From: Cryobacterium gelidum
GTDB taxonomy: Bacteria > Actinomycetota > Actinomycetes > Actinomycetales > Microbacteriaceae
Length of the DNA stretch: 64,000 nt
Assembly: GCF_004403985.1 (NCBI RefSeq)
Contig: NZ_SOHL01000015.1
Location: 1 to 64,000 of the forward strand
Direction of reading: 5' to 3'
Positions within the stretch are counted from its first letter, which is position 1; every line of letters begins with the position of its first letter. The notes beneath the pieces were generated by a model that worked only from the letters and a program-made list of their open reading frames with translations, ran no database searches and was not told where the DNA came from. A program made the position numbers and the translations under genes. This document shows, one piece after another, positions 1-64,000 of this stretch.

Positions 1-228
1 CTCTAGCCGGCGCGCCTCACGCTCGCGCCTTCCGCATCCCGGACTAACCCGACATCACACCTTTGTGCGGGGTCGTTCGCTTGATGGATAGCCTGTCTAA
101 TAGACACGCGCTGATAATGTCGATTATGTCAAGTTCTTGATTTCCTCACAGTTGGGTCGAACCTGCCTGGTCGGCCGAGCTCTCCCTCACGGCGAAAGCA
201 TCTCTCAGCCCCAAAATCAAGCTGAGAT

Positions 229-621
229 TCACCTGTTGCTTTCTCGTCCTGACAGATACAGCTGGGCCAACGCGATCCAGTCTTCTGGTGTAACTTCAGG
301 CGCCCAGATTGCGAGGTATTCGCGGGGCGTGAGCCCACTCGGCGTCATTTCGATACCGTCACGATAGGTGGCAAAAGGAGAACTGGATCGACTGACGCGG
401 AACAAAACGTCGCGAAACCGATTCTTCCCCAGTGCGAACGTCGGGAATTCCGAGACGCTCGCGCAACGCCAGGCTCGCCAGGCTTTCCCGAACGCAAATT
501 CAAAGTCCATGATCGATGGGTTGAACTCGACAACGCCCTCCGCTGCAAGAGCTCCAAAGAATCCATTGGCTACAAGAAGGAGTTGTTGGTTGCGGGTAGT
601 GGCCGAAGCCCCCGGATTCAC
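229..621 (-). CDS. Small hypothetical protein coupled to the OLD-family nuclease
   Basis: About 130 residues. The reading frame stays open upstream to an ATG at 717, but a GTG at 621 overlaps the TGA of the preceding nuclease gene as GTGA, which is the usual sign of translational coupling, so I chose that start. I do not recognise the family. The visible part is a soluble, mixed alpha/beta-looking protein with hydrophobic N-terminal residues (LLLVANGFF), many aromatic residues and a C-terminal stretch TPREYLAIWAPEV. Sitting directly behind an OLD-type ATPase/TOPRIM nuclease in a coupled pair suggests an accessory or partner subunit; this is inference from context only. Confidence 0.55.
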   Translation of the reverse strand: MNPGASATTRNQQLLLVANGFFGALAAEGVVEFNPSIMDFEFAFGKAWRAWRCASVSEFPTFALGKNRFRDVLFRVSRSSSPFATYRDGIEMTPSGLTPREYLAIWAPEVTPEDWIALAQLYLSGRESNR

Positions 622-2540
622 GCTGCCACATCCGCCACCGTCGCAACGGCCAAAAGAAGATCTCGCTCGGCACCGAGGGCCAAAAGAGCCTCCGCCACAG
701 ACGGGTGCCCGAAACATGGGACTAGTTTCCTCTTCACGTCAGACTCCTTCTCGCTGCGCTTCTTGTCAGAAGCGAGTGACCATTCGACCTCCGAATTGAG
801 AGAGTGAAGCACTCTTGCGACGGTCTCCGGCACGTCGACATATCCCCAGTCGTGGCCTTCGACAGCTTCCCGGAATAGTTTCGGGAACATTGGGTTTGCA
901 CCCTTGAAAGCATCTTCGATCGCCTCAATAGTGAGGTAGTTTTCCATCTCTCGCCGGGTCAGAACAAACATGTGTGACGACAGGTGATCGTCGGTGTTGT
1001 AGCGCGCTAGGTACTTGGATATCTCGGGTTTCAGAGCCGACCCTTCAACCAAGCGATCGGAATCAAGAAGGTGAACCTCAGGCCTACTAAACGGCGACAG
1101 GCGGCTCTCCCAAAGAGCAGCGGCGCCGCAGCCGCCGATAGGTATGAAGCAAAGCTCACCGTCAGTTTCCATTTGGCGAAGATCTGGATATTCAGTGGGA
1201 CGGGCGGCTTGTAGCGCATCGCTCAGTGCCAGTAGACCGCCGATATCGTTCTTGCCCTCAACGATGAAGAAGCAACGCACATTGTGATCCGCGAAAGTCC
1301 CCATCGCCTTGTTCAATTGCTGGAGAACGAACCGCTCGCTGGATGTGTCACTGGAACTCCACACGCGCTTCCCCTGCTGCTCCTCGACGAAACGCACGGC
1401 TGCGATCGGTATGTTCCTCACCAAGTTCGAGCTGTGCGTCGTCATCAAAACCTGCCTGTTTGCGAGCCCCGCAACTTCAATTAGAGCGGAAACAGTTTCG
1501 CGCTGAAGATCCGGGTGGAGAGCCGTCTCGGGCTCCTCCACTGCGATGATGACGCCCCGTCGCCACTCATCCGTTTCTTCATATCCTCGCTCAACTTCCG
1601 CCCGAAAGAAGCTCAAGAGAACCAGTCTGCGTGTCCCGCTGCCACGCTTCGCAAGGGGAACATCGTTCTCGTCGACAAATTGTAGGGACGAGAATGCCTT
1701 CTGCCATACGGGGTCTAGGTTGGCCGGAATCAGCTTGGCCGCAAGATTTGGTGCGAATTCCTCCAATTTCCCAACGACTTCCAGGAGAAGTTCTGAAATC
1801 TCAGCCTTAACATCGCTCGTAAGCTTCGTGAGTTCAGCCGTATGGCGATCGAGCACGGCCTTGACTATGAGCTTGGCTGGGTCTTGGGCAACCTCATCGG
1901 ACTCCGCCCCCAGCCGGTCAGCTTGAAAGAGGTGGAACAGGGGAAAGACACTCTCCAGAGCGCTGGCAACGTGCTTCCCGTCCTCTGAGTTCAACGGGAT
2001 GATCGTCGGTTGCAGCGACGAGAGCCCCTTGGCTTCCCAGGCGCGCCAGATCGCCTGCCTATAGTTCAGGTTCACGCGTCGATCCTCCAGCTCCGCGACA
2101 ACATCAAGAGTCGAGGCGAGGGATTTGAGTTGCGCGTGCTTCAGGCCGATAAGCGTTGGGCCGCCATCGACGACCGGGTGTAGAGCATGCGCCAAAATCT
2201 CGGGGTTGGCTCGCCCCCTGGTCCAGGTCTTGCTAATCACCAAGTGGCCGTTAGCGTCGAGGAGTTTCTCATCCTGGAGGGTCGTCACCGCAGTCTGGTC
2301 GATGACCAGCTCAGGGGGAAGGTCAGCGAATGTGCACGTGATGCGAATCGTTCCATGCCCATGAACCGAATAGTCAGAGACGTCCGGCTTTCCCTTGTCC
2401 AGGAACAGCCTCATAGCTTCCAGGATGCTGCTCTTTCCAGCGTCATTCTTGCCGGCAAACACAGTCAACGTATCGATCGACACGTAACTCGATGTCAGAT
2501 ATCCGCGAAAACCCTCTAGCTCAATACCCACAATGCGCAT
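618..2540 (-). CDS. OLD-family ATP-dependent nuclease (AAA ATPase + TOPRIM)
   Basis: 640 residues. The N-terminal ABC/SMC-like ATPase half has Walker A GKNDAGKSS (residues 30-38), a split middle region, Walker B IIAVEEPETALHP (about 331-343) and an H-loop TTHSS. The C-terminal half is a TOPRIM domain with the acidic residue in FFIVEGKNDI (about 425) and the DxD motif in HLLDSDR (about 493). This order is that of OLD (overcoming lysogenization defect) nucleases, which cut DNA and often act in phage defence. The ATG at 2540 is preceded by GAGGGGGA at good spacing and starts the conserved MRIVGIELEGFRG, so I prefer it to the ATG nine codons upstream. The stop overlaps the start of the small downstream gene. 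The length is close to the family norm; no key motif is missing. Confidence 0.9.
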   Translation of the reverse strand: MRIVGIELEGFRGYLTSSYVSIDTLTVFAGKNDAGKSSILEAMRLFLDKGKPDVSDYSVHGHGTIRITCTFADLPPELVIDQTAVTTLQDEKLLDANGHLVISKTWTRGRANPEILAHALHPVVDGGPTLIGLKHAQLKSLASTLDVVAELEDRRVNLNYRQAIWRAWEAKGLSSLQPTIIPLNSEDGKHVASALESVFPLFHLFQADRLGAESDEVAQDPAKLIVKAVLDRHTAELTKLTSDVKAEISELLLEVVGKLEEFAPNLAAKLIPANLDPVWQKAFSSLQFVDENDVPLAKRGSGTRRLVLLSFFRAEVERGYEETDEWRRGVIIAVEEPETALHPDLQRETVSALIEVAGLANRQVLMTTHSSNLVRNIPIAAVRFVEEQQGKRVWSSSDTSSERFVLQQLNKAMGTFADHNVRCFFIVEGKNDIGGLLALSDALQAARPTEYPDLRQMETDGELCFIPIGGCGAAALWESRLSPFSRPEVHLLDSDRLVEGSALKPEISKYLARYNTDDHLSSHMFVLTRREMENYLTIEAIEDAFKGANPMFPKLFREAVEGHDWGYVDVPETVARVLHSLNSEVEWSLASDKKRSEKESDVKRKLVPCFGHPSVAEALLALGAERDLLLAVATVADVAA

Positions 2541-3108
2541 TTGTCCCCCTCGACAACAACTTGACATTCAAGTGCCAAGGCTGAGCCTGCCGGATTTGGG
2601 CCGACTCCGCAAAAGCGGACTGGTCAAGGCGCAACATGAAGCAGCGCGGCGACCAGCGATGCTAATCACCTCCGAAATAGCACCGACATCAGGCATGAGA
2701 GTGAGACACGCGTGGGAGGCAACTCGTGCGTTCCATCGTTCGGATTGTCCTTCCGAATGGAATCTATCGCCTCTACGCACCCGGCATAGCCCTAACCAAT
2801 CGCCAGCAGGGTCACGCCCACAAGAATGAATGTCAAGGATGTGTCGAGATTAATCTGGGAATTGATTGAGTGTTAGCGCTTAGTGGCGGCGTTCTGTGAT
2901 CGCTGTTTGGCGCATCGACCCGGTTCTCTGCGTTGCGTCAAAGGGCAGTCAGGGTCTTGTATCTCGTGCGATACGAAACAGGTCAGTTATGAGACACCAC
3001 AGTCGTGAGAACTGGGGCAGCCTGGTCGACCTGGAACAGGCATTTCTATGTGTGGAAGACTCGAGAGTAGAGGGGATCTCCATGGGTGCGGGCAGCCTTG
3101 AGAGCGCA
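2541..3108. other. Non-coding gap upstream of the OLD nuclease
   Basis: No convincing gene. Open frames here are short, arginine/serine-rich and lack ribosome binding sites. It must hold the promoter of the leftward nuclease operon, but I see no clear -35/-10 pair. Confidence 0.4.
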
Positions 3109-3470
3109 TCAGGTCAGTCCCGGTTCGGAGTATTCTTCGTGCGAGATCGCACGGAGGATGCGGATGGTGCCGTCCAGGCTAGTGCCTGCACGGGTGCTGG
3201 TCTTGGCAAGTTGGCGAGGGGCTTCCAGCACTGGGAGCGACGTCGTTGTGCTCCGGCTGACCCGGGTTACTCCGCCAGTGCGGGCAGTGAGGTAGCCCTC
3301 GGATTCAAGCACTTTGTACGCCTTAGCGACGGTGCCAGGAGCGACATCGAGATCCTCCGCGAGCTGACGAACCAAGGGACGGCGCCCCTCGGCGTGCCCA
3401 CAAGCGCGCAGTGGAACCTTCTCAGTCGGAGCTGCTCGTCCCCGTCCCTTTGACGATTTGGAGTAGTTGG
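3109..3470 (-). pseudogene. Remnant of a short GntR-family (YtrA-like) regulator
   Basis: The reading frame contains LVRQLAEDLDVAPGTVAKAYK followed by LESEGYLTAR, the recognition helix and wing of a GntR winged helix, and a C-terminal tail RQLAKTSTRAGTSLDGTIRIL typical of the short YtrA-type members. The first part of the domain is degraded: the usual P-(P/L)-YEQL segment is visible only in another frame (DEQLRLR), and the in-frame sequence has no good start. I therefore read it as a frameshifted or decaying gene, not a working repressor. No target operon is obvious next to it. Confidence 0.5.
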
Positions 3471-3928
3471 ACCCGCTCGTCGGGCGTCAGGGTTTCGCCC
3501 ACTGAATGACGAGATGGTCGGATCTGTAGAAGTCGGCATGGCTGTAAATGACAGACTGTCGCGCACGGTCGAGGGACTGATACCGGTAGGTGCTGAACCG
3601 CACGATTGAGTGGGTGCTCAAGTCCTCAAATACTCAGTACTCACCGACATCGAAAAAAGAGAGATGCCCATGCTGGGCGAGGACGGAACTCAAATAGCCG
3701 CTTAATCGTCGCCCACATGAAAATTCCGTTGACTATTTCCGGATGGAGTTGACGCCGCGAGTTATCTCCGCCAATCTGAGTTTCACACGACATCTGGTTC
3801 GTGAGCATCGGGGGGAAAATGATGTTTCGAAAATGGGCGGGTGGATCGTATCGCCTGCGAGACCAGCCATTTAATGAACCGCTGCCCGGGGTAATTGTTC
3901 CGCGCGTGAAGTCAACGCAACGCATGTT
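3471..3928. other. Non-coding gap before the protease/toxin cassette
   Basis: No credible gene. It is visibly more AT-rich than the flanks and probably contains the promoter of the rightward cassette; two TTGAC-like hexamers lie near 3731 and 3749, but no convincing -10 partner stands out. Confidence 0.35.
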
Positions 3929-4714
3929 TTGACCTCTCTCCGAGGGGGTCCCCGCAGACGCCCCGCGTTCCTTTCGACGTCAATCATTGTCGTCACAGCC
4001 CTTCTGTTGATAGGTTGCTCATCGGCATCGATCACGCCGGCGGTTCGAGACACAGTCGCGATCGCTCTCGTCGATAGCGGCCTCAACGATGAAAACGTCG
4101 ACTTTAGCTGTTTTCATGTTTTCGATACTGACGCCGACGACCAAGGGCACGGCACTTTAGTCGCATCGATCGCAGCAGGAATCGATGAGGATAGCTGTCC
4201 TGCGTGGGCCCATCGAGTCACTTGGATTAGTTACTCCGTCTTCACTGCAGGAACCGCGTCGGCGGAGGACGTTGCGGACGCTATAGAGCAAGCTATCCGG
4301 GACCAGGTGGACGTCATTAACGTCAGCATCGCGATCGGGACGGACACCCGGGCCTTACGTGACTCGGTGAAACGCGCCGTTGAATCGGGAATCGTGGTGG
4401 TCGCGGCTGCTGGAAACAACTAAGGGATGGGGGCGGGCTACCCCGCCCGATACCCGGGAGTTATTTCCGTCGGCTCATTAGATGCCGCGGGCCATCCATC
4501 AAGCTTCTCGGCTATTGACCATGTGAATTACTTCGCACCCGGTGAAGACATTCCCGCGGTCGACCGCACGGGGGCCCGGCAGCTTGTCACCGGGACGTCA
4601 GCGGCTGCAGCAATGACCTCGAATCAAATCTTGAAAAGCTTGCTCGGCGTAGCTAAACCCGATTCCACCCTGTCCGCACTGATCGCTCACCAATCAAAGG
4701 AAGACAATCAATGA
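3929..4714 (+). pseudogene. Subtilisin-like (S8) lipoprotein protease with one in-frame stop
   Basis: One frame of 262 codons, interrupted only by a TAA at 4421-4423. The N-terminus has a basic region, a hydrophobic helix and a lipobox (LLLIGC, Cys30), so the protein should be a membrane-anchored exported lipoprotein. The S8 triad is complete across the stop: Asp in IALVDSGLN, His in GHGTLVASI, oxyanion Asn in AAAGNN, Ser in GTSAAAA. The TAA falls immediately after AAAGNN and the frame resumes GMGAGYPARYPGVISVG, a normal subtilisin continuation. Start appears to be TTG at 3929 (an ATG five bases upstream runs into a stop). The ATGA overlap at 4711-4714 couples it to the toxin-like gene. It is a recent nonsense allele, a sequencing error, or a readthrough or reinitiation case (an ATG lies at 4427). 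Confidence 0.7.
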
Positions 4715-5550
4715 AAAAGATCGCCATCGGAGTCGTAGCGGCGCTGCTGCTCTCTGGATTCGCTTACTCGCCCGCGTTCGCAGAGACCAGCTCTGCCCCG
4801 GTAGAAGCTTCAGGCAGCGGGATGGTTGACGAGGAAAAGCTTGAATCCGCTTTCAACGACGCAGGATTGACACTGGAAGACGTGGACGCCTCGCTCACTA
4901 AAATCTCAGTCGAGACGACATCGGATTTGGGATCTGGCGAACCTGTCACGGCGCTGACAACGTTGTCGTTTGAGGACAGTAGCGCTCTTTTTTCTCTAGG
5001 GAGCATCGACACCGACTACAACGCCAACTACTCCATCCAGATACAAGAGTTGAACGACGAAGCCACCTCGTTCACCATGACAGACCTGGCCACTGGTGAG
5101 ACAGAATCATATGCCGATGACGTGGGCTATGCCGCCTTCGTGCCAGTACTGGTTCTGGGAATACCTATCGCTCTAGAGATCTTGAAAACACTCCTGGTGG
5201 CATCTGCAGTTGTCATCGTCGCTGGTGTTACGTGGATCGCAGCCACTAACGCAATCGATGCCCTCAATAAAAAGGGATCAAGCTACCAACATTTCCGCGC
5301 AATGATTCTAAACGGCAAACTCGTGCTTGCAAATGGTATGTCGCTTTCCGCGGCCATCACATGGGGCCGCGGGGGGAAAGACACGTGGTCTCGCAGCGAG
5401 GCCGGCGCGCTCGCAGTTGCGAAAGGAATCAAAAACGGCCTGGCCGTAGTCGGACCTGAGCGCGATTCGGGCGGTCGCGGAAAATTCGCACACTTCCACC
5501 CGAGCAACCGCACCCCCGCAATGCACGCCTTTTTCGGACTACCCAATTGA
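4711..5550 (+). CDS. Exported toxin-like protein (resembles SAR2788-type putative toxins)
   Basis: 279 residues. A Sec signal peptide (MKKIAIGVVAALLLSGFAYSPAFA, cut near residue 24) is followed by an acidic region rich in S, T, D and E (25-140), a strongly hydrophobic segment (about 142-180), and a basic C-terminal domain (about 185-279) with KDTWSRSEAGALAVAKG and the ending KFAHFHPSNRTPAMHAFFG. That ending and the order signal/acidic/hydrophobic/basic recall, from memory, the SAR2788-family putative toxins of Firmicutes; a profile search is needed to confirm. It is coupled to the protease gene upstream by ATGA and to the next gene by TGATG. I infer an exported antibacterial or contact-dependent toxin processed by the protease; activity and target are unknown. 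Confidence 0.6.
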   Translation: MKKIAIGVVAALLLSGFAYSPAFAETSSAPVEASGSGMVDEEKLESAFNDAGLTLEDVDASLTKISVETTSDLGSGEPVTALTTLSFEDSSALFSLGSIDTDYNANYSIQIQELNDEATSFTMTDLATGETESYADDVGYAAFVPVLVLGIPIALEILKTLLVASAVVIVAGVTWIAATNAIDALNKKGSSYQHFRAMILNGKLVLANGMSLSAAITWGRGGKDTWSRSEAGALAVAKGIKNGLAVVGPERDSGGRGKFAHFHPSNRTPAMHAFFGLPN

Positions 5551-6182
5551 TGGACAATCACGAAGCTGACGACCGTTCAGACCTCCTGGCACGGTGGAAG
5601 AAGACCAATCCTCAGCGATGGACAACGGACGCCGTTGAAGAACACTTGAAACAGGGTTTTTGTGCATATGAAATCCCGCTCGAGGCCATTACACGCACTG
5701 ACTATTCGAACGATGGAGAAGTCCGCGAGGACTTGATCTACTCGCTCTACACGATCACTCATCCGGACGTCCTATCCCGCCTGTACAGCGCAGAAGAGAA
5801 GGAAATGAAAGATGTTGGTCCTGATACGTACGATGAAAGCTGGCGGGGACTCTTCCTTCAAGAAACTTCGGACAGTGACACTGACGATCTTGGAACGGCG
5901 CCTCTTGGAGACGCGTCTTGGCTGGCATACAACCTTCTAAACACTCAACATTTGGTGGGCCAACGCACCTCCATCGTGCTCGAGCAAGAAGACGGCCTCG
6001 TCACTGGTGCCAAGGTTTATGGGATGTCTGACCACCTAACGACGTACATGACCGCGCTGACCGGATACAGAGAGACTGGAACAGAAACTGACCAAAATTA
6101 CTACTCGATGAAAACTGGCGACGTAAACGACGAAGCCTTCGTCTACTACCTCGACTGCCTCGCGCGACACAGCTTCATCTAG
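5550..6182 (+). CDS. Acidic cytoplasmic protein, putative immunity partner
   Basis: 210 residues starting at the ATG that overlaps the toxin stop as TGATG (5548-5552); a TTG one codon earlier is possible. It has no signal peptide or membrane segment, is rich in D, E, T and Y, and I do not recognise the family. The position as third gene of a coupled cassette, right after a basic exported toxin-like protein, and the strong net negative charge are what immunity proteins usually show; that role is inference. The gene ends 34 bp before a 24-bp stem-loop that probably terminates the transcript. Base composition is lower in GC than the chromosomal part of the window, as for the two genes before it. 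Confidence 0.5.
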   Translation: MDNHEADDRSDLLARWKKTNPQRWTTDAVEEHLKQGFCAYEIPLEAITRTDYSNDGEVREDLIYSLYTITHPDVLSRLYSAEEKEMKDVGPDTYDESWRGLFLQETSDSDTDDLGTAPLGDASWLAYNLLNTQHLVGQRTSIVLEQEDGLVTGAKVYGMSDHLTTYMTALTGYRETGTETDQNYYSMKTGDVNDEAFVYYLDCLARHSFI

Positions 6183-6215
6183 CCCGATACGAACAACACC
6201 TGTCAGGCTGCGGAT

Positions 6216-6275
6216 GCTGACCAACGGGTGATGCGGCAGAATTATGCTAGCTGCCGCTATCACCCGTTGGTCAGC
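6216..6275 (+). terminator. 24-bp stem-loop after the toxin cassette
   Basis: Arms 6216-6239 (begins GCTGACCAACGGGTGAT) and 6251-6275 are complementary over 24 pairs with one bulged base, and the loop is 11 nt. There is no U-tract, as is common in high-GC actinobacterial terminators. It could also be a mobile-element end. Confidence 0.6.
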
Positions 6276-6706
6276 ACCGTAGTCTGACTCGTCAGAGGAA
6301 CCTGCCAAGAAGTCGCCCTTGATGTGCCTCGCCCGGAGGCCAAAAAGCGGCCTATTCGATCCTGCGATGTCCGCGATCGCATAGTGGCCACCGGCCGCAG
6401 CCAGTTAATCGAACACCCCCCTCACGACGGAAATATTTCTCGGCCCATAAGCACACTGTCGTGCCGGCGTAAACGCGACCGTGGCATCAACTGCGGTCGC
6501 GACAACTGCCCTGCCCTGGAAAACTCCGCCATTCCACGAAACGGCTGTCTCGAAACCCTAGGGATATAAGACGTCTCACGACCCCCCATTTTCGCCCTTG
6601 CAGATCGCCGGAATGTGGCGACACGGCGAGTCTTATAACTACGTCGCACAACCTCCTGTTGTAATTGCAGTCCACACCGTTAGTTACGAGACACCTCAGG
6701 AGAAAT
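6276..6706. other. Gap with an inverted repeat before the serine recombinase
   Basis: No gene is supported between 6276 and 6630. Near the recombinase start, GTCTTATAACTA (6630-6641) and TTAGTTACGAGAC (6680-6692) form an imperfect inverted repeat spaced 38 bp apart; such pairs occur in resolvase/invertase crossover or operator sites. Confidence 0.35.
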
Positions 6707-7390
6707 GTGACGAAGCTGATCGGCTACGCGCGCGTATCCACGCGCCAACAATCCACCGACCGGCAACAAGTGGATATCTTGGCCGCCGGCGTGCGGCGCG
6801 ACGACCTGTACGTCGACCACGGGATCTCCGGCGCTCGAGCATCACGACCACACTTCGACCAGGCCCTCGATGCTCTCGAAGACGGTGACACTCTCGTCAT
6901 CACGACCCTCGACCGGCTGGGCCGGTCAACGCAGAACATGCTCGCTTTTGCTGAAGAGCTTCGCGGCCGCGGTGCCGGCCTTCGCGTGCTGAACCTCGGC
7001 GGCGGCGACGTCGACACGGCGACACCGATGGGGTCCATGCTGTTCACGATCATGGCGGCGCTCGGGCAGATGGAACACGACATCAAACGAGAGCGTGTTG
7101 TCGACTCCATCAACAAACGCCGCGAAGCCGGCAAAGATCTTGGCGGCCGCCCGCGCCTCATCACCGACAGCCAAATCCGCAACGCCCGCCGACTCATCGA
7201 CGGCGGAGAGACCGCAACAACAGTTGCCCGCGATCTCGGAATGTCTCGAGCAACTTTCTATCGCCGATCGCGGGCCTTGGACCTCGCCGGTGAGTTATCG
7301 GAGGCGTCCGAACGTGCCCCGTATCGCGTCCCTTCACCGGGCATTTTCTCAGACGGGTCTTACGGGACAATCGCTCTCTCGGCACTGTAG
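6707..7390 (+). CDS. Serine recombinase (resolvase/invertase family)
   Basis: 227 residues from GTG 6707, which has AGGAG 5 bp upstream and starts at the conserved (V)TKLIGYARVST. The catalytic domain shows the nucleophile Ser in GYARVST, the Arg-rich helix in DRLGRSTQNML and the conserved block GQMEHDIKRERVVDSI. A Hin-like helix-turn-helix follows (TTVARDLGMSRATFYRR). The C-terminal 35 residues after the HTH are extra compared with the usual 185-200 residue enzymes and may be readthrough into neighbouring DNA. The enzyme would catalyse site-specific inversion or resolution. No intact transposase lies beside it, so it is probably the remains of a transposon, or drives a local inversion I could not identify. 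Confidence 0.85.
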   Translation: MTKLIGYARVSTRQQSTDRQQVDILAAGVRRDDLYVDHGISGARASRPHFDQALDALEDGDTLVITTLDRLGRSTQNMLAFAEELRGRGAGLRVLNLGGGDVDTATPMGSMLFTIMAALGQMEHDIKRERVVDSINKRREAGKDLGGRPRLITDSQIRNARRLIDGGETATTVARDLGMSRATFYRRSRALDLAGELSEASERAPYRVPSPGIFSDGSYGTIALSAL

Positions 7391-7557
7391 GGAACCGAAT
7401 CTACGACGGTGATGCGACGGTGCCCCGGTCGCCGTCCCCCTTACGGACAGCGTTAGTGATGTTCGCTGACCGCCGATCGAGGTAGTTGTGGTCATGCGGA
7501 TGTTTGAGGGTCTGGCTGAGAGGTCGAGCTAGGCTCGGGTATTGAGCCGGGGGATGT

Positions 7558-9057
7558 GTGCGCGCGATTCTAGAACCGTTCCATGTAGACGATGCGCGTG
7601 ACCAGCCGCATCGGGGGAGACGTTCGGCCGGCCTGGTCGGCGTATTTGCCGCCCTCGTCTCTCTGCTCGCGTCGGCGGTGCCGTCGTATTGGAGCGACGA
7701 GGTCGCCACTCTCCGTGCGGCGCGGTTGAGCTGGGCGGAGTTGTTCGCCTTTCTTGGGCAGAAGGACGCGGTCCACACCGGGTACTACTCGGTCATGAAG
7801 GTGTGGGTGGGGGTGTTCGGGGAGTCGGAGTTTTCGACGAGGTCGCTGTCCGCCCTCGCGGTCGGCGCCGCGGCGGCCGGTATCGTCCTGTTGGTCGCCT
7901 CTGTCGAGGGCCCCCGTGTGGGCGTGGTGGCCTGGGTTCTCTTCGCGATCCTGCCTCGCACTACCTACATGGGTATCGAGGCGCGGTCTTTTGCGTTGAG
8001 TGCGGCGGTTGCCGTCTGGGCCACCCTCATTCTGCTGATCGCGGCCCGGCGACCGTCCTGGCCGTGGTGGACCTTCTACGCGCTGGCCGTCGTCACCGGA
8101 ACGTACCTGTTCCTGTACTCGGTGCTGCTTCTGGCCGTGCACGCGGTCGTGCTTCTGCTGGATCATCGCACCCGCATGGTGATGACCAGGTGGGCAGTCG
8201 CAGCGCTCGTGGTGGTCGTCGCGTGTGTTCCGCTGCTGGTCGTCAGTGTGGGGCAGAAGGAGCAGATCGCGTGGCTCTCGGATCAGCCCGTGGTGAATGT
8301 GTGGACGATTCTGGTTGAGCCCGCCTTCGACAGTTCCTGGCTGGTCGCGGCGATCGCATGGGTCACGATCTTCGTCCTGGCGGTGCGCGGTCGCCGGGTC
8401 CTGGCCAGCCGAGACGGGGGCCTGCTGCGCTTGGCCGCCGTCTGGGTTGTTGTCCCGTTGGTGCTGCTCTTGGTCGCGGATGCGGTCATCGGTCCGCTCT
8501 ACACGGCGAGGTATCTGTCGTTCACGGTCCCGGGGATGGCGATCCTTCTCGCGGTCGCGTTCACCCGCACACCCCGTACCGGGGTGACGTGGATCCTCGT
8601 CGGCGCGGTCGCGCTGGCCGGTCTTCCGACCTATCTTGCTCAGCGCGGGCCGGTCGGAAAGAACGGGGGCAGCGACCTGGCCCAGATCGCCGACTACATC
8701 GACACTCAGGCACTGCCCGGCGACGCCATCTACCTGCAGGACACCGGCAGTGTCACGCTCCGGCCACGGCAGGCCCTGTATGCGTATCCAGACCAGTTCG
8801 CGCACGTGCAGGACATCGCCTTCATTGCCCCGTTCACAACGACTGGGACCTTCTCCGATGTGACAGTCGCCTGGCCCGACATCCGCTCGCACCTGGCAGA
8901 CGTGGACCGCATCTGGGTGGTTCAGGCCGGTACCTCGATGGTCGAAACCAACGACCTGCTGCTCCCTCTGGGATATGTCGAGCAGCAACCTCACCAGACC
9001 AACCGCTCAGTCATTGCCCTGTACGAGCTCCCGCCGATCTCAGACGGGGACGGCTGA
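7558..9057 (+). CDS. GT-C fold membrane glycosyltransferase
   Basis: Up to 499 residues, with about ten predicted membrane helices and an acidic DE motif (SYWSDEVATL) just after the first helix, as in GT39/GT83-type polyprenyl-phosphate-dependent mannosyl or arabinosyl transferases. The first exoplasmic loop and the C-terminal soluble part (from about residue 380) fit the family. It would use a lipid-linked sugar outside the membrane to decorate cell-wall glycan or protein. Start is uncertain: GTG 7558 is the longest choice, and no strong ribosome binding site decides it. Its 3' end overlaps the convergent acyltransferase by 18 bp. Confidence 0.75.
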   Translation: MRAILEPFHVDDARDQPHRGRRSAGLVGVFAALVSLLASAVPSYWSDEVATLRAARLSWAELFAFLGQKDAVHTGYYSVMKVWVGVFGESEFSTRSLSALAVGAAAAGIVLLVASVEGPRVGVVAWVLFAILPRTTYMGIEARSFALSAAVAVWATLILLIAARRPSWPWWTFYALAVVTGTYLFLYSVLLLAVHAVVLLLDHRTRMVMTRWAVAALVVVVACVPLLVVSVGQKEQIAWLSDQPVVNVWTILVEPAFDSSWLVAAIAWVTIFVLAVRGRRVLASRDGGLLRLAAVWVVVPLVLLLVADAVIGPLYTARYLSFTVPGMAILLAVAFTRTPRTGVTWILVGAVALAGLPTYLAQRGPVGKNGGSDLAQIADYIDTQALPGDAIYLQDTGSVTLRPRQALYAYPDQFAHVQDIAFIAPFTTTGTFSDVTVAWPDIRSHLADVDRIWVVQAGTSMVETNDLLLPLGYVEQQPHQTNRSVIALYELPPISDGDG

Positions 9058-10182
9058 CACCGTTCGGGGATCTCCCGGGGGTCGCGTCGTGACCCGGTGG
9101 ATCTTGTGGGAAAGAGCACGCTTCTCCACCAAGTGCCACGACAGTGCGGCGATGGCCGCGGTCGTCGCCGTCACGATGGCTATGTTCATCGACCAGGGCA
9201 GAATGCCGAACCAGTCGATGACGAGTTGCTGGACGAGGAACCCCCACAGGTAGAGGCCGTAGGAGAGGTCCCCGAATCGGGCGGCCCGGCGAACCCCCGG
9301 AGTCGACGCCCGTCCGGCCACAACGAGAACATACGGCAGCGCAAGCCAGGCCGCCGCGAGGGACACGGTGGGGGCGAGAAGCGTGATCGCGACCCACAGC
9401 GTCACGACCCCGATCGCCAGCCTGAGATTGAGCGATCTCGCCGGGGCGCGGCTCAGGAGAGCGCCGACGGCGAAGAACACCCACGTGGTCCCGGCCGGTC
9501 CCGCCCACGCCAGAGCGGGACTTGCGACGGGAACGAGGGCGAACGTGAGCGCGATCAGGCCGAAGACGAGGTAGCCCCAGGAGGACCGGGTGCGAAGAAG
9601 GAGGCCGATGACGGCCACGACTAGGTAGCAGACGAACTCGAGCCCGAGCGTCCAAAGCACCCCGTTTACCGCAGTCGACCGGTGCCCGGCATCGAAGACC
9701 CCGGGCAGCTCGTACTGGGCCGTCAGCACCAGGTTGAGCAGGTACTGGTAGACCATTTCGTCCCGGAAATACTGCGCCGGGGCCAACGAGCTGACAACCG
9801 GGCCGATCAGCACGACGGTGACCATGACCACGATCACGAGTGCGGGGAAGATCCGTAGAGTCCGGTTCACCAAGAACGGCACGAGGGCTGGATTGTGTGC
9901 CCAACTGGTCGCGATCAGGTAACCACTGATTGCGAAGAACGCGTACAGGCCCAGACTATGGATGGGAATCCCGAGGACCCGGGGGGCCGCGCCGAGGCCA
10001 GTCAGGGTGAAAGAATGGCCGACAATCACGGCCAGGGCGGACAACAGGCGCAGCGCGTCGAGGTTATTCGTGGGCCTGATAACCGCTCCCCACGATCGCC
10101 TGACGAGGCGCCCTGCCTCACCATCGAGTATGGCAGCGAGAATGGCTCGCCCCAGAAACGACTCCTGGCGATCCACCCGCAC
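9040..10182 (-). CDS. Acyltransferase-3 family membrane protein
   Basis: 380 residues with about ten membrane helices. The start of the domain is typical: NNLDALRLLSALAVIVGHSF carries the catalytic-site His of the acyltransferase-3 fold, followed by GLYAFFAISGYLIA and the basic loop NRTLRIFPAL. The C-terminus has the common SYGLYLWGFLVQ. Such enzymes O-acetylate cell-surface polysaccharides, lipids or antibiotics. The neighbouring GT-C glycosyltransferase, transcribed toward it, suggests a small surface-glycan locus, but the shared substrate is inference. The N-terminal 35 residues before NNLDALR are longer than usual, so a later start is possible. Confidence 0.85.
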   Translation of the reverse strand: MRVDRQESFLGRAILAAILDGEAGRLVRRSWGAVIRPTNNLDALRLLSALAVIVGHSFTLTGLGAAPRVLGIPIHSLGLYAFFAISGYLIATSWAHNPALVPFLVNRTLRIFPALVIVVMVTVVLIGPVVSSLAPAQYFRDEMVYQYLLNLVLTAQYELPGVFDAGHRSTAVNGVLWTLGLEFVCYLVVAVIGLLLRTRSSWGYLVFGLIALTFALVPVASPALAWAGPAGTTWVFFAVGALLSRAPARSLNLRLAIGVVTLWVAITLLAPTVSLAAAWLALPYVLVVAGRASTPGVRRAARFGDLSYGLYLWGFLVQQLVIDWFGILPWSMNIAIVTATTAAIAALSWHLVEKRALSHKIHRVTTRPPGDPRTVSAVPV

Positions 10183-10283
10183 TGTCCATAGGGGGTTCCC
10201 CTACTGGTGTCGGCTCTCGAGGTCGTTTGCACGGAGCTTCACACCCGTCTATGCGGCAAGTCGTTGTCGTGGCAGCGGATCCG

Positions 10284-13058
10284 TCAGAGCACGGTGGGGC
10301 GCCGTCCGCCGCGCGAGTGGCTTCGTGTTGTGATGAATGCGCCCGTAGCGATGAACAGAGGAATACCTACGGCGGTGAGTGCAAGCTGCGCCCACGGCGG
10401 GGCGAAGGGCACGACAGCAGCAGCTTGGGAGGTCTCGAGAGAGAGGGCGGCGGCGGGCACAACACCGAAGACGACCCCGATGATCGAGCCGGTGCCGGCA
10501 AGGAGGATGCCGTGCCAAAAGGCGAACAGCCGTCGCAGCCGTGGTGGAGCGCCCATGGAGGTGAGAACATCATCGTCACGGCGCCCCTCGGCACGCGCCA
10601 GGCTGATCGCGATCGCGGAGGCACCCAAGGCAAGCACGCCGGCTGCAGCGACGAGGGCCCAGCCGGCAGCGCCAGCGAAGACCGGCGGGCCCGTCTCAAT
10701 TTGGGCGACGAGCTGGCCGCTGCCAATGCCTTGAAGGGCCTGCTGGAGCGCATCTTTCTGATTGGTGGTGGGCGCGGACTGGAACTGCGCGAAGACGGCC
10801 GTGGGGCGGAAGGTGATCCCGAGCGATGTCGCGGTCGACGGTGTAATGAAGATGGGGAAGTCAACTGGATGCTTTGTCGATTGGACAACGGCGGGCACCT
10901 GGATGGTCTTGGTCACGTTCGATGTGTCGTTCGTGGACCAGTCGAACGTGGCGTGACCGTTTTGAACAAGGGATGAGTAGAGAGCCACGGCACCGCCGGA
11001 CCGGAGCGAAGCCGCGGCTGCCGCGTTGACCGGCTGCCCGAGGATTGCGGAAAGATCGGATTCGGAGCCAACCCAGATCTTGTCGCCCGCGTAGCCGCCA
11101 ACCGTTTCGAGGGCGGACGAGTAGCAGGTCGGGTCTTGAGTGCACGCCGTCGAGGCGAGCACCCGTGGCGTGGGCAGCGTGATGGTGGCCTCTGAACCGC
11201 TGTTGTTCAGGCGCAGGGGGCTCTCCGATGACGAGAGAGTGACGACGTTCGACGTCCCGAAGCTGGATCGCATGGCGTCTTTGACGGCTGGCGCAACGTT
11301 CTCCAGCACGTATGCAGAGGTGGTGGAGGAGCCGCCGTAGAGCGTGACCCGCGCAGAATCCACCGGAAGGCTGTAGCCGTATGTGGAAGTCGTGAGCTGT
11401 TGAGCACCGCCAAGCAGAGACATGGCGAACGCGGCGATGAACACGGTGGACATGATTGCTGACACGGTCGGGACGGAACGGGCGGTGTTGCGAGCAGCGT
11501 CGCGGGAGCCGAGGCGCGCTCCGGCGCCGAAACGGCTGACGAGACGAGCGCTCATCCGCAGGAGTAACGGCGCGATCAGAATCGCGCCGATCTGCATCGT
11601 AACGGGGCCGACAACGACCAAAGCGATTCCGGCTTGCAGAAGGGTGATGTTCTGCAGCCCGTGCACGGGTGTCGCGCCGGTCACGGTCATCACCCCGCCC
11701 ACGATCGACACGACTGCGCCTACGGCGATCAGTACCCCGCCCAGCAGCGGGCGTCGGTGCGTGGGGATGACAGGGCGGCGAGCCCCGCGGAGAGCGCGTA
11801 CGACGTCGGGCCGCGAGGCGGACCGTGCGGGAACGGCTGCGGCCGCCCAGCCGGCGAAGGTCGCAAGAACGACTATGCCGATGAGTGCAGCCAGGTCGAC
11901 GTGGAAGCCAGGGAATCGGGTGGCCTGTCCTGCTGCGACGACACGGAGCGCGATCGCTGTGACGCCCAGGCCGGCTCCGACGCCGACAAGGCTGCCGATC
12001 AGGCCGAGTCCGACGCCGCCGAAAGTCATGACTCGGAAGATGGTTTTTCGGTCGGCTCCGACACTGGCCAAGACAGCTAACGCGACTTGCTGCTGGCTCG
12101 CGTTGACGGCGAAGGCCGCACCGGCCAGAAGGCACACCTCGAAGAGGGCGAAGCAGCCCAGCAGGGCGAGCATCGTGTAGATGAGGTAGTTCGGTGTAGC
12201 CGACGTGGCCCAGGGGGATGAGTCGGCTGTGGCTGGCGGATTCAGCACCAGGTCGCGAGAGTACACGACGCCGCCCTTTTGGTTGATCTCCTCCATGGTG
12301 GTCAGGTCGACGGTGCCGGTGGGGATATAAAACTCGGTTCCGCTGAGATCTACGGTCGGGGTGACGCCGTTGAACACGGAGGACATTCCATAGACGGCGT
12401 CCGCGTCAGTGGTGAGAGCAGCGCTCTGGAGGGTGCCGACGATGGTGAATGTTTTCGTTTCAGGCGCGGTGATGAGCAGCTGCCCGCCGATGTTCTCGCC
12501 AAGGCGAGTCAGGGCGCCCGGCGACACCATCACCTCCCTGTCGTTCTGGGGTGCGCGTCCATCGACGATGTCCCACTTACCCGTGAAGGCTGGGTTCCAA
12601 GGTTCACCTTGGACAGCGGGAATATAGCCGACTCCGTGGGCGGTCGTTGCCGTGACTGTTGTGTGCTGGATGGTCAGCAGTTTGTCGCCCGATGGGGCAT
12701 ACGTCGTTGGATCAAGCAGCGCAGCGCCCGCCTCGTAGCCCGTGGGTGTGCCGGTGTTGTCCGTGGATGACGCGGTTTGGCTTGGATCGGTCGGATCTTG
12801 GGTCAGGGTCTTGTCTGGCGGTGAGTAGGCGGTGATTTCGGCGACCGTCTGGCCGAGACGGAAGCGCACCTGTTCAGCGGGGGTGGCGTTATTGCTGGCC
12901 TCAAGGGTGGCGATGCCGGTCATCCCGAGGACGGGAATGGCGATTAGAGCGACAACGAGGACGCTCCGGCCGATGTTTTGCACGGCCATCCGCCGCGCCA
13001 GACGGAACGCGACGAGGACGCTGGCGCGGTTCCGGCCGGCGCCGGTTGCCACATTCAT
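10284..13058 (-). CDS. ABC transporter permease, FtsX/MacB type
   Basis: 924 residues. An N-terminal helix (ALIAIPVLGMTGIATL) is followed by a large extracytoplasmic domain, then FtsX-type helix blocks (about 295-410 and 440-560), a second periplasm-like domain and a final helix pair near the C-terminus. This two-module form is common in actinobacterial MacB-like exporters that use the force of ATP binding to release lipids, peptides or drugs outside the membrane. The ATG at 13058 overlaps the ATPase stop (ATGA), so both are made from one message. The substrate cannot be read from sequence. The PadR regulator in the same operon suggests induction by a toxic compound or cell-envelope stress. 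Confidence 0.9.
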   Translation of the reverse strand: MNVATGAGRNRASVLVAFRLARRMAVQNIGRSVLVVALIAIPVLGMTGIATLEASNNATPAEQVRFRLGQTVAEITAYSPPDKTLTQDPTDPSQTASSTDNTGTPTGYEAGAALLDPTTYAPSGDKLLTIQHTTVTATTAHGVGYIPAVQGEPWNPAFTGKWDIVDGRAPQNDREVMVSPGALTRLGENIGGQLLITAPETKTFTIVGTLQSAALTTDADAVYGMSSVFNGVTPTVDLSGTEFYIPTGTVDLTTMEEINQKGGVVYSRDLVLNPPATADSSPWATSATPNYLIYTMLALLGCFALFEVCLLAGAAFAVNASQQQVALAVLASVGADRKTIFRVMTFGGVGLGLIGSLVGVGAGLGVTAIALRVVAAGQATRFPGFHVDLAALIGIVVLATFAGWAAAAVPARSASRPDVVRALRGARRPVIPTHRRPLLGGVLIAVGAVVSIVGGVMTVTGATPVHGLQNITLLQAGIALVVVGPVTMQIGAILIAPLLLRMSARLVSRFGAGARLGSRDAARNTARSVPTVSAIMSTVFIAAFAMSLLGGAQQLTTSTYGYSLPVDSARVTLYGGSSTTSAYVLENVAPAVKDAMRSSFGTSNVVTLSSSESPLRLNNSGSEATITLPTPRVLASTACTQDPTCYSSALETVGGYAGDKIWVGSESDLSAILGQPVNAAAAASLRSGGAVALYSSLVQNGHATFDWSTNDTSNVTKTIQVPAVVQSTKHPVDFPIFITPSTATSLGITFRPTAVFAQFQSAPTTNQKDALQQALQGIGSGQLVAQIETGPPVFAGAAGWALVAAAGVLALGASAIAISLARAEGRRDDDVLTSMGAPPRLRRLFAFWHGILLAGTGSIIGVVFGVVPAAALSLETSQAAAVVPFAPPWAQLALTAVGIPLFIATGAFITTRSHSRGGRRPTVL

Positions 13059-13780
13059 CGGATGGTCTCACCTAGGAGGTCGGACAGCGGCATCCGGGGG
13101 GCGTCCTCGAGCACCCGGCCGTCTTTGAGGAACACAATCCGGTCTGCCCAGGCCGCGTGGCGGGCATCGTGGGTGACCAAGATCCCGCCGGCTCCCGCGT
13201 CGATTCGTTCACGAAGCATCCGCAAAACCGATTCCCCGGTCGTGCTGTCCAGCGCGCCCGTGGGCTCGTCCGCCAGGATCAGGGAGCGTCCGCCGACGAC
13301 GGCGCGGGCGATCGCGACGCGTTGCTGCTGCCCACCCGACAGGTCGGCCGGGTAGCGGTCTGCCCGATCGCCCAAACCGACAACTTGGAGGGCGTCCAGG
13401 GCGGGGCGGTGCGCGCGGCGCGAGGAAACACCGTCCAACTCGAGGGGCAGGCTGACGTTTTCCAACGCGGTCAGGGACGGGATGAGGTTGAAATCCTGGA
13501 AGATAAATCCCAGGCTACGGCGTCGCAGCGCTGCCAACCTCTTGGGGGCGAGAGTACTCAACCATTCGCCTTCCACAATGACTTCACCGCTGGTTGGTTG
13601 CGTGAGCCCACCGGCAACGGTGAGGAGGGTCGACTTTCCCGATCCGGACGCGCCCATGACGGCCACCAGTTCTCCACGACCCACGGTGAGGTCGATGCCG
13701 CTAAGAGCGGTCACGGCTGTTTCCCCGGTGCCGTACTGCATAGAAACGCCATCAAGTCGCAGCAAGTCTTCACCGTTCAC
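13055..13780 (-). CDS. ABC transporter ATP-binding protein (LolD/MacB type)
   Basis: 241 residues with all ABC motifs: Walker A GASGSGKST (42-50), Q-loop FIFQDFNLIP, signature LSGGQQQR (about 147), Walker B LILADEPTGALD, and H-loop VTHD. The sequence matches the LolD/MacB/SalX subgroup that partners FtsX-fold permeases. It overlaps both neighbours by 4 bp (ATGA): PadR upstream and the permease downstream. It hydrolyses ATP to drive the mechanotransmission-type permease encoded next. Confidence 0.95.
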   Translation of the reverse strand: MNGEDLLRLDGVSMQYGTGETAVTALSGIDLTVGRGELVAVMGASGSGKSTLLTVAGGLTQPTSGEVIVEGEWLSTLAPKRLAALRRRSLGFIFQDFNLIPSLTALENVSLPLELDGVSSRRAHRPALDALQVVGLGDRADRYPADLSGGQQQRVAIARAVVGGRSLILADEPTGALDSTTGESVLRMLRERIDAGAGGILVTHDARHAAWADRIVFLKDGRVLEDAPRMPLSDLLGETIR

Positions 13781-14379
13781 AGTTTCACCGCCTTTGCCGG
13801 CCGGCCACGCCGTATCGGCTCGTCACTCAACGGCACCGGCTTCGCGACGCCCTGCACTGCGGCCCGCTCTAGACGAGCCTCCGAGTGATCGAGCCATCGA
13901 ATTTCTGCCTCGGCCGCGAAAATCAAGGAGTCAACGACGAGAAGCCAAGCCATGTCCTCCGACGATTCCGGGTTGTTCGTAGTGCGCTTGGTTCGGGTGA
14001 GGTCCTGCAACGTGCGCAGAGTCGACGCGCGCTGCGTCTGGATAATCGCGGCTATATCGACACCTGGCAGCGTGACGGCGATCGCCAATTTGATAGCAAG
14101 CTCGTCGCGGGCCGCGCCGGATCGCACAACGGGCGAGCCGAGCCAGTGCTGAACCTCCACATGTCCCTCTGGAGTGATCCGGTAATGCACCTGCTCGTGG
14201 TCCTCGGCGCCCGTCCGCTCGATGAAGCCGTCGCGCTCGAGACGTTCGATAGTGGTGTAGATCTGGCCGACATTGACCGGCCACGTCGAGCCGGTGCGTC
14301 GGTCGAATTCGACGCGCAGCTGATAGGCGTAGCAGGGTCCCTGGTCGAGGATCGCGAGAAGACTTAGGCGGATGGACAT
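13777..14379 (-). CDS. PadR-family transcriptional repressor
   Basis: 200 residues. The N-terminal winged helix (LLAILDQGPCYAYQLRVEF, VGQIYTTIERLERDGFIE) is the standard PadR DNA-binding domain; the C-terminal part (about 100-180) is the helical dimerisation region (Vir_act_alpha_C type). The ATG at 14379 has GGAGG 6 bp upstream. It is first in the padR-ATPase-permease operon, so it most likely represses its own operon and is released by the transported compound. The 26-bp palindrome 16 bp upstream of its start codon is the obvious operator. Confidence 0.92.
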   Translation of the reverse strand: MSIRLSLLAILDQGPCYAYQLRVEFDRRTGSTWPVNVGQIYTTIERLERDGFIERTGAEDHEQVHYRITPEGHVEVQHWLGSPVVRSGAARDELAIKLAIAVTLPGVDIAAIIQTQRASTLRTLQDLTRTKRTTNNPESSEDMAWLLVVDSLIFAAEAEIRWLDHSEARLERAAVQGVAKPVPLSDEPIRRGRPAKAVKL

Positions 14380-14394
14380 GTCAACCTCCAGTGA

Positions 14395-14420
14395 TTACTG
14401 GGTAAATATTTACACAGTAA
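14395..14420. promoter_or_regulatory. PadR operator palindrome
   Basis: The 26-bp sequence beginning TTACTGGGTAAATATTTAC is palindromic apart from one mismatched base pair (G/A at symmetric positions), centred at 14407/14408. It lies between the padR start codon and the AT-rich upstream region, where it would cover the promoter. Autoregulation is inferred from its position and symmetry. Confidence 0.75.
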
Positions 14421-14965
14421 CTACGTGAGCGCTAGACATTGACGCGGTGAATATTTTTCCTGTGGCGTCAGGGGCTCCGGATCGATTCAGGACGCGCGTG
14501 CTGTCAGCCGCGGACTCGCCGTTGGAGACACGTGACGGTAAGGGCTGCCGGGAAATTCCGAACCCGCCGCAGAGTTCTCCCAGGCTCGATCCGGAGCCTC
14601 AACCATTCCGAATCCAAACCCGGTGTGTACCAACGGACCCGCATCGTCGGCCAGGCGCTGGTTTCAACCCACTAATCGGCCAGAGTTACGCGAACACTGC
14701 CAACCCTGTCGCACTGCACAGCCTCACTGTCCCGTAGGGGGTTCGGCTAGCGGGCACTCAAACCCATGCTCGACCTGTGTCATTTATACGTTCGATTAGG
14801 CGACCGAGTGCTCTCACCCTCTAGGAGAGACAGAAACTGTCACGTATCCAGTCATCCAATCTCCCTATCGCAAGGGATGCAGGAACAATCCAATGTGACG
14901 CAGTCATAGGCGATAAGCGAACACGTCCGTGCTTACAAAGACGATGGTTCTGCCACAATCAGGGC
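14421..14965. other. Gap upstream of the orphan nuclease-like gene
   Basis: No gene is supported. ACTGTCCCGTAGGGGGTTC at 14726-14744 nearly repeats ACTGTCCATAGGGGGTTC at 10181-10198 on the other side of the PadR-ABC operon. Otherwise nothing stands out. Confidence 0.3.
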
Positions 14966-14993
14966 ATGAGCCAACTCGACGTAAATCCTCTCT

Positions 14994-16424
14994 ATGCGCT
15001 TCTCTGAAGCCTTCGGCATCACACGAGGGGAAGCGGACGACTGGTTCGATCCGCATCTCACGATCGACACAAGGCTGTTCATTGACCCACTGCTCCTCCT
15101 CGAGGCTGGCGGCGACTGGCCGCAAGCGCACGACGAGCTAATCGCACATTTCGTTCGCTGCTACGAACTCGTCGCACGGGCCATCGGTCCCGACTCGGTT
15201 TCGGCGGTCACGGCAAGGCGTCTCCTTACCTTTCCGGAGCCAGGCGAGATTGGTCTGGGCTTCACTGCGGAGGGCACGAACGGTTCTGGAGGCGGTTCCC
15301 AGTTCGCCAGAAGAATGGCGGATGGCATCGCTGTGGCGATCGCGGCTGGCCTGACTGAGCCTGAGCACATTGAAGAGATTGGAATCCTCAACGAAGGTAT
15401 CGGTGCCGATCGCATTTCCGACGCCACCGCGAATGTACTGAAGGCGCGCTTCATCGTGTACACCCAGCAAGCCGCCAACCTTCACGGAGTGCAACTTGAC
15501 CCACACGAGGTCCGTAACGCGCGCGTCGTCCCTGGCATGGGTCGGTGGGTGAATGAAGTAGTTCTATTGCCGACCAATCCAGTTACTGGAAAGCCTGTCA
15601 TTCTGGTTCCACGACGGATACTGAACGAGCTGCCAACTCTCAACGCCGATGATTGGTTTGACTCCAATCTCAACAGCGATATTCGGGGCCAGCTCAACCT
15701 CACGGTAGGAGCCCGCGTACGGAAATCCGACATCGTGGCCTGGGCTCGTCGTCATCCTGAGCGAGTCCGTGCTTGGGCGCGAGATCAGACCTCGCGCGAG
15801 GACCTATTCGGCTATGACTTCGGGGCCGATCCGCGGGGAGTTGTTCAGTGGGACGGGGAGCCCGTCGACTGGGCGAAGGATCATCCCCTCGAGATCGCGC
15901 CCGTCAATTCTCAGGGTCAGCTGCGAGAACTCATATTCAGAATCGTGGAGCAGTATCGGCATTTCATCGAGGACCAGCGCGGTTGGAGCTTGCTTCACAA
16001 CGAAGATCACACCGTGAAGAACGAGCTCGCGGCTCAGCTGGTGTTTCTCGGGATGGCACAGCACTATCTGCGTCTTTTTAATGTCGAAATGGACCGCGAG
16101 GTTGAACTCGGGCGTGGCCCGGTCGATTTCAAAGCATCGTCGGGCACTTCTATCCGAGCACTCATCGAAGTGAAGAAAGAAGACAATGGGAAGTTTTGGA
16201 ATGGTCTGGAAGCGCAACTTCCGAGCTATTTGATCTCCGATGACTGCGACGAAGGATGGTATGTCGTCCTTCGATTCCGTTCGAACCGTCCGTCCGATAT
16301 TCGCCTTCGCGAATTGCCAACGGTTGTTAAGGCCGCCGCGAACCGCGTCGGCAAGGTGCTTCATTACGCCGTGGTTGACGCCAGACGGAAAGAGTCGGCT
16401 TCCAATTTAGAACCGGAAGCATAG
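14994..16424 (+). CDS. Orphan PD-(D/E)XK nuclease-like protein, possible defence gene
   Basis: 476 residues, not a family I can name. The C-terminal third has a nuclease-like arrangement: VDFKASSGTSIRALIEVKKED gives a D...EVKK pair as in PD-(D/E)XK enzymes, preceded by an E in VKNELAAQLVFLG. The N-terminal region (about 1-300) is helical with LTIDTRLFIDPLLLL and ends in charged segments. It stands alone, flanked by a recombinase/IS remnant region, which fits an island cargo gene such as an anti-phage nuclease, but that is inference. Upstream, a 13-codon frame (ATG 14966 to TGA 15007) overlaps the start in another frame and could be the original N-terminus after a frameshift, or a leader peptide. 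Confidence 0.65.
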   Translation: MRFSEAFGITRGEADDWFDPHLTIDTRLFIDPLLLLEAGGDWPQAHDELIAHFVRCYELVARAIGPDSVSAVTARRLLTFPEPGEIGLGFTAEGTNGSGGGSQFARRMADGIAVAIAAGLTEPEHIEEIGILNEGIGADRISDATANVLKARFIVYTQQAANLHGVQLDPHEVRNARVVPGMGRWVNEVVLLPTNPVTGKPVILVPRRILNELPTLNADDWFDSNLNSDIRGQLNLTVGARVRKSDIVAWARRHPERVRAWARDQTSREDLFGYDFGADPRGVVQWDGEPVDWAKDHPLEIAPVNSQGQLRELIFRIVEQYRHFIEDQRGWSLLHNEDHTVKNELAAQLVFLGMAQHYLRLFNVEMDREVELGRGPVDFKASSGTSIRALIEVKKEDNGKFWNGLEAQLPSYLISDDCDEGWYVVLRFRSNRPSDIRLRELPTVVKAAANRVGKVLHYAVVDARRKESASNLEPEA

Positions 16425-16511
16425 CCATGCTCGGCCAGTGCCTGTGGTCTCTCTGAGCTTGCTCGTCTTTTAACTTTCGCCTCACCCCCAGCTGAAGGGA
16501 TGGAGTTTGCC

Positions 16512-17087
16512 TCAACGAAAAGCTCTTCCGACCTCGGCGCGGAGGTATGCGTAGACAGTTTCGCGGCTGATCCCAAACTCTCGTGCGAGAGCCGCCTTCG
16601 GAACGCCGGCAGCGGCCTTGTCACACAGCTCCGCAGCTCGCGCCTCGTCGAGGGATTGAGTACGGCCTCGATAGACCCCGCGAGTCTTTGCCAGAGCAAT
16701 ACCCTCACGTTGACGTTCACGGATCAGTGATCGCTCGAATTCCGCAAAGGCCCCCATTACGCTTAAAAGCAAGTTCGCCATCGCGTTGTCGTCGCCGGTG
16801 AAAGTAAGTTGCTCTTTCACGAACTCGACTCGGACCTTTTTCGCCGTGAGCCGACGCACGATCGAGCGGAGGTCATCCAGATTGCGGGCGAGGCGGTCCA
16901 TGGAGTGCACGAGAACGGTGTCGCCGTCTCGGACGAACTTGATCATCTCCTCGAGCTCCGGCCGGTTCAGGTCCTTCCCCGACGCCTTGTCCTCGAACAT
17001 CCGGTCGACTTCGACGCCATCAAGCTGGCGGACGGTGTTCTGATCGAGAGTGCTGACGCGCACATATCCAACGCGCTGACCTGCCAC
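16512..17087 (-). CDS. Serine recombinase (Tn3-type resolvase)
   Basis: 191 residues, complete. The nucleophile Ser is in RVGYVRVSTLDQN; RLARNLDDLR, GAFAEFERSLIRERQREGI and the C-terminal helix-turn-helix ALAREFGISRETVYAYLR are all typical of small resolvases/invertases. The length is normal. A res-like array of inverted repeats lies just upstream of its start (17104-17175), as in Tn3-family transposons where resolvase binds there and represses itself. No Tn3 transposase is present; a truncated IS4-type transposase abuts the res-like site instead, so the transposon has been broken up. Confidence 0.9.
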   Translation of the reverse strand: MAGQRVGYVRVSTLDQNTVRQLDGVEVDRMFEDKASGKDLNRPELEEMIKFVRDGDTVLVHSMDRLARNLDDLRSIVRRLTAKKVRVEFVKEQLTFTGDDNAMANLLLSVMGAFAEFERSLIRERQREGIALAKTRGVYRGRTQSLDEARAAELCDKAAAGVPKAALAREFGISRETVYAYLRAEVGRAFR

Positions 17088-17103
17088 GGTGCTCTCCTGT
17101 TTG

Positions 17104-17175
17104 TGTGTCAGGTTGAACTCTTAGACCCAACCATGCGAGGTGTCAACTAAGCAAAAATTGACCCTAGCCTGACAG
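17104..17175. promoter_or_regulatory. res-like recombination site of the resolvase
   Basis: TGTCAGG at 17106-17112 and CCTGACA at 17168-17174 form the outer inverted pair; GGTGTCAA and TTGACCC form an inner pair around 17139-17164. The spacing and AT-rich middle resemble Tn3-family res subsites next to the resolvase gene. Confidence 0.45.
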
Positions 17176-17610
17176 TATAAGGTACCGCCATCTGACGTCC
17201 AGTTGAGGTACACCCCAGCTAGGCACCCTGCTCCCCGACACTGTTTGGCCCCAGATTTCCTGCTTGACTGGGGCCGGGGATTTGGACCGCAGCACCATGT
17301 GCAGGCCGCGTTGGTAGGTTTTCAACTCGTCAAACACCGTCTCAATCTCCCACCGTTCGGAGTACACGGTCGCGAGTTCCTCGGCCGAGGCCTCAGCCGG
17401 ATCCAGGATCGTGGTCAGTAGCCGGTAGGGATCAGGATTGTCGCGTCCGTCGTCGATCGTGTAGTCCACGACCCGAACCGTCACCGGTGTCGTCGACTGC
17501 CGCCGCGTGCCGGAGGTCGGGATGATCGTCGCTAGCCAGGACCCGTCAGCGAGGGCCTCCTGGTACCGATGGCGGAGGTTCGTCTTGACCCGACCTGTAG
17601 CCCGTCGGCA
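17164..17610 (-). pseudogene. IS4-family transposase, C-terminal fragment
   Basis: The last part of an IS4 DDE transposase is readable: DGSWLATIIP near 17550, then VRVVDYTIDDGRDNP, and the YREK signature YSERWEIETVFDELK with the catalytic Glu. After HMVLRSKSPAPVKQEIWG the sequence departs from the family and ends early. The N-terminal two thirds, including the first two catalytic Asp residues, are missing. It is a dead remnant next to the resolvase. Confidence 0.75.
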
Positions 17611-17929
17611 AGAATGATTGTCATTCTTTTTGCAGCGATAACTGCGTTTCCCTCACAAGGTCGTCCAATCGAGATGTCAATGTACGTGTGTCTCCACTTG
17701 AGGCCAGGACGATCTTGCCGGATCGGATCGGATCGCATCGCATCGGCGCGTGGGGCAGTGATCCCTATTCGATATTGATTCCACAACGTGCGGTCCAACG
17801 CTGCGTCCATCGAAACGGTCCTCGGCGTCTCGTCGGTCTAGTTCAGGCCGAAAACAGGGCGAGCAACATGACGGCCTCACGCAGGGTAGAGACCGGCCGT
17901 GAGGTGGGCCTTGCCCTGTCTTCTAGCAC
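17611..17929. other. Gap between two transposase remnants
   Basis: No intact gene. Short tandem GGATC/GCATC-like units (GATCGGATCGGATCGCATCGCATCGG near 17720-17745 in pieces) are visible; the rest looks like decayed mobile DNA. Confidence 0.3.
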
Positions 17930-18120
17930 ACTGGTCGGGCCGTCAGCGAGGATTGCGCGGGAACGAACGACTCGGTTTGAATGACGTGCAGCTTCATCAG
18001 ATTGTGGCAAGCGGCGGCCAAGTGTCACTCGTGGGCGGCTCGCTTCAACCCGCGCAGAAGCACGAATCTTCCTTAGCGTGTGTGGACCTGACCGAACACG
18101 GGCTTCGCGATTGCTTAGCA
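17930..18120 (-). pseudogene. IS1182-like transposase, C-terminal remnant with stops
   Basis: Read from 18120 leftward the frame gives AIAKPVFGQVHTR, a stop, LLRGLKRAAHE, a stop, then HLAAACHNLMKLHV. These match the well-conserved end of IS1182/Tnp_1-type transposases (PVFGQ...RGL.A...EW.L...HNL.KLH). At least two in-frame stops and the loss of everything upstream show it is dead. Confidence 0.55.
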
Positions 18121-18190
18121 TCGCGCGTAAACCGCTTCCTTATTCATCTTCAGTTTCCGAGTGAATTGAGTCGTTCTACTCGGAGTGTGA

Positions 18191-18853
18191 TCAACGGAGC
18201 TCGGCCATGGTGGCGAGACTCGGCAACAGGTGAGTGTGCTCCTCCTCGCCGAGTCGCGTGACATCATGCGCCCCCGTCAGTACGCCCACGACGTAACCGG
18301 CGCCGGCATTCGTTCCAGCGCGCAGGTCGTTGACGGTGTCGCCGGCAACAAGCACCCGTCGGACATCGGTTACCCCGGTGGCCTCCATTGTGCGGAAGAT
18401 CATGTATGGAGCTGGACGCGATTCGGCGACGTCGTCGGCGGTCACCAGCGCATCCACTGCATCGAGTTCCCATCTCGCGGAACGCATGAGAGATTCGGCG
18501 ATGTCTCGTGTATAGCCGGTCTGGAGGGCGACCTTCACACCGCGGGATCGCAGTTCAGCGACAGACTCACGCACACCGGGGAAAAGCGTCGGAGGTTCGG
18601 ACTCGTATCGGGCGGCCAGCGCCACCAGGAAATGGGCGTATAGGGCGTCTGCATCTACGCCGTCAATGCCAAGTTCGTCGAGCACGCCGACGATTGCGGT
18701 GCGCTTCGACGTTCCGTTCCAGCGTGAAATTACGGAATCGTCAATCGCACGGCCAATTGCAGATTCGAGTTGCTCGCGCATCACTCGATAAACGATTCCG
18801 CCCTCATTAATGGTGGTGCCGGCCATGTCGAGAGACGCAAGTTGAAATGTCAT
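18191..18853 (-). CDS. Phosphonatase-like HAD hydrolase
   Basis: 220 residues from ATG 18853. HAD motif I is LASLDMAGTTI, with the DxAGTT form of phosphonoacetaldehyde hydrolases; motif II/III TGYTRDIAESLM and motif IV VAGDTVNDLRAGTNAG follow. It is shorter than PhnX and fits the phosphonatase-like group (TIGR03351), which is known to co-occur with the TIGR03364 FAD oxidoreductase found 1 kb away. It should break a C-P bond in a 2-oxo-ethylphosphonate-type intermediate. It lies 31 bp downstream of the GntR-type regulator gene, in the same direction, so the two form one operon divergent from the transport genes. Confidence 0.85.
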   Translation of the reverse strand: MTFQLASLDMAGTTINEGGIVYRVMREQLESAIGRAIDDSVISRWNGTSKRTAIVGVLDELGIDGVDADALYAHFLVALAARYESEPPTLFPGVRESVAELRSRGVKVALQTGYTRDIAESLMRSARWELDAVDALVTADDVAESRPAPYMIFRTMEATGVTDVRRVLVAGDTVNDLRAGTNAGAGYVVGVLTGAHDVTRLGEEEHTHLLPSLATMAELR

Positions 18854-18884
18854 GTGAAGCTTTCTGGTTGGGGTGCAGACGGAT

Positions 18885-19667
18885 TTAAGCGTTGGCCACT
18901 GTATGGGTGGTGCGGGCGACGATTGGGGTCGGACGATTCTCATTTCTTGAGTTATAGATCAGGAGGGACGCATGATCGGACCGGTAGCGATCGTCGGAGG
19001 TCTCCAGAATCAGCCCTCGACGCGAACGCGTGACGCGGCGCACGCGCAAAAGAGGGGCGCCGGTCTCCACGCCCAGAAGTTCTGCATCGAGCGGCGCCGC
19101 GGGAACGGCATCCACGACGTGGGTGCCCTCGTCAAGTTCCGCGCCGTTATCGATGAGGTACTCGTAGATCGAGCCACTGTCTGTGTCGAAGGTGAGTAGC
19201 GCTTTACCGATTGAGTCATGGAAGGCCGAGCGTTCAATCATGGTCGGGATGCCGTCGATCAGCCGCAAGCGCACGATCTCGACGACAAATTCGCCGTCGG
19301 CCAGTCCCATTCGCGCCACGAGCGCAGGGGCGGCGCGGCGGCGCGCGATCTCAAAGGTCCGTTGACCGGGCACCTTCCCTTGTGCACGCACCCAGGACGA
19401 GAACGAAAAGAAATCGTCGATGGACTGGGCCAATGGTTGAGCTCGTACCCGCGGTGGACGACCCTGTGTGGTTTCGATCAAACCTTCGCTTCGAAGAGTT
19501 GCCAGAGCCTGCCGAATCGGACCGCGCGAGACCCCAAACCGGGACTGCAGGTCCGATTCGGAGGGTAGGTCATCGCCGACCGCAAGCGAACCGGATTCAA
19601 TCTGTCCACGTAGCTGTGCGGCAATACGGCCATGTTTTGCGAAAAGAGCGATGGAGTCTGCCGTCAT
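18885..19667 (-). CDS. GntR/HutC-family regulator of the aminophosphonate locus
   Basis: 260 residues. N-terminal GntR winged helix (LRGQIESGSLAVGDDLPSE, SRFGVSRGPIRQALATLRSE) and C-terminal UTRA ligand-binding domain (about 85-245; RLIDGIPTMIERSAF, GAPLLRVRRVTRS). PhnR/PhnF regulators of phosphonate genes belong to this subfamily. It is transcribed divergently from the oxidoreductase/transporter operon and lies upstream of the phosphonatase-like gene, so it most likely represses both directions and responds to the phosphonate or a breakdown product. A GTATATAC operator-like site sits 8 bp before its start. Confidence 0.88.
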   Translation of the reverse strand: MTADSIALFAKHGRIAAQLRGQIESGSLAVGDDLPSESDLQSRFGVSRGPIRQALATLRSEGLIETTQGRPPRVRAQPLAQSIDDFFSFSSWVRAQGKVPGQRTFEIARRRAAPALVARMGLADGEFVVEIVRLRLIDGIPTMIERSAFHDSIGKALLTFDTDSGSIYEYLIDNGAELDEGTHVVDAVPAAPLDAELLGVETGAPLLRVRRVTRSRRGLILETSDDRYRSDHASLLIYNSRNENRPTPIVARTTHTVANA

Positions 19668-19674
19668 TCGATCA

Positions 19675-19682
19675 GTATATAC
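19675..19682. promoter_or_regulatory. HutC-type operator GTATATAC
   Basis: GTATATAC matches the HutC-subfamily consensus GT(N)TA(N)AC exactly and is palindromic. It lies 8 bp from the regulator start in the divergent intergenic region. The flanking TACAAGT (19680-19686) has an inverted partner ACTTGTA (19781-19787) close to the oxidoreductase start, possibly a second site. Confidence 0.55.
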
Positions 19683-19813
19683 AAGTGGGTTGGGGTCCAG
19701 CCGCCTATGTCCCCGATTTCATCAAGTGTTTTGCAAGTGAACTGCAAATGAACAGTTCTTGGCCATTTTCCATTTCTCCTACTTGTATGCCCAAGTTGTG
19801 GTGTGCTTTCTTC

Positions 19814-21016
19814 ATGAGCAACGAAATGGCAGCAAGCGGCACCACTCAATCCCTGACCGGCGCCGTCTACGACCTAGTAATTGTCGGCGCAGGTATTGTC
19901 GGCTTGGCGCATGCGTGGCATGCGGTCAAGGCCGGTTTGCGAGTACACATCGTCGAGAGAGACGGATTCGCCGTCGGAGCATCGATTCGCAACTTCGGCC
20001 ACATCGGCACCACGGCACAGTCCGGGCGCGCCCTGGAATTCGCGCTCGCTGCACGCGAGGATTGGTTGCAGGTTGCGCAAGCCGCCGGGACCCCGGTAAC
20101 CCAAGCGGGCACCGTGGTGATTGCGCGCACTGTTGCGGAGCTTGCTGTGCTCGAGGAATTTCGGGAAGAGCGCGGCGATCAGGCGGTATTGCTAACTGCC
20201 GACGAGACCGCGCAGCTCCTTGGATTCGACGCGCCCGGCGCCGTCGGAGGAGCTCATCTCGCCCTCGACCTGCGGGTGGATCCGCCCCACGCCATTCCGG
20301 CGCTTGCTTCGTACCTGCAGACGCTCGGCGTCACGTTCAGTTACGCCACCAACGTTGGCTCGATTCAGGAGGGGATACTTCAGACCTCCCGCGGTCCCAT
20401 GCGGGCTGCTGCCATCGTGATTGCGGTTGGGCACGACCTCGATCGACTATTCCCGCAGTTGGCTGCCAGGTGGCAGATTGACCGGTGCAGGTTGCGGATG
20501 CTCGAAATCGACACTCCGCGTGGTATCCGGATCGGCCCCGCCATCCTCACGGGCCTGGGGCTGCTCCGCTACGACGGCCTTGCTGCGCAGCCGAGCGCCG
20601 CGGCGGTGCGGTCGGACTTCGAGCGGCTGCGACCGCAACTACTCGAGCAGCAGGTCAACCTGATGTTTACCCAGCGTCCGGATGGTCGACTCATTGTTGG
20701 CGATACCCACCACCTCTCGGCAACCGAGACGCCGTTCGAAGACGAGGCGAGCGACGAACTGCTGCTTGAAGAGACGCGACACCTGTTCGGGGTCGACAGC
20801 GTGACCGTGCGGCGACGTTGGCGAGGAGTGTACGCGGCCGGTCGCAGTGACGTCTTCGTGCAGGAGCAGCCGATCCCGGGTGTCTGGGTGGCGACCGTGG
20901 CGAGTGGCATTGGCATGACCACGGCCTTCGGCTTCGCCGCCAACACCATTTCCCAACTCATCAGCACACCGCTGCAGCAGCCGATTGACGCAGCCAGATT
21001 GCCCAGCCGACCGTGA
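19814..21016 (+). CDS. FAD-dependent oxidoreductase of phosphonate catabolism (TIGR03364-like)
   Basis: 400 residues. The N-terminal Rossmann motif DLVIVGAGIVGLAHAWHAV (about 17-35) binds FAD; VERDGFAVGASIRNFGHIG and the C-terminal GVWVATVASGIGMTTAFG complete the DAO fold. This family is found next to TIGR03351 phosphonatase-like genes and is proposed to deaminate oxidatively an aminophosphonate related to 2-aminoethylphosphonate. It would supply the aldehyde for the HAD enzyme, replacing the PhnW transaminase, which is absent. The frame is open for 200 codons upstream over the regulator gene, but that part is antisense shadow; I chose ATG 19814 because it lies just before the conserved domain (ATG 19826 is also possible). 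Confidence 0.85.
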   Translation: MSNEMAASGTTQSLTGAVYDLVIVGAGIVGLAHAWHAVKAGLRVHIVERDGFAVGASIRNFGHIGTTAQSGRALEFALAAREDWLQVAQAAGTPVTQAGTVVIARTVAELAVLEEFREERGDQAVLLTADETAQLLGFDAPGAVGGAHLALDLRVDPPHAIPALASYLQTLGVTFSYATNVGSIQEGILQTSRGPMRAAAIVIAVGHDLDRLFPQLAARWQIDRCRLRMLEIDTPRGIRIGPAILTGLGLLRYDGLAAQPSAAAVRSDFERLRPQLLEQQVNLMFTQRPDGRLIVGDTHHLSATETPFEDEASDELLLEETRHLFGVDSVTVRRRWRGVYAAGRSDVFVQEQPIPGVWVATVASGIGMTTAFGFAANTISQLISTPLQQPIDAARLPSRP

Positions 21017-21057
21017 ACCTCGCTCGATACCCAACGAACAAGAACGGGAACCCCACC

Positions 21058-22164
21058 ATGATTCGTCGAATGCTTACCATCGCGACCGCTTCGGCGCTTG
21101 TGCTCATAACGGCGGGCTGCAGCTCACCGTCAGGCGTGGCCAGCGGAACGGATGCCGATTGGACCACTCCGCCAGACGCTTCGAAGATCGCCGAGCAGGC
21201 TGGTGCCATCACCACTTACGGCCTTCCCGACTCGTGGGCCAATTATGGAGAGCTCCTCGCCACGTTCTGCGAGCAGCACGGCGCGGACTGCACGCACGCT
21301 GACACCGATATGGCCTCGAGCGAGGCCATCCAACGCTACAACGCGGAGAAAGGCAATCCGGTCGGATTCTTCAACGACATTGGCGGGCTCTGGGGGCCGG
21401 TCGCTGAAGATATCGGCGTGACATCGGGCTACCTGCCGAAGTTGGTCAGTGAGCTGGAACCTGGTCAGTATGCCGAGACTGGCGGCTGGGTCAACAGTTT
21501 CACTGGCGTAATGGGCTACCTCGTCAACCCCGCCGTAGCCCCGGTTCCAAAGACTTGGGATGACCTGCTCAGCGACGACTATGCGGGTGGCAAGATCGCG
21601 TCCAGCGCTCTCATGGGACCTAACGGCGGTTCTGAGCAGGCGGCGATCCTCTCGATCGCTCTTGCCCGCGGCGGTGATGTCGGAAACCTCGACGCCGCAT
21701 GGGACTACCTCAGCGAGCTCTACGCCACAGACAACATCTCGTCCGCCCCATCGAGCCTCGACTCGCTCATCCGCGGTGAGTACGCCATCTATCTGCAATA
21801 CGACTTCAATGCCATCGCGGCAATCGAGGAAGCCGCCGCGCAGGGGGTGGAACTCGTCTACGTTGTGCCGGAGGATGGCTCCATCTACATGCCATCGTCG
21901 TTGCTCGCCAACGGCTACAACACCGAGCACATGGACTTCATCAAGGGCTTCATGGATTTCATGATCAGCGATGAAGGTCAGTTGCTGTTCGCCGACTTCG
22001 GCGCACGTCCGATTCGGTACGTCAATGGCGACCTCGAGATTCCGGAGGAACGCAAGTCACGCTGGCTGCCGGACGAGATGTTCACGAACACCCAGGTAAT
22101 CGACCTGGGTGACATCGATCCCGAGGTCCTGATCAGTGAGTACAACAAGAAGGCCAAGGCCTAG
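21058..22164 (+). CDS. ABC transporter substrate-binding lipoprotein (phosphonate)
   Basis: 368 residues from ATG 21058. A lipoprotein signal peptide with lipobox LITAGC places it on the outer face of the membrane. The body is a type-2 periplasmic-binding fold of the Fe/polyamine/2-aminoethylphosphonate group (AITTYGLPDSWANYGELL, PKTWDDLLSDDYAGGK, MGPNGGSEQAA). Gene order binding protein, two permeases, ATPase is that of PhnSTUV-type importers. It starts 41 bp after the oxidoreductase stop, and its last base overlaps the GTG of the first permease, so this is one operon. The ligand is inferred from the neighbouring catabolic genes. Confidence 0.88.
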   Translation: MIRRMLTIATASALVLITAGCSSPSGVASGTDADWTTPPDASKIAEQAGAITTYGLPDSWANYGELLATFCEQHGADCTHADTDMASSEAIQRYNAEKGNPVGFFNDIGGLWGPVAEDIGVTSGYLPKLVSELEPGQYAETGGWVNSFTGVMGYLVNPAVAPVPKTWDDLLSDDYAGGKIASSALMGPNGGSEQAAILSIALARGGDVGNLDAAWDYLSELYATDNISSAPSSLDSLIRGEYAIYLQYDFNAIAAIEEAAAQGVELVYVVPEDGSIYMPSSLLANGYNTEHMDFIKGFMDFMISDEGQLLFADFGARPIRYVNGDLEIPEERKSRWLPDEMFTNTQVIDLGDIDPEVLISEYNKKAKA

Positions 22165-23081
22165 TGAGCCTAACGCGCTCCAGGAACGCCGATAGCGGTC
22201 GGGCCCCTGCCCGGCCGCTATCGGCGGAGTCCCTCCGTGCGGGCCGGCGTTCGCGAGTTGTCGCGGCCCTGCCGGCGATTCCCCTCATCCTGTTTGGGAT
22301 CGCGTGCCTCGTACTCCCCCTGCTCGCGCTCGTAAAGAGCTCGCTGGAACTGCGCGCTGGCGGGATCGGATTCGACAACTTCGTTGCCGTGCTCAGCTCC
22401 AGCGTCGACCGGCAGGCGATCCTCGGGTCGCTTCAGTTCGCCGCCATACAGGCGCTGTTGTGCGCTGTCATTGGCACCCCGCTCGCACTAGCCATGCTCC
22501 GGCTCGGGCAGCGTGGACGGCGTTGGTGGCTGCCGCTCATGAATGTCGCCAGCAGTTTCGGCGGACCAGGCCTGGCCTTTGCCTTTCTACTCCTTATCGG
22601 CACCAGCGGGGCAATCACCATGCTGTGGGCGCAGCTTTTCGGCGGCAATCCGTTCCCATCGCTCGGTTCGATGTTCGGCCTGAACCTCCTCTCCCTCTAC
22701 ATTCACCTGCCCCTGTACGTCATTCTCTCTATGCCGTCCTTTGGGATGCTCCGTGCCGAGTGGTGGGAAGCCGCGCAGGTGTCACGGTCATCGCGCTTTC
22801 GCTATTGGCGACGTGTCGGTTTCCCGGTGATCGCGCCGTTCATCGCGGCCCATACCCTGCAGATCTTTACCTGGTCCATGGGGTCCTACGCCTTGCCCTA
22901 CGTCGTCACCGCATCACCCCAATCCGTGGCACTGATCACAGTGGAAATCGGACGCGACCTGCAAAGTGCCGTGTTCGGCTTGGAGCGGGCGGCAACGTTC
23001 GCCGTTCTTTTAATGGTGCTGGCAATTGGAACTATGTGGCTTTACCGCACCATCCAGAAGCAAGGAGCGAAAATCCTATGA
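22164..23081 (+). CDS. ABC transporter permease 1 (PhnU-like)
   Basis: 305 residues from GTG 22164. Six membrane helices are visible, with the binding-protein-dependent transport loop at about 205-230 (EWWEAAQVSRSSRFRYWRRVGFPVIAP, the EAA-type motif). It pairs with permease 2, whose ATG overlaps its stop by 4 bp. Together they form the channel of the phosphonate importer. Confidence 0.88.
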   Translation: MSLTRSRNADSGRAPARPLSAESLRAGRRSRVVAALPAIPLILFGIACLVLPLLALVKSSLELRAGGIGFDNFVAVLSSSVDRQAILGSLQFAAIQALLCAVIGTPLALAMLRLGQRGRRWWLPLMNVASSFGGPGLAFAFLLLIGTSGAITMLWAQLFGGNPFPSLGSMFGLNLLSLYIHLPLYVILSMPSFGMLRAEWWEAAQVSRSSRFRYWRRVGFPVIAPFIAAHTLQIFTWSMGSYALPYVVTASPQSVALITVEIGRDLQSAVFGLERAATFAVLLMVLAIGTMWLYRTIQKQGAKIL

Positions 23082-23935
23082 GCCGCGCGATGACTGAAAC
23101 GGGCAAGTCGCAGCGCATTCTGCTCGGAGCTGTGGCCGTCTTCTTCGGTCTGCCCCTCGTCGTTCTCCTGCTCTTTAGCCTTGCAGACGGATGGGTGGGC
23201 ACGATCCTGCCGACCGACTTTACCCTCGCCAGGTGGATCACGTCCCTGTCGAGTACGGAAGTGCTCGCGGCGGCGGGCCGCTCGTTGCTCCTCACCGTCT
23301 GTGTTGTGGTCATCGACCTGGTGCTCGTCATTCCGGCTGCCTACGTGGCGGTCGTCACCTCTCCGCGGGTTCGCCCCATCATCCATGCACTCGCCGTCGT
23401 GCCGTTCGCCCTGCCGTGGCTTGTCATTGCTGCCGGAATGCAATTCACCACCGCGGAAATCGCGCCAAACCTCTTCGGCAGTTTCGGGTTGCTCACCGCC
23501 ACGATCGCAGCGGCCACCTTCCCCTACCTGTATTGGGCGGTCGAGAATGCATTACTAACCAATCGCGCGAAGGAACTCTCGGAGGCGGCAGCGGTGAACG
23601 GGGCCGGCGCACTCCAGACCACAGTTCGCGTGATCATCCCGTCGATCAGAACGGGCATCATGTCAGGAACTCTGCTGGTGGCAGCCTCCGCATTTGGCGA
23701 ATTCGCCATCACGATGACGCTCGCGGGCGCAGCCTACGAGACCCTGCCACTCTGGGCTCTGCGCATGTTCTCTGGCCGCAACCCGGGGGCTGGAGGAGAA
23801 CTGGCCGCCATCACGTTCACGACGTTCATTGCGATGTTCGTGCTGTCGCTGCTGATCACTCGCATCGACACGCCACGATCAATCACTAATGCGGCCGGGG
23901 CATTCGACCTCGTGCCCGCAACGAAAGGAAAGTAG
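23078..23935 (+). CDS. ABC transporter permease 2 (PhnV-like)
   Basis: 285 residues from ATG 23078 (ATGA overlap with permease 1). It has six helices and the EAA loop ELSEAAAVNGAGALQTTVRV (about 165-185) that contacts the ATPase. The longer open frame reaching back to 22304 is an out-of-frame reading of permease 1 and should not be annotated. Confidence 0.88.
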   Translation: MSRAMTETGKSQRILLGAVAVFFGLPLVVLLLFSLADGWVGTILPTDFTLARWITSLSSTEVLAAAGRSLLLTVCVVVIDLVLVIPAAYVAVVTSPRVRPIIHALAVVPFALPWLVIAAGMQFTTAEIAPNLFGSFGLLTATIAAATFPYLYWAVENALLTNRAKELSEAAAVNGAGALQTTVRVIIPSIRTGIMSGTLLVAASAFGEFAITMTLAGAAYETLPLWALRMFSGRNPGAGGELAAITFTTFIAMFVLSLLITRIDTPRSITNAAGAFDLVPATKGK

Positions 23936-23937
23936 CT

Positions 23938-25044
23938 GTGGGAACAGTTTCACTTGATCACGTGACAAAGTCGTATGCCGGCAACGTCGTATTGAATGAC
24001 GTATCGCTCAACATCGAAGACGGGGAATTCGTGTCGCTGCTCGGCCCTTCCGGCTGCGGCAAGACCACCCTGCTGCGGGCGGTCGCCGGGCTGCACGGCA
24101 TCGAGAGTGGTCGCATCCTCATCGATGGCGCCGATGTGACGGCACTAACCCCTCAACAACGCCCAATTGGAATGGTCTTCCAGCAGTACTCCCTGTTTCC
24201 CAATATGAGTGTGCGACAGAATATTGCCTTTCCTCTCACCGTCATGCGTATTCCGCGCGCGCAGATCGAGTCCCGAGTTGACGAGATGGTCGAACTTATC
24301 GACCTCAAGAAGCATGAGCACAAGCGGCCGAATCAGCTGTCGGGCGGCCAGCAGCAGCGTGTCGCGCTCGCCCGTGCGCTTGCCCCGCAACCTCGGGTAC
24401 TGCTGCTCGACGAACCTCTGAGTGCCCTCGACGCACTCGTGCGCACCCGGCTTCGCGACCAATTGCGGGCCATCCAGCGCGCGGTCGGGATCACGACCAT
24501 TTTCGTGACTCATGACCAGTCGGAGGCACTCGCCATTTCGGACAAGGTTGTGCTGATGCGGCAGGGCGAGATCGAGCAAGTCGACACGCCAGAGGGGATT
24601 TACTTGAAGCCGCGCACGAAGCATGCAGCGAAGTTCATCGGCTCGCGCTCGGTCGTGAAGGTCGAGGCGAACGCGGGACTGCTCGAATGGCACGGACTAT
24701 TTGAGATCGATTCGCCAGTGGTGGATGGCACCAGGGTAGAGTGCACTTTTCGCAGTGAGGACGTCTTCGTCCAGTTGCCGGGGAAAGACGCAAGCGGGGT
24801 GGCGGCGCGCGTCGACGTGATGATCTTCCTCGGGGCGACGAGCACGCTTCAGCTGACGCTCTGCGGGCAAGCGGACTCACTCGAAGTTCGCCAGGTCGTG
24901 GCACAGGTGCCCGCGAAGGTAGCACGCAGACTCGTTGAGGGTGACACGGTTATCGTTCTGGTGAGACCTGAGGACATCACAGTTTTCGTGGACGGCACTC
25001 TAATGGACAGGGCGGCGCCACTTCTGGCGGTCAGCCGTGTCTGA
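23938..25044 (+). CDS. ABC transporter ATP-binding protein (PhnT/PotA-like)
   Basis: 368 residues from GTG 23938, two bases after the previous stop. Walker A GPSGCGKTT (37-45), Q-loop MVFQQYSLFPNM, signature LSGGQQQRVALARAL, Walker B LLLDEPLSALD and H-loop VTHDQSEA are intact, followed by a C-terminal TOBE-type domain (about 240-360) typical of importers of the spermidine/iron/phosphonate class. It energises uptake by the two permeases. Its stop overlaps the start of the following hydrolase by 8 bp. Confidence 0.9.
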   Translation: MGTVSLDHVTKSYAGNVVLNDVSLNIEDGEFVSLLGPSGCGKTTLLRAVAGLHGIESGRILIDGADVTALTPQQRPIGMVFQQYSLFPNMSVRQNIAFPLTVMRIPRAQIESRVDEMVELIDLKKHEHKRPNQLSGGQQQRVALARALAPQPRVLLLDEPLSALDALVRTRLRDQLRAIQRAVGITTIFVTHDQSEALAISDKVVLMRQGEIEQVDTPEGIYLKPRTKHAAKFIGSRSVVKVEANAGLLEWHGLFEIDSPVVDGTRVECTFRSEDVFVQLPGKDASGVAARVDVMIFLGATSTLQLTLCGQADSLEVRQVVAQVPAKVARRLVEGDTVIVLVRPEDITVFVDGTLMDRAAPLLAVSRV

Positions 25045-25861
25045 GACGCCGACACAATCTCCTCACAGGCTGCTCCTCGTTGGCATCGACGGTGTGCGGC
25101 TCGACATGCTTACGCGCATTCCCACTCCGGCTCTCGATCGCGTCATTGCGAGCGGTTTCCTTGCCACGCCGCTGGTGGACCCACGCAACATCACGGTCTC
25201 CGGACCAATGTGGGCCACCGTCTTGAGTGGCCTATGGAGCGACGAACACGGTGTGGTGTGCAATGAGAGGCCGCCCGGCGACGGCATCCATGCGCCAGAT
25301 TTCCTGTCGCGCATCCTCCGGCGGCGGCCCACCTCGGAGCTCTTCGCCGCTGTGTCCTGGGCTCCTCTGGCGAGCCGGGTCGGATGCGGCCCACTCGTTA
25401 ATCCTGAAACGGTCGAATGTTTCGTGGCCGAGTGCGGCCCTGAGACGGTCGAAGATTACATCCGTGCGGATGCGGCGGTCGCGGAATATTCCGTCCGTCG
25501 CCTCGCCGACGAGCCAGTCCGCGCCGCGTTCGTCTACTTTGGTGAGGCCGACGAGGCCTGCCATGAGTTCGGGGTGGGCGGTGAGTATGAGACTGCGATC
25601 CGTCGCTGCGATGCACATCTCGGCAAGCTCCTCAATGCCATTGACGCACGACTGGACAGCGACGAGTGGATTGTGATTGTCACGACTGACCATGGCCATG
25701 TCGATGCAGGCGGGCACGGCGGCGACAGCCTCGTCGAGCGGCAGGTCTGGATCGCGTGTTCGGAGCCAAATTTGGAGTACGAGCTGCGCGATTCCGCAGA
25801 GATCGCGTCCGTCTCAGTTCGGGTCACCACCGGTTCTCGGGCAGCTTTGCCAACGTGGTAA
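25037..25861 (+). CDS. Alkaline-phosphatase-superfamily hydrolase, possibly C-terminally truncated
   Basis: 274 residues. The metal-binding and nucleophile region is recognisable: LLLVGIDGVRLDML (first Asp), then NITVSGPMWATVLSG where a Ser/Thr nucleophile is expected, EADEACHEFG, and TTDHGHVDAGGHGG carrying the distal Asp/His ligands. This is the nucleotide pyrophosphatase/phosphodiesterase fold, which also includes phosphonoacetate hydrolase. In this operon it could release an aminophosphonate from an ester or cleave another phosphonate. The last 20 residues (SVRVTTGSRAALPTW) look out of register and the usual C-terminal PTVL helix is missing, and the DNA after it is decayed, so the 3' end may be frameshifted or cut. 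Confidence 0.7.
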   Translation: MSETPTQSPHRLLLVGIDGVRLDMLTRIPTPALDRVIASGFLATPLVDPRNITVSGPMWATVLSGLWSDEHGVVCNERPPGDGIHAPDFLSRILRRRPTSELFAAVSWAPLASRVGCGPLVNPETVECFVAECGPETVEDYIRADAAVAEYSVRRLADEPVRAAFVYFGEADEACHEFGVGGEYETAIRRCDAHLGKLLNAIDARLDSDEWIVIVTTDHGHVDAGGHGGDSLVERQVWIACSEPNLEYELRDSAEIASVSVRVTTGSRAALPTW

Positions 25862-26295
25862 TCGGCTGTGGTCTGCTCCAACAGTTCTCGCCTGACGTCA
25901 AGTGTCCCGTCCCAGATGGTGCGCCGACCCTCATCAACCTCGTCGGGCGTGAAGTGCTGCGCCGTGGCGGAGGCGTGCTCTATGCACGGTGGCGAACGTG
26001 TCGGCACCCCAAAAGGTACCGCGTCGCTCAGGATACTGTGCTGAAGTATTCTGGTTAAGGCGTCGTGCATAGGGTCGCAGGCCAGCTTCGTTGGGTGCTT
26101 GATCCAGTGCCATGCGCACCGATCACAGGTCGGCCGGAAATAAGCCTCGATCCACCGGCCGACCTGTAGAGGGCGGCGGATCGCGGCTTAGTCACATCCG
26201 CACCGTGGCGATCGTCGCTTTCCCATTGGCCCTGATGACGATCCTCACCGGCATGCTGCGCCGCGGGGGTCTATGGGTCGACGGACCGCAATGGG
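25862..26295. other. Decayed region after the phosphonate operon
   Basis: No gene with a good start. A hydrophobic stretch (TVAIVAFPLALMTILTGML, frame of 26112) appears in a different frame from the membrane segment that follows, which suggests a broken gene. Confidence 0.3.
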
Positions 26296-26780
26296 ATGGT
26301 CATCCTCGTAAGGTGGAGCCCTCTCGCCGATATCCTCGCCGCGTGCGTCATCGTTATCCTGACCTACGTGGTGATCGGGATCGTAGCCGCTGTCGCATTT
26401 TTGGCCTCAGTACCGCTGGGACTGATTATCATGGGCTCCGCGGTGCTGTGGCTAGTCGCAGGTGCGGTCATCTTCGCGAGTGGGACCCGGACGTTAAGCC
26501 CCATTTGTAAGACGACGCCAAAAGGCTTCGGGCGATGGCACATCACTACGCTTGCGCAGCGGCCGGGCACCCGACTTGGTGCCCTGCTCTTAACAAGACG
26601 GCTAATAGCAGCAGCCCCGCCCGGTCACGTTCTGGCGGCTTCCGCTGGCAACGGCGAAATCAGTCCACCCACGTTCGGGCGCGATATTGCCGAAGAAGAT
26701 CTCGCACTCGGTGCCCTTGATCGGTCGCGGAACCGGAACATTGCGCTTCCCCGCCATCTACGGGCGATCAACGCGGACAG
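26296..26780 (+). pseudogene. Membrane segment joined to GNAT-like fragment, frameshifted
   Basis: From ATG 26296 the frame codes two hydrophobic helices (LAACVIVILTYVVIGIVAAV and GLIIMGSAVLWLVAGAVIF), then WHITTLAQRPGTRLGALL and APPGHVLAASAGNG, which look like the motif A region of GNAT acetyltransferases. After about 26650 the sequence in this frame no longer looks like protein, although the frame stays open to 27177. I read it as a decayed gene; a chance open frame in GC-rich DNA is the alternative. Confidence 0.3.
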
Positions 26781-26889
26781 GGACGGCAGGCAGCTCGAGG
26801 GGCTCGACAGGTCTCTATTACCGTTATGCGAAGCTGATTTACTGGCAGCTGTCGCAGTTCAGTTCGTCCATCGAGTCAACCGGGCACGA

Positions 26890-27102
26890 TCAAACTCCGC
26901 CGCCGCCGCCGCCGATTCGAGTCCAGGCCGCGTCGCCCTCGGCTCGGCGAGACGCCCGATACGAACTCACATGCGCATCGCCGCCGGCGCGGACAAGGTC
27001 ATCACGCGAGGTCCTCCGTGTCCGGCGCCAATGGATCCCACCCCAGACGAGGACCACCGCGACGACCAGGAACGTGACTGCCAACACAATCAAGTAGTCC
27101 AT
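26890..27102 (-). CDS. Small single-pass membrane protein
   Basis: 70 residues from ATG 27102. One N-terminal helix (YLIVLAVTFLVVAVVLVWGG) is followed by a basic cytoplasmic tail (HWRRTRRTSRDDL) that ends in a run of glycines. No family is recognised. The antisense frame contains a run of prolines, which is a shadow of that glycine tail. Confidence 0.4.
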   Translation of the reverse strand: MDYLIVLAVTFLVVAVVLVWGGIHWRRTRRTSRDDLVRAGGDAHVSSYRASRRAEGDAAWTRIGGGGGGV

Positions 27103-27193
27103 GGCGCAATCGTAAGTGCCCCACCTGCCAGCGCACAAGGGGCTGGGGTTTCATCCCCCTCGCGGCCGAGCCCGTGAGGGGTCGGCCCTGCGG

Positions 27194-27879
27194 TTAGGGC
27201 GTGGCGGTTGATGTGGCGGTTACGTCGTCTTGGTCGCCTTCCCAGAAGTGGCCTAGTCCGGCGTCGATCATGCTGCGAATCAGCGCGGCTGCGTTGATGC
27301 CGTGTGCAGCTCGGTCGGGAAAAGACAGTGTGATGGTGATGCTCTGGGTAGGGGCAGCGTGGTCGACGTCGCCGTTCTGCGCGTCGGTGGCGTACTGGTA
27401 ATAACGTCCTCGTTGCCAACTCTCCGGAAGAGCGCGGCGACCCTCGCGAACGAGATCGAGTAGAGCCATTTATGCCGATCATGGTCAGACACGACCCAGA
27501 TCGTCGCTGGTCCATGCTCCGATTGAGGATAGAACTCGAGAACGAAGGAGTGAATGAACAAGCTGACCAGCTCCTGAACGGTTAACTCGGTCTGGCGCTT
27601 CGAATCCATGTCGTAGTACTCCCAGTACGCCCACCGGTCATAGATCCCGGGAACACGACCCGTCAGAGGATGCATCCCGAAGGACAGTCGTTCGCGTGGC
27701 AGCAGTGACGACGTTTTCGCGGACTCGATCAGGCGCCGGATGGTGAACATGCCGACCATGAGGTCACGCTCGACGAGGAACCCAGTCCTTGTTGTCCACC
27801 GCTTCAGTTCAGCCCGTCGTTCCAGCGCGATAGCTACCTTAAGCAGCTCTTCTCGCCACGGCACGGAATCTGAGATCAC
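27194..27879 (-). pseudogene. Hypothetical protein, probable frameshift near 27465
   Basis: From ATG 27879 the frame gives a normal-looking soluble protein (SVPWREELLKVAIALERRAEL, GFLVERDLMVGMFTIRRLIES, HPLTGRVPGIYDRW) up to SDHDRHKW near 27468. Beyond that the same frame becomes S/T/P-rich and stops at 27280, while the next frame, which has an ATG at 27469, continues with sensible sequence (ALLDLVREGRRALPESWQRG) to a stop at 27194. The simplest reading is one gene of about 228 residues broken by a one-base shift; two overlapping genes are also possible. Family unknown; it lies among other orphan genes of the island. Confidence 0.45.
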
Positions 27880-28083
27880 GCTCGAAGTCTGGCATACTGA
27901 CCTCCTTCGCGAGGACTACGAACGCGCCCCCGCTATCCCAGACGTGAGGCGCATTACTTCAGCCCGCAATCGGTCGTTTCTGGGCGTCGCGGCCGGGCCA
28001 GCGTCCAAGGCATCGGACCCCTTGCGGAATCACCTGCTTCCAGGATCAGGAACACCAGTCGCCGTGGCTCATACGGTGACCGG

Positions 28084-28506
28084 TCAGTCGTTTTCGTCCA
28101 CTGGCATCTTTCCGACCACCCGGCGCCACTCAGCGTCCCGCTGAGCTTGCTCAGTCGCCATCGTCTGAAGGAACTGCTCTGTTTTCTTCTCCGAGAAGCC
28201 GGCAACCTCTATTTCAAACTCGCCGCGCTTGAGGATGACTCGCTTGCCATTGTGCCGTTGCACGAACGTCTTGATCATCAATGAGATGGCCACCAGCCCT
28301 CCGCCCGCACCGAGAAACTTCACGGCCTCGATTGCCAGGTCTGTACCCGCGGAGAACTCCATGATGGTGCCGTGTTCGATGCCGTTGTCATCGAGGAGGG
28401 ACAGAATCTCGTCCCTATACTCCGGTGGGAAGCGAAGGTTGAACATACCGTCACCGGAGTGACCAAGAGTAACGAGGAGTGGGATCGATTCGGCATCGGC
28501 TGTCAT
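28084..28506 (-). CDS. Hypothetical protein with central hydrophobic helix (EACC1-like layout)
   Basis: 140 residues: a short acidic N-terminal region, FRFPPEYRDEI-like sequence near 25-35, a glycine-rich hydrophobic segment (AIEAVKFLGAGGGLVAISLMI, about 58-78), a basic stretch (QRHNGKRVILKRGEFEIEV) and a charged C-terminal helix. The order small domain, glycine-rich helix, strand-rich basic segment resembles the effector-associated constant component described in bacterial conflict systems, but the likeness is by eye and weak. It is a single gene between the frameshifted hypothetical and a nuclease-like gene. Confidence 0.45.
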   Translation of the reverse strand: MTADAESIPLLVTLGHSGDGMFNLRFPPEYRDEILSLLDDNGIEHGTIMEFSAGTDLAIEAVKFLGAGGGLVAISLMIKTFVQRHNGKRVILKRGEFEIEVAGFSEKKTEQFLQTMATEQAQRDAEWRRVVGKMPVDEND

Positions 28507-28680
28507 CTTGAAAGTTTGACACTACGACGTCGGAAATTTTGGAAGTCAGGGAAATAGCCGTGGTGAGGCTGGCCGTGCGCATGGCTGGATCGCCATCGGC
28601 CGGTCGAACTTCCCGCTAACTGCACTGCCCCTCGTGAGCATCCTCCGGACTTCCGTCACAGTTGAGGCCCACGAGTAGGT

Positions 28681-29379
28681 TCACACCGATGCCAGCATCT
28701 CCCGCCATGCTTCGTCGACCTGATCCGTGAGATCGATACCGTGCCGGCGAGCCTGGCCGACACGGATCGCGATTCCATTGGTGTGCTCGCGGTGGACTCC
28801 GAATTCCTGAACCTCAGCAGCAGTCCACTCAAAGGCGCCCTGCACCCGATCATTCAGAGTGTCGATGAGCACGAAAATGCACGCGTCGAATCCAAATGAG
28901 CGGATCACGGAAAAGACAGCCGACGGGCTCGTCTCAGGACGAATGTTACGAACCTTGACCTGGATGCGTCGGCCGTCTGATGCGATCAGATCGTAGGCCT
29001 TCTCAGAATTCGGTGCCAGCACACCTCCGTACACAATCCCTGCCGCATACTCCGCCAGGTCACCGACGGGAGCGTTGTTCGTCCGAACAAGACCGCGCTT
29101 GCGCAGTTCCTCGAGTATTGAGGCATATGTGCCAAGCAGCTGTCCGACGGTCCAGCCCTCCCCGATGAAGGCCGGTCGCGATTCTGCCTCGACGGCCCCT
29201 GCGTTGCCGAAGTGTTTGCGGACGAGGTCAGCCTGATCGGGGGTCAGGCTCCAACGCTGCCACCGTTCTACCTCTGAGCGGATTCCGTTTGCGCGAAGCC
29301 ACCCACGCACCTGACGCGGATCCACTCTGAGGTCCTCGGCGAGAGCTGTGGGCGTAATCGTGTCGTCATCGAGCAGCAT
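28681..29379 (-). CDS. Nuclease-like protein (PD-(D/E)XK-type core) with HTH N-terminus
   Basis: 232 residues. The N-terminus (TALAEDLRVDPRQVRGWLRANG, about 11-32) looks like a small helix-turn-helix. The C-terminal core has the pattern TNNAPVGDLAEYAAGIVYG, then NSEKAYDLIASDGRRIQVKVR, giving conserved E, D and QVK in the spacing of PD-(D/E)XK nucleases. I recall similar orphan proteins in actinobacterial islands but cannot name the family with certainty. As cargo next to an ICE it may act in DNA restriction or defence; this is inference. Confidence 0.6.
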   Translation of the reverse strand: MLLDDDTITPTALAEDLRVDPRQVRGWLRANGIRSEVERWQRWSLTPDQADLVRKHFGNAGAVEAESRPAFIGEGWTVGQLLGTYASILEELRKRGLVRTNNAPVGDLAEYAAGIVYGGVLAPNSEKAYDLIASDGRRIQVKVRNIRPETSPSAVFSVIRSFGFDACIFVLIDTLNDRVQGAFEWTAAEVQEFGVHREHTNGIAIRVGQARRHGIDLTDQVDEAWREMLASV

Positions 29380-29936
29380 GGCGTCGAGCCTAGCGAACTG
29401 TAGCGGCGCCGAACGTTGTCAGAAGTCGTGCTCAGTGGGTATCTAACTGACCGAAACGATGGGTTCTGGGATCAGAATAGGGCCGAGCGCGCCCACCTGA
29501 GACTGCCGTCGAACCCCGCATCTATTCCGCAGATTCAGCGACAACCAACGAAAACAGATGACAGCAAAAAGCACCCTTGATCAAGGAAGATCGAAGATGC
29601 CGGTAGTCCGCAGAAACCCCTGATAGAGCCATACTCTTAATCGAAAGGTAACCGGATCGGCGCCGGTCGCGGTTACCACCCCATTCACTTGAAACGCTGG
29701 GAGTGACCCAAGGTAGCTTCTCCTGACTCCGGCACGTCCTGCCTGGAACCTCGCTGGTGCGCCCTGCTAGATTCTCAGTCGTCGTTGGTCGGCGTCGAAC
29801 CGTGAACATTCGCGAATCCGGACCGGTCTCGGTCCAGGTTTCGACAAACTCCACCAGATGAATTCATAGCGTCAGATCTCCGCGCGTCGGCTGGCATGAC
29901 TAGCGTCGAATTCGATGAATTCGCAGGCACCCTCAC
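29380..29936. other. Gap at the left edge of the ICE core
   Basis: No supported gene. A GAATTCATAG/GAATTCGATGAATTC cluster lies near 29859-29923. I could not find a copy of the tRNA-Ser 3' end here, so the left attachment site of the element is not located. Confidence 0.35.
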
Positions 29937-30299
29937 CTAGAGGCGGTGCGCCCTGACCGAGGGCGTGCAGTCCAAGATTTCTGCGAGCCGGGCGTCATCG
30001 TCGCTGTCACCAAGGAGCAGGGGCACGAATCGGGTCAGGGTGGCGAAGCCGCTGGACTGATCTGGGTACACGCCGAGCGACACGAGGTGTGTGCTCCCGT
30101 TCGAGGTGGTCAGCTCCACGCAGGGGTAGTGCTCTTCGGGCGCGATTCCCTCTCGCACAGCGTCTGCGAAGGTGTTGCTGTCGAGCTGTTCCTCGATCGA
30201 GACGACCTGGTCGAGGTTAATCCAGACGTCGTCGGCGCCGATGATCGGCCGGGAGCGGTCGTGTCCGTAGGTGGTGACGGCAAGTTTGAGAAAACGCAT
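29937..30299 (-). CDS. Hypothetical ICE protein
   Basis: 120 residues starting MRFLKLAVTTYG. Soluble and acidic, with WINLDQVVSIEEQ and HLVSLGVYPDQ suggesting a small beta-rich domain. Not recognised. It is the last leftward gene of the element, after the 220-residue gene, and may share its transcript unless the hairpin at 30429-30457 terminates it. Confidence 0.5.
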   Translation of the reverse strand: MRFLKLAVTTYGHDRSRPIIGADDVWINLDQVVSIEEQLDSNTFADAVREGIAPEEHYPCVELTTSNGSTHLVSLGVYPDQSSGFATLTRFVPLLLGDSDDDARLAEILDCTPSVRAHRL

Positions 30300-30428
30300 G
30301 ATGGCCCTTTCGCGACGGGTAGGCCTTGACGCTAATTCGCGGGAAGCGGCGGCCGCCGGCGATCAGGGCGATCTGTGGATAAGGTCGCGCTGTGCGGGGA
30401 GTGTGAGGGGGATGTTCCCCCTCACCGG

Positions 30429-30457
30429 GTGAGACCGCCGCCTGGCGGCGGCCTCAC
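30429..30457 (-). terminator. GC-rich hairpin after the 220-residue ICE gene
   Basis: GTGAG ACCGCCGCC TGG CGGCGGC CTCAC folds into a strong stem-loop a few bases downstream of the stop at 30464. No U-tract follows. Confidence 0.45.
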
Positions 30458-30463
30458 CGGGCG

Positions 30464-31126
30464 TTAGTGGCTGGTGTTGTCGAGGGCGGCGAGGGCGATT
30501 TCTAGTGCACGGTCGTAGCTGATTCCTGCGGGTCGGACTGAGCCGGGCACGAATCGTTGCGACTTGGGCAGTCGAAGGGTCCCTGCGTATCCGTCGGGCG
30601 CGTCCTGCAGGGGCCCATAGCCGGGGTGCAGGAGCAGCCACTGACTGAAGGGCTGGTCGGCGTCGTTGAGGACGGCGGCTCGAAACTTGGCGGTGGGATT
30701 CTGGCACAGGGCCCAGAAGCGGTCGGCTTGGCCTCGGGCCGTGAGGCGTTCGCTCACCGGGCGGCGCGTCACCCCGGGGGTCGGCATCCGCTTCATGGTT
30801 GCGGCGTGCACGTAGGGGCGTAGGCGGGAATCGACGCGTGCAGGAATGTCGTTCAGGGCTGCTTCGGCGGCGCGTTCAGCTCGTCGTGCGGCGCGGTGCG
30901 CGGCGCTATCGTCTGCGTGGATTCGGGCCCATTCGGTGGCTTCGATGACGCAGCAAATGAGGTTCCAGTCGTAGCTGTAGAACCGGAGGAGGGCGTCTCG
31001 GTCGCGCTGAGTTCTGGGGCTGTCGGTGGTCGTGTATCGGGCGAAGAATGCGTTGGCTGCTTTACGGTCGGCTGCTATGTCATCGCTGGTGCGTTCGGGA
31101 CGGGTGGTGATGGGGAACTGGGGCAT
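30464..31126 (-). CDS. Hypothetical ICE protein with conserved leader
   Basis: 220 residues; strongly charged, alpha-helical and rich in R and A, with no membrane segment. Segments LLRFYSYDWNLICCVIEATEWARIH and HRAARRAERAAEAAL suggest helical bundles. Family unknown. It is preceded by copy A of the ICE leader (31143-31293), so it is controlled like the ssb-like and dprA-like genes of the element, which points to a role in the element's early or DNA-handling functions rather than in the pilus. Confidence 0.55.
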   Translation of the reverse strand: MPQFPITTRPERTSDDIAADRKAANAFFARYTTTDSPRTQRDRDALLRFYSYDWNLICCVIEATEWARIHADDSAAHRAARRAERAAEAALNDIPARVDSRLRPYVHAATMKRMPTPGVTRRPVSERLTARGQADRFWALCQNPTAKFRAAVLNDADQPFSQWLLLHPGYGPLQDAPDGYAGTLRLPKSQRFVPGSVRPAGISYDRALEIALAALDNTSH

Positions 31127-31142
31127 GATTCTCTCCGCTCAA

Positions 31143-31293
31143 CTGATTTTTTTGCCTGGCTGGCAAGAGAATCGATAGAGAGCGGGAGTGCCGAAGTGCA
31201 CGGCTGGTCGGGGGAAATAAGGGAGCCTGCGACCGCGCCCGAGCAGGTGGGCACGTAGGCACGGAAGCGAACTACGATGACCGGCCAGACAGA
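31143..31293 (-). promoter_or_regulatory. ICE leader element, copy A
   Basis: About 150 bp that align with 40400-40557 (opposite strand) and 45850-46003. Shared blocks on this strand: AATCGATAG(C/A)GAGCGGGAG, ATAAGGGAGC, GCGACCGCG and CGGCC(A/G)GACAG. Closest to the gene is a small hairpin (TTGCC-AGCCA-GGCAA) followed by a run of A on the transcript strand. This copy is the most diverged of the three. Confidence 0.7.
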
Positions 31294-31349
31294 CAAAAAA
31301 ACGAAAAAGACGGCCGCGCAGCGGTCCGAGCACCCGCAGGGTCTCCCCG

Positions 31350-31574
31350 GTGCTTACGGGGTTGCGTCTGGTGTTAGCCGGTGTCGCCGAGGTGCGACCG
31401 CTGATTCACGAGGTTGAGCACGCCGAGGTTGACGAGCTCCCGCGCCGAGCGGTGCTCACCCTGCTGGTCGCTCTCTGCGGCGCGCTCCTGGTCGCTTCAC
31501 CGCCAGACGCGTGGCCCTGTTGCCGCGGGCCTCGTCGATCGGCCCGCGGGGTTAGTGGCCGATTTTGGCGATGA
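31350..31574 (+). CDS. Possible small ICE protein on the plus strand
   Basis: A 74-codon frame from GTG 31350 whose middle (GVAEVRPLIHEVEHAEVDELPRR then AVLTLLVALCGALL) resembles small helical proteins seen in actinobacterial conjugative elements. No clear ribosome binding site; the 3' end overlaps the convergent glutaredoxin gene and contains its terminator hairpin. It may be a chance frame. Confidence 0.25.
   Translation: MLTGLRLVLAGVAEVRPLIHEVEHAEVDELPRRAVLTLLVALCGALLVASPPDAWPCCRGPRRSARGVSGRFWR
31523..31549 (-). terminator. Hairpin after the glutaredoxin-like gene
   Basis: CCGCGGGCC (31523-31531) and GGCCCGCGG (31541-31549) pair perfectly over 9 bp with a 9-nt loop, immediately downstream of the TAA at 31552. 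There is no U-tract. Confidence 0.55.
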
Positions 31575-31794
31575 GGTCGGGGCGGAAGCCGGCCCAGTGG
31601 TTGTGGTCGTCGATGACGACGATGGGAGCGCTGCTGTATCCGAGTTCGTCTTGCACGTAGGTGAGGGCGGCGGGTGTTTCGGTGAGGTCGACGACGGTGT
31701 AGCTGATGCCCTGCTTGTCGAGGTTGAGTTTGGTCATCCTGCAGGGCTGGCAGTTCGGTTTCGTGTAGACAATGATGCCGACTGTTTCGTTCAT
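31552..31794 (-). CDS. Glutaredoxin-like protein (NrdH-type redoxin)
   Basis: 80 residues from ATG 31794, with AAAGGAGC upstream. The thioredoxin-fold start IVYTKPNCQPCRMTKLNL carries the CxxC site (CQPC), followed by the cis-Pro strand SSAPIVVIDD and the terminal WAGFRPDLI typical of NrdH redoxins. NrdH normally reduces class Ib ribonucleotide reductase; here it stands alone in the ICE without nrdEF. A degenerate trace of the ICE leader (TTATTTC core) lies upstream at about 31900-31925. It could support nucleotide supply during element replication or fold cysteine-containing transfer proteins; both ideas are inference. Confidence 0.85.
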   Translation of the reverse strand: MNETVGIIVYTKPNCQPCRMTKLNLDKQGISYTVVDLTETPAALTYVQDELGYSSAPIVVIDDHNHWAGFRPDLIAKIGH

Positions 31795-32050
31795 CGCGGG
31801 GCTCCTTTCACTCACACTGTCGGAGTGGTGCTGTTCGGTAGCGGAGGTTCGCTGTGCCCGGGAGGAAGCGACCACAAGTGCGGGACCGGATGGTGGGGCC
31901 AGTGGGTGAGGAAATAAGCGACCGGAGGGAACGCCGAGCCCAGTTGTTCCACCGGTCGGCACTTCGTGCGCACGTTGGTCAGCGCCCGCCCGGGCCAGCA
32001 GGCTCCTCGAACGAAGAGACACCGCCCCTGACGCGAGTAGAGCTGCGCGG

Positions 32051-33115
32051 TTAGCCAACGGTCATCGGATCAGCCGTGAACGCGACGTCGAGATGCAGGT
32101 GATTGCAGGTGTCGTCGAACGGGGTGAAGTGCAACAGCGCCAAGTTGATGCCGGCCTCCCGCCGGCAGTCTGCCTGCCCGATCCGTGCCCCGGGCGGCAT
32201 GATTGGGTCGAGGAGTCCGATTAGGCGGAGGGACTGGCCGTCGGCGCCGGTGAGGCTGCGGCCGCCGAGGGAATAGAAGTCGACGGCTCCGCCTCCGCCG
32301 TTGATCCAGTGTGAGGACTGGGTGCCGGCGCCGAGGAGTTGCCCGGTGCATTTGCGGTTGATGTCGCTGACGCCGACCTGGTGAAACTGGTTGACGGCCA
32401 GGACCATCACCTGCAGGATGCGGGTGTCGATCCCGCAGTCCGGGACAGTTTGCCCGGTGGCGATCCACCGGATCTCCTTCAGGTGGTCCGGGACGAGGCC
32501 GCGCAGCTGCCCGTTGTCGGCGGCGGTGACGAGCTGCTGCGCCAGCCCGACCGCATCCCCTCCACCGACACCACAGGCGCCGCCGGCACTGGCGGTGAGC
32601 GCGGTGACGACGTCGGTCGCCGGCGCGAAGAACGGTGCGTAGTGTTCCGGGTCGGCGTTGATTTGCACGGCGGATGCTGCCGCCGACGGCGTCATTGTCT
32701 CCCACCCCGATAGCGCCACTAGGCGTTGGAAGAACAGCCGTGCCGCGGTGGCGGGGTCCATCCGCTCCGCGAGGGATCCCCAGGTGGCCCGTTGTTGGAA
32801 CAGGCCGCGGCTGTCGGGCCCGGCGGTGTTGCCGTGGTCGAGGTTGACCAGGCTCGACTCCCCAATCGCCGTCATCACCCCGAGAGTTTGCGCCTGCGCA
32901 GTGAGGCCGAGCTGGGCGGCGGCGTTGATGATGTCGGCGGCGTTGGCGAGCTGGTCGCCGCTATACCCGACGACAGCCGCGTGCTCGGAGGCATCCGCTC
33001 TGTTGACGGCGGTCAGGCCGCAGGTGGTGCCGGTGCCGGAGGAGAGGGCGACGGTGCCGCCGACGGTCAGGAGCAGGCCGGTGAGGCTGGCGGCGAGGAG
33101 TTTGACCAGGCCCAT
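32051..33115 (-). CDS. Lytic transglycosylase-like cell-wall hydrolase of the ICE
   Basis: 354 residues. It has an N-terminal export signal (LLAASLTGLLLTVGGTVAL), then a transglycosylase-like domain (about 60-170) with the expected catalytic Glu in TAIGESSL and SRGLFQQRATWGS. A C-terminal domain (about 215-350) with HWINGGGGAVDFYS and a final HLHLDVAF looks like a D-Ala-type or M15/M23-like peptidase remnant. In conjugative systems such enzymes open peptidoglycan for the transfer channel (VirB1 role). It is last of the transfer operon: VirB6-, SCO6880-, VirB4-like, hydrolase. Confidence 0.75.
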   Translation of the reverse strand: MGLVKLLAASLTGLLLTVGGTVALSSGTGTTCGLTAVNRADASEHAAVVGYSGDQLANAADIINAAAQLGLTAQAQTLGVMTAIGESSLVNLDHGNTAGPDSRGLFQQRATWGSLAERMDPATAARLFFQRLVALSGWETMTPSAAASAVQINADPEHYAPFFAPATDVVTALTASAGGACGVGGGDAVGLAQQLVTAADNGQLRGLVPDHLKEIRWIATGQTVPDCGIDTRILQVMVLAVNQFHQVGVSDINRKCTGQLLGAGTQSSHWINGGGGAVDFYSLGGRSLTGADGQSLRLIGLLDPIMPPGARIGQADCRREAGINLALLHFTPFDDTCNHLHLDVAFTADPMTVG

Positions 33116-33119
33116 GATG

Positions 33120-34595
33120 TTAGAAGATGGTGCCGACGGATAGGCCCTCGTCGGTGTTGGTCAGCTGCCGCTCCCACTCGGAGCGGATGTGCTCCACGTG
33201 CGTTTCCGGGTGCGACCCGAACTTGAAGATGTAGTGCCCATCTGCCAGCGTCTCGATGGTGCGCGCCGTCTCCGGTGCGAAGCCGAACGTTTGCTGGCAC
33301 CAGAGGGCGTCTTCGGGGCGGGACTGCCGGTAGACGACCACGGTTTGTGCTTCCTGGATGATTGCCATGCCGGGTGAGTCCTTGGGGATGTCGGTGCCTT
33401 TGTGCATGACGAACACGTTCGAGATACCTAGGCCCCGGGAGAGTTTTTGGTTGGCTTTGATCAGCTGCGCCGACGGCCCGCCGATCATGTGCCAACCCTC
33501 TTCATAAACGACGGTCGTCGCGGAGGTGCGTTCGCTGCGCAGCCGGCCCAGCATCCACATGTTCCCAATCGCCATGATTACCGGTACCGCCGGGCCGTCA
33601 TCGGGCAGCTGGGAAATATCAAACGATGTCAGCTTGCCGCTCAGGTCCACCGCTGCGGACGTTTCGCCGTCGAGGAGGCCCGCGTATTCGTCGAGCAGCC
33701 CGTTCAACGTCCACTTCACGGATAGGCCGGCCTTGTGCAGGTCGTCGCGGGCGGTGACCGACAGGGTGCGGTAGTCGTCATCGTCGACGACCAGGCCAAG
33801 GTTCGGCAGCACGTCGGCGAGCACCGGCACCCGCCCGTGGGCCTGGCCGACGGTGCGGCGCAGCGCCGCACGGAGGGCCTCCTCTTCCCATTCATTGAGG
33901 GGCTGATCGCCGCGGGCGATGCGAGTGACGATGTTCAGCAGCCGTGTCTGTCCTTTGACGCCGGTGCCGCGGGCGATCATCGGATCGAGCAGGTTCAAGG
34001 TGGTGCCGGTGCCGTCCGTGGTGAACCGGATCGGTTCAAACCCGTAATGCCGCACCACGTTGGAGTACTCGCCCTCCCCGTTCTGATCCTTCTTGTCAAA
34101 CACCACCCCACGCCGCCCCTGCAGCAGGAGCGGGCGGACGACGTAGTTGCATTTAGTGTGCGAGCTTTTGCCCGCGCCGACGTCGCCCATCACGATCACG
34201 TTCGGACTCGACACCTCCCGCGGCTCAGAGTTGTAGGCCGTGACGGGGTCGTGGGAGATCGTCGTCCGCGACAACACGTCCCGCCCGTTCACGACACCGC
34301 GGGTGCCGGTCGGCGGCCCGATCAGTGCGGTGTTGAGGATCTCCGCTTGCCGCGTCGTCGTGGGTGCGCCAGCCAGCACCGGAGCGTAGAAGCCGCGACG
34401 CGCGGCCGCCGCTTGCGTGCGCAACGCCGTGCCCGGCAGCGCCCACGGCACAATCTCTGCCGCACCGTGGCTACCAGCCGTGTCGATCCCCCCGGCCTCG
34501 TCAGCGGGAATCTCAGCGGGCGGCGCAAAGCGGCGCAGCACCGGCAGCGCCCACAATCTCGAGCGGGATACGCTGGTGTCGTTGGGTGTGGTCAT
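33120..34595 (-). CDS. VirB4-like conjugation ATPase
   Basis: 491 residues from ATG 34595, which overlaps the SCO6880-family stop (ATGA). Walker A is VIVMGDVGAGKSS (about 138-150), then FDKKDQNGEGEYSNV, and Walker B TTVVYEEGWHMIGG (about 362-375), with the C-terminal lid region GFAPETARTIETLADG. This is the ATPase core of VirB4/TraC-type proteins that power type IV secretion channel assembly. The N-terminal VirB4 domain is not here; the preceding SCO6880-family protein probably supplies it, a split arrangement common in actinobacterial elements. It ends 5 bp before the transglycosylase gene. Confidence 0.85.
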   Translation of the reverse strand: MTTPNDTSVSRSRLWALPVLRRFAPPAEIPADEAGGIDTAGSHGAAEIVPWALPGTALRTQAAAARRGFYAPVLAGAPTTTRQAEILNTALIGPPTGTRGVVNGRDVLSRTTISHDPVTAYNSEPREVSSPNVIVMGDVGAGKSSHTKCNYVVRPLLLQGRRGVVFDKKDQNGEGEYSNVVRHYGFEPIRFTTDGTGTTLNLLDPMIARGTGVKGQTRLLNIVTRIARGDQPLNEWEEEALRAALRRTVGQAHGRVPVLADVLPNLGLVVDDDDYRTLSVTARDDLHKAGLSVKWTLNGLLDEYAGLLDGETSAAVDLSGKLTSFDISQLPDDGPAVPVIMAIGNMWMLGRLRSERTSATTVVYEEGWHMIGGPSAQLIKANQKLSRGLGISNVFVMHKGTDIPKDSPGMAIIQEAQTVVVYRQSRPEDALWCQQTFGFAPETARTIETLADGHYIFKFGSHPETHVEHIRSEWERQLTNTDEGLSVGTIF

Positions 34596-36262
34596 GTGAG
34601 GGCCTCCTTGTCGGATTTGCCGGCCAGGCGGCTGTAGACGCGGGCGGAGAACGACGGCGCCGACGCGACCAGGCCGCGTCCAATCGGCCACGTCGTGCCC
34701 GACGCGGCGGCCTGATACGAATCGAGCCAGTCCAGACTTTCAATGCCCAGGCCAGTGGAGCAGGTCTCCTCGAGCTGCCGCGACGCCCGCGCCAGCTCTT
34801 CCCGGGAGCGGACGGAGATGGTCACGAACCCGATCCAGACGGCGCCGTGGTGCTGCGACCCGGACACGAGATCTTGCCGGCGACGTCGGGCGGCCGTCAT
34901 GTGCACGTCGGTATCGTCCGTGTCCAGCTGCCCGGCCTCCCTGCGGGAGAGGGCTTCGGCGGTGTCACGGACCAGGTCTTGCCGAGCGGCGACTTTCGCC
35001 TCCGACGCCGGAACCAGGTGAAGGTGAAAGCTGACTGACCGGATGAACTGGATGTCCTTCCCGATCAGCAGATCCAACACCCACAGCTGCGTGCGGGCCG
35101 CGGTCGCGAGCGCTTCGGCGCGGATCGCGGCAGTGCGATGCCACCACCGCACCGGCAGGCCGGTGAGCGGGTCGATGCTGTCAACGATGTGCGCGGAGAA
35201 CTCCTCCTCGGCGGGTTCGCCGACCCGGTTCGGGTGCACGTCAGCGACGAAGTCGATCGGCCGCGACGGATTTTGCTGATGCCGCAGTACCGCCGCCACC
35301 TGCCGCGCCGTCAGCACCTCCACCCGGCCGATTTTTGACTCCGTCAAACCACGTTTGGTTGAGGCGATTTCCTGCCGCATCAACGCCCGCCATCCATCTC
35401 GGCCGTCGCCGTATTTGCGAGCGGCGTCGAAGAATACGGGGGTGAGGGGCCAGTTCACGGTGACGAAGTGGCGTTGCACCATCGCGTCATTCCCAGTCAG
35501 CCGCAGTACCTCCTCGTAGGAGGCGACCGCGTCGACCGGCGCCGCCGGGTCGAGGTTGTTGAGCACCCAGAATTCTTGCAACGCGGTATCGGCCGGCAGC
35601 ACCCGGGTGGTGATCTGCACGTCTTGGACGAGGACGGAGGGGACGGCGCGGGCGGCGAGGAACGCGCCCCAGCCGTGGGCGGCGCGCGCCATGACGCTGG
35701 CCGATTCGATCCCCCGGAGCTGACCACTGACGGTGAACGTTACAGACAGGTAGCTTTGCTCCCCGACCGGGGCGTGCCAGGCGATGCCGGGCTCGCCCCT
35801 GCCGTATTGCAGCCAGCCGAGCCCGTCCGACCCGTCCGGATTGGCCCGCATCGCCACCACCGCCTTGGCCGCCTCCACGGCAGTCTCCCGGGCTACCATG
35901 TCCTTGGTGGTGCGGGCGTCGGTGAGGGCTTGCTGGAGCTGGTCCCACGCGCCGACCTCGTAGGGCACGAACCGGGTCGTGCCGGCCCGGGTGCGCTTTT
36001 TCCACCGGGCTCGCTTGCGCCGCCGGTCGACGATTGACCCGCGGTGTGTTTTCGCTGTGACGAGAAACGTCACCCCGCAACTGACTGCTGCCGCTGCGAG
36101 GGCGGGCCAGCCGATCAGTGGGGTGAACACCATCCCGAACACGAGCGACCCCGCGAGGAAGATAATGCGGGCGCGGGAGTGCGTGCCGCCGAAGAAGGAG
36201 CGGTGCCCGCTCTCCCCGCCTAGATAGCGGATGACCGTACGATTGCGTAGGTCCGTCATCAT
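34592..36262 (-). CDS. SCO6880-family conjugation protein (VirB4 N-domain-like)
   Basis: 556 residues. Two hydrophobic helices near the N-terminus (FLAGSLVFGMVFTPLIGW, ALAAAAVSCGVTFLVTA) are followed by a basic linker and a long cytoplasmic part (about 90-556) with RFVPYEVGAWDQLQQAL, WHRTAAIRAEAL and RSVSFHLHLVPASEA, as in the SCO6880 family of actinobacterial ICEs. The family goes together with VirB4-like ATPases and is thought to act as its membrane-bound N-terminal half. It overlaps the VirB6-like gene upstream and the ATPase gene downstream by 4 bp each, so all three are cotranslated. Confidence 0.88.
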   Translation of the reverse strand: MMTDLRNRTVIRYLGGESGHRSFFGGTHSRARIIFLAGSLVFGMVFTPLIGWPALAAAAVSCGVTFLVTAKTHRGSIVDRRRKRARWKKRTRAGTTRFVPYEVGAWDQLQQALTDARTTKDMVARETAVEAAKAVVAMRANPDGSDGLGWLQYGRGEPGIAWHAPVGEQSYLSVTFTVSGQLRGIESASVMARAAHGWGAFLAARAVPSVLVQDVQITTRVLPADTALQEFWVLNNLDPAAPVDAVASYEEVLRLTGNDAMVQRHFVTVNWPLTPVFFDAARKYGDGRDGWRALMRQEIASTKRGLTESKIGRVEVLTARQVAAVLRHQQNPSRPIDFVADVHPNRVGEPAEEEFSAHIVDSIDPLTGLPVRWWHRTAAIRAEALATAARTQLWVLDLLIGKDIQFIRSVSFHLHLVPASEAKVAARQDLVRDTAEALSRREAGQLDTDDTDVHMTAARRRRQDLVSGSQHHGAVWIGFVTISVRSREELARASRQLEETCSTGLGIESLDWLDSYQAAASGTTWPIGRGLVASAPSFSARVYSRLAGKSDKEALT

Positions 36263-37731
36263 GGGTGATCTCCTCCCAGGGTTGGGGTGTCATCCATTGA
36301 CTCCGTCGCCTGCTCTCCGGCGGTCTGGACCATGTCCATGCCTTTCCCGACGGCCTCGATGCTCTTGTGCGCGGCGGCGATCCCCGCCGCCGCGATCAGC
36401 GTCGGGACGCCGACGACCGCGCCCGCGCCGGTCGCTGATTCCGCCGTCCCAGCGGCGGCGAGCCCGGTCTCAGCCGCGGCCGCGCCTGCGCCGGCTCCGG
36501 CAGCCGCACTGGCGCCCGCGGCTCCCGCGGTGGCGGTCGCTGCCCGGCTGGCACCGAGCGTCACGCCATCACCGGCTGCACCGGTGCCGGCTGGCGCAGC
36601 GGCGCGGTTGCCGATGACCTCCGACAGGCTCCCCGGAGCTGTCGAGGATTCCGAGACGCGCTCGGTCGTGGAATCCGTGGACTCCTTTGTCGTTGTCGAG
36701 GTGGCCCGTTCTGCGGTGGAGGGTTGGCCGTAGCGTTCGGTGGCTTCGGTCATGTTCTGGGCGCCGATGTGCTTCCCGACGTCCACGGACGGACCGGTGG
36801 TGCCGCCGAAAGCCATGGGAATGATCGGCGCGAACTTCATCAGTAGCAGCGGCGAGAGCGCGGCCATCAGCAGACCGATGATGGCCACCATCAGCGACAC
36901 CATCGATTGCAGACCGAAGTTGTTGCCAAACGCGCTGATCTGATTTGCCGTCATCGAAAAGGCCAGGCCCAGCAACAGGAACAGCAGCGGGTGAGCCGCG
37001 AGAATCCCAATCCAGAGCGCGGCGATCTTCAAGCCGAAGGAGCGCTTGTTCTTATCGATGATCCACACCAGCCCGAGCGGTAGCAGTACCCCGGTGAAGT
37101 AAAGCGTCACCAGCTGCACCAACAACATGAGCAGCACCAGGAAGAGTGCAAGGATCATGCAGATCATCAGGATGACGCCCATGACGATTCCGCCGGTGAT
37201 GCCGACTGGGTCGGCCTGCTCAATCATGGAGCTGAACTGCACGGTGACGGTCGTCGCCGTGCCAGTCAGGCCGGCGGCGACGAAGACGTCCGTCAGGGAG
37301 TGGAAGAAGTTGATCAGCATGATCCCGAACATTGGGCCGAACATGGCCCCGACTAGAAATGTTCCAAAGTACAGTCCGACAGACTCGACCAGGTCGCGGC
37401 CCGCTTGGGCGCCGCGCGCCGTTCGCACGGCCTGCGGGATCAGCAGCAGCACGGCGACGAAGATCGCCGTAGCAAAGCTAATCTTGTAGGCGCTGATGAA
37501 CCAGTCCGCCGTCAGATCCGGAAGCGTCGCACTGGTCAACGCCGGCATGATGTCCCGACTCATCCCCTCCGCCGTATCGCGGAGCATCTTGAAGGTATTT
37601 CCCCACGGGTCCGACCAATACGACACCACACCCGCTGCACCATTGATGGCATTACCGATGCCGCCCACGAGATCCCCGAAAAATCCTGGGTCATCGCCGG
37701 GCTTGGTCGCCATGCCCAGCATTGTCAGCAC
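36259..37731 (-). CDS. VirB6/TrbL-like polytopic membrane protein
   Basis: 490 residues from GTG 37731. About six to seven membrane helices between residues 70 and 310 (ATAIFVAVLLLIPQAV, FLVGAMFGPMFGIML, MGVILMICMILALFLVLLM, PLLFLLLGLAFSM) form the channel part. The C-terminal 170 residues are a low-complexity tail of A, G, S and T. This is the layout of the TrbL/VirB6 component of actinobacterial type IV secretion systems. The first seven bases overlap the preceding gene; the stop overlaps the SCO6880-family start. Confidence 0.8.
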   Translation of the reverse strand: MLTMLGMATKPGDDPGFFGDLVGGIGNAINGAAGVVSYWSDPWGNTFKMLRDTAEGMSRDIMPALTSATLPDLTADWFISAYKISFATAIFVAVLLLIPQAVRTARGAQAGRDLVESVGLYFGTFLVGAMFGPMFGIMLINFFHSLTDVFVAAGLTGTATTVTVQFSSMIEQADPVGITGGIVMGVILMICMILALFLVLLMLLVQLVTLYFTGVLLPLGLVWIIDKNKRSFGLKIAALWIGILAAHPLLFLLLGLAFSMTANQISAFGNNFGLQSMVSLMVAIIGLLMAALSPLLLMKFAPIIPMAFGGTTGPSVDVGKHIGAQNMTEATERYGQPSTAERATSTTTKESTDSTTERVSESSTAPGSLSEVIGNRAAAPAGTGAAGDGVTLGASRAATATAGAAGASAAAGAGAGAAAAETGLAAAGTAESATGAGAVVGVPTLIAAAGIAAAHKSIEAVGKGMDMVQTAGEQATESMDDTPTLGGDHP

Positions 37732-38420
37732 CCGCTCGTAAAGGGTGCACCGATGGAGAACAAGTCCTCTGTCGTGCGAGTCCCTTCAGACTTCGCAAAT
37801 TTCCACTCGCCGTTTTCCCAGCGGACGGTCACGGTAATTGATCCTTTCAACGTCGGGCTCATGGCCCCCTGTTGGACGAGCCCCGTGCCGATCGTGGCGA
37901 CGACTTCATCGTTCGACGCCGATTCGATGTGCCACACGCCGGGAATGGTCGACAGATAGTATTCCGTCGTGTCCGGCACGAGCCCGCCCGAGACGTTGGG
38001 ATTGTTTGCAAAAAACTTTCGCAAATCCTTGGTCGGAATATCTGCAGCGAGAGCGCTAGTCGCGACAGTGTCTGCATCGTCCGACGACGGGTAGGGGTAC
38101 TGGTGTAGCCACCGTACGAAGGCCGCGGCGTACTCCACTGCCCCTGTGCTTGTGTGCGGTGCAGCTTGTTGCGCAGCGAGGACCATGGCTGCGTCTCGCG
38201 TTTCACCGCCGAGGCATCCGGTCGGCTCCGTGTCGACCGGTGCGGTGCTCGGCGACGGCGTGCTGCTCGCTCTCGGCGTTGTCGGCTCGGGTGTGGGTGT
38301 GACAGTGCCAGCTTGGCTGCCGAAGTAGACGGCGCCGGCGATGATGAGTGCGCCGATGAGGATGGCGGTGCTAACGATCCAGGGCCAGGTGCGGCGGGTG
38401 GGTGGTGCGGTCGCGTGCAC
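37725..38420 (-). CDS. VirB8/TcpC-like single-pass transfer protein
   Basis: 231 residues from GTG 38420 with AGGAGCG upstream. One N-terminal helix (WIVSTAILIGALIIAGAVYFG), a P/T/S-rich linker (about 35-65), then an extracytoplasmic domain (about 70-231) with AFVRWLHQYPYPS and a final strand-rich part that fits the NTF2-like fold of VirB8/TcpC proteins. The longer open frame to 38621 is an antisense-free shadow of the upstream gene. It probably links the inner membrane complex to the pilus base. Function is by position and topology. Confidence 0.65.
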   Translation of the reverse strand: MHATAPPTRRTWPWIVSTAILIGALIIAGAVYFGSQAGTVTPTPEPTTPRASSTPSPSTAPVDTEPTGCLGGETRDAAMVLAAQQAAPHTSTGAVEYAAAFVRWLHQYPYPSSDDADTVATSALAADIPTKDLRKFFANNPNVSGGLVPDTTEYYLSTIPGVWHIESASNDEVVATIGTGLVQQGAMSPTLKGSITVTVRWENGEWKFAKSEGTRTTEDLFSIGAPFTSGC

Positions 38421-38428
38421 GAGCGCTC

Positions 38429-38758
38429 CTATCCGAAGACGGCGAGGATGGCGCCGACGATCACGGCGAGGGCGGCGAGCACCCCGAGGGAGATACCAGC
38501 CCACATGGCTTGGTTGCGGGCGGTTTTGTATTCGTTGGGGTTGCCACCGCTGGAGGCGCTGGCCATTTTGATGATGCCGATGATTAGGAACACGATCGCC
38601 AGGATGATGCCGATCCCCCATACCCCGGCGAGGAGCTTCTGCCAGAGCAGGGTGAATTCCGCCCCGAAGATGGTGAAGTCCGGCAGGATGCCGTCGAGCG
38701 GATTGTCGATCGTTCGCACCACGGTGCCCACGAGGGTCTGCAGGGATTCTGTGAGCAT
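38429..38758 (-). CDS. VirB2/TrbC-like small membrane protein
   Basis: 109 residues from ATG 38758. Two hydrophobic helices (GVWGIGIILAIVFLIIGIIKM and MWAGISLGVLAALAVIVGAILAVFG) are separated by a short polar loop (SSGGNPNEYKTARNQ), the hairpin topology of pilin-like VirB2/TrbC subunits. It precedes the VirB8-like gene by 8 bp. The N-terminal 45 residues contain no typical signal peptide cleavage site. Confidence 0.65.
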   Translation of the reverse strand: MLTESLQTLVGTVVRTIDNPLDGILPDFTIFGAEFTLLWQKLLAGVWGIGIILAIVFLIIGIIKMASASSGGNPNEYKTARNQAMWAGISLGVLAALAVIVGAILAVFG

Positions 38759-38777
38759 GACGGTTCGCCTTTCGCTG

Positions 38778-39962
38778 CTATCGGACGGTGGCTTGCAGGG
38801 TACGCACGACGCCCGCCGCCGCTGCGGTGAACGCCCGTCGCGTCTGCGGGGCGAGATGCCCGAGGGTGATCTGCCCGCGCTCGGCAATGTGCGGGTCATA
38901 CGGGATAGTGAACACCTGCTCGACACCCGCGTCAGCGATAATCTGATCGACCCGGTCGACGACCTGCCGGTTCTCCGGCCGCCCATCCGTCAGCCGCAGG
39001 ATCGTCGCGTGCTCGGCCAAGCTCGCCGCCTTCCCGCCGGCCGACCGCAGTACATCGAGCAGCGCGACCGCCTCCAACACCGCATCCCCGGCGTTGAACA
39101 CCGGAATCACCAACGCGTCGGCGGTATCGACGGCGCCCTGGAACGCTGAGGAGGAGGGCTGGTTGCCGCTGTCCATAATGCGGATGCCGAAGTACTGATC
39201 GACGACCGCCGCGACCGCAGTCACATCGTCATGGGTCAGGCGCGGCCGGCGACGCACGGTGCCGATCACGGACGCGAACGAGGTTTGAGGCGCGGTGTAG
39301 CCGGCGAGCTGCCCGGCGCTGGTGATGGTGTCGACGTCGCGGACGAGTTCTCCCATGCCGCGGGCTGGGTTTCCCTCCGCCCGGAACGACAATGCGCCGG
39401 GGTCGTCGGATACCTCGAGGATGCACACCGATCCGCCGCGGGCGGCGGCAAGGACTCCACCGGCGATGATCGCCGACGGCGTCTTCCCGACGCCGCCCTT
39501 CTGGTTGGCGACCAACACGCTCACCGCGCGAGTCCATGTTGCCTGCCGGATCGTTTCCTCATCCCGCCGCAAGGCTTCCGTCTGTTCGCGCTCGGCCAGC
39601 TCTGCCGGTCCGGGCGTCATCGGCAGCCCGAGGCGGGAGAGCACACCGCGCAGGCCGCGCTGCGCACCCTGCGCCTGCGGCGCGGTGGAGAGCAGTCCGA
39701 GGTCGTGATCGGAACCGCCAAACAGATCGGCCAGAGCCGGCTCAGACGGGATTCCTACCGGCCGCTGCGGCATCGCGCTGGCCGGTGCACCACTCTCGTC
39801 GACAGCTTGGCGTTCCGGAAGCGGGACAACCGGACGTTCGGGAGTGGGGGCATCCGCTTCGATGTAGCCCTGGGCACGTGACGCACCGCGAAACACGGTA
39901 CTCGCGGGTGGGTCAGTGTGCTGGTTCGTGGTCTGTGATGTTGCCTGATTCTGACTGGACAC
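38778..39962 (-). CDS. MinD/ParA-like ATPase of the ICE
   Basis: 394 residues from GTG 39962, which has GAGGGAG 8 bp upstream. The N-terminal 120 residues are polar and disordered (many Q, T, P); the ATPase domain has the deviant Walker A VLVANQKGGVGKTPSA (about 145-160), ILEVSDDPGALS and the switch region GIRIMDSGNQPSSS. The position at the head of the pilus operon is common in actinobacterial ICEs, where these proteins may position the transfer apparatus or the element DNA. No ParB partner gene or parS array is visible, so partition alone is less likely. Confidence 0.8.
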   Translation of the reverse strand: MSSQNQATSQTTNQHTDPPASTVFRGASRAQGYIEADAPTPERPVVPLPERQAVDESGAPASAMPQRPVGIPSEPALADLFGGSDHDLGLLSTAPQAQGAQRGLRGVLSRLGLPMTPGPAELAEREQTEALRRDEETIRQATWTRAVSVLVANQKGGVGKTPSAIIAGGVLAAARGGSVCILEVSDDPGALSFRAEGNPARGMGELVRDVDTITSAGQLAGYTAPQTSFASVIGTVRRRPRLTHDDVTAVAAVVDQYFGIRIMDSGNQPSSSAFQGAVDTADALVIPVFNAGDAVLEAVALLDVLRSAGGKAASLAEHATILRLTDGRPENRQVVDRVDQIIADAGVEQVFTIPYDPHIAERGQITLGHLAPQTRRAFTAAAAGVVRTLQATVR

Positions 39963-40004
39963 AAGCAAATCTCCCTCTCTAGGACTCCATACGGTGCTCG
40001 ACAA

Positions 40005-40399
40005 TCACCACAACGACACAAGACACGGAATCGGTCAGCAGGTTGGCCGAGCGTCGGCGGATTGTGGCAACAGCCGGGCATATTCCTGCCAGCCATGCTG
40101 TCGTATCCGTTCGAGCGGACCGGGTGTGCACCGTCACGATTCCCTTTCTGTGCGGCGTCGTTGCCGTCTAAGTCGAGAGTAATGCTCACCTCCGACATTG
40201 AATGCGACACACCGCCAAGAAGACACGAAATGCCCTCAAAAAGTCCCGGCCACAACAGCGGTCCCGTGACCGAGCAGTCGCCCACGCCTTGGCAAGTGCT
40301 CGCCAGTTCGCAAGCGCAAGGACCTGTGCGGAAGCGGCTACGCCGCTGCGAACCTCAAATAATGAGCCGCGTTCGCGACCTGTTTTCACGGGCTTGTTT
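40005..40399. other. Divergent intergenic region between parA-like and dprA-like genes
   Basis: No gene is supported. It should contain the leftward promoter of the transfer operon. The rightward unit begins with leader copy B, described separately. Confidence 0.4.
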
Positions 40400-40557
40400 G
40401 ACCTTTCCGGCCGGTCATCGTAGCTCGCTTCGCGCCTGCGTTCCCAGATTCTCAGACGCGGTCGCACGCTCCCTTATTTCGCCTGAGATTCTGGGCACTA
40501 CAGCTCTCCCGCTCGCTATCGATTTCTCTCGCCGGAAGGCAAACAAAATATTCGGTC
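40400..40557 (+). promoter_or_regulatory. ICE leader element, copy B
   Basis: About 155 bp directly upstream of the dprA-like gene. It matches copy C closely, including CGTAGCTCGCT, TTCTCAGACGCGGTCGC, GCTCCCTTAT, CTCCCGCTCGCTATCGATT and CTCTCGCCGGAAGGCAAA. The last block forms a small GCC-GGAA-GGC hairpin ending about 25 bp before the start codon. Confidence 0.75.
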
Positions 40558-40577
40558 CAGGAGAGGGAGCCACCATC

Positions 40578-41513
40578 ATGACCATCGCTGCGGTTATCGA
40601 CACCATCAGCACCGACACCACCGTAAGCAGTCCCATCAGCCACGACACCATCGCCCGCACCGCCTGGGCCACCATCGCCGAACCGGGCGACCCCCACGTT
40701 TGCGCACTCATCGCAGGGTATGGGGCCGAAGCAGCCCTGAACGCCCTCCTCAGCCTCGACCCCGATACAGCCAGTGGCAGAGACGGGACCATCGCGCAGC
40801 TGCGATCGACCAGCCTGCCTCGGTACTCGGTCAACCGGGTCGTCGACGCGATCCGTCTCACCGTCGCAGGCGGGTACGAGCTGCTCACGCCATCACATTC
40901 GAACTGGCCGGCATCCGTTGCCGACCTCGGAGAGGCAGGACCGTTTGCTCTCTGGGTGCGCGGGGACGCTTTGCTTCTGAGCGCGCCGAGCGTGGCGTTG
41001 ACGGGCACGCAGTTCGCGACCCCGTACGGCAGGCACCTTTGCGTGGACCTGGCCTCCGGTCTAATCGAGCGCGGCTGGGCGATTGCCTCCGGCGCCGCTC
41101 GCGGCATCGACACCGCCGCCCTCGCCACCGGTCGGGCATTCGCCGGCCGCAACGTGGTTGTTCTCCCCACGGGCATGGACGACACTTGCCCTGCGGAAAA
41201 CGCGGAGCTGGTCGACGCAGTCGCGACGCGCGGTGTCATCGTGAGTGAAATCCCACCGGGACGCACGCCCTCGGCGTGGCAGTTCCAAGGCGGCAACCGA
41301 CTCCTCGCTGCGCTCGCAACCAAGACCGTCATCGTCGAAGCGGAATACGAGTCCGGGGACCTGCACACCGCGGTGACCGCCATGGAACTGGGCCGGCCGT
41401 GCGGTGCCGTGCGCGGGTTGGCTGCGACCGTGGCCAATGCGGGATGCGACCGGCTCATCCGTCAGTACGGCGCCCAACTTGTCGCCACCATTGACGACGC
41501 CGACCGACTCTGA
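40578..41513 (+). CDS. DprA/Smf-like DNA-processing protein of the ICE
   Basis: 311 residues from ATG 40578, preceded by AGGAGAGGGAGC. The Rossmann-like DprA core is complete: VALTGTQFATPYG, GWAIASGAARGIDTAAL, VVLPTGMDDTCPAENAEL, GVIVSEIPPGRTP, VIVEAEYESGDLHTA and GCDRLIRQYGAQLV. DprA binds single-stranded DNA and loads RecA; ICE-borne homologues may protect or process the incoming transferred strand. It is the only clear gene on this strand within the transfer region and has its own copy of the ICE leader, so it is probably expressed with the SSB-like gene. Its 3' end faces the coupling-protein gene across a shared hairpin. Confidence 0.9.
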   Translation: MTIAAVIDTISTDTTVSSPISHDTIARTAWATIAEPGDPHVCALIAGYGAEAALNALLSLDPDTASGRDGTIAQLRSTSLPRYSVNRVVDAIRLTVAGGYELLTPSHSNWPASVADLGEAGPFALWVRGDALLLSAPSVALTGTQFATPYGRHLCVDLASGLIERGWAIASGAARGIDTAALATGRAFAGRNVVVLPTGMDDTCPAENAELVDAVATRGVIVSEIPPGRTPSAWQFQGGNRLLAALATKTVIVEAEYESGDLHTAVTAMELGRPCGAVRGLAATVANAGCDRLIRQYGAQLVATIDDADRL

Positions 41514-41522
41514 CCCTGGCGA

Positions 41523-41553
41523 GAGCGCCGCCCGCATCGGTCAGGCGGCGCTC
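41523..41553. terminator. Bidirectional hairpin between dprA-like and coupling-protein genes
   Basis: GAGCGCCGCC (41523-41532) and GGCGGCGCTC (41544-41553) pair perfectly over 10 bp. The right arm includes the stop codon of the leftward gene. It suits termination of both convergent transcripts. Confidence 0.55.
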
Positions 41554-43460
41554 CCGGATTCATCCGTCTCGACGACGTCGAGCCGCACGACCTCCGCGTC
41601 ACGACCACGCTCGACGTCAGCCGGCGCCGGCGCCGGCACCGGTGTAAGCGGCGCGGATGGTGGTGTCTGCAGTTGCCGGTTGGGCAGTGCTCGGAACGGA
41701 GCGATCGCGCCGCCCTGCACGATCCAGAACGCTCCGTCCGCCGCTTCCCGCACATCTTGCGGTGGGATGACGTAGGTGTGTTGGGCGCGGGCGCTGCCGA
41801 GTTCCTCGCCGGTGGCGCGGCCGGCGGATTCCATCCGCATCACCGTCCCGGCATACTTCACCACATCTTCCGGGTCTTTGGATCGGCCAAAGATCAGCGC
41901 AGCGCCACTCGTGAGTGCACGGCGACGGCGGACCTCATCGTTAGATAGGCCCGCCGGGCTCTGCGTCGCGAGGACTAAGCCGACGCCGGCGCTGCGCGCC
42001 GTCTCAAACAGGCTCCCCGCAGTATCACCCGGGTCCTGCGACCCTGTCACCAGCTGGGGGAATTCGTCAACGATGACGACCACCGGGGACTTGTCGCGAC
42101 GCTCCAACCGGGTGGCGAGAAAGTTCCGCAAGTCCAGCAGGAGCAGATCACCCAGCCGCGCCTGAGCATCGTCGACCGGCGACAGCGGAATGACCGTCAC
42201 GTCAGCTTTCGGCGCGTTGTAGGACCAGCCGTCCTGGCCGATCCAGCGTTGCATCGGCCGCAGCGCCACCAGTAGGCTCTGCAACGCCCGTGCTCCCGCG
42301 GTCGACCCGTCTCGCTCCACGCGCTTGTTGATCAGCGGCAGGTCGTCGGTGTCGTCGACGAACCGGGCTGGGTAGGTCAACCGCTCGCGCAGGTCATCGA
42401 TGCTGCTCAGCGGAGACCTGCCTTGCACCATTTGCAGCACCCCACGAATCTCATCGAGATAATGCTGGTTCGCGCCGTCAGGTACGGGCATCAGCCGCAT
42501 CAGCTTCGCCGTGATCTGGTCGCCGGTGCCGTTAAAAAGGTTCCACGTACCGCCGGTTGTCGCGGTGCGACCATAGGTCTGCGCCACGGCGACCAGGTTC
42601 TCGGCGTCAGCCGGGTCGCCTTTCGCGTCTATGACGAACACGGGCCACCCGTATTCCAATGCACACAGTACGAGTCCGTTGATCAGGACGGTTTTGCCGC
42701 TGCCGGACTCCGCGATGATCAGTGCCCGCACCGACGATGCCGTCGGCGGCAGTACCAGGTATTTTCCGGTTGCATCGACCCAGTCGCGCACGCGGCGCAT
42801 GTCATAGAAGCGGTCAGCGAGGGTTCGAATCGTCACCCGGCTCGTCACCCCGAATGCCTGCCGCTGATCTCCCACGGCCAGCGGCACGGTGACCGCTTGG
42901 CGGGTGGTGCCGACGATGCGGCCTGTCTCGGCCTCGAGGCGCACGCCGATGCGGCGGGCCACGCTGCTGTCGGCGGCACGCTTGCGTGCGGTCTCAATCT
43001 TCTCCTGCCGCACCACGTTCGATACTCGCCGGGACCGAACCTGCTCGGCGATTTTCCGCCGCCGCAACGACCACGCGGCCGGCAGCAACAGCACCCCGGC
43101 AAAGAAATTCGCCACCACCCACGGACCAAACATCGACCAGAGCTGCGCCCACCACTCAGCGTCGTCAAAGAACTCGGTCGCGGCCCCCGAGCGGATCCAG
43201 TCCGCCAGCAGGATTGCCTCCCAAGTGAGGAGCGCGGCTACGAGGAGGATGCCGACCGTATTAACCGTCCACTGCCACCGCCACACCACCCAGAACCGGG
43301 TCTTCGTCGCGATAACGTCGCCGGCAAGCCGGCTCACCACGACCGGCACGACCAGCGGCAACGCAATCAAGACCATGACGACCGCGAACGCGGCGCCGAG
43401 CAGCCGCGCGATCGTGTCGCTGGTGGCGTCCGTCTCTACCGGAACGGCCGTCTCGCTCAT
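41541..43460 (-). CDS. VirD4/TraG-type coupling ATPase
   Basis: 639 residues from ATG 43460. Three N-terminal membrane helices (about 20-140) are followed by an FtsK/TraG-type ATPase: Walker A LIIAESGSGKTVLING (about 235-250), FVIDAKGDP, Walker B SPVVVIVDEFPQLV (about 440-453) and LVLATQSPAG. The protein should recruit the DNA-relaxase complex to the secretion channel. The start overlaps the stop of the replication-relaxation gene (ATGA), so substrate-processing and coupling proteins are cotranslated. Confidence 0.88.
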   Translation of the reverse strand: MSETAVPVETDATSDTIARLLGAAFAVVMVLIALPLVVPVVVSRLAGDVIATKTRFWVVWRWQWTVNTVGILLVAALLTWEAILLADWIRSGAATEFFDDAEWWAQLWSMFGPWVVANFFAGVLLLPAAWSLRRRKIAEQVRSRRVSNVVRQEKIETARKRAADSSVARRIGVRLEAETGRIVGTTRQAVTVPLAVGDQRQAFGVTSRVTIRTLADRFYDMRRVRDWVDATGKYLVLPPTASSVRALIIAESGSGKTVLINGLVLCALEYGWPVFVIDAKGDPADAENLVAVAQTYGRTATTGGTWNLFNGTGDQITAKLMRLMPVPDGANQHYLDEIRGVLQMVQGRSPLSSIDDLRERLTYPARFVDDTDDLPLINKRVERDGSTAGARALQSLLVALRPMQRWIGQDGWSYNAPKADVTVIPLSPVDDAQARLGDLLLLDLRNFLATRLERRDKSPVVVIVDEFPQLVTGSQDPGDTAGSLFETARSAGVGLVLATQSPAGLSNDEVRRRRALTSGAALIFGRSKDPEDVVKYAGTVMRMESAGRATGEELGSARAQHTYVIPPQDVREAADGAFWIVQGGAIAPFRALPNRQLQTPPSAPLTPVPAPAPADVERGRDAEVVRLDVVETDESGSAA

Positions 43461-44194
43461 GCGCGGACCTGCGTCGACTCGCCCCACCCGCTGCTGCTCT
43501 CGAGCTCCACCACGTGGGCGGCTCGTCCGTGTGCGGTCGCGTAGGCGCCGGCGCCCAGCTCGGCGCCGGTCCAGTACCCGCGTGCGTCGAGGGAGTGTTG
43601 GGAAACGAAACGGGGTCGGTCGGTGCGGACCAGGTGCTTGTCCGCCTCCCGTGTTACCGCCCGATCAGCGTCCGCCGTGCAGAAATACACCACCCGATCA
43701 ATCCCCTCATGCGCCAAGCGATACGCGTGGCTCTGACAAATCGACTGATACCGCTGCCACGTCTTCGGCGTCAACTCCACCTCCACCAACTCGACAACCC
43801 CGTCACGCTCGGCCACCCCATCAGCCTGATGCTCGCGCACGCTGTTCGGTTTGCGGTCCCGCCGCCACGTGAACCCCTGCGCCAGATAGCGCGCCGACAC
43901 CGTCGCAACCGCTACCTCATGCCGCGTCGTCTGCCGAAACAGATTCGGCGCCGGCTTCCCAATCGCCAGATACGTGGCCCACACTATCGACCCGTCCCGA
44001 TACGCAACCCGGCCCCGGCCCAGCAATCCAGTCCCGATCATCCGCGCAGCCCACTGCTGCGCCCGGCGCAACGACACCGGCTCACCAACACCAGACAGGG
44101 CGCCCAACGCCCACCGCACGGCGTCCATATCCGCCAACCGAACAACGTCCAACCATGCCAGAAGTGCCTCGTCGCGCTCCGTCACCTGCACCAT
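43457..44194 (-). CDS. Replication-relaxation family protein
   Basis: 245 residues from ATG 44194. It begins TERDEALLAWLDVVRLADMDAV, the winged-helix start of the replication-relaxation family, then has a restriction-like core with HQADGVAERDGVVELVEVELTPK (acidic residues followed by E-x-E/K) and RVVYFCTADADRAV. The family is common in actinobacterial plasmids and ICEs and is thought to start plasmid replication or transfer. It is the gene nearest to the large inverted-repeat region at 44511-44682, on which it could act. The ORF extends upstream to 44275 without a better start. Confidence 0.8.
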   Translation of the reverse strand: MVQVTERDEALLAWLDVVRLADMDAVRWALGALSGVGEPVSLRRAQQWAARMIGTGLLGRGRVAYRDGSIVWATYLAIGKPAPNLFRQTTRHEVAVATVSARYLAQGFTWRRDRKPNSVREHQADGVAERDGVVELVEVELTPKTWQRYQSICQSHAYRLAHEGIDRVVYFCTADADRAVTREADKHLVRTDRPRFVSQHSLDARGYWTGAELGAGAYATAHGRAAHVVELESSSGWGESTQVRA

Positions 44195-44383
44195 CACCCA
44201 GCTCCAAACTGACAACGTTTCAGCTTTCCACCACGATTCTGCACCCAGCCACCGACACAGCCCCGCATGCCACACCGCACATCGTCCACTTCAACTCATC
44301 GACCTCACCGCTTCTGCTCGTCGTTTTTCTTATCCGATTGCTTCCTACTCTCTGCCGTCAGCTCCCACATTTTCTGCCGGCTT

Positions 44384-44553
44384 TACCTAGCTTTTCTCGT
44401 CACTTTTTTCACTTCTTCTCTGTCTTCTCTTCTTGTTCTCCCTATTTTTTTCTTTTCAGTTTTTTCTTTTTTGTTTTTGTACTTCTGTTTTTTTCTTCTA
44501 CCTTTTTCTTCTCTTTCCCTGTCCCACCACCACCCCTTTACTTCCCAACCTCC
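44384..44553. repeat. Strand-biased polypyrimidine tract
   Basis: About 170 bp in which the plus strand is almost only C and T (runs such as TTTTTTTCTTTTCAGTTTTTT and CTTCTCTTCTTG). It lies just left of, and merges into, the nested inverted repeat. Such tracts can unwind easily or form triplex DNA. No protein reading is credible here on either strand. Confidence 0.85.
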
Positions 44554-44682
44554 TACACACTGAGGAACGATGGGTGTGAGAGGTTGGGAAGCGAGCGCAG
44601 CGAGGGGGCGGCGGTGGGACAGGGAAAGAGACCCCCTACCCATTCGTTTACCTATTCGCTGCCAGTGAATAGGTGGACGAAT
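44511..44682. other. Nested inverted repeats, candidate oriT or single-strand origin
   Basis: Three nested stems: CTCTTTCCCTGTCCCACC (44511-44528) with 44613-44630, 18 of 18 paired; CTTCCCAACCTC (44541-44552) with 44580-44591, 12 of 12; CACAC (44556-44560) with GTGTG (44574-44578). A separate repeat, ATTCGTTTACCTATTC (44642-44657) with 44667-44682, pairs 14 of 16. It stands upstream of the replication-relaxation and coupling-protein genes, where an origin of transfer is usual. Assignment is by structure and position. Confidence 0.55.
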
Positions 44683-44974
44683 ACCCGCGCAGGCTTGTGG
44701 CGCTCTTCGTGCGTCAAATTCGTGACGGACGACGTGGTGCCTGCGACCGATCTTTGGCCCCTCTGCTGCGCATCTAGCAGTCGCCCGCACTGGACCTGCT
44801 CCGCCGGGCGAAGCCGAAATGGGGGCCCGGATATTGATGGCGTCCTGTGACGCTGGACCCGCGGAAGCGTCGACGCGAGCGGCCAAATCTTGTCGGCTCT
44901 ATGTCGTTTCAGCCGTCGAGGCATGAACAACTCGATGTGCGATCACGGGCCGTTCCGTCACCGGAATCAGCTCG

Positions 44975-45358
44975 TTACGACAAGCGCCGGAATCGTTCCA
45001 CGCTGTCGAACCAGCGGACGACGCTGTTGGCGTTGTGGGCTTGCATGAGGGCATCTTCGACGATGCCGGCGAATTGGGCGGCATCGCGAAGGCCGAGTTC
45101 AGCCCGAGCGACTCCGGGCGCGCAGCCGGCGCCGCAGCCGTCTTCGCCGTTGCACTCGACGCCGTCGACGACGGTGCTGTGCCAGTTGGCGAGCTGGTCG
45201 TACACCTGGCCGAGGGAGCGCTGGGTGGCGGTCAGACACCCGAGCAGCAGGTACGAGTCGTAGGGCCGTTCGATCGCACGAGTCGCGTGCGCCAGGCTGC
45301 GTGCGATGTCGGCCAGCTCGTTCGCCCGGCTGATCAATTCGCTGTCGTGGTCGTTCAT
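44975..45358 (-). CDS. Hypothetical ICE protein, helical
   Basis: 127 residues from ATG 45358, with GGAGCACC upstream. The N-terminal half is a helical bundle (LISRANELADIARSLAHATRA, GCLTATQRSLGQVYDQLANW), the middle has CNGEDGCGAGC, a cysteine cluster that could bind metal, and the C-terminal part is again helical. Not recognised. It follows the SSB-like gene by 60 bp in the same direction and precedes the candidate transfer origin. Confidence 0.55.
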   Translation of the reverse strand: MNDHDSELISRANELADIARSLAHATRAIERPYDSYLLLGCLTATQRSLGQVYDQLANWHSTVVDGVECNGEDGCGAGCAPGVARAELGLRDAAQFAGIVEDALMQAHNANSVVRWFDSVERFRRLS

Positions 45359-45418
45359 GGTGGTGCTCCTTTCATGAGGTATTCAGGGTGGGCCGCGCGT
45401 GCGGCCCACCCTGAATAG

Positions 45419-45781
45419 CTATTCGGTGTCAGGCTTGGAGTTGCGGCGAACGGTGGCGACGGCGCGGTTGAGGTCGGGTCCGACGTTGTCGGCGTCGATG
45501 ACGCGGCCGTATTGGCGTGTCTGCTCGTCGCCCCAGCTGTCAGTGTGTTCGCGGCCGACGACGATGACGGGGTCGCCCTTATGCAAGGTGGCGGCGACGT
45601 TTTGGCCGAGCTCGAACTTAGCTTCCACGAAATGCGTGGTTGCGGCGTCGTGGGCGAGCCATTTGCCGCCGCGGTACTCGCCTGTGTTCTCGATGACTCG
45701 CAGCTTGGTGATCTGAATGCTGCCGGCTGTGACGACCTCGGGGTCCAGAGCCAGGTTGCCGATGATGGTGCGTGTGGACAT
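45419..45781 (-). CDS. Single-stranded DNA-binding protein-like (OB fold)
   Basis: 120 residues from ATG 45781 with AAGGAGAAG upstream; the longer frame to 45853 lacks such a site. TRTIIGNLALDPEV at the start, ATTHFVEAKFELGQNVAATLHKG and DPVIVVGREHTD follow the OB-fold strands of SSB proteins. It lacks the acidic C-terminal tip of cellular SSB. Element-borne SSBs protect transferred or replicating single strands. Leader copy C lies upstream (45850-46003). Confidence 0.8.
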   Translation of the reverse strand: MSTRTIIGNLALDPEVVTAGSIQITKLRVIENTGEYRGGKWLAHDAATTHFVEAKFELGQNVAATLHKGDPVIVVGREHTDSWGDEQTRQYGRVIDADNVGPDLNRAVATVRRNSKPDTE

Positions 45782-45849
45782 GAGTGCTTCTCCTTCGATG
45801 GGTGGTGCGTTGAATTGCGGTGGGGAGTCGTTGGCTTTGGGTTCTTCGA

Positions 45850-46003
45850 CCAACTATTTTTTGTGCCGTCCGGCGAGAAGAATCGATAGCGAGCGGGAGC
45901 GCTGGGAGTGCCCCGAATTTCAGGCGAGATAAGGGAGCCAGCGACCGCGTCTGAGAATCTGGGAACGGGAGGCGCGTAGCGAGCTACGGTGATCGGCCGG
46001 ACA
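45850..46003 (-). promoter_or_regulatory. ICE leader element, copy C
   Basis: About 155 bp, upstream of the SSB-like gene with a 70-bp spacer. Contains AATCGATAGCGAGCGGGAGC, GATAAGGGAGCCAGCGACCG, GTCTGAGAATCTGGGAACG and the small palindrome CGTAGCGAGCTACG. Compared with copy B it is clearly homologous along its whole length. Confidence 0.75.
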
Positions 46004-46087
46004 GGTCACAAATTGCGTTTCACGCGGTGGGGATGCGCGCCGATTGCGGCCGCGATCAAGGGGCCTTTGCCCGACGTTGCTGGCAAG

Positions 46088-46245
46088 TTATCCACAGGTG
46101 TTTTTCGCGCGCGCGTACTGTTAATTTTTTGTTTGTCCTGTTAGTACTGTTAGGGGGGCCGATCAGTGGCCCCCTATAGGGCCAGATCTGGCCCCCTATC
46201 GGTACGCTAAACGGCCCCCTACGGAGGCCGCTCACCGGCCCCCAA
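46088..46245. other. Candidate replication origin (oriV) of the ICE
   Basis: A perfect DnaA box TTATCCACA (46088-46096) is followed by an AT-rich segment with three CTGTTA repeats (46118-46153), then GGCCCCC(T/A)A at 46168, 46190, 46213 and 46237, spaced 22-24 bp like iterons, with a 16-bp perfect palindrome GGGCCAGATCTGGCCC (46179-46194). It overlaps the 3' end of a winged-helix replication-like gene. Confidence 0.6.
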
Positions 46246-46647
46246 ACCTCCGCGTCGAAGCATCGGAATGACGTTGGTCTCGTACCGTCGGTGACCGCCC
46301 GGTCTCGTGCTGTCGACGAGCAGATTGAACTCGGCATTGTGGCCACGGTGGCCAGCACTGACTCGCTCGATAGCGCCGCTGGCGACGAGTTCCGCGATCG
46401 CCCGCTTGACCGAGTGATACGCCGACTCTGATCCGTTGTCCGGAGCCAGATAGCCCAGGGCGATCGCCGAGGATTCTCGGGATGCGAAGTACCGTCGCGG
46501 CGGTTGATTACCGGGGTTGTCGTTGTCGTCCCAGGTTTCCAAGGCCATGTGCACGAGCAGCCGGGTTGCCGCGTGCCCCAGGCCCAGGCGTGCAGCTGCG
46601 AGAACCGCGCCCTTAGCCGCATATAGGCCCACAGTGCTCTCACCCAC
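46219..46647 (-). CDS. Winged-helix protein, putative replication initiator
   Basis: 142 residues from GTG 46647 (weak ribosome binding site, so the start is uncertain). A DNA-binding layout is visible: GLGHAATRLLVHMALETWDD, YFASRESSAIALGY (first helix-turn-helix) and SVKRAIAELVASGAIERV (recognition helix and wing), then a basic C-terminal part. This is the winged-helix design of small plasmid replication proteins and of regulators. The four iteron-like repeats that begin inside its 3' end support a Rep role. It sits between the excisionase-like gene and the SSB-like gene. Confidence 0.55.
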   Translation of the reverse strand: MGESTVGLYAAKGAVLAAARLGLGHAATRLLVHMALETWDDNDNPGNQPPRRYFASRESSAIALGYLAPDNGSESAYHSVKRAIAELVASGAIERVSAGHRGHNAEFNLLVDSTRPGGHRRYETNVIPMLRRGGLGAGERPP

Positions 46648-46730
46648 CGGATCGGGTGCGAGGCGTTGCGAGATGGCAAAATTTCAGTATTCTGGACATA
46701 GATCAGATCCTTTGCGGGTGTTCGATCCTT

Positions 46731-46761
46731 GCCCCGGGGTGCAACCCGGGGCTTTATCTTT
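46731..46761 (+). terminator. Hairpin with T-rich tail
   Basis: GCCCCGGG (46731-46738) and CCCGGGGC (46745-46752) pair perfectly with a 6-nt loop, followed by TTTATCTTT. It is oriented as a plus-strand intrinsic terminator, although the flanking genes run leftward; for them it would be an intraoperon hairpin. Confidence 0.45.
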
Positions 46762-46810
46762 GGCCTGCCGCGAGCCGACGATTTGGTCGCCTGCAACAGG
46801 AGGCGCGGCC

Positions 46811-47020
46811 TCACCGCGTCACGAGGGCGCGTTTGCCCGTCTGCGTCTGTGCGCTCGCCTCGACCCAGGCGATCACTTCGGCCCGCTTGTACAAGACTTT
46901 CTTCGGCGTCGGCTTGTAGAAGCGCGGTCCCCGACCCAAGTAGCGCAGGTGGGCCAGCCCGCCGACGGTCAGTCCGGTGAGTTCGGCGACGACGACGGGG
47001 AGGATGAATTCTTCGGTCAT
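46811..47020 (-). CDS. Excisionase-like small HTH protein
   Basis: 69 residues from ATG 47020 (the ORF extends to 47053). The sequence PVVVAELTGLTVGGLAHLRYLGRGPRFYK is a MerR/AlpA-type winged helix as found in excisionases, followed by KVLYKRAEVIAWVEA. It lies 105 bp from the divergent XRE regulator gene, near the integrase, as Xis genes usually do. It probably bends attachment-site DNA for excision or starts the leftward operon. Confidence 0.75.
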   Translation of the reverse strand: MTEEFILPVVVAELTGLTVGGLAHLRYLGRGPRFYKPTPKKVLYKRAEVIAWVEASAQTQTGKRALVTR

Positions 47021-47124
47021 GATTACGTCCCTTCGGTGACACGAGACACTCATTGCTTCGTGTTGCGATCACAATAAAACGCTTTTCGCTGTTTGACAAG
47101 GACCAATAGCTGTACGGTGTCGGC

Positions 47125-47724
47125 ATGACAGGTTTTGTGAGGCAGTCCGGAATTGGCGAGCGGATTCAAGCCATCCGGAAACGGCACGGCATCCGCTCCG
47201 CCAAGGACCTCGCCGACCTCATGCCCGGCGGCAATGTCACCGAGGCGATCCTGCAAAACCTTGAAGCCGGCCGCAAGCAGGACCTCTCGGTCAGCCAACT
47301 CCTGAACATCTCCCACGCGCTGCGCGTTCCACCGGTTTTTCTCCTTGCACCAATCGGGCGCCCGCATGACGCGCTCGACCTGGTAAACCTCAGCAATACC
47401 TTCGAGGGAATGACCGTCGCTGAATTCGATGCCTGGATCTCCGGGGAAACGAATGGCACCTACCGGTGGCGTGACCTCACCGAGCGCACGGAACGCTCGC
47501 AGCTCGAGGCCATGCGCCAGCTCATTGCCAGCCTGCGCGAGCGCCGCCGTCTCACCACCAACGCGGCCATCGAAGCGGAACTCACGCCGCCGGGTGAGGT
47601 CAACACGGACCCCGCGATCTGGGATACCACGCAGGAACGACTTGCCGAGGCAAACCGGCGCATCGAACAACTCAGCAGCTATCTCACCGACGCGGGCTGG
47701 GACCTCGAAGGATGGGTCAAGTAG
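47125..47724 (+). CDS. XRE-family regulator 1 of the ICE
   Basis: 199 residues. N-terminal helix-turn-helix: IGERIQAIRKRHGIRSAKDLADLM, VTEAILQNLEAGRKQDLSVSQLL and ALRVPPVFLLAP, the Cro/C1 fold used by ICE immunity-type repressors. The C-terminal part (about 90-199) is acidic with a coiled-coil-like end (RLAEANRRIEQLSSYL). It is divergent from the excisionase-like gene; a TTGACA hexamer lies at 47093-47098. It likely controls excision and transfer. It is paralogous to the next gene. Confidence 0.82.
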   Translation: MTGFVRQSGIGERIQAIRKRHGIRSAKDLADLMPGGNVTEAILQNLEAGRKQDLSVSQLLNISHALRVPPVFLLAPIGRPHDALDLVNLSNTFEGMTVAEFDAWISGETNGTYRWRDLTERTERSQLEAMRQLIASLRERRRLTTNAAIEAELTPPGEVNTDPAIWDTTQERLAEANRRIEQLSSYLTDAGWDLEGWVK

Positions 47725-47805
47725 ACCGCTGAGCCCGGGCCGAATAACTATCGTCCGCGTGTGAGCGGTCGAGGTATCGCCCTTGAGTTGCACTCTGTGC
47801 GCGTG

Positions 47806-48375
47806 ATGAATTTCCTGGCGCAGGCTGGGATCGGCGACCGCATTCAAGCGATTCGCAAGCAGCACGCCATCCGTTCGGCTAGCGCCCGCGCCGATCTCAT
47901 CCTAGGCGACAATGTCACCGAATCGATCGTGCAGAATATCGAGGCTGGCGGCAAGGACGACCTTCTCGTCAGCCAACTGCTCAACATCGCCAAGGCCCTA
48001 CGCGTCTCGCCAATCTTCCTCCTCGCCCCCGTCGCCACACCCTCGGCCCGGTTCGACATCGCCAACCTCAGCTCGAGCTTCGATAACATGACCGTGGTCC
48101 AGTTCGATGCCTGGATCTTGAGCGCGGTCGACGGCGCTTACCACTGGGCCACCAACGACGAACACTCCGAACGCGCCCAGCTCTTGGCGACGCCGGAGCT
48201 CCACACGCAGCTCCGCGAGCGAAGTCGTTTGGCTGTAAAAGTCGAGGGCGAGCGATTCGTAGAGTCCGCTGACAAAATCGCTGCGACTACTGCATTCGAC
48301 ACCACCGAAGTGCGCCTCCCTAAATTCAGCCGGCGTATCAAACAACTCACTAGATATCTGGCCGCGGCTGGCTGA
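47806..48375 (+). CDS. XRE-family regulator 2, diverged tandem paralogue
   Basis: 189 residues from ATG 47806 (the frame stays open to 47761). Aligns with regulator 1 over its whole length: IGDRIQAIRKQHAIRSASA, VTESIVQNIEAGGKDDLLVSQLL, ALRVSPIFLLAPVATP and an equivalent acidic C-terminus with RRIKQLTRYL. Changes in the recognition region (SARADLILGDN for AKDLADLMPGGN) suggest an altered DNA target or a decaying copy. It lies 80 bp after regulator 1 and 99 bp before the integrase, in the same direction. Confidence 0.75.
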   Translation: MNFLAQAGIGDRIQAIRKQHAIRSASARADLILGDNVTESIVQNIEAGGKDDLLVSQLLNIAKALRVSPIFLLAPVATPSARFDIANLSSSFDNMTVVQFDAWILSAVDGAYHWATNDEHSERAQLLATPELHTQLRERSRLAVKVEGERFVESADKIAATTAFDTTEVRLPKFSRRIKQLTRYLAAAG

Positions 48376-48474
48376 GAAACAGAGGGATGGTCTTACTGAC
48401 TTCGCCCAGCCCAATGTCGGTGGGCGAGAGGAGAGTGGATCCAGCACAATCACTGACGATCCCGAGGTGAGATC

Positions 48475-49605
48475 ATGGGCAGCATCTACTCGTATCTAAC
48501 GAAGGCCGGTAAGCGCTACCGAGTCGTCTATCGCAAGCCGGACCACGATCAAGCACAGAAACGCGGCTTTACGACGAAACGGGATGCCGCGCTCTTTCTC
48601 TCAACGGTCGAAGTCACCAAGGCGAACGGCGATTTCATCGAGGCCTCAGCTGGTCGATTGACCATTGCGACATTGGGTGCTCAATGGCTCCACCACCAGT
48701 CACATCTCAAGCCCTCCAGCCTGCGCCCGGTTGAAATCGCGTGGCGCCTCTACGTGAAGCCAGCTTGGGGCACCCGAACTGTGGGCGAAATTCGTCACAG
48801 TGACGTTCAGTCGTGGGTGACTGAACTTACCGCGGTAAAGGGCGCGACGACTGTCCTCCGCGCCTACGGCGTCCTCGCTTCGACCCTCGACGTTGCCGTC
48901 AAGGACAAGCGAATCACCTCGAATCCGGCGCGCGGCGTGAACCTGCCTCGCAAGATTGCCAAGGAGCACACCTACCTGTCACACAGACAGGTCGCAGCGC
49001 TGGCGACCGCCTCCGGCGACCGTGCAACTCTCGTTCTCATAATGGCGTATTGCGGCCTCCGCTGGGGCGAAGCCATCGGGCTTCAGGTCAAGGACATCGA
49101 CTTTCTCAAGCGCAGAATCAACGTCAATCGCAACGCTGTTGAGGTCGGTTCGCAGATAGAGGTCGGAACTCCGAAGTCCTACAAAGTGCGCTCGGTGCCC
49201 TTCCCCGCGTTCCTACTCCCCGGACTGAGTGACGAATGTCGAGACAAGCCGGCAACGGCACTCGTCTTCGCCGATCGATTCGGAAACCACCTCAAACGCA
49301 CCCGGGTAAGCCTGGGCACGCGGAGCTGGTTTCTGACGGCACTTACGACGGCAGGCCTACCACGGATGACAATTCACGACCTCCGCCACACGGCCGCAAG
49401 TCTCGCAGTGAGCGTCGGCGCAAACGTCAAAGCGGTGCAACGGATGCTCGGTCATGCCTCCGCAGCGATGACCCTCGACACCTACGCGGACCTCTTCGAT
49501 GACGACCTGGACGCCGTTGCAGACCGTTTGAATCAGGCCGCTATTTTTTCAAATGTTGCCAAAATGTTGCCAAAACAGAATTTTGGGGCAAAGGAAAACC
49601 CCTGA
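48475..49605 (+). CDS. int: Tyrosine integrase of the ICE
   Basis: 376 residues. An N-terminal arm-binding domain (GSIYSYLTKAGKRYRVVYRKP) and a core-binding SAM-like domain (about 60-150) are followed by the catalytic domain with the Arg in MAYCGLRWGEAIGL, HDLRHTAASL (H-x-x-R), LGHASAAMT and the nucleophile Tyr in TLDTYADLF. Length and domain order are those of ICE and phage integrases in Actinobacteria. GAGGTGAGATC lies just before the ATG. The stop is 40 bp from the 3' end of tRNA-Ser(GCT), the expected attachment site. Confidence 0.95.
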   Translation: MGSIYSYLTKAGKRYRVVYRKPDHDQAQKRGFTTKRDAALFLSTVEVTKANGDFIEASAGRLTIATLGAQWLHHQSHLKPSSLRPVEIAWRLYVKPAWGTRTVGEIRHSDVQSWVTELTAVKGATTVLRAYGVLASTLDVAVKDKRITSNPARGVNLPRKIAKEHTYLSHRQVAALATASGDRATLVLIMAYCGLRWGEAIGLQVKDIDFLKRRINVNRNAVEVGSQIEVGTPKSYKVRSVPFPAFLLPGLSDECRDKPATALVFADRFGNHLKRTRVSLGTRSWFLTALTTAGLPRMTIHDLRHTAASLAVSVGANVKAVQRMLGHASAAMTLDTYADLFDDDLDAVADRLNQAAIFSNVAKMLPKQNFGAKENP

Positions 49606-49645
49606 CTCCCAGTGTTCATATGGGATTCAGGGGTTCAAATGGCTG

Positions 49646-49736
49646 CGGAGACGGTGGGATTTGAACCCACGGTACCCCGTAAAGGGTACTCCACCTTAGC
49701 AGGGTGGTGCACTAAGCCGAACTATGCGACGTCTCC
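49646..49736 (-). tRNA. tRNA-Ser (GCT), probable ICE attachment site
   Basis: The acceptor stem GGAGACG/CGTCTCC, a D-loop, the anticodon stem-loop CCACC-CTGCTAA-GGTGG (anticodon GCT), a long variable arm and the T-arm GTGGGTTCAAATCCCAC are all readable on the minus strand. CCA is not encoded. The integrase gene adjoins its 3' end, as for elements that integrate into a tRNA 3' end and restore it. Confidence 0.95.
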
Positions 49737-49839
49737 TCGGTGCCTGCTTGCGCAAACACACTCCCTTATCTTAGCCGTACCGGGGGCATCCGCTCTGACC
49801 ATGAAAACCACGGCCGGAGAAAAGGATACCGGCGCCCGG

Positions 49840-51105
49840 CTACCCTTGCTCGCGCAGGGTTCGACCGGCCGTGCAGGTGTAATCGCCGGCCGTTTGACCG
49901 GTCACCGAATCCGACAGGACAACTCCGGGAGCCTCCGTGGCGGGCGCCTCGGTAGCCACCGGAACGTCGGTCGCGGCCGGAACGGGAGCGGCTTCAACCG
50001 GAGCATTCGGGTCGGCGACAGTGCCACGGCCGGTGGTTCCGCTCAGAGTCAGCGGTTCATCGGCAGCGACCGCCGCGAACAGGTCGTCGAATGCCGGCTG
50101 AATGGCTTTGACACCGCCCGTCACGTTGCCGGTGGGCACCTGGGCGAAGACGACCTGGTTGAGATTGATATCCTTCAGCGCGACGGCGATCGATGCGAGG
50201 GTCGTCACGCTGTTGAGGCTCTCCGATAGGCGCATGTTGGCTGTCACTGCCTTGGCCAGGGCGTATACCTTGGTCGGGTCGGAGAGGGTGTCGGCGCTCT
50301 GGATCGTGCGCACGAGCGACGACATGAACAACTGCTGGTTGTTGATGCGGGTCAGGTCGCTGCCGTCGCCGAGGCCGTGGCGGGTGCGCAGAAATTGCAA
50401 CGCCTCATAGCCCTCGAGCAGGTGCTCGCCCGGGTCGAGGAAGGTTCCGGTGTATTCGTCTTCGATGCGCTCCGCGACGCAGACCGGCACGCCGCCGACG
50501 GCGGAGGACATGGACATGACGCCGCTGAACTGCGCCTCGGCTGCAAATGGAATGGAGAGTCCGGTGAGCTTCTCAACGGTCAGCACGGTGCAGGCGAGCC
50601 CGCCGTAGCTGAGCGTGGTGTTGATCTTCTGGCTGCTCATCGCGTTGAACGAGCCGCCTTCGGGGTTGGGGCAGGAGGGGATGGAGACGAACATGTCACG
50701 GGGGAAGCTGATGACCGAGGCGTTGCTGTGGTCTTCCGAGATGTGCAGCAGCATCGTCACATCGTTGAGGTCGCCGGTGGAGTCCTTCGGGCCGAACGCT
50801 GCGTCCTGGCCGACTCGACTGTCGCTTCCGACGATGAGCATGTTGACGCCGCCGTCTATGGCGCCGATCGACGGGACCGGGCCGTCGCTCTCATTGGCGA
50901 GGTGCACGCCGGGCTGCACGCTCACGGCGACGTCGTAGGTCGCGATGGCGGCCACGGAGAATCCGCTGACCAGAACGACGGCCACGCTGCCCGCAATGAA
51001 CTTCGCCACGGTCACGGCAGCGTTCGACTTTTTGAGCCGGCCATGACGCGCAACGGTTTTGAGGTTCTTGGAGCCGGCCCGGCGGGGGCGAAGCTGGTCG
51101 CTCAC
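49840..51105 (-). CDS. LytR-CpsA-Psr (LCP) family cell-wall ligase
   Basis: 421 residues. A basic N-terminus and one membrane helix (FIAGSVAVVLVSGFSVAAIA, about 38-57) anchor it with the catalytic domain outside. The LCP domain (about 85-260) has NMLIVGSDSR, DVTMLLHISEDHSNASVISFPRD with the Arg/Asp that bind polyprenyl pyrophosphate, and ALQFLRTRHGLGDGSDLTRINNQQ. The C-terminal part is low-complexity and P/A/T-rich. LCP enzymes attach glycopolymers to peptidoglycan. The gene stands between two tRNA-Ser genes. Confidence 0.92.
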   Translation of the reverse strand: MSDQLRPRRAGSKNLKTVARHGRLKKSNAAVTVAKFIAGSVAVVLVSGFSVAAIATYDVAVSVQPGVHLANESDGPVPSIGAIDGGVNMLIVGSDSRVGQDAAFGPKDSTGDLNDVTMLLHISEDHSNASVISFPRDMFVSIPSCPNPEGGSFNAMSSQKINTTLSYGGLACTVLTVEKLTGLSIPFAAEAQFSGVMSMSSAVGGVPVCVAERIEDEYTGTFLDPGEHLLEGYEALQFLRTRHGLGDGSDLTRINNQQLFMSSLVRTIQSADTLSDPTKVYALAKAVTANMRLSESLNSVTTLASIAVALKDINLNQVVFAQVPTGNVTGGVKAIQPAFDDLFAAVAADEPLTLSGTTGRGTVADPNAPVEAAPVPAATDVPVATEAPATEAPGVVLSDSVTGQTAGDYTCTAGRTLREQG

Positions 51106-51217
51106 TCATGTCCTCTCATCGGGTGGTCGGCCTGATCGGCCTGCGGCGCCAATGGTTGTGCGCCGGTCTTGTTCGGTTCAGTGAAGCTGCCGTGCGGTGG
51201 AGCGTGAAATCGTGCTG

Positions 51218-51302
51218 CGGAGGGCGTGGGATTCGAACCCACGAGACATTTCTGCCCACCAGTTTTCAAGACTGGCTCCATCGGCCGCTCGGACAGCCCT
51301 CC
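51218..51302 (-). tRNA. tRNA-Ser (TGA)
   Basis: Acceptor stem GGAGGGC/GCCCTCC, anticodon stem-loop CCAGT-CTTGAAA-ACTGG (anticodon TGA), a long variable arm and T-arm GTGGGTTCGAATCCCAC on the minus strand. It has the long variable arm of a class II tRNA. CCA is not encoded. Confidence 0.95.
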
Positions 51303-51421
51303 CGGTTGCCCATTTTCCGTGCAAAATACTGCGCGGGATGAATTAGGCGAACTGGCCCGATTCTAGCCGATGACAGACCTCACACACTGACAGAGCGGCC
51401 TGACAACCGGCTGGATACCGG

Positions 51422-52237
51422 TCAGAGCGTGCGCAGTACCGTGGCGAGGCCGTCGATTGAGACATTGCCGGTGATCTCCGAACCGGCGGCGAGGACGTCG
51501 TGGGGCGACTCGCCCATGGCGACACCGCGACCGAATTCACCGGCCCACTGCAGCATGTCGATGTCATTGCGACCATCACCGACGGCCATGACCCGGTCGC
51601 GGGGAACACCAAGCGACACGCGCACCCGCTCCATCGCCGTTGCCTTGTTGACGCCATCGGGGGCGATATCGAGCCAGGCGGTCCACCCGATGGCGTAGCT
51701 CACCCCGTTCAGCCCCATCCGTTCGACGACGTGGAGGAAATCCTCCATGTCGTGGTCGGGCGAGATGACAACTACCCGGGTCGCCTGGTGTTTGAGGAGC
51801 TCATCGAAATCGACCCGTTCGCTGTCCATACCGATCGTGGCATCGGGAATCGGCTCGGTGTAGCGGTAGAAGCCGTGCTCGTCTTCAACCGCGAACCTGG
51901 CCGAGCCGAGGTGCGCGCGAATCGAGGTGAGCACGTCGCTCGGGTCAAAGGTTTCGACCCATTCCCGCCGGTATCCCATGGGCGCGGAGGCGTCACGGTG
52001 CATGGTGATGGCACCGTTGGAGCAGACCACGTAACGCGGTGAGATGCCGAGCCGGTCGAGCACTGGCAGGGCAGCGGCCGCGGAACGCCCGGTGGCCAAC
52101 ATGACCTCGTGTCCAGCAGCGGCGAGGCGGGCGACCTCGTCGATCACGGCCTGGCTGATCGAGCCGTCTACGTGCATCGTGGTGCCGTCGATGTCGAGGG
52201 CGACGAGCCACGGCGTGGTCGTGAGCACTGTGGTCAT
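51422..52237 (-). CDS. HAD hydrolase, Cof-type
   Basis: 271 residues. Motif [17 protein letters not shown] (nucleophile Asp), motif [11 protein letters not shown], and motif [15 protein letters not shown] define a type IIB (Cof) HAD phosphatase, usually active on sugar phosphates or flavin phosphates. Its start overlaps the serS stop (52234-52237), so it is cotranscribed with seryl-tRNA synthetase; the pairing is common in related actinobacteria but the substrate cannot be read. Confidence 0.9.
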
Positions 52238-53514
52238 TTCGATCCCTTCACGCGGAGCGGCGTCAGCACCTCGAGGCCGCCGAGGTAGGGCCGCAGCGCC
52301 TCGGGAACGAGCACTGACCCATCCGCTTGCTGGTGTGTTTCGAGAATGGCCACGATCCAGCGGGTGGTCGCGAGCGTGCCGTTCAGGGTGGCGACCGGCG
52401 TGGTTTTGCCCGATTCGGTGCGATAGCGGATATCCAACCGGCGCGCCTGATAGGTGGTGCAGTTACTCGTGCTGGTCAACTCGCGGTAGGCGTTCTGGGT
52501 GGGAACCCAGGCCTCGATGTCGAACTTGCGGGCGGCGCTCGACCCGAGGTCGCCGGCGGCCACATCGATCACCCGGTAGCTGAGGCCCAGGGACTGCAGC
52601 ATGCCTTCCTGCAGGGCTACGAGGCGCTCGTGCTCGGCATCGGCATTTTCGGGCAGCACGTAGGTGAACATTTCGAGCTTGTTGAACTGGTGCACGCGAA
52701 TGATGCCGCGGGTGTCTTTTCCGCCCGAGCCAGCCTCACGGCGGTAGCAGGTGGACCAGCCGGCGTAACGCAGGGGTTCCTCGGACAGGTCGAGGATCTC
52801 ATCTTTGTGGTACCCGGCGAGCGCGACCTCGCTCGTGCCGGTGAGGTAGAGGTCATCGGCGGGCAGGTAGTAGACCTCGTCGTTGTGTTCACCGAGAAAA
52901 CCGGTGCCGTCCATGATTTCGGGGCGCACCAGGGTGGGGGTGATGAGCGGCACGAAGCCGGCTTCGAGCGCACGGTCCAGCGCCATGTTCATGAGAGCGA
53001 TCTCGAGGCGGGCACCGATGCCCTTCAGGAAGTAGAAGCGGGTACCGGAGACCTTGGCGCCGCGCGCCATATCGATGGCACCGAGCAGTTCGCCGAGTTC
53101 GAGGTGGTCGCGCGGCTCGAAGTCGAACACCGGGGCCTCGCCGTGGGTGCGCAAGGTCGCGAAGTTTTCTTCGGCGCCGCACGGAACACCGTCGAGGATC
53201 GGGTTCGCGATGGTCTTGACGATCGCGGTGAAGCGGGCATCTGCCTCGCCGGCGATGACTCCAGCAGCTTTCACCTCGACGGCGAGGCTTTGCGCCTCGG
53301 CAACGAGGGCTTTCTTCTCGGCGCCGGGCGCGGCAGCCACGCGCTTGCCGAACAGGTTCTGTGCAGCCCGCAGGTCTTCGAACGCGGTGATCGTCGACCG
53401 CCGTTCCGCATCTGCGGCCAGCGCGGCATCCACCGCTTCCACGGAGTCGCCACGGGCCTCCTGCGAACGCTTGAAGAGGTCAGGGTTTTCGCGTAACAGC
53501 ACCGGATCAATCAC
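52234..53514 (-). CDS. serS: Seryl-tRNA synthetase
   Basis: 426 residues, full length. N-terminal coiled-coil arm (about 25-105) that holds the long variable arm of tRNA-Ser; class II motif 2 [16 protein letters not shown] (about 255) and motif 3 [19 protein letters not shown] (about 378), with [11 protein letters not shown] and [16 protein letters not shown] for serine and ATP. It charges the tRNA-Ser species, two of which are encoded in this window. First gene of a leftward operon with the Cof-type phosphatase. Confidence 0.97.
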
Positions 53515-53577
53515 CCGGCCAGTCTACAAGCGACTGCCGTCGGGCAATCGCGGGGGCAACCCAGTAGCGTAGGCCTC

Positions 53578-54564
53578 GTGAGCGCCTCCGAAAACCTCGC
53601 CCAGCACGCCGCCGTCGTCTACAATCCTGTCAAGGTCGACCTTGCCAGGTTGCGGGCGAGCGTGGCCGCAGCGGAGCGGGCCGCCGGCTGGGGTGCGACG
53701 CAATGGTTTGAAACGTCCGTCGACGATGTCGGTCAGGCAGCCACCAAACGGGCCCTCAATGCCGGCGCCGCCATGGTGCTCTCGGCCGGCGGTGACGGCA
53801 CGGTGCGGGCCGTAGCCGAGGCGTTGCGCGAGTCGGGAGTGCCCATGGCTATCGTGCCCTCGGGCACCGGCAACCTGCTCGCCCGCAACCTGCTCCTGCC
53901 GCTCGGCAGCATTGACACCGCAGCATCAATCGCGTTCAGCGGTGTCGACAAGCCCATCGACCTTGGCGTCGCCAGCGTGACCACCGAGGCCGGCGCGATG
54001 GAGGAACACGTTTTTCTGGTCATGGCCGGGCTCGGCCTCGACGCGCAGATGATCGCCCACACACGCGACGACCTGAAGAAGCAGGTGGGCTGGCTCGCCT
54101 ACGTCGACGGGGTGGCGCGGGCGCTGCCGAAAGCGCGGCCATTTCGCATCCGTTACAGCGTTGCCGGGCGGGTCGACCGGCCGGCGCAGGTGAGCGCCAT
54201 TCTCGTCGCCAACTGTGGGCTGCTGCCAGGCAACCTGCAGTTTCTGCCCGATGCGCGCCTCGACGACGGCATTCTCGACATTGCCGTGCTGCAGCCCAAG
54301 GGCGTGCTCGGCTGGCTGACCATCTGGCGGCGGGTGACCTGGGAGAACGGGGTGCTGCGCCGCTCAGCGGTGGGTCGCCGCATGATTCAGGCGACGGAAT
54401 CATCGAATGAACGGGTGATGACGACCCTGCGGGGGCCCGACATTCGCATCGCGCTCGAGCACCCCCAAGATTTCGAACTCGACGGCGACGAGTTCGGTCT
54501 GGTGCGCAAGGTGAGGCTGCACGCCGACGCGGGCGCGCTCATCGTGCGCGTGCCGGCCGAGTAG
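53578..54564 (+). CDS. Diacylglycerol/lipid kinase family protein
   Basis: 328 residues from GTG 53578. The DAGK catalytic motif MVLSAGGDGTVRAVAEAL (about 61-79) and AIVPSGTGNLLARNL (about 92-106) bind ATP; DDGILDIAVLQPKG and the C-terminal strand DFELDGDE complete the YegS/DgkB fold. It phosphorylates diacylglycerol or a related lipid for phospholipid recycling. Divergent from serS. Confidence 0.9.
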   Translation: MSASENLAQHAAVVYNPVKVDLARLRASVAAAERAAGWGATQWFETSVDDVGQAATKRALNAGAAMVLSAGGDGTVRAVAEALRESGVPMAIVPSGTGNLLARNLLLPLGSIDTAASIAFSGVDKPIDLGVASVTTEAGAMEEHVFLVMAGLGLDAQMIAHTRDDLKKQVGWLAYVDGVARALPKARPFRIRYSVAGRVDRPAQVSAILVANCGLLPGNLQFLPDARLDDGILDIAVLQPKGVLGWLTIWRRVTWENGVLRRSAVGRRMIQATESSNERVMTTLRGPDIRIALEHPQDFELDGDEFGLVRKVRLHADAGALIVRVPAE

Positions 54565-54642
54565 CGTGTCGTTTCTGTTGGGAGGGGTCGTGAATCGACC
54601 TGCCACCGCCGGTTCAGGTCGTTTTGCGGCCCCGCACGCGCC

Positions 54643-55113
54643 CTACTGGTGGGTCGACCGGGAGCGCCAGCGCAGGGCGTGGAAAAATAGAAGTCCGACG
54701 ACAGTGGCCAGGCCGGTTGCGATCAGTGCGGGCGAGAGAGTGTAGATCACCTGCTGCATCACCATGTCGACGGGCACCTCGGCGCTCGAGGATCCAGGGA
54801 AGCCCGAGCTGAAATACGTGCCAAGAATCATGCGGACCTGCAGGATCAGCCCGCCGATGATGAGGGCTGGCCCAATAATCCACAGGGCAATGATGAACGG
54901 ATTACGTGGCTCGAATTGGTCGGGAGGCTCGTCGGCGTCGGGTGTGAGCACCGAACCGACATCGGTTGGTCCATCAAAGTCTGCCGGCTGATTGTTTGCG
55001 GCGGGCGACAGAAACGCCGATAAGTCCGGCGCAGCGGCATCCGCAAAGTTACCGGGCTCATAGCCACGCTGATAACGGGCATCGTGCTCCGGGTCAAAGC
55101 GCGGCTCGATCAT
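54643..55113 (-). CDS. Hypothetical two-helix membrane protein
   Basis: 156 residues. A polar N-terminus (about 1-70; RYQRGYEPGNFADAAAPDL) is followed by two helices (FIIALWIIGPALIIGGLILQVRMI and IYTLSPALIATGLATVVGLLFFHAL) and a short basic tail. Its ATG overlaps the pheA stop by 4 bp (ATGA), so it is expressed with pheA. Family unknown; similar small membrane proteins follow pheA in related genomes as far as I recall. Confidence 0.7.
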   Translation of the reverse strand: MIEPRFDPEHDARYQRGYEPGNFADAAAPDLSAFLSPAANNQPADFDGPTDVGSVLTPDADEPPDQFEPRNPFIIALWIIGPALIIGGLILQVRMILGTYFSSGFPGSSSAEVPVDMVMQQVIYTLSPALIATGLATVVGLLFFHALRWRSRSTHQ

Positions 55114-56066
55114 TCGGTGGGCTCCCCTGCTATCAGGCCGCGCAGCCAGTCGCGCGCCTCGATGAAGATGCCATCGTCGTAGCGCGAGGTGAACTCGATT
55201 CGGCGTTTGTCCGCCCGCGGGTAGGAGCCGAGAAAGATCACTTTCGGGCTGAAGCGGCGCAGTCCGAGCAGGGCGTCGGCGACGCGCTCGTCAAGAATGT
55301 GACCGTCGGCGTCGACGACGAAGCGGTAGCGGCCGAGGGAATCACCGATCGGCCGGGACTGAATCAGGCTGAGGTTCACGCCACGGGTGGCGAACTGCTC
55401 GAGCATGTCGAGCAGGGCGCCGGAGCGGTCGCTCGGCAGCTCGATGATGAGGCTGGTCTTGTCGGCGCCGGTCGGCGCAATGAGCTCGGCGGTGCGGGCG
55501 ACAAGCACGAACCGGGTAACCGCGTTCGGGTTGTCACCGATTTCAGACGCCAGAACGACGAGGTCGTGGTGCTTGTCGATACCGGGCGGGGCGATCGCGG
55601 CATCCGCTTGATCAGTTTCTAACAAGGCAGACGCGGCGGCTACGTTGCTCGACGCGGGAATGTGCCCGTGGCTCGGCAGGGTGCGTTCGAGCCAGTTGCG
55701 GCACTGCCCATAGGCGACCGGATGCGCGTTGATGACGCGCACGTCGTCCAACGTTGTGCCGGGGCGGGCTACGAGCACGAAGTTCACCGGTACCAGGTAT
55801 TCGCCGATGATGCGCAGGTTCGGCACGCTTGCGAGGGCATCTTGCGTGGCCGTGACACCACCGTCGACCGAGTTCTCGATGGCGATCATTGCCGCCATGC
55901 TGCGGCCGCTCGCGACATCGGCGAAGGCCTCACCCACATTGTTGACCGGACGCCAGATCTGCCCGCGAGCGCCTGGCACCTGGGCGAGCGCCGCTTCGGT
56001 GAAGGTGCCGGCCGGGCCGAGATAGCTGTAAGTCTGGGTCGGGGTCGGATTCGGCGCGTCGGGCAT
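55110..56066 (-). CDS. pheA: Prephenate dehydratase
   Basis: 318 residues. The catalytic domain has YSYLGPAGTFTEAAL, AMIAIENSVDGGV and the substrate motif NAVTRFVLVAR (TRF). The C-terminal ACT domain (about 205-285) has GALLDMLEQFATRGVNLSLIQSRP, with QSRP in place of the common ESRP phenylalanine-binding motif. It converts prephenate to phenylpyruvate in phenylalanine synthesis and is probably feedback-controlled by phenylalanine. Monofunctional, as usual in Actinobacteria. Confidence 0.95.
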   Translation of the reverse strand: MPDAPNPTPTQTYSYLGPAGTFTEAALAQVPGARGQIWRPVNNVGEAFADVASGRSMAAMIAIENSVDGGVTATQDALASVPNLRIIGEYLVPVNFVLVARPGTTLDDVRVINAHPVAYGQCRNWLERTLPSHGHIPASSNVAAASALLETDQADAAIAPPGIDKHHDLVVLASEIGDNPNAVTRFVLVARTAELIAPTGADKTSLIIELPSDRSGALLDMLEQFATRGVNLSLIQSRPIGDSLGRYRFVVDADGHILDERVADALLGLRRFSPKVIFLGSYPRADKRRIEFTSRYDDGIFIEARDWLRGLIAGEPTE

Positions 56067-56101
56067 GGCTCTCAGCCTACTGGGGATGCCAGACTGTGCT
56101 C

Positions 56102-57718
56102 ATGAGCGAACGTGCGGGCACCCGAGCCCTGGAATCTGACCTGATCGACGTTGATGAACTGGTCAAGGCCTATTACGACCTGAAACCGGATGTCCGGGTG
56201 CCGGCCCAACGCGTCGTCTTCGGCACGTCCGGGCACCGCGGCAGTTCGCTGAACACTGCGTTCAATGAGGATCACATCAGTGCGACGACTCAGGCGATCG
56301 TCGAGTACCGCGCCGGGCAGGGCATCACGGGCCCGCTCTTCATCGGCACCGACCCGCACGCCCTGAGCGGCCCGGCATACACGACCGCCCTCGAGGTGCT
56401 CGTCGCCAACGGCGTGCGCGTGCTCGTCGACGAGTTCGATGACTACGTGCCCACCCCGTCGCTGTCCCACGCAATTCTGGCCTACAACCGGGCCGGGCAC
56501 GGCGACCTGGCCGACGGCATCGTCGTCACGCCGAGCCACAACCCGCCAATGGACGGTGGCTTCAAGTACAACCCGCCGCACGGCGGTCCGGCCGACAGCG
56601 ATGCCACCTCGTGGATTGCCAACCGGGCCAACGACCTCATTGCCGGGGGCCTGGCCGGCGTGCGACGGAGCGAGCCGAGCGCCGTTGAAACCTATGATTT
56701 TCGCGGCAACTACGTGAACGACCTCGAGAACATCATCGACATGCAGGCCATCCGCACCAGCGGGATTCGCATCGGGGCCGACCCGCTCGGCGGCGCGAGC
56801 GTTGGCTACTGGGGCGCCATCCGCGACCGCTATGAAATCGACCTCGTCGTGGTCAATCCGAAAGTCGACCCCACCTGGCGATTCATGACCCTGGACTGGG
56901 ACGAGAAGATCCGCATGGATCCGTCGAGTGCCTCGGTAATGGCATCCGTCGTTGCCCACAAGGATGAGTACGACATCCTCACCGGCAACGACGCCGACGC
57001 CGACCGGCACGGCATCGTCACGCCCGACGGCGGCCTCATGAACCCGAACCACTTTCTGGCCGTCGCCATCGACTACCTGTACAGTCACCGCGAAGGATGG
57101 AAGCCCGACGCTGCGGTCGGTAAGACCCTCGTCTCGTCGACGATGATCGACCGGGTGACCGGCTTTCTCGGCCGCGACCTCTGGGAGGTGCCCGTTGGCT
57201 TCAAATGGTTCGTCCCCGGCCTCATCGACGGGTCCGTCGCTTTCGGCGGTGAAGAGAGCGCCGGCGCCAGTTTCGTGCGCTTCGACGGCACCGTCTGGAC
57301 CACCGACAAGGACGGTATCCTGCTCGCCCTGCTCGCCTCCGAGATTCTCGCGGTGACCGGCAAGACCCCGAGCCAGCGCTATGCGGAACTAGCCGCGCAC
57401 TTCGGCGCTCCGTCATACGCCCGAGTGGATGCCGCAGCCACGCCCGCGCAGAAGGCTGCACTGGCCAAGCTCGACGGCTCGATGATCACAGCCACCGAAC
57501 TTGCCGGCGAGAAGATCACCGGCGCGTTCAGCGTTGCCCCCGGCAATGGGGCAGCGATCGGCGGCGTCAAGGTGACCACCGAGAACGCCTGGTTCGCGGC
57601 CCGGCCCAGCGGCACCGAGGACGTCTATAAGATTTACGCCGAGTCCTTTCTCGGCGACGAACATCTGGCTCGGGTGCAGGCCGAGGCCAAGGCCATCGTC
57701 GACACCGCGATCGCCTAG
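56102..57718 (+). CDS. pgm: Phosphoglucomutase (alpha-D-glucose phosphate-specific)
   Basis: 538 residues from ATG 56102 (GTG 56096 also open). The phosphoserine loop is VVTPSHNPPMDGG, the Mg-binding loop GNDADADRHG, the sugar-binding loop GGEESAG and the phosphate-binding loop ARPSGTEDVYK, all in family order. It interconverts glucose-1-phosphate and glucose-6-phosphate for glycogen and cell-wall sugar nucleotides. Divergent from pheA with 35 bp between the starts. Confidence 0.95.
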   Translation: MSERAGTRALESDLIDVDELVKAYYDLKPDVRVPAQRVVFGTSGHRGSSLNTAFNEDHISATTQAIVEYRAGQGITGPLFIGTDPHALSGPAYTTALEVLVANGVRVLVDEFDDYVPTPSLSHAILAYNRAGHGDLADGIVVTPSHNPPMDGGFKYNPPHGGPADSDATSWIANRANDLIAGGLAGVRRSEPSAVETYDFRGNYVNDLENIIDMQAIRTSGIRIGADPLGGASVGYWGAIRDRYEIDLVVVNPKVDPTWRFMTLDWDEKIRMDPSSASVMASVVAHKDEYDILTGNDADADRHGIVTPDGGLMNPNHFLAVAIDYLYSHREGWKPDAAVGKTLVSSTMIDRVTGFLGRDLWEVPVGFKWFVPGLIDGSVAFGGEESAGASFVRFDGTVWTTDKDGILLALLASEILAVTGKTPSQRYAELAAHFGAPSYARVDAAATPAQKAALAKLDGSMITATELAGEKITGAFSVAPGNGAAIGGVKVTTENAWFAARPSGTEDVYKIYAESFLGDEHLARVQAEAKAIVDTAIA

Positions 57719-57836
57719 AGCTCTCCCCCGCCGCAGACGGAGCGCTGGGGACGGGTTATTCGCGGGATGTCGAGTTCAAGGTTGAGCCGAGGAGCGGATG
57801 GTCCGTCCCCAACGCGGCCCACGTGACAATGAGTTC

Positions 57837-58553
57837 CTAGGGAACGCTCCAGTAGTACGCCGTGGCCCCCGGGTGGTCCACCGTGATCGCCGTGTCGACC
57901 GAGCGGAAATCGGAATCGAGGGTGTGCCCGGCGAAGAAGATCGAGATGGCGTCACCCACGCGCTCCACCTTGGTGACAATGCCGGTGTGGTCGCGGTCGC
58001 CGGTGTTGTCCCAGTCGAACTGCGCGATGTCGCCGACCTTCACCTGGTCGCGCTGCTGATCGGTCAGGGCCGTGGCCCTGCCGGTCTGCCCGATGTATTC
58101 CATGAATGCGGTGGAGCTGCGCCACGCCGCTGAGGAGTCGTAGGCGTTGCCGTTCTTCGCGCTCGACCAGATGCTGTCCATGACCCAGCCGCGCGCGATC
58201 ATGGCCTGGCTGGCAAAGTTGACGCAGTCATTCTCGCCGAGAATGCCCCACTCGGCGGAGTTGTAGTTTCCCAGCTTCCAGTGCGCCGCGACGTAGTCCA
58301 GTTGCGCGCTGACGGGGGCGCTGACGGTCGGCTCTGGTTCCGCTGGCGGTTCAACCGCGACCGGGGCGGCGGAGGCGGTAGGGGTGACGCGAGCCGGGTC
58401 ATCCGTTGCGGCGACGGCATCCGTTGTCTGCGCGGTCTTGGCGGAGTCGGCGGAGCCCGCGAGGGCTTGCACGACGAGCGCGGTCGCGCCGACCGCGAGC
58501 ACGGCTCCGACTGCCGTGGTCAGGCCGAGTCGCTGCCACCGGGTTAGCTGCAC
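57837..58553 (-). CDS. Secreted amidase-domain (Amidase_6) protein
   Basis: 238 residues. An N-terminal signal anchor (LGLTTAVGAVLAVGATALVVQ), a T/A/P-rich linker (about 35-80), and a C-terminal cysteine-amidase-like domain with the Cys in ENDCVNFASQAMIARG (about 110), then KVGDIAQFDWD and DHTGIVTKV with the His. The domain is that of Amidase_6, related to NlpC/P60-like wall hydrolases. It probably acts on peptidoglycan peptides or a small amide outside the cell. Confidence 0.85.
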   Translation of the reverse strand: MQLTRWQRLGLTTAVGAVLAVGATALVVQALAGSADSAKTAQTTDAVAATDDPARVTPTASAAPVAVEPPAEPEPTVSAPVSAQLDYVAAHWKLGNYNSAEWGILGENDCVNFASQAMIARGWVMDSIWSSAKNGNAYDSSAAWRSSTAFMEYIGQTGRATALTDQQRDQVKVGDIAQFDWDNTGDRDHTGIVTKVERVGDAISIFFAGHTLDSDFRSVDTAITVDHPGATAYYWSVP

Positions 58554-58591
58554 AATGTTCTCACTTCGTTTGGGAGCCTGCCTGTGACGGC

Positions 58592-58729
58592 TTAGACGCT
58601 GACGGCGGCGCTGAGGTAGAGCGCGATCGCCGCGAGGGCGACGAGCACTCCGACGATGATGACGCCGATCAGAAACCGGCGGCGGAGACGTCGTTGATCC
58701 GCCTCGGTGGGTTCGTTGTTCTGCAGCAT
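58592..58729 (-). CDS. Small membrane protein, 45 residues
   Basis: From ATG 58729 to TAA 58594: a polar, basic N-terminus (NNEPTEADQRRLRRR) and one membrane helix (FLIGVIIVGVLVALAAIAL). The frame is complete and has the K/R-in topology of a single-pass protein. It is divergent from the beta-glucosidase gene and 38 bp upstream of the amidase start. Function unknown. Confidence 0.55.
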   Translation of the reverse strand: MLQNNEPTEADQRRLRRRFLIGVIIVGVLVALAAIALYLSAAVSV

Positions 58730-58842
58730 GGTTCGAGCTTAGCGGCGACGAATATCAGAGTCCTGAATTCGCTCCGGCGGGTGCCGGACAACATCCGCGC
58801 CAAATACTGGCTGCACGCGCTGCCGCACGGTACCGTGTTTTT

Positions 58843-60258
58843 ATGTCGCAGACCGAGCCCGCACCGTTCACCTGGCCGCACGGATTTCTCTGGGGGTCGG
58901 CGACGGCCGCCGCGCAGATCGAGGGTGCCGGCCACGAGGGCGGCAAGGAGGATTCGATCTGGGATGAGTTCGCGCGGGTTCCGGGCGCTATCGCGGGCGG
59001 CGACGACCTCGACACGGCCGTGGATCACTACCACCGGATGCCGGCGGACGTGCAGCTCATGGCCTCACTCGGCCTCGACTCCTACCGGTTCTCAACCAGC
59101 TGGGCACGGGTGCGACCGGGCGACCGCGCCCTGAACCGGCAGGGGCTGGACTTCTACTCCCGGCTGGTCGACGAGTTGCTCGGCGCCGGCATTCTGCCCT
59201 GGCTCACGCTGTATCACTGGGACCTGCCGCAGGCGCTCGAAGAGAAGGGAGGCTGGGCCAACCGCGACACTGCTTACCGGTTCGTCGACTATGCGAGTGA
59301 TGTCTACTCTGCGCTCGGCGATCGGGTCACCCACTGGACCACCTTCAACGAACCGTTTTGCTCCTCGCTGCTCGGCTACGGATCGGGCGTGCACGCTCCG
59401 GGCCGGCAGGATGGCCGGGCGGCGGTCGCCGCCGTTCACCACCAGCATCTCGCGCACGGGCTCGCGGTCAACGCGCTGCGTTCGGCCGGCGCCCAACACC
59501 TCGGGATCACGCTCAATCTCACCAATGCCGTGCCGCGCGATGCCGCCGACCCGGTCGATGTTGAGGCGGCCCGGCGCCTCGATTCGCTCGCGAACCGCAT
59601 CTTCCTCGACCCGCTTTTGCGCGGCTCCTACCCCGAAGACACCCTGCGTGACCTGGAGCCGTTCGGGCTGGCCGAGGTCATCCACTCGGACGACCTGGCG
59701 ATCATCGGCGCGCCGCTGGATTTTCTCGGCGTCAATCACTATCACGATGACCTCGTGAGTGGGCATGCGGATGCCGCGGCGAGCGACTCCCACGCCGGCG
59801 GCGCCACCCGACCGGTCGCGTCGCCGTGGATCGGGTCGGAGTACATCACTTTTCCGAGCCGAGGGCTGCCGCGCACCGCGATGGACTGGGAGGTCAACCC
59901 CGACGGGCTGCGCCTGCTGCTCGTACGGCTCGGCCAGGAGTACGACCGGCTGCCACCGCTCTATGTGACCGAGAATGGCGCAGCCTACGACGACACGGTG
60001 GGTGCCGACGGCGCTGTGCATGACGCCCAACGCACCGACTACATCGTGGCGCACATCAACAAGGTGGGCGAGGCGGTCGCGGCCGGCGCCGATGTGCGCG
60101 GATACTTCGTGTGGTCGCTGCTCGACAACTTCGAGTGGTCGTACGGCTATGAAAAACGGTTCGGCATCGTGCGAGTGGACTACGACACACTCGAGCGCAC
60201 GGTGAAAGACAGCGGGCGCATGTTCGCGGCACACATTCTGGCGGCACACGCGAGCTGA
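58843..60258 (+). CDS. Glycoside hydrolase family 1 beta-glucosidase
   Basis: 471 residues. It begins FTWPHGFLWGSATAAAQIEG, the usual GH1 start. The acid/base Glu is in HWTTFNEPF (about 170) and the nucleophile Glu in LYVTENGAAY (about 375). The C-terminus GYFVWSLLDNFEWSYGYEKRFG completes the (beta/alpha)8 barrel. No signal peptide, so it acts in the cytoplasm on cellobiose-type or other beta-glucosides. No transporter gene adjoins it. Confidence 0.95.
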   Translation: MSQTEPAPFTWPHGFLWGSATAAAQIEGAGHEGGKEDSIWDEFARVPGAIAGGDDLDTAVDHYHRMPADVQLMASLGLDSYRFSTSWARVRPGDRALNRQGLDFYSRLVDELLGAGILPWLTLYHWDLPQALEEKGGWANRDTAYRFVDYASDVYSALGDRVTHWTTFNEPFCSSLLGYGSGVHAPGRQDGRAAVAAVHHQHLAHGLAVNALRSAGAQHLGITLNLTNAVPRDAADPVDVEAARRLDSLANRIFLDPLLRGSYPEDTLRDLEPFGLAEVIHSDDLAIIGAPLDFLGVNHYHDDLVSGHADAAASDSHAGGATRPVASPWIGSEYITFPSRGLPRTAMDWEVNPDGLRLLLVRLGQEYDRLPPLYVTENGAAYDDTVGADGAVHDAQRTDYIVAHINKVGEAVAAGADVRGYFVWSLLDNFEWSYGYEKRFGIVRVDYDTLERTVKDSGRMFAAHILAAHAS

Positions 60259-60328
60259 GCCGCGCGCGACGAGGTCTCGCGGCACCCGTTACGGACGTCG
60301 GCACCTGTTCCCAGGGGTGCCCGCTTCC

Positions 60329-61261
60329 TCAACGAGTGCCGCGAGTACGAGGCCGGCTCCGAAGAAGATCCTCGGGCCGTCCAGTTTCAAGAAAGTCGAC
60401 GCCCGGCACCGGCCCGAAGCGGGCCCGCATGACGGCGACCGCCTCGGGGTTTTGATCGATGAGCACGAAGCGTCGGCCGAGCGCGGCCGCAACCGCGCCG
60501 GTCGTGCCACTGCCAGCGAAGAAATCAAGCACCCAGTCTCCTTCCCGGCTCGACGCCTGAATGATGCGGCGCAGAATCCCGATCGGTTTCTGGGTGGGGT
60601 AGCCCGTTTTCTCCTTGCCGGTGGGCGAGACGATCGTGTGCCACCAGACATCCGTGGGCAGCTTGCCCTTGGCCACTTTTTCGGGCGTGACGAGGCCGGG
60701 CGCCATATACGGCTCGCGATCGACGGTGGTGGAGTCGAAGTAGTACCTCGCCGGGTTTTTTACGTAGACCAGAATCGTGTCGTGCTTGGTGGGCCACTTG
60801 TTCTTGGATTTCGCGCCGTAGTCGTAGGCCCAGATGAGCTCGTTGAGAAAACACTCGCGGCCGAACAGGGCGTCGAGCAGCACCTTGGCGTAGTGCGCTT
60901 CGCGGTAGTCGAGGTGCAGGTACAGCGTGCCGTCATCGGCCAGCAGCCGCCAGGCCTCGATCAGACGCGGCTCCAGAAAGGCCCAATAGTCCTCGAACTG
61001 GTCGTCGTAGCCGAGCAGGTCGCCCTTGATCCGTTCGTAGCGCTGCCCCTTGAACCCGGTGATCGTGCCGACCGCGTGGGATCCGTCGGTGGCAACCGAG
61101 CGCACCGAGGTGGTGCTCTGGCGTTTCTGCGATCGGCCGGTGTTGAACGGCGGGTCGAGGTAGATCAGGGTGAAGGCGCCATCGGGCAGCCTCGGCAGCA
61201 CGTCGAGGTTGTTGGCGTGCACGACACGGCTCGGGCTGGTCGGTGTCCACGCGTTTGGCAT
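60329..61261 (-). CDS. Site-specific DNA methyltransferase (beta class)
   Basis: 310 residues. Motif IV TLIYLDPPFNTG (about 33-44) comes before motif I WVLDFFAGSGTTG (about 248-260), the beta-class order of N6-adenine/N4-cytosine methyltransferases. YPTQKPIGILRRI (motif X) precedes motif I. It transfers a methyl group from S-adenosylmethionine to DNA. No restriction endonuclease adjoins, so it is an orphan methylase, probably part of the core genome. Confidence 0.92.
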   Translation of the reverse strand: MPNAWTPTSPSRVVHANNLDVLPRLPDGAFTLIYLDPPFNTGRSQKRQSTTSVRSVATDGSHAVGTITGFKGQRYERIKGDLLGYDDQFEDYWAFLEPRLIEAWRLLADDGTLYLHLDYREAHYAKVLLDALFGRECFLNELIWAYDYGAKSKNKWPTKHDTILVYVKNPARYYFDSTTVDREPYMAPGLVTPEKVAKGKLPTDVWWHTIVSPTGKEKTGYPTQKPIGILRRIIQASSREGDWVLDFFAGSGTTGAVAAALGRRFVLIDQNPEAVAVMRARFGPVPGVDFLETGRPEDLLRSRPRTRGTR

Positions 61262-61310
61262 TTGTCTATTCTTTCAGCCTGGGCGACTCTGATCGGCCTA
61301 GTCTGTCGGG

Positions 61311-61649
61311 ATGACTGCAGAATCGACGACCATCCACTCGCAGAACCTGGCCGATGGCGGGACTGTCGACGTGCGCCACGACCCGGGGCAGAGCCGCTAC
61401 ACGGTCTGGCTCGACAATGAGAGCGTGGGATTGGCCGACTACACCACAACCTCGTCGGCCGTGCACTTCACCCACACCGAGGTCAATCCGGCGCAGCGCG
61501 CCCATGGCCTCGCAAGCATTATGGTCGAGCAGGCGCTCGACGACGTGCGGGTGCACACCGACCTCGCCGTCGTGCCGGAGTGCTCCTACGTGGCGCACTG
61601 GATCGACACCCACGCCGCATACCAGGACCTGCTCACCCGCGGACAGTAG
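61311..61649 (+). CDS. GNAT-family N-acetyltransferase (small, YjdJ-like)
   Basis: 112 residues. It has the compact form of the Gcn5-related group (GCN5-like YjdJ/NATD1): SVGLADYTTTSSAVHFTHTEVN, QRAHGLASIMVEQALDDVR with the CoA-binding region shortened, and a final CSYVAHWIDTHAAYQDLL. It probably acetylates small amines or protein side chains. Divergent from the methyltransferase gene with 49 bp between the starts. Confidence 0.85.
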   Translation: MTAESTTIHSQNLADGGTVDVRHDPGQSRYTVWLDNESVGLADYTTTSSAVHFTHTEVNPAQRAHGLASIMVEQALDDVRVHTDLAVVPECSYVAHWIDTHAAYQDLLTRGQ

Positions 61650-61680
61650 CGGCTGGGCCCGGGCATCCGCTCGTCGTTCT

Positions 61681-62733
61681 TCAGGGCACCCGGGTCAGCC
61701 AGGCTTCGGTGCTGAACTTGTTGGCCACCAGCTCGGTGGCTTTCGCGTATTCCTCGGCCGTGACGTCGCCCTTGGTGGCGCCGTAGAGGCCGGTGAAGGT
61801 CTCGGTCATGCGGTCGATGATGGCAGCGCGGCTGAGGCCGGTCTGGCTGCGCAGCGGGTCGACCCGCTTGGCGGCGCTCGTGATGCCCTTGTCGCTGAGC
61901 TTCTCCCGGCCGATGCGCAGCACCTGCACCATCTTCTCGCCGTCCATGTCGTAGCTCATGGTGACGTGGTGCAGCACAGCGCCGCTGCCGAGGCGCTTCT
62001 GGGCGGCCCCGCCGATCTTGCCAGTCGGGCTCGTGATGTCGTTGAGCGGCTGGTAGAACGCGTCGATGCCGAGGGACTTGAGCGCGGTGATGACCCACTC
62101 GTCGAGAAAGGCGTACGAGTCAGCGAAGCTCATGCCCTGCACGAGGTCGGTCGGTGCGTAGATCGAATAGGTGATGACCGAGCCGGCCTCCATAAACATG
62201 GCGCCGCCGCCGCTGATGCGCCGCACCACGGTGAAGCCGTACTTGGCGGCGTTCTCCGGGTCGACCTCGTTCTTGAGTGATTGAAAACTGCCGATGACGA
62301 CGGCCGGCTCGTTCCACTCCCAAATCCGCAGGGTAGGGGGGCGGCGCCCCTCACCAACCTCGGTCGCGAGCACCTCATCGAGCGCCATCTGCATCACGGG
62401 AGCGACGGGCGTTTTCGAGTGGATGATCTGCCAGTCGTAGTCGCGCCAGGTGCTCGCTTGGGCGAGCGAACGGCGCACGGCGACGCCGACGGCCTCCGGC
62501 GAGAATCCGAGCAGAATGGCGCCGCTCGGCAGTGCGCCGCGCACGGCAGCGGCGATCGCGGACGCCGAGCTGCCAGCGGGAAGGCCGGTCACGGCGGCAT
62601 CAATATCTTCGAGGGCATCATCGGGTTCGAGGAAGAAGTCCCCGGCCAGATGAAAATTGGCAATGACGTCGTCGATGACATCGAGATCAACGACGACCAG
62701 TTTGCCGCCCGGAACCTTATATTCACCATGCAT
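61681..62733 (-). CDS. Lipoate-protein ligase family protein with N-terminal accessory domain
   Basis: 350 residues. The catalytic LplA-like domain (about 105-350) has LRIWEWNEPAVVIGSFQS, VVRRISGGGAMFMEAGSVIT with the RRxSGGG lipoyl/ATP loop, and DITSPTGKIGGAAQKRL with the conserved Lys. The N-terminal 100 residues (GKLVVVDLDVIDDVIANFHLAG) resemble the accessory domain that follows the catalytic domain in bacterial LplA, here placed before it. The enzyme would attach lipoate to 2-oxoacid dehydrogenases or GcvH. Confidence 0.88.
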   Translation of the reverse strand: MHGEYKVPGGKLVVVDLDVIDDVIANFHLAGDFFLEPDDALEDIDAAVTGLPAGSSASAIAAAVRGALPSGAILLGFSPEAVGVAVRRSLAQASTWRDYDWQIIHSKTPVAPVMQMALDEVLATEVGEGRRPPTLRIWEWNEPAVVIGSFQSLKNEVDPENAAKYGFTVVRRISGGGAMFMEAGSVITYSIYAPTDLVQGMSFADSYAFLDEWVITALKSLGIDAFYQPLNDITSPTGKIGGAAQKRLGSGAVLHHVTMSYDMDGEKMVQVLRIGREKLSDKGITSAAKRVDPLRSQTGLSRAAIIDRMTETFTGLYGATKGDVTAEEYAKATELVANKFSTEAWLTRVP

Positions 62734-62742
62734 GAAACCAGC

Positions 62743-63591
62743 CTACGGCGTGGGTGGCAATCGCTCGTCGAGCCAGTCCACGAGGTCGCCGATGATTTCG
62801 TCGCGGTTGGTCTCGTTGAAAACTTCGTGTCGAGCGCCCGGATAGACAATCAGGCGTACGTCCCGCAGTCCGGAGCGCTGGACATAGGCGTTCACCAGTT
62901 TGAGCGCGCTGCGCTCCCCCCCGACGGTATCGTCCCCGCCAACGAGCACGAGCATCGGCAGGTGACCGGGCAGGTCGCGGGCTGGGCGACCGAACAGGCG
63001 GGCGGCCTCGCGAATGCCGAAGAGCTTCGCGAGCGGCGTCGCCGTGGTCAACGGGTCGGCCACAAAGGCCGCCGCGACGGCCGGGTCCCGGCTGAGCCAC
63101 TCGACCCCGGTGGTGCCGAGCGTCTGGTGCTTACGGTTGAGATCGCCGCCGTCGAGGTAGCCTGGCCAGCGATACGCCGTACCCGAGAGCACGATGGCGT
63201 CGTACTCGGCCGCGTGCTCGTTCACGATCATCTGCACCATGAACGATCCCCAGCTGTGCCCGAGCAGCACGAGGGGCAGGGTCGGGTGGTGTGAGCGGAT
63301 GATCCCGCTCAGCTGATGCACGCCGGCTACGGCCGCGCGCAGCCCGCCGGCGCCGAGTCGGCCCAGCTTGGTGTGATCGCCACCGTGCTGGGCCAGTCCG
63401 GTCTGGCCGTGGCCGAGGTGATCGTCGGCATACACCGTGTACCCGGCCCGGTTCAGGTCGGCCGCGAGCGCCGCATAACGCTGGGCGTGTTCTCCGACGC
63501 CGTGGGCGACCTGCACAACGGCCCGCGGGGCAGCGGCCGGCCAGACGTAGTAGCTGACAACCAGGCCGGAGGCATCCGTATATGTGGGCAC
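62743..63591 (-). CDS. Alpha/beta hydrolase, monoacylglycerol-lipase-like
   Basis: 282 residues. It shows VVQVAHGVGEHAQRYAALAADL near the oxyanion hole, the nucleophile Ser in LVLLGHSWGSFM (G-H-S-W-G, about 112), the acid in VLVGGDDTVGGE and the His in YPGARHEVFNE. This matches the Hydrolase_4 (lysophospholipase/monoacylglycerol lipase) group. Cytoplasmic. It is divergent from the MarR-type regulator at the window end, 78 bp apart, which may control it. Confidence 0.9.
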   Translation of the reverse strand: MPTYTDASGLVVSYYVWPAAAPRAVVQVAHGVGEHAQRYAALAADLNRAGYTVYADDHLGHGQTGLAQHGGDHTKLGRLGAGGLRAAVAGVHQLSGIIRSHHPTLPLVLLGHSWGSFMVQMIVNEHAAEYDAIVLSGTAYRWPGYLDGGDLNRKHQTLGTTGVEWLSRDPAVAAAFVADPLTTATPLAKLFGIREAARLFGRPARDLPGHLPMLVLVGGDDTVGGERSALKLVNAYVQRSGLRDVRLIVYPGARHEVFNETNRDEIIGDLVDWLDERLPPTP

Positions 63592-63654
63592 GAAGCCAGT
63601 CTGCCCTGTTTACGAACAGGACGCTCTGCAATGTACTTAGCTAGACTAATTTGC

Positions 63655-63667
63655 TATGCTAAGCATA
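63655..63667. promoter_or_regulatory. MarR operator / -10 region
   Basis: TATGCTAAGCATA is a perfect 13-bp palindrome ending two bases before the ATG at 63669. Its left half TATGCT can serve as the -10 box, so the MarR message may be leaderless and self-repressed. Confidence 0.5.
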
Positions 63668-63668
63668 T

Positions 63669-64000
63669 ATGGAATCTCGAACGCCTCCGACACCCGCCAC
63701 GCTCAACGTCATCAGGGCGCAGCCCCCGATCGCAGTAGAAGCCGGGCGCGACCGCGACGTGAGCGACGTCAGCCACGAATTTCGGCTGGCCAATGGCCGC
63801 TTGGCTCGCCGCCTGCGGCAGGAGAAGGCCGAGAACGAATTGGGCAGCGGCCAGTTCTCGGCGCTCGGCGTGCTCTACCTGCACGGCCCGCTGACGCTCA
63901 CCGAACTCAGCGAGTTTGAGCGGGTCACCCCGCCATCGATGACCCGCACGGTGAAATGTCTCGTCGATGCGGGCCTGGTGACCCGCACCGATTCCACCCT
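63669..64000 (+). CDS. MarR-family transcriptional regulator (cut by window end)
   Basis: At least 110 residues are visible; the gene runs past the window. After a polar N-terminus come VSDVSHEFRLANGRLARRLRQ, LGSGQFSALGVLYLHGPLTLTELSEFERVTPPSMTRTVKCLVDAGLVTR, a clear MarR winged helix with its recognition helix. The ATG at 63669 has no ribosome binding site and follows a palindromic promoter directly; GTG 63759 is an alternative start that trims the tail. It probably regulates itself and perhaps the divergent lipase-like gene. Confidence 0.85.
   Translation, partial: MESRTPPTPATLNVIRAQPPIAVEAGRDRDVSDVSHEFRLANGRLARRLRQEKAENELGSGQFSALGVLYLHGPLTLTELSEFERVTPPSMTRTVKCLVDAGLVTRTDST

Follow-up and report, generated by a model that had tools for sequence, protein, structure and literature searches.

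Leaders of about 150 bp stand in front of three genes on both strands of an ICE of Cryobacterium gelidum, and the question raised by this locus is what these leaders do and on which strand. The original prediction named three readings: an element-wide promoter or operator, a riboswitch-like or antitermination RNA, and a single-strand promoter used during conjugation. Promoters that are active only in single-stranded DNA are best known from E. coli plasmids. The Frpo/ssi single-strand promoters of F, ColIb-P9, and related plasmids were reportedly described by Masai and Arai in 1997 and by Nasim in 2004.

Leader copies in the ICE and their relatives

The features of the ICE in the window (the whole stretch of DNA analyzed, 64 kb in length) are as follows.

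30464..31126, minus strand: ORF for a 220-aa hypothetical protein, downstream of copy 1
31134..31300, minus strand: copy 1, leader of the 220-aa hypothetical gene (covariance model, 166.5 bits; blastn, 79% to copy 2)
31273..31278, plus strand: -10-like hexamer TACGAT of copy 1, on the strand opposite the gene; position conserved family-wide
31836..32000, minus strand: possible decayed copy before a glutaredoxin-like gene (31552-31794) (11.5 bits, E 0.0066 in 801 bases, filters off)
40394..40560, plus strand: copy 2, leader of dprA, inverted relative to copies 1 and 3 (165.1 bits; hairpin fold)
40417..40422, minus strand: -10-like hexamer TACGAT of copy 2, on the strand opposite the gene
40578..41513, plus strand: DprA-like gene downstream of copy 2 (PF02481, E 5.3e-48; TIGR00732, E 1.7e-45, below the TIGR00732 cut-off)
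43457..44275, minus strand: MobC/replication-relaxation-like protein, candidate ICE relaxase (NF041423, E 1.4e-8; 34 bits, far below the cut-off of 200)
44510..44631, no strand assigned: 27-nt inverted repeat before the MobC-like gene, candidate oriT (93% complementary, 68 nt apart)
45419..45781, minus strand: SSB-like gene downstream of copy 3, 120 aa from ATG (PF00436, E 2.5e-8)
45845..46012, minus strand: copy 3, leader of ssb (147.6 bits)
45985..45990, plus strand: -10-like hexamer TACGGT of copy 3, on the strand opposite the gene
48475..49605, plus strand: tyrosine integrase adjoining tRNA-Ser (49645-49736) (PF00589, E 5.5e-22)

The three leaders had been described as homologous and as preceding, in the same orientation, a hypothetical, a DprA-like, and an SSB-like gene. 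Both statements were confirmed, the genes by the 220-aa ORF, PF02481, and PF00436, and the homology by blastn (copy 2 is 87% identical to copy 3 over 161 bases and 79% identical to copy 1 over 146 bases) and by the covariance model (147.6-166.5 bits), although the family is larger than had been noted. Two core motifs, allowed up to 3 mismatches, gave exactly 3 matches each versus 0.06 and 0.01 expected. No further match to copy 2 was obtained by blastn in the C. gelidum genome at E ≤ 0.001. The weak trace seen before the glutaredoxin-like gene was recovered as the match at 31836-32000, but with 11.5 bits and filters off it is at most a decayed copy and was not established as a fourth one. The 220-aa hypothetical protein matched no Pfam and no NCBIfam family. 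A replication-relaxation Pfam domain was rejected for the ICE: no PF13814 match was found in the C. gelidum genome, and the NCBIfam match is below its cut-off. No attachment-site repeat of the tRNA-Ser was found within the 64-kb window.

Conserved copies were found in related elements. The family, about 167 nt in length, was matched in 36 of 57 Cryobacterium genomes and in 68 of 398 sampled Microbacteriaceae genomes. Copies do not occur equally within coding regions: among 36 matched plasmid records the best match lies over no annotated feature in 32 and over a hypothetical protein in 4, the gene table being incomplete. One contig carries seven copies in 11 kb, each preceding an ORF. The distance from copy to start codon is often 4-20 nt, and the orientation relative to the gene is constant under a permissive ORF rule. 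Longer leaders whose outer stem differs also contain the apex motif. The phages searched with copy 2 gave no match. Weaker matches of about 54-82 bits, inspected in part, are scattered across chromosomes in one genome of the genus.

The genes behind the copies encode ParB, ArdC-like, DprA, DUF3846, DUF3560, glutaredoxin, and SSB proteins; a glutaredoxin-type gene follows 13 of 168 copies and a member of the 220-aa hypothetical family follows 9. Neither the 220-aa family nor an 85-aa family has a Pfam match. By their predicted products (ParB, DUF3560, SSB, ArdC-like), these genes are of the F leading-region kind, and they are probably those that a conjugative element needs first in a new cell.

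The copies from other genera were taken from 36 stretches of 31 genomes, out of 61 matching genomes outside the genus, and these stretches were chosen with arrays in mind. Rows shorter than 130-140 nt were dropped, and copies with more than 90% identity were merged (more than 95% for the parsimony tree). Three reverse-strand ghosts, with scores below 36 bits among 89 covariance-model rows, were excluded from the gene counts, the parsimony tree, and the looser hexamer search; they were kept in the model-fitted A.C/G.U counts and the fixed-column TANNNT scan.

The hairpin and its folding strand

Two small shared hairpins had been noticed in the leaders. Both are present, but they belong to one long imperfect hairpin that comprises nearly the whole element. 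Pairs were inferred by Watson-Crick pairing only, with gaps shifted by script in some rows, and pairing is found in 88.0% of the cells of 30 non-redundant copies. When the partners are shifted by 1-3 columns, pairing falls to 38-44%. The covariation that had been proposed as a check, using a covariance model built from the copies and searched in relatives, was observed: both sides have changed at 24 of 48 pairs, compared with 16.8 in shuffled alignments, and none of 500 shuffles reaches 24. The covariation score is 0.250 versus 0.097. The hairpin is under selection. The 11 pairs returned by RNAalifold alone probably reflect misalignment of the 3' arm by MAFFT. Folded as a single sequence, copy 2 has only a modest advantage over shuffles (z -1.4 to -2.0), other structures are favored in several folds of individual antisense DNA sequences, and the sense strand folds too.

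The ratio of A.C to G.U among imperfect pairs provides a simple comparative test for the functional strand of a DNA hairpin. For the sense strand this ratio is 67:26 in the 30 Cryobacterium copies, where pairs were taken from Watson-Crick cells only, and 151:78 in 62 non-redundant copies from other genera (151:89 with a second script). Model-fitted alignments gave 167:78 for the 62 copies and 51:25 for 26 Cryobacterium rows, two of which are taken for reverse-strand ghosts. Parsimony on a tree of 117 copies gave 130 gains of A.C and 64 gains of G.U (p 2.5e-6). The first, cruder strand count was even in cells (22:22) and 11:6 for A.C in contexts. The same Watson-Crick method was applied to two controls. 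RNase P RNA from 29 Microbacteriaceae (29 of 30 loci, one at a contig edge being omitted) gave 36:137. Frpo from F-like plasmids gave 52:24 on 14 copies and 35:8 on 12; 16 of 17 matches were used, 14 after merging, and the 12-copy count is unmerged. These results suggest that folding takes place in the DNA strand opposite to the gene and not in the mRNA. Part of the A.C excess could stem from mutation of an exposed strand instead of selection, which would still imply single-stranded DNA.

A promoter-like hexamer and the strand of the relaxase

The antisense strand carries TANNNT at one place in all 62 copies from other genera, as nine different hexamers (59 of 62 in a strict six-column scan), and in 24 of 26 Cryobacterium rows, where the misses resemble the two ghosts. 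A looser search located the antisense hexamer in 164 of 166 unique copies. The facing 3' arm of the sense strand has TANNNT in 0 of 62 and 2 of 26 rows. No conserved column was found for a -10 in the sense direction, the best fixed column having 27% TANNNT. The hexamer faces the gene only when the antisense strand folds, so that a putative -10 box is reconstituted in the hairpin and directed at the gene. The candidate -35 is a loose and weak GG(C/A)ACG about 16-17 nt upstream.

Among the matches listed, a relaxase was identified on 34 contigs, and on 32 of them all copies are on its strand; the tally of copies with respect to that strand is 106:2. One genome was omitted because its relaxase is about 2 Mb away. 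Distances between the arrays and the relaxase range from a few kb to tens of kb. The occurrence of copies on both strands, which had been noted for the C. gelidum ICE, was also observed among the matches listed in 10 of 36 multi-copy contigs in the genus and in 15 of 33 in other genera (25 of 69 together, genus-search rows shorter than 100 nt being left out). Among the same listed matches, mixed strands occur in 23 of 41 multi-copy contigs where no MOBF/MOBP relaxase was found but in only 2 of 28 where one was found. In all 8 loci tallied for the ICE family, C. gelidum included, the copies before dprA and ssb have opposite orientations. The same transferred strand cannot serve every copy.

Each copy is, in our estimation, quite probably an Frpo-like single-strand promoter that is unrelated to Frpo in sequence. 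From the computed family, hairpin, covariation, strand asymmetry, hexamer position, concordance with identified relaxase strands, and gene set, we infer the identity of the transferred strand, recognition by the polymerase, the start site, the timing, and the shut-off in the following way. The element would enter the recipient as single-stranded DNA, and the complement of the coding strand would fold into a hairpin of about 150 nt. This fold would place the -10 hexamer (TANNNT, mostly TACGAT) in a duplex aimed at the gene. A bulge or mismatch would lie within or beside the hexamer, and about 5-7 nt just downstream would be unpaired, resembling a pre-melted bubble. The host RNA polymerase would initiate close to the hairpin base and transcribe the folded strand to an mRNA with a short leader, and the genes for SSB, DprA, ParB, ArdC-like, and similar proteins would be expressed early by this route. 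Second-strand synthesis would remove the hairpin, and since the duplex has no conserved -10 in the sense direction, expression would stop.

Rival readings and known systems

Copies on both strands suit a single-strand initiation site better than single-strand gene expression. As such a site (sso/ssi-like, using RNA polymerase or primase), the folded transferred strand would prime second-strand synthesis, and gene expression would be secondary or absent. The apex motif in longer leaders with another outer stem is as expected of a protein-binding loop, and Frpo reportedly does both priming and promoter work, according to the available part of PMC7736820. Seven copies in 11 kb, each ahead of an ORF and often 4-20 nt from its start codon, are more than priming requires, and the constant orientation to the gene (permissive ORF rule) argues against a pure priming site; this reading is considered unlikely. 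Mixed strands would be tolerated equally by a conventional double-stranded promoter or operator of an establishment regulon, repressed in the donor by an element-encoded protein like EGeRS2 of p576, where a common upstream sequence precedes establishment-type genes in the part of PMC8708921 consulted. A structure of 48 paired positions with covariation, spread over 167 nt, is more than a repressor site requires; the conserved hairpin is left unexplained, and the sense-direction -10 does not exceed 27% at any column. We regard such a promoter as distinctly improbable.

An RNA leader folded in the mRNA (riboswitch, antiterminator, or attenuator) would likewise tolerate copies on both strands; the sense strand does fold, and the element ends near the ribosome site. 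The excess of sense A.C over G.U is the reverse of that found for RNase P (36:137) in the same bacterial family, and the only Rfam matches at gathering score in the 64-kb window belong to a tRNA family. The RNA reading was rejected on the strand test and the RNase P control, and we assign it very little probability. In duplex DNA the TANNNT hexamer reads upstream, as would suit a double-stranded antisense promoter firing away from the gene to make a divergent or antisense RNA. Such a promoter leaves the hairpin, the fixed relation to the downstream gene, and the relaxase strand bias unexplained and is scarcely credible. Of the three readings offered originally, the single-strand promoter is the one supported by the A.C excess, the antisense TANNNT, and the relaxase strand. 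For this reading we also favor, on balance, a wider conclusion: in actinobacterial plasmids and ICEs an establishment regulon is driven by a class of single-strand promoters that is unrelated in sequence and probably evolved independently, often with a separate promoter for each gene or operon. In that case, transcription from the entering single strand would be a general solution in conjugation and not peculiar to enterobacterial plasmids, and such promoters could be found from sequence alone by the A.C/G.U strand test. A second, unrelated actinobacterial family would mark leading regions and likely anti-defense genes, for example those of the 220-aa and 85-aa families.

We take PMC9849209 to be Couturier et al. 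2023 and PMC11541004 to be Samuel et al. 2024. Within the Frpo/ssi and EGeRS literature compared, as represented by parts of PMC9849209, PMC11541004, and PMC8708921, single-strand promoters have been shown for enterobacterial plasmids only. The term Actinomycet- does not appear in the main text of PMC11541004. The Frpo' and Frpo* candidates of that source are likewise predicted single-stranded DNA promoters in leading regions, but in the part available they come from BLAST searches with five known Frpo/ssi sequences or from a consensus search in four islands. The available part of PMC8708921 describes EGeRS1 and EGeRS2 of pLS20-family Bacillus plasmids, which resemble the present leaders as repeated upstream sequences that mark a Gram-positive establishment regulon. 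EGeRS1 differs in its length of 420-750 bp, and its authors argue there against a single-stranded DNA promoter on the ground that the strand transferred does not serve as template. EGeRS2 is described in the same part as a repressed strong double-strand promoter, whereas the actinobacterial leader has no conserved sense -10.

The likeness to Frpo/ssi consists, as far as the sources consulted in part describe them, of a non-coding hairpin before leading-region genes that include ssb, ParB, and DUF3560, together with several copies per element and the same A.C-over-G.U signature. The actinobacterial family differs in its TANNNT -10, in its seven copies on one plasmid contig, and in its occurrence on MOBP and MOBF plasmids and ICEs of Microbacteriaceae. 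The stretch of Frpo compared is about 460 nt versus about 167 nt here, and the sequence similarity is not convincing. A blastn search of 173 family queries against 16 Frpo copies gave, as the best of the top ten rows, a match of 20 nt (E 0.003). The covariance model applied to seven F-like stretches gave at most 16.6 bits (E 0.039), and 4 of the 6 weak matches are inside Frpo copies.

Copies of the hairpin element in the window and in related genomes

Three homologous leaders had been predicted in front of genes of the integrative conjugative element (ICE) in the window. All three were recovered at the predicted places and in the predicted orientations by sequence re-check, blastn, and a covariance model, with the predicted genes behind them. 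Each copy spans ~167 nt.

31134-31300, minus strand: copy 1, upstream of the gene for a 220-aa hypothetical protein
40394-40560, plus strand: copy 2, upstream of a DprA-like gene
45845-46012, minus strand: copy 3, upstream of an SSB-like gene

No further copy was found in the C. gelidum genome using blastn with copy 2 as the query. The fourth trace, predicted upstream of a glutaredoxin-like gene, is at most a decayed copy.

The element starts with a T-tract and ends with an A-tract, and these ends pair with each other; the A-tract is followed by the ribosome site and start codon. The folds of copy 2 only modestly beat shuffles (z of -2.0 as RNA, -1.4 and -1.8 as DNA), and the antisense DNA folds of several copies disagree among themselves. 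The comparative evidence for the hairpin is strong. In an alignment of 30 non-redundant copies, pairing is present in 88.0% of cells, both-sided changes occur in 24 of 48 pairs, and the covariation score is 0.250 versus 0.097 in shuffles, none of 500 reaching the observed value. Sliding the partners along the alignment lowers pairing to 38-44%. The covariance-model check proposed with the original prediction gave both covariation and matches in related genomes.

Matches were detected by blastn in 36 of 57 Cryobacterium genomes, with a maximum of 13 per genome; four of the 36 (G006, G013, G014, and G053) match only via pieces of 30-35 nt. Contig G025:C2 carries seven copies on one strand within 11 kb. 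The covariance model, made from 30 non-redundant copies, matched 68 of 398 sampled Microbacteriaceae genomes, spread over 29 of 85 genera. Eight of 396 genomes were matched in the order sample, six from the same family and two by partial matches. Plasmids from Clavibacter, Curtobacterium, Mycetocola, Herbiconiux, Arthrobacter, Leifsonia, and Dietzia are among the records matched, with many of these matches confined to the apex part. No match to copy 2 was found in phage records. Opposite-strand copy pairs within ~140-180 nt occur at G084:C1 461515-462039, G319:C1 510362-510846, and G279:C1 2059228-2059714. Several weaker model matches (~54-82 bits) are scattered over the chromosomes of one genus (g56: G232, G279, G319, G355, and G384), and may mark either many small ICEs or something else.

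The folding strand and a putative antisense promoter motif

Wherever mRNA would form a G.U pair, the opposite strand has an A.C mismatch, and vice versa. For this reason only Watson-Crick cells were used to infer pairs, and both kinds of mismatch were counted on the sense strand, that of the following gene. A first, cruder count was undecided. The A.C : G.U ratio is 67:26 for 30 Cryobacterium copies and 151:78 for 62 copies from other genera (151:89 by a second script). Model-fitted alignments provided ratios of 51:25 and 167:78, respectively. Over a 117-copy tree, A.C was gained 130 times versus 64 for G.U (two-sided p 2.5e-6). The same Watson-Crick method gave 36:137 for RNase P RNA from 29 Microbacteriaceae, as RNA predicts, and 52:24 on 14 copies or 35:8 on 12 copies of Frpo, the single-strand promoter of F-like plasmids. 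By this sequence measure the element resembles Frpo rather than an RNA, which argues against the RNA leader offered in the original prediction. Part of the A.C excess could come from strand-biased mutation of exposed DNA, but such mutation likewise needs the antisense strand to be single.

A TANNNT motif occupies a single position of the 5' arm on the antisense strand in 62 of 62 copies from other genera (59 of 62 in a strict six-column scan), as nine hexamers: TACGAT (35), TAGGTT (10), TACGGT (5), and six rarer ones. Of 26 Cryobacterium rows, 24 have it, and the other two resemble spurious reverse-strand matches. The sense strand of the facing 3' arm has TANNNT in none of the 62 and in two of the 26, respectively, and a looser search located the motif in 164 of 166 unique copies. 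It points away from the gene in duplex DNA and toward it once the antisense strand is folded. The motif is imperfectly paired, with a bulged T and, in one class, an A.A mismatch (sense strand), and borders an unpaired stretch downstream; these features would ease opening. A loose GG(C/A)ACG ~16-17 nt upstream is a candidate for the -35 element. Transcription would begin close to the outer stem's inner end, with predicted leaders of ~38 nt for copy 1 and ~47 nt for copy 2.

Transfer polarity and the single-strand promoter reading

Of 34 contigs with a MOBF or MOBP relaxase alongside copies of the element, 32 have all copies on the relaxase strand (106 copies on versus 2 off, among the matches listed). 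The array of a Mycetocola plasmid shares its strand with mobC and the relaxase, which follow ~7-13 kb further downstream; the distance on other contigs varies between a few kb and tens of kb. Relaxase genes are typically the last to be transferred (PMC11541004), so in the orientation shared with the relaxase the transferred strand would be the template. This concordance, the Frpo-like strand test, and antisense TANNNT favor the predicted single-strand promoter; the opposite dprA copy and the mixed-strand contigs weigh against it.

In this ICE family, copy 2 and dprA run opposite to the ssb unit at each of the eight loci counted (window 40394-41513 plus seven relatives), which is evidence against a uniform role of the copies; under the single-strand promoter reading, no expression of this dprA would be expected from the transferred strand. 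Copies occur on both strands in 23 of 41 multi-copy contigs with no identified relaxase, 10 from Cryobacterium and 13 from other genera, several of the latter being chromosomes with far-apart copies. The 10 include this ICE, as predicted. Such contigs may represent other kinds of element, or their copies may work differently.

The minus strand of the ICE, shared by copies 1 and 3, encodes the T4SS, a coupling-protein-like ATPase, and a MobC/replication-relaxation-like protein (34 bits, under the cut-off). If the inverted repeat at 44510-44631 marks oriT, which is a guess, ssb and copy 3 would be the first to enter.

For F, both Frpo and its function in vivo were reported (PMC9849209). Frpo homologues were sought by BLAST with five sequences in 21,907 elements, and further candidates were proposed (PMC11541004); the pLS20 authors argue against the upstream repeat EGeRS1 being an ssDNA promoter (PMC8708921). 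No actinobacterial single-strand promoter was described in the titles and abstract openings searched, which cover only a minority of subscription papers and preprints. On the available evidence the element would function in the manner of Frpo without being its homologue.

Downstream genes and adjoining sequences

The ORF downstream of 168 copies was picked by a permissive rule and clustered, and a stricter repeat was also run; some picks are probably wrong frames.

Table. Families behind 168 copies (ORF clustering)
DUF3846-type (label from annotated relatives): 29
ParB-like: 28-29
DprA: 19-20
DUF3560: 17
Glutaredoxin: 13
220-aa family: 9
ArdC-like: 8
85-aa family: 7
SSB: 7 (5 in the largest strict cluster)

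With one representative each, Pfam supports DUF3560, ParB_N, DprA, glutaredoxin, ArdcN, and SSB, and gave no match for the 220-aa and 85-aa families. The leading regions of F and a relative similarly encode a DNA methylase, antirestriction, DUF3560 (relative), SSB, ParB, and PsiB.

Many copies are preceded by a small hairpin of variable stem sequence, GGAGCCGC-loop-GCGGC, then RCTG or RCAG. Such a hairpin occurs in the 80 nt preceding 78 of 163 copies, versus 6 of 163 for a control stretch; 60 of the 78 begin 26-33 nt ahead of the element. The three window copies all fall outside this rule. The hairpin may be a terminator, an insulator, or a protein site.

Dense G- and C-rich palindromes at window 46140-46230 adjoin the ssb leader and are a possible origin or binding site. 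Tandem homologous stretches at 47108-48118 (249 nt at 71% and 66 nt at 74%) lie inside two adjoining ORFs with weak helix-turn-helix similarity.

Among the matches listed, longer leaders share the apex motif GCTCCCTTATTTCGC alone with the family and have a longer, different outer stem. By eye, antisense TANNNT is present in one of three. These leaders lie upstream of an ArdC-like gene (Mycetocola) and a DUF3846 gene (Curtobacterium), at the following loci.

L078: pCM2 end
L079: ~6000-6200
L124: ~12180-12440
L138: ~12000
L146: ~11850
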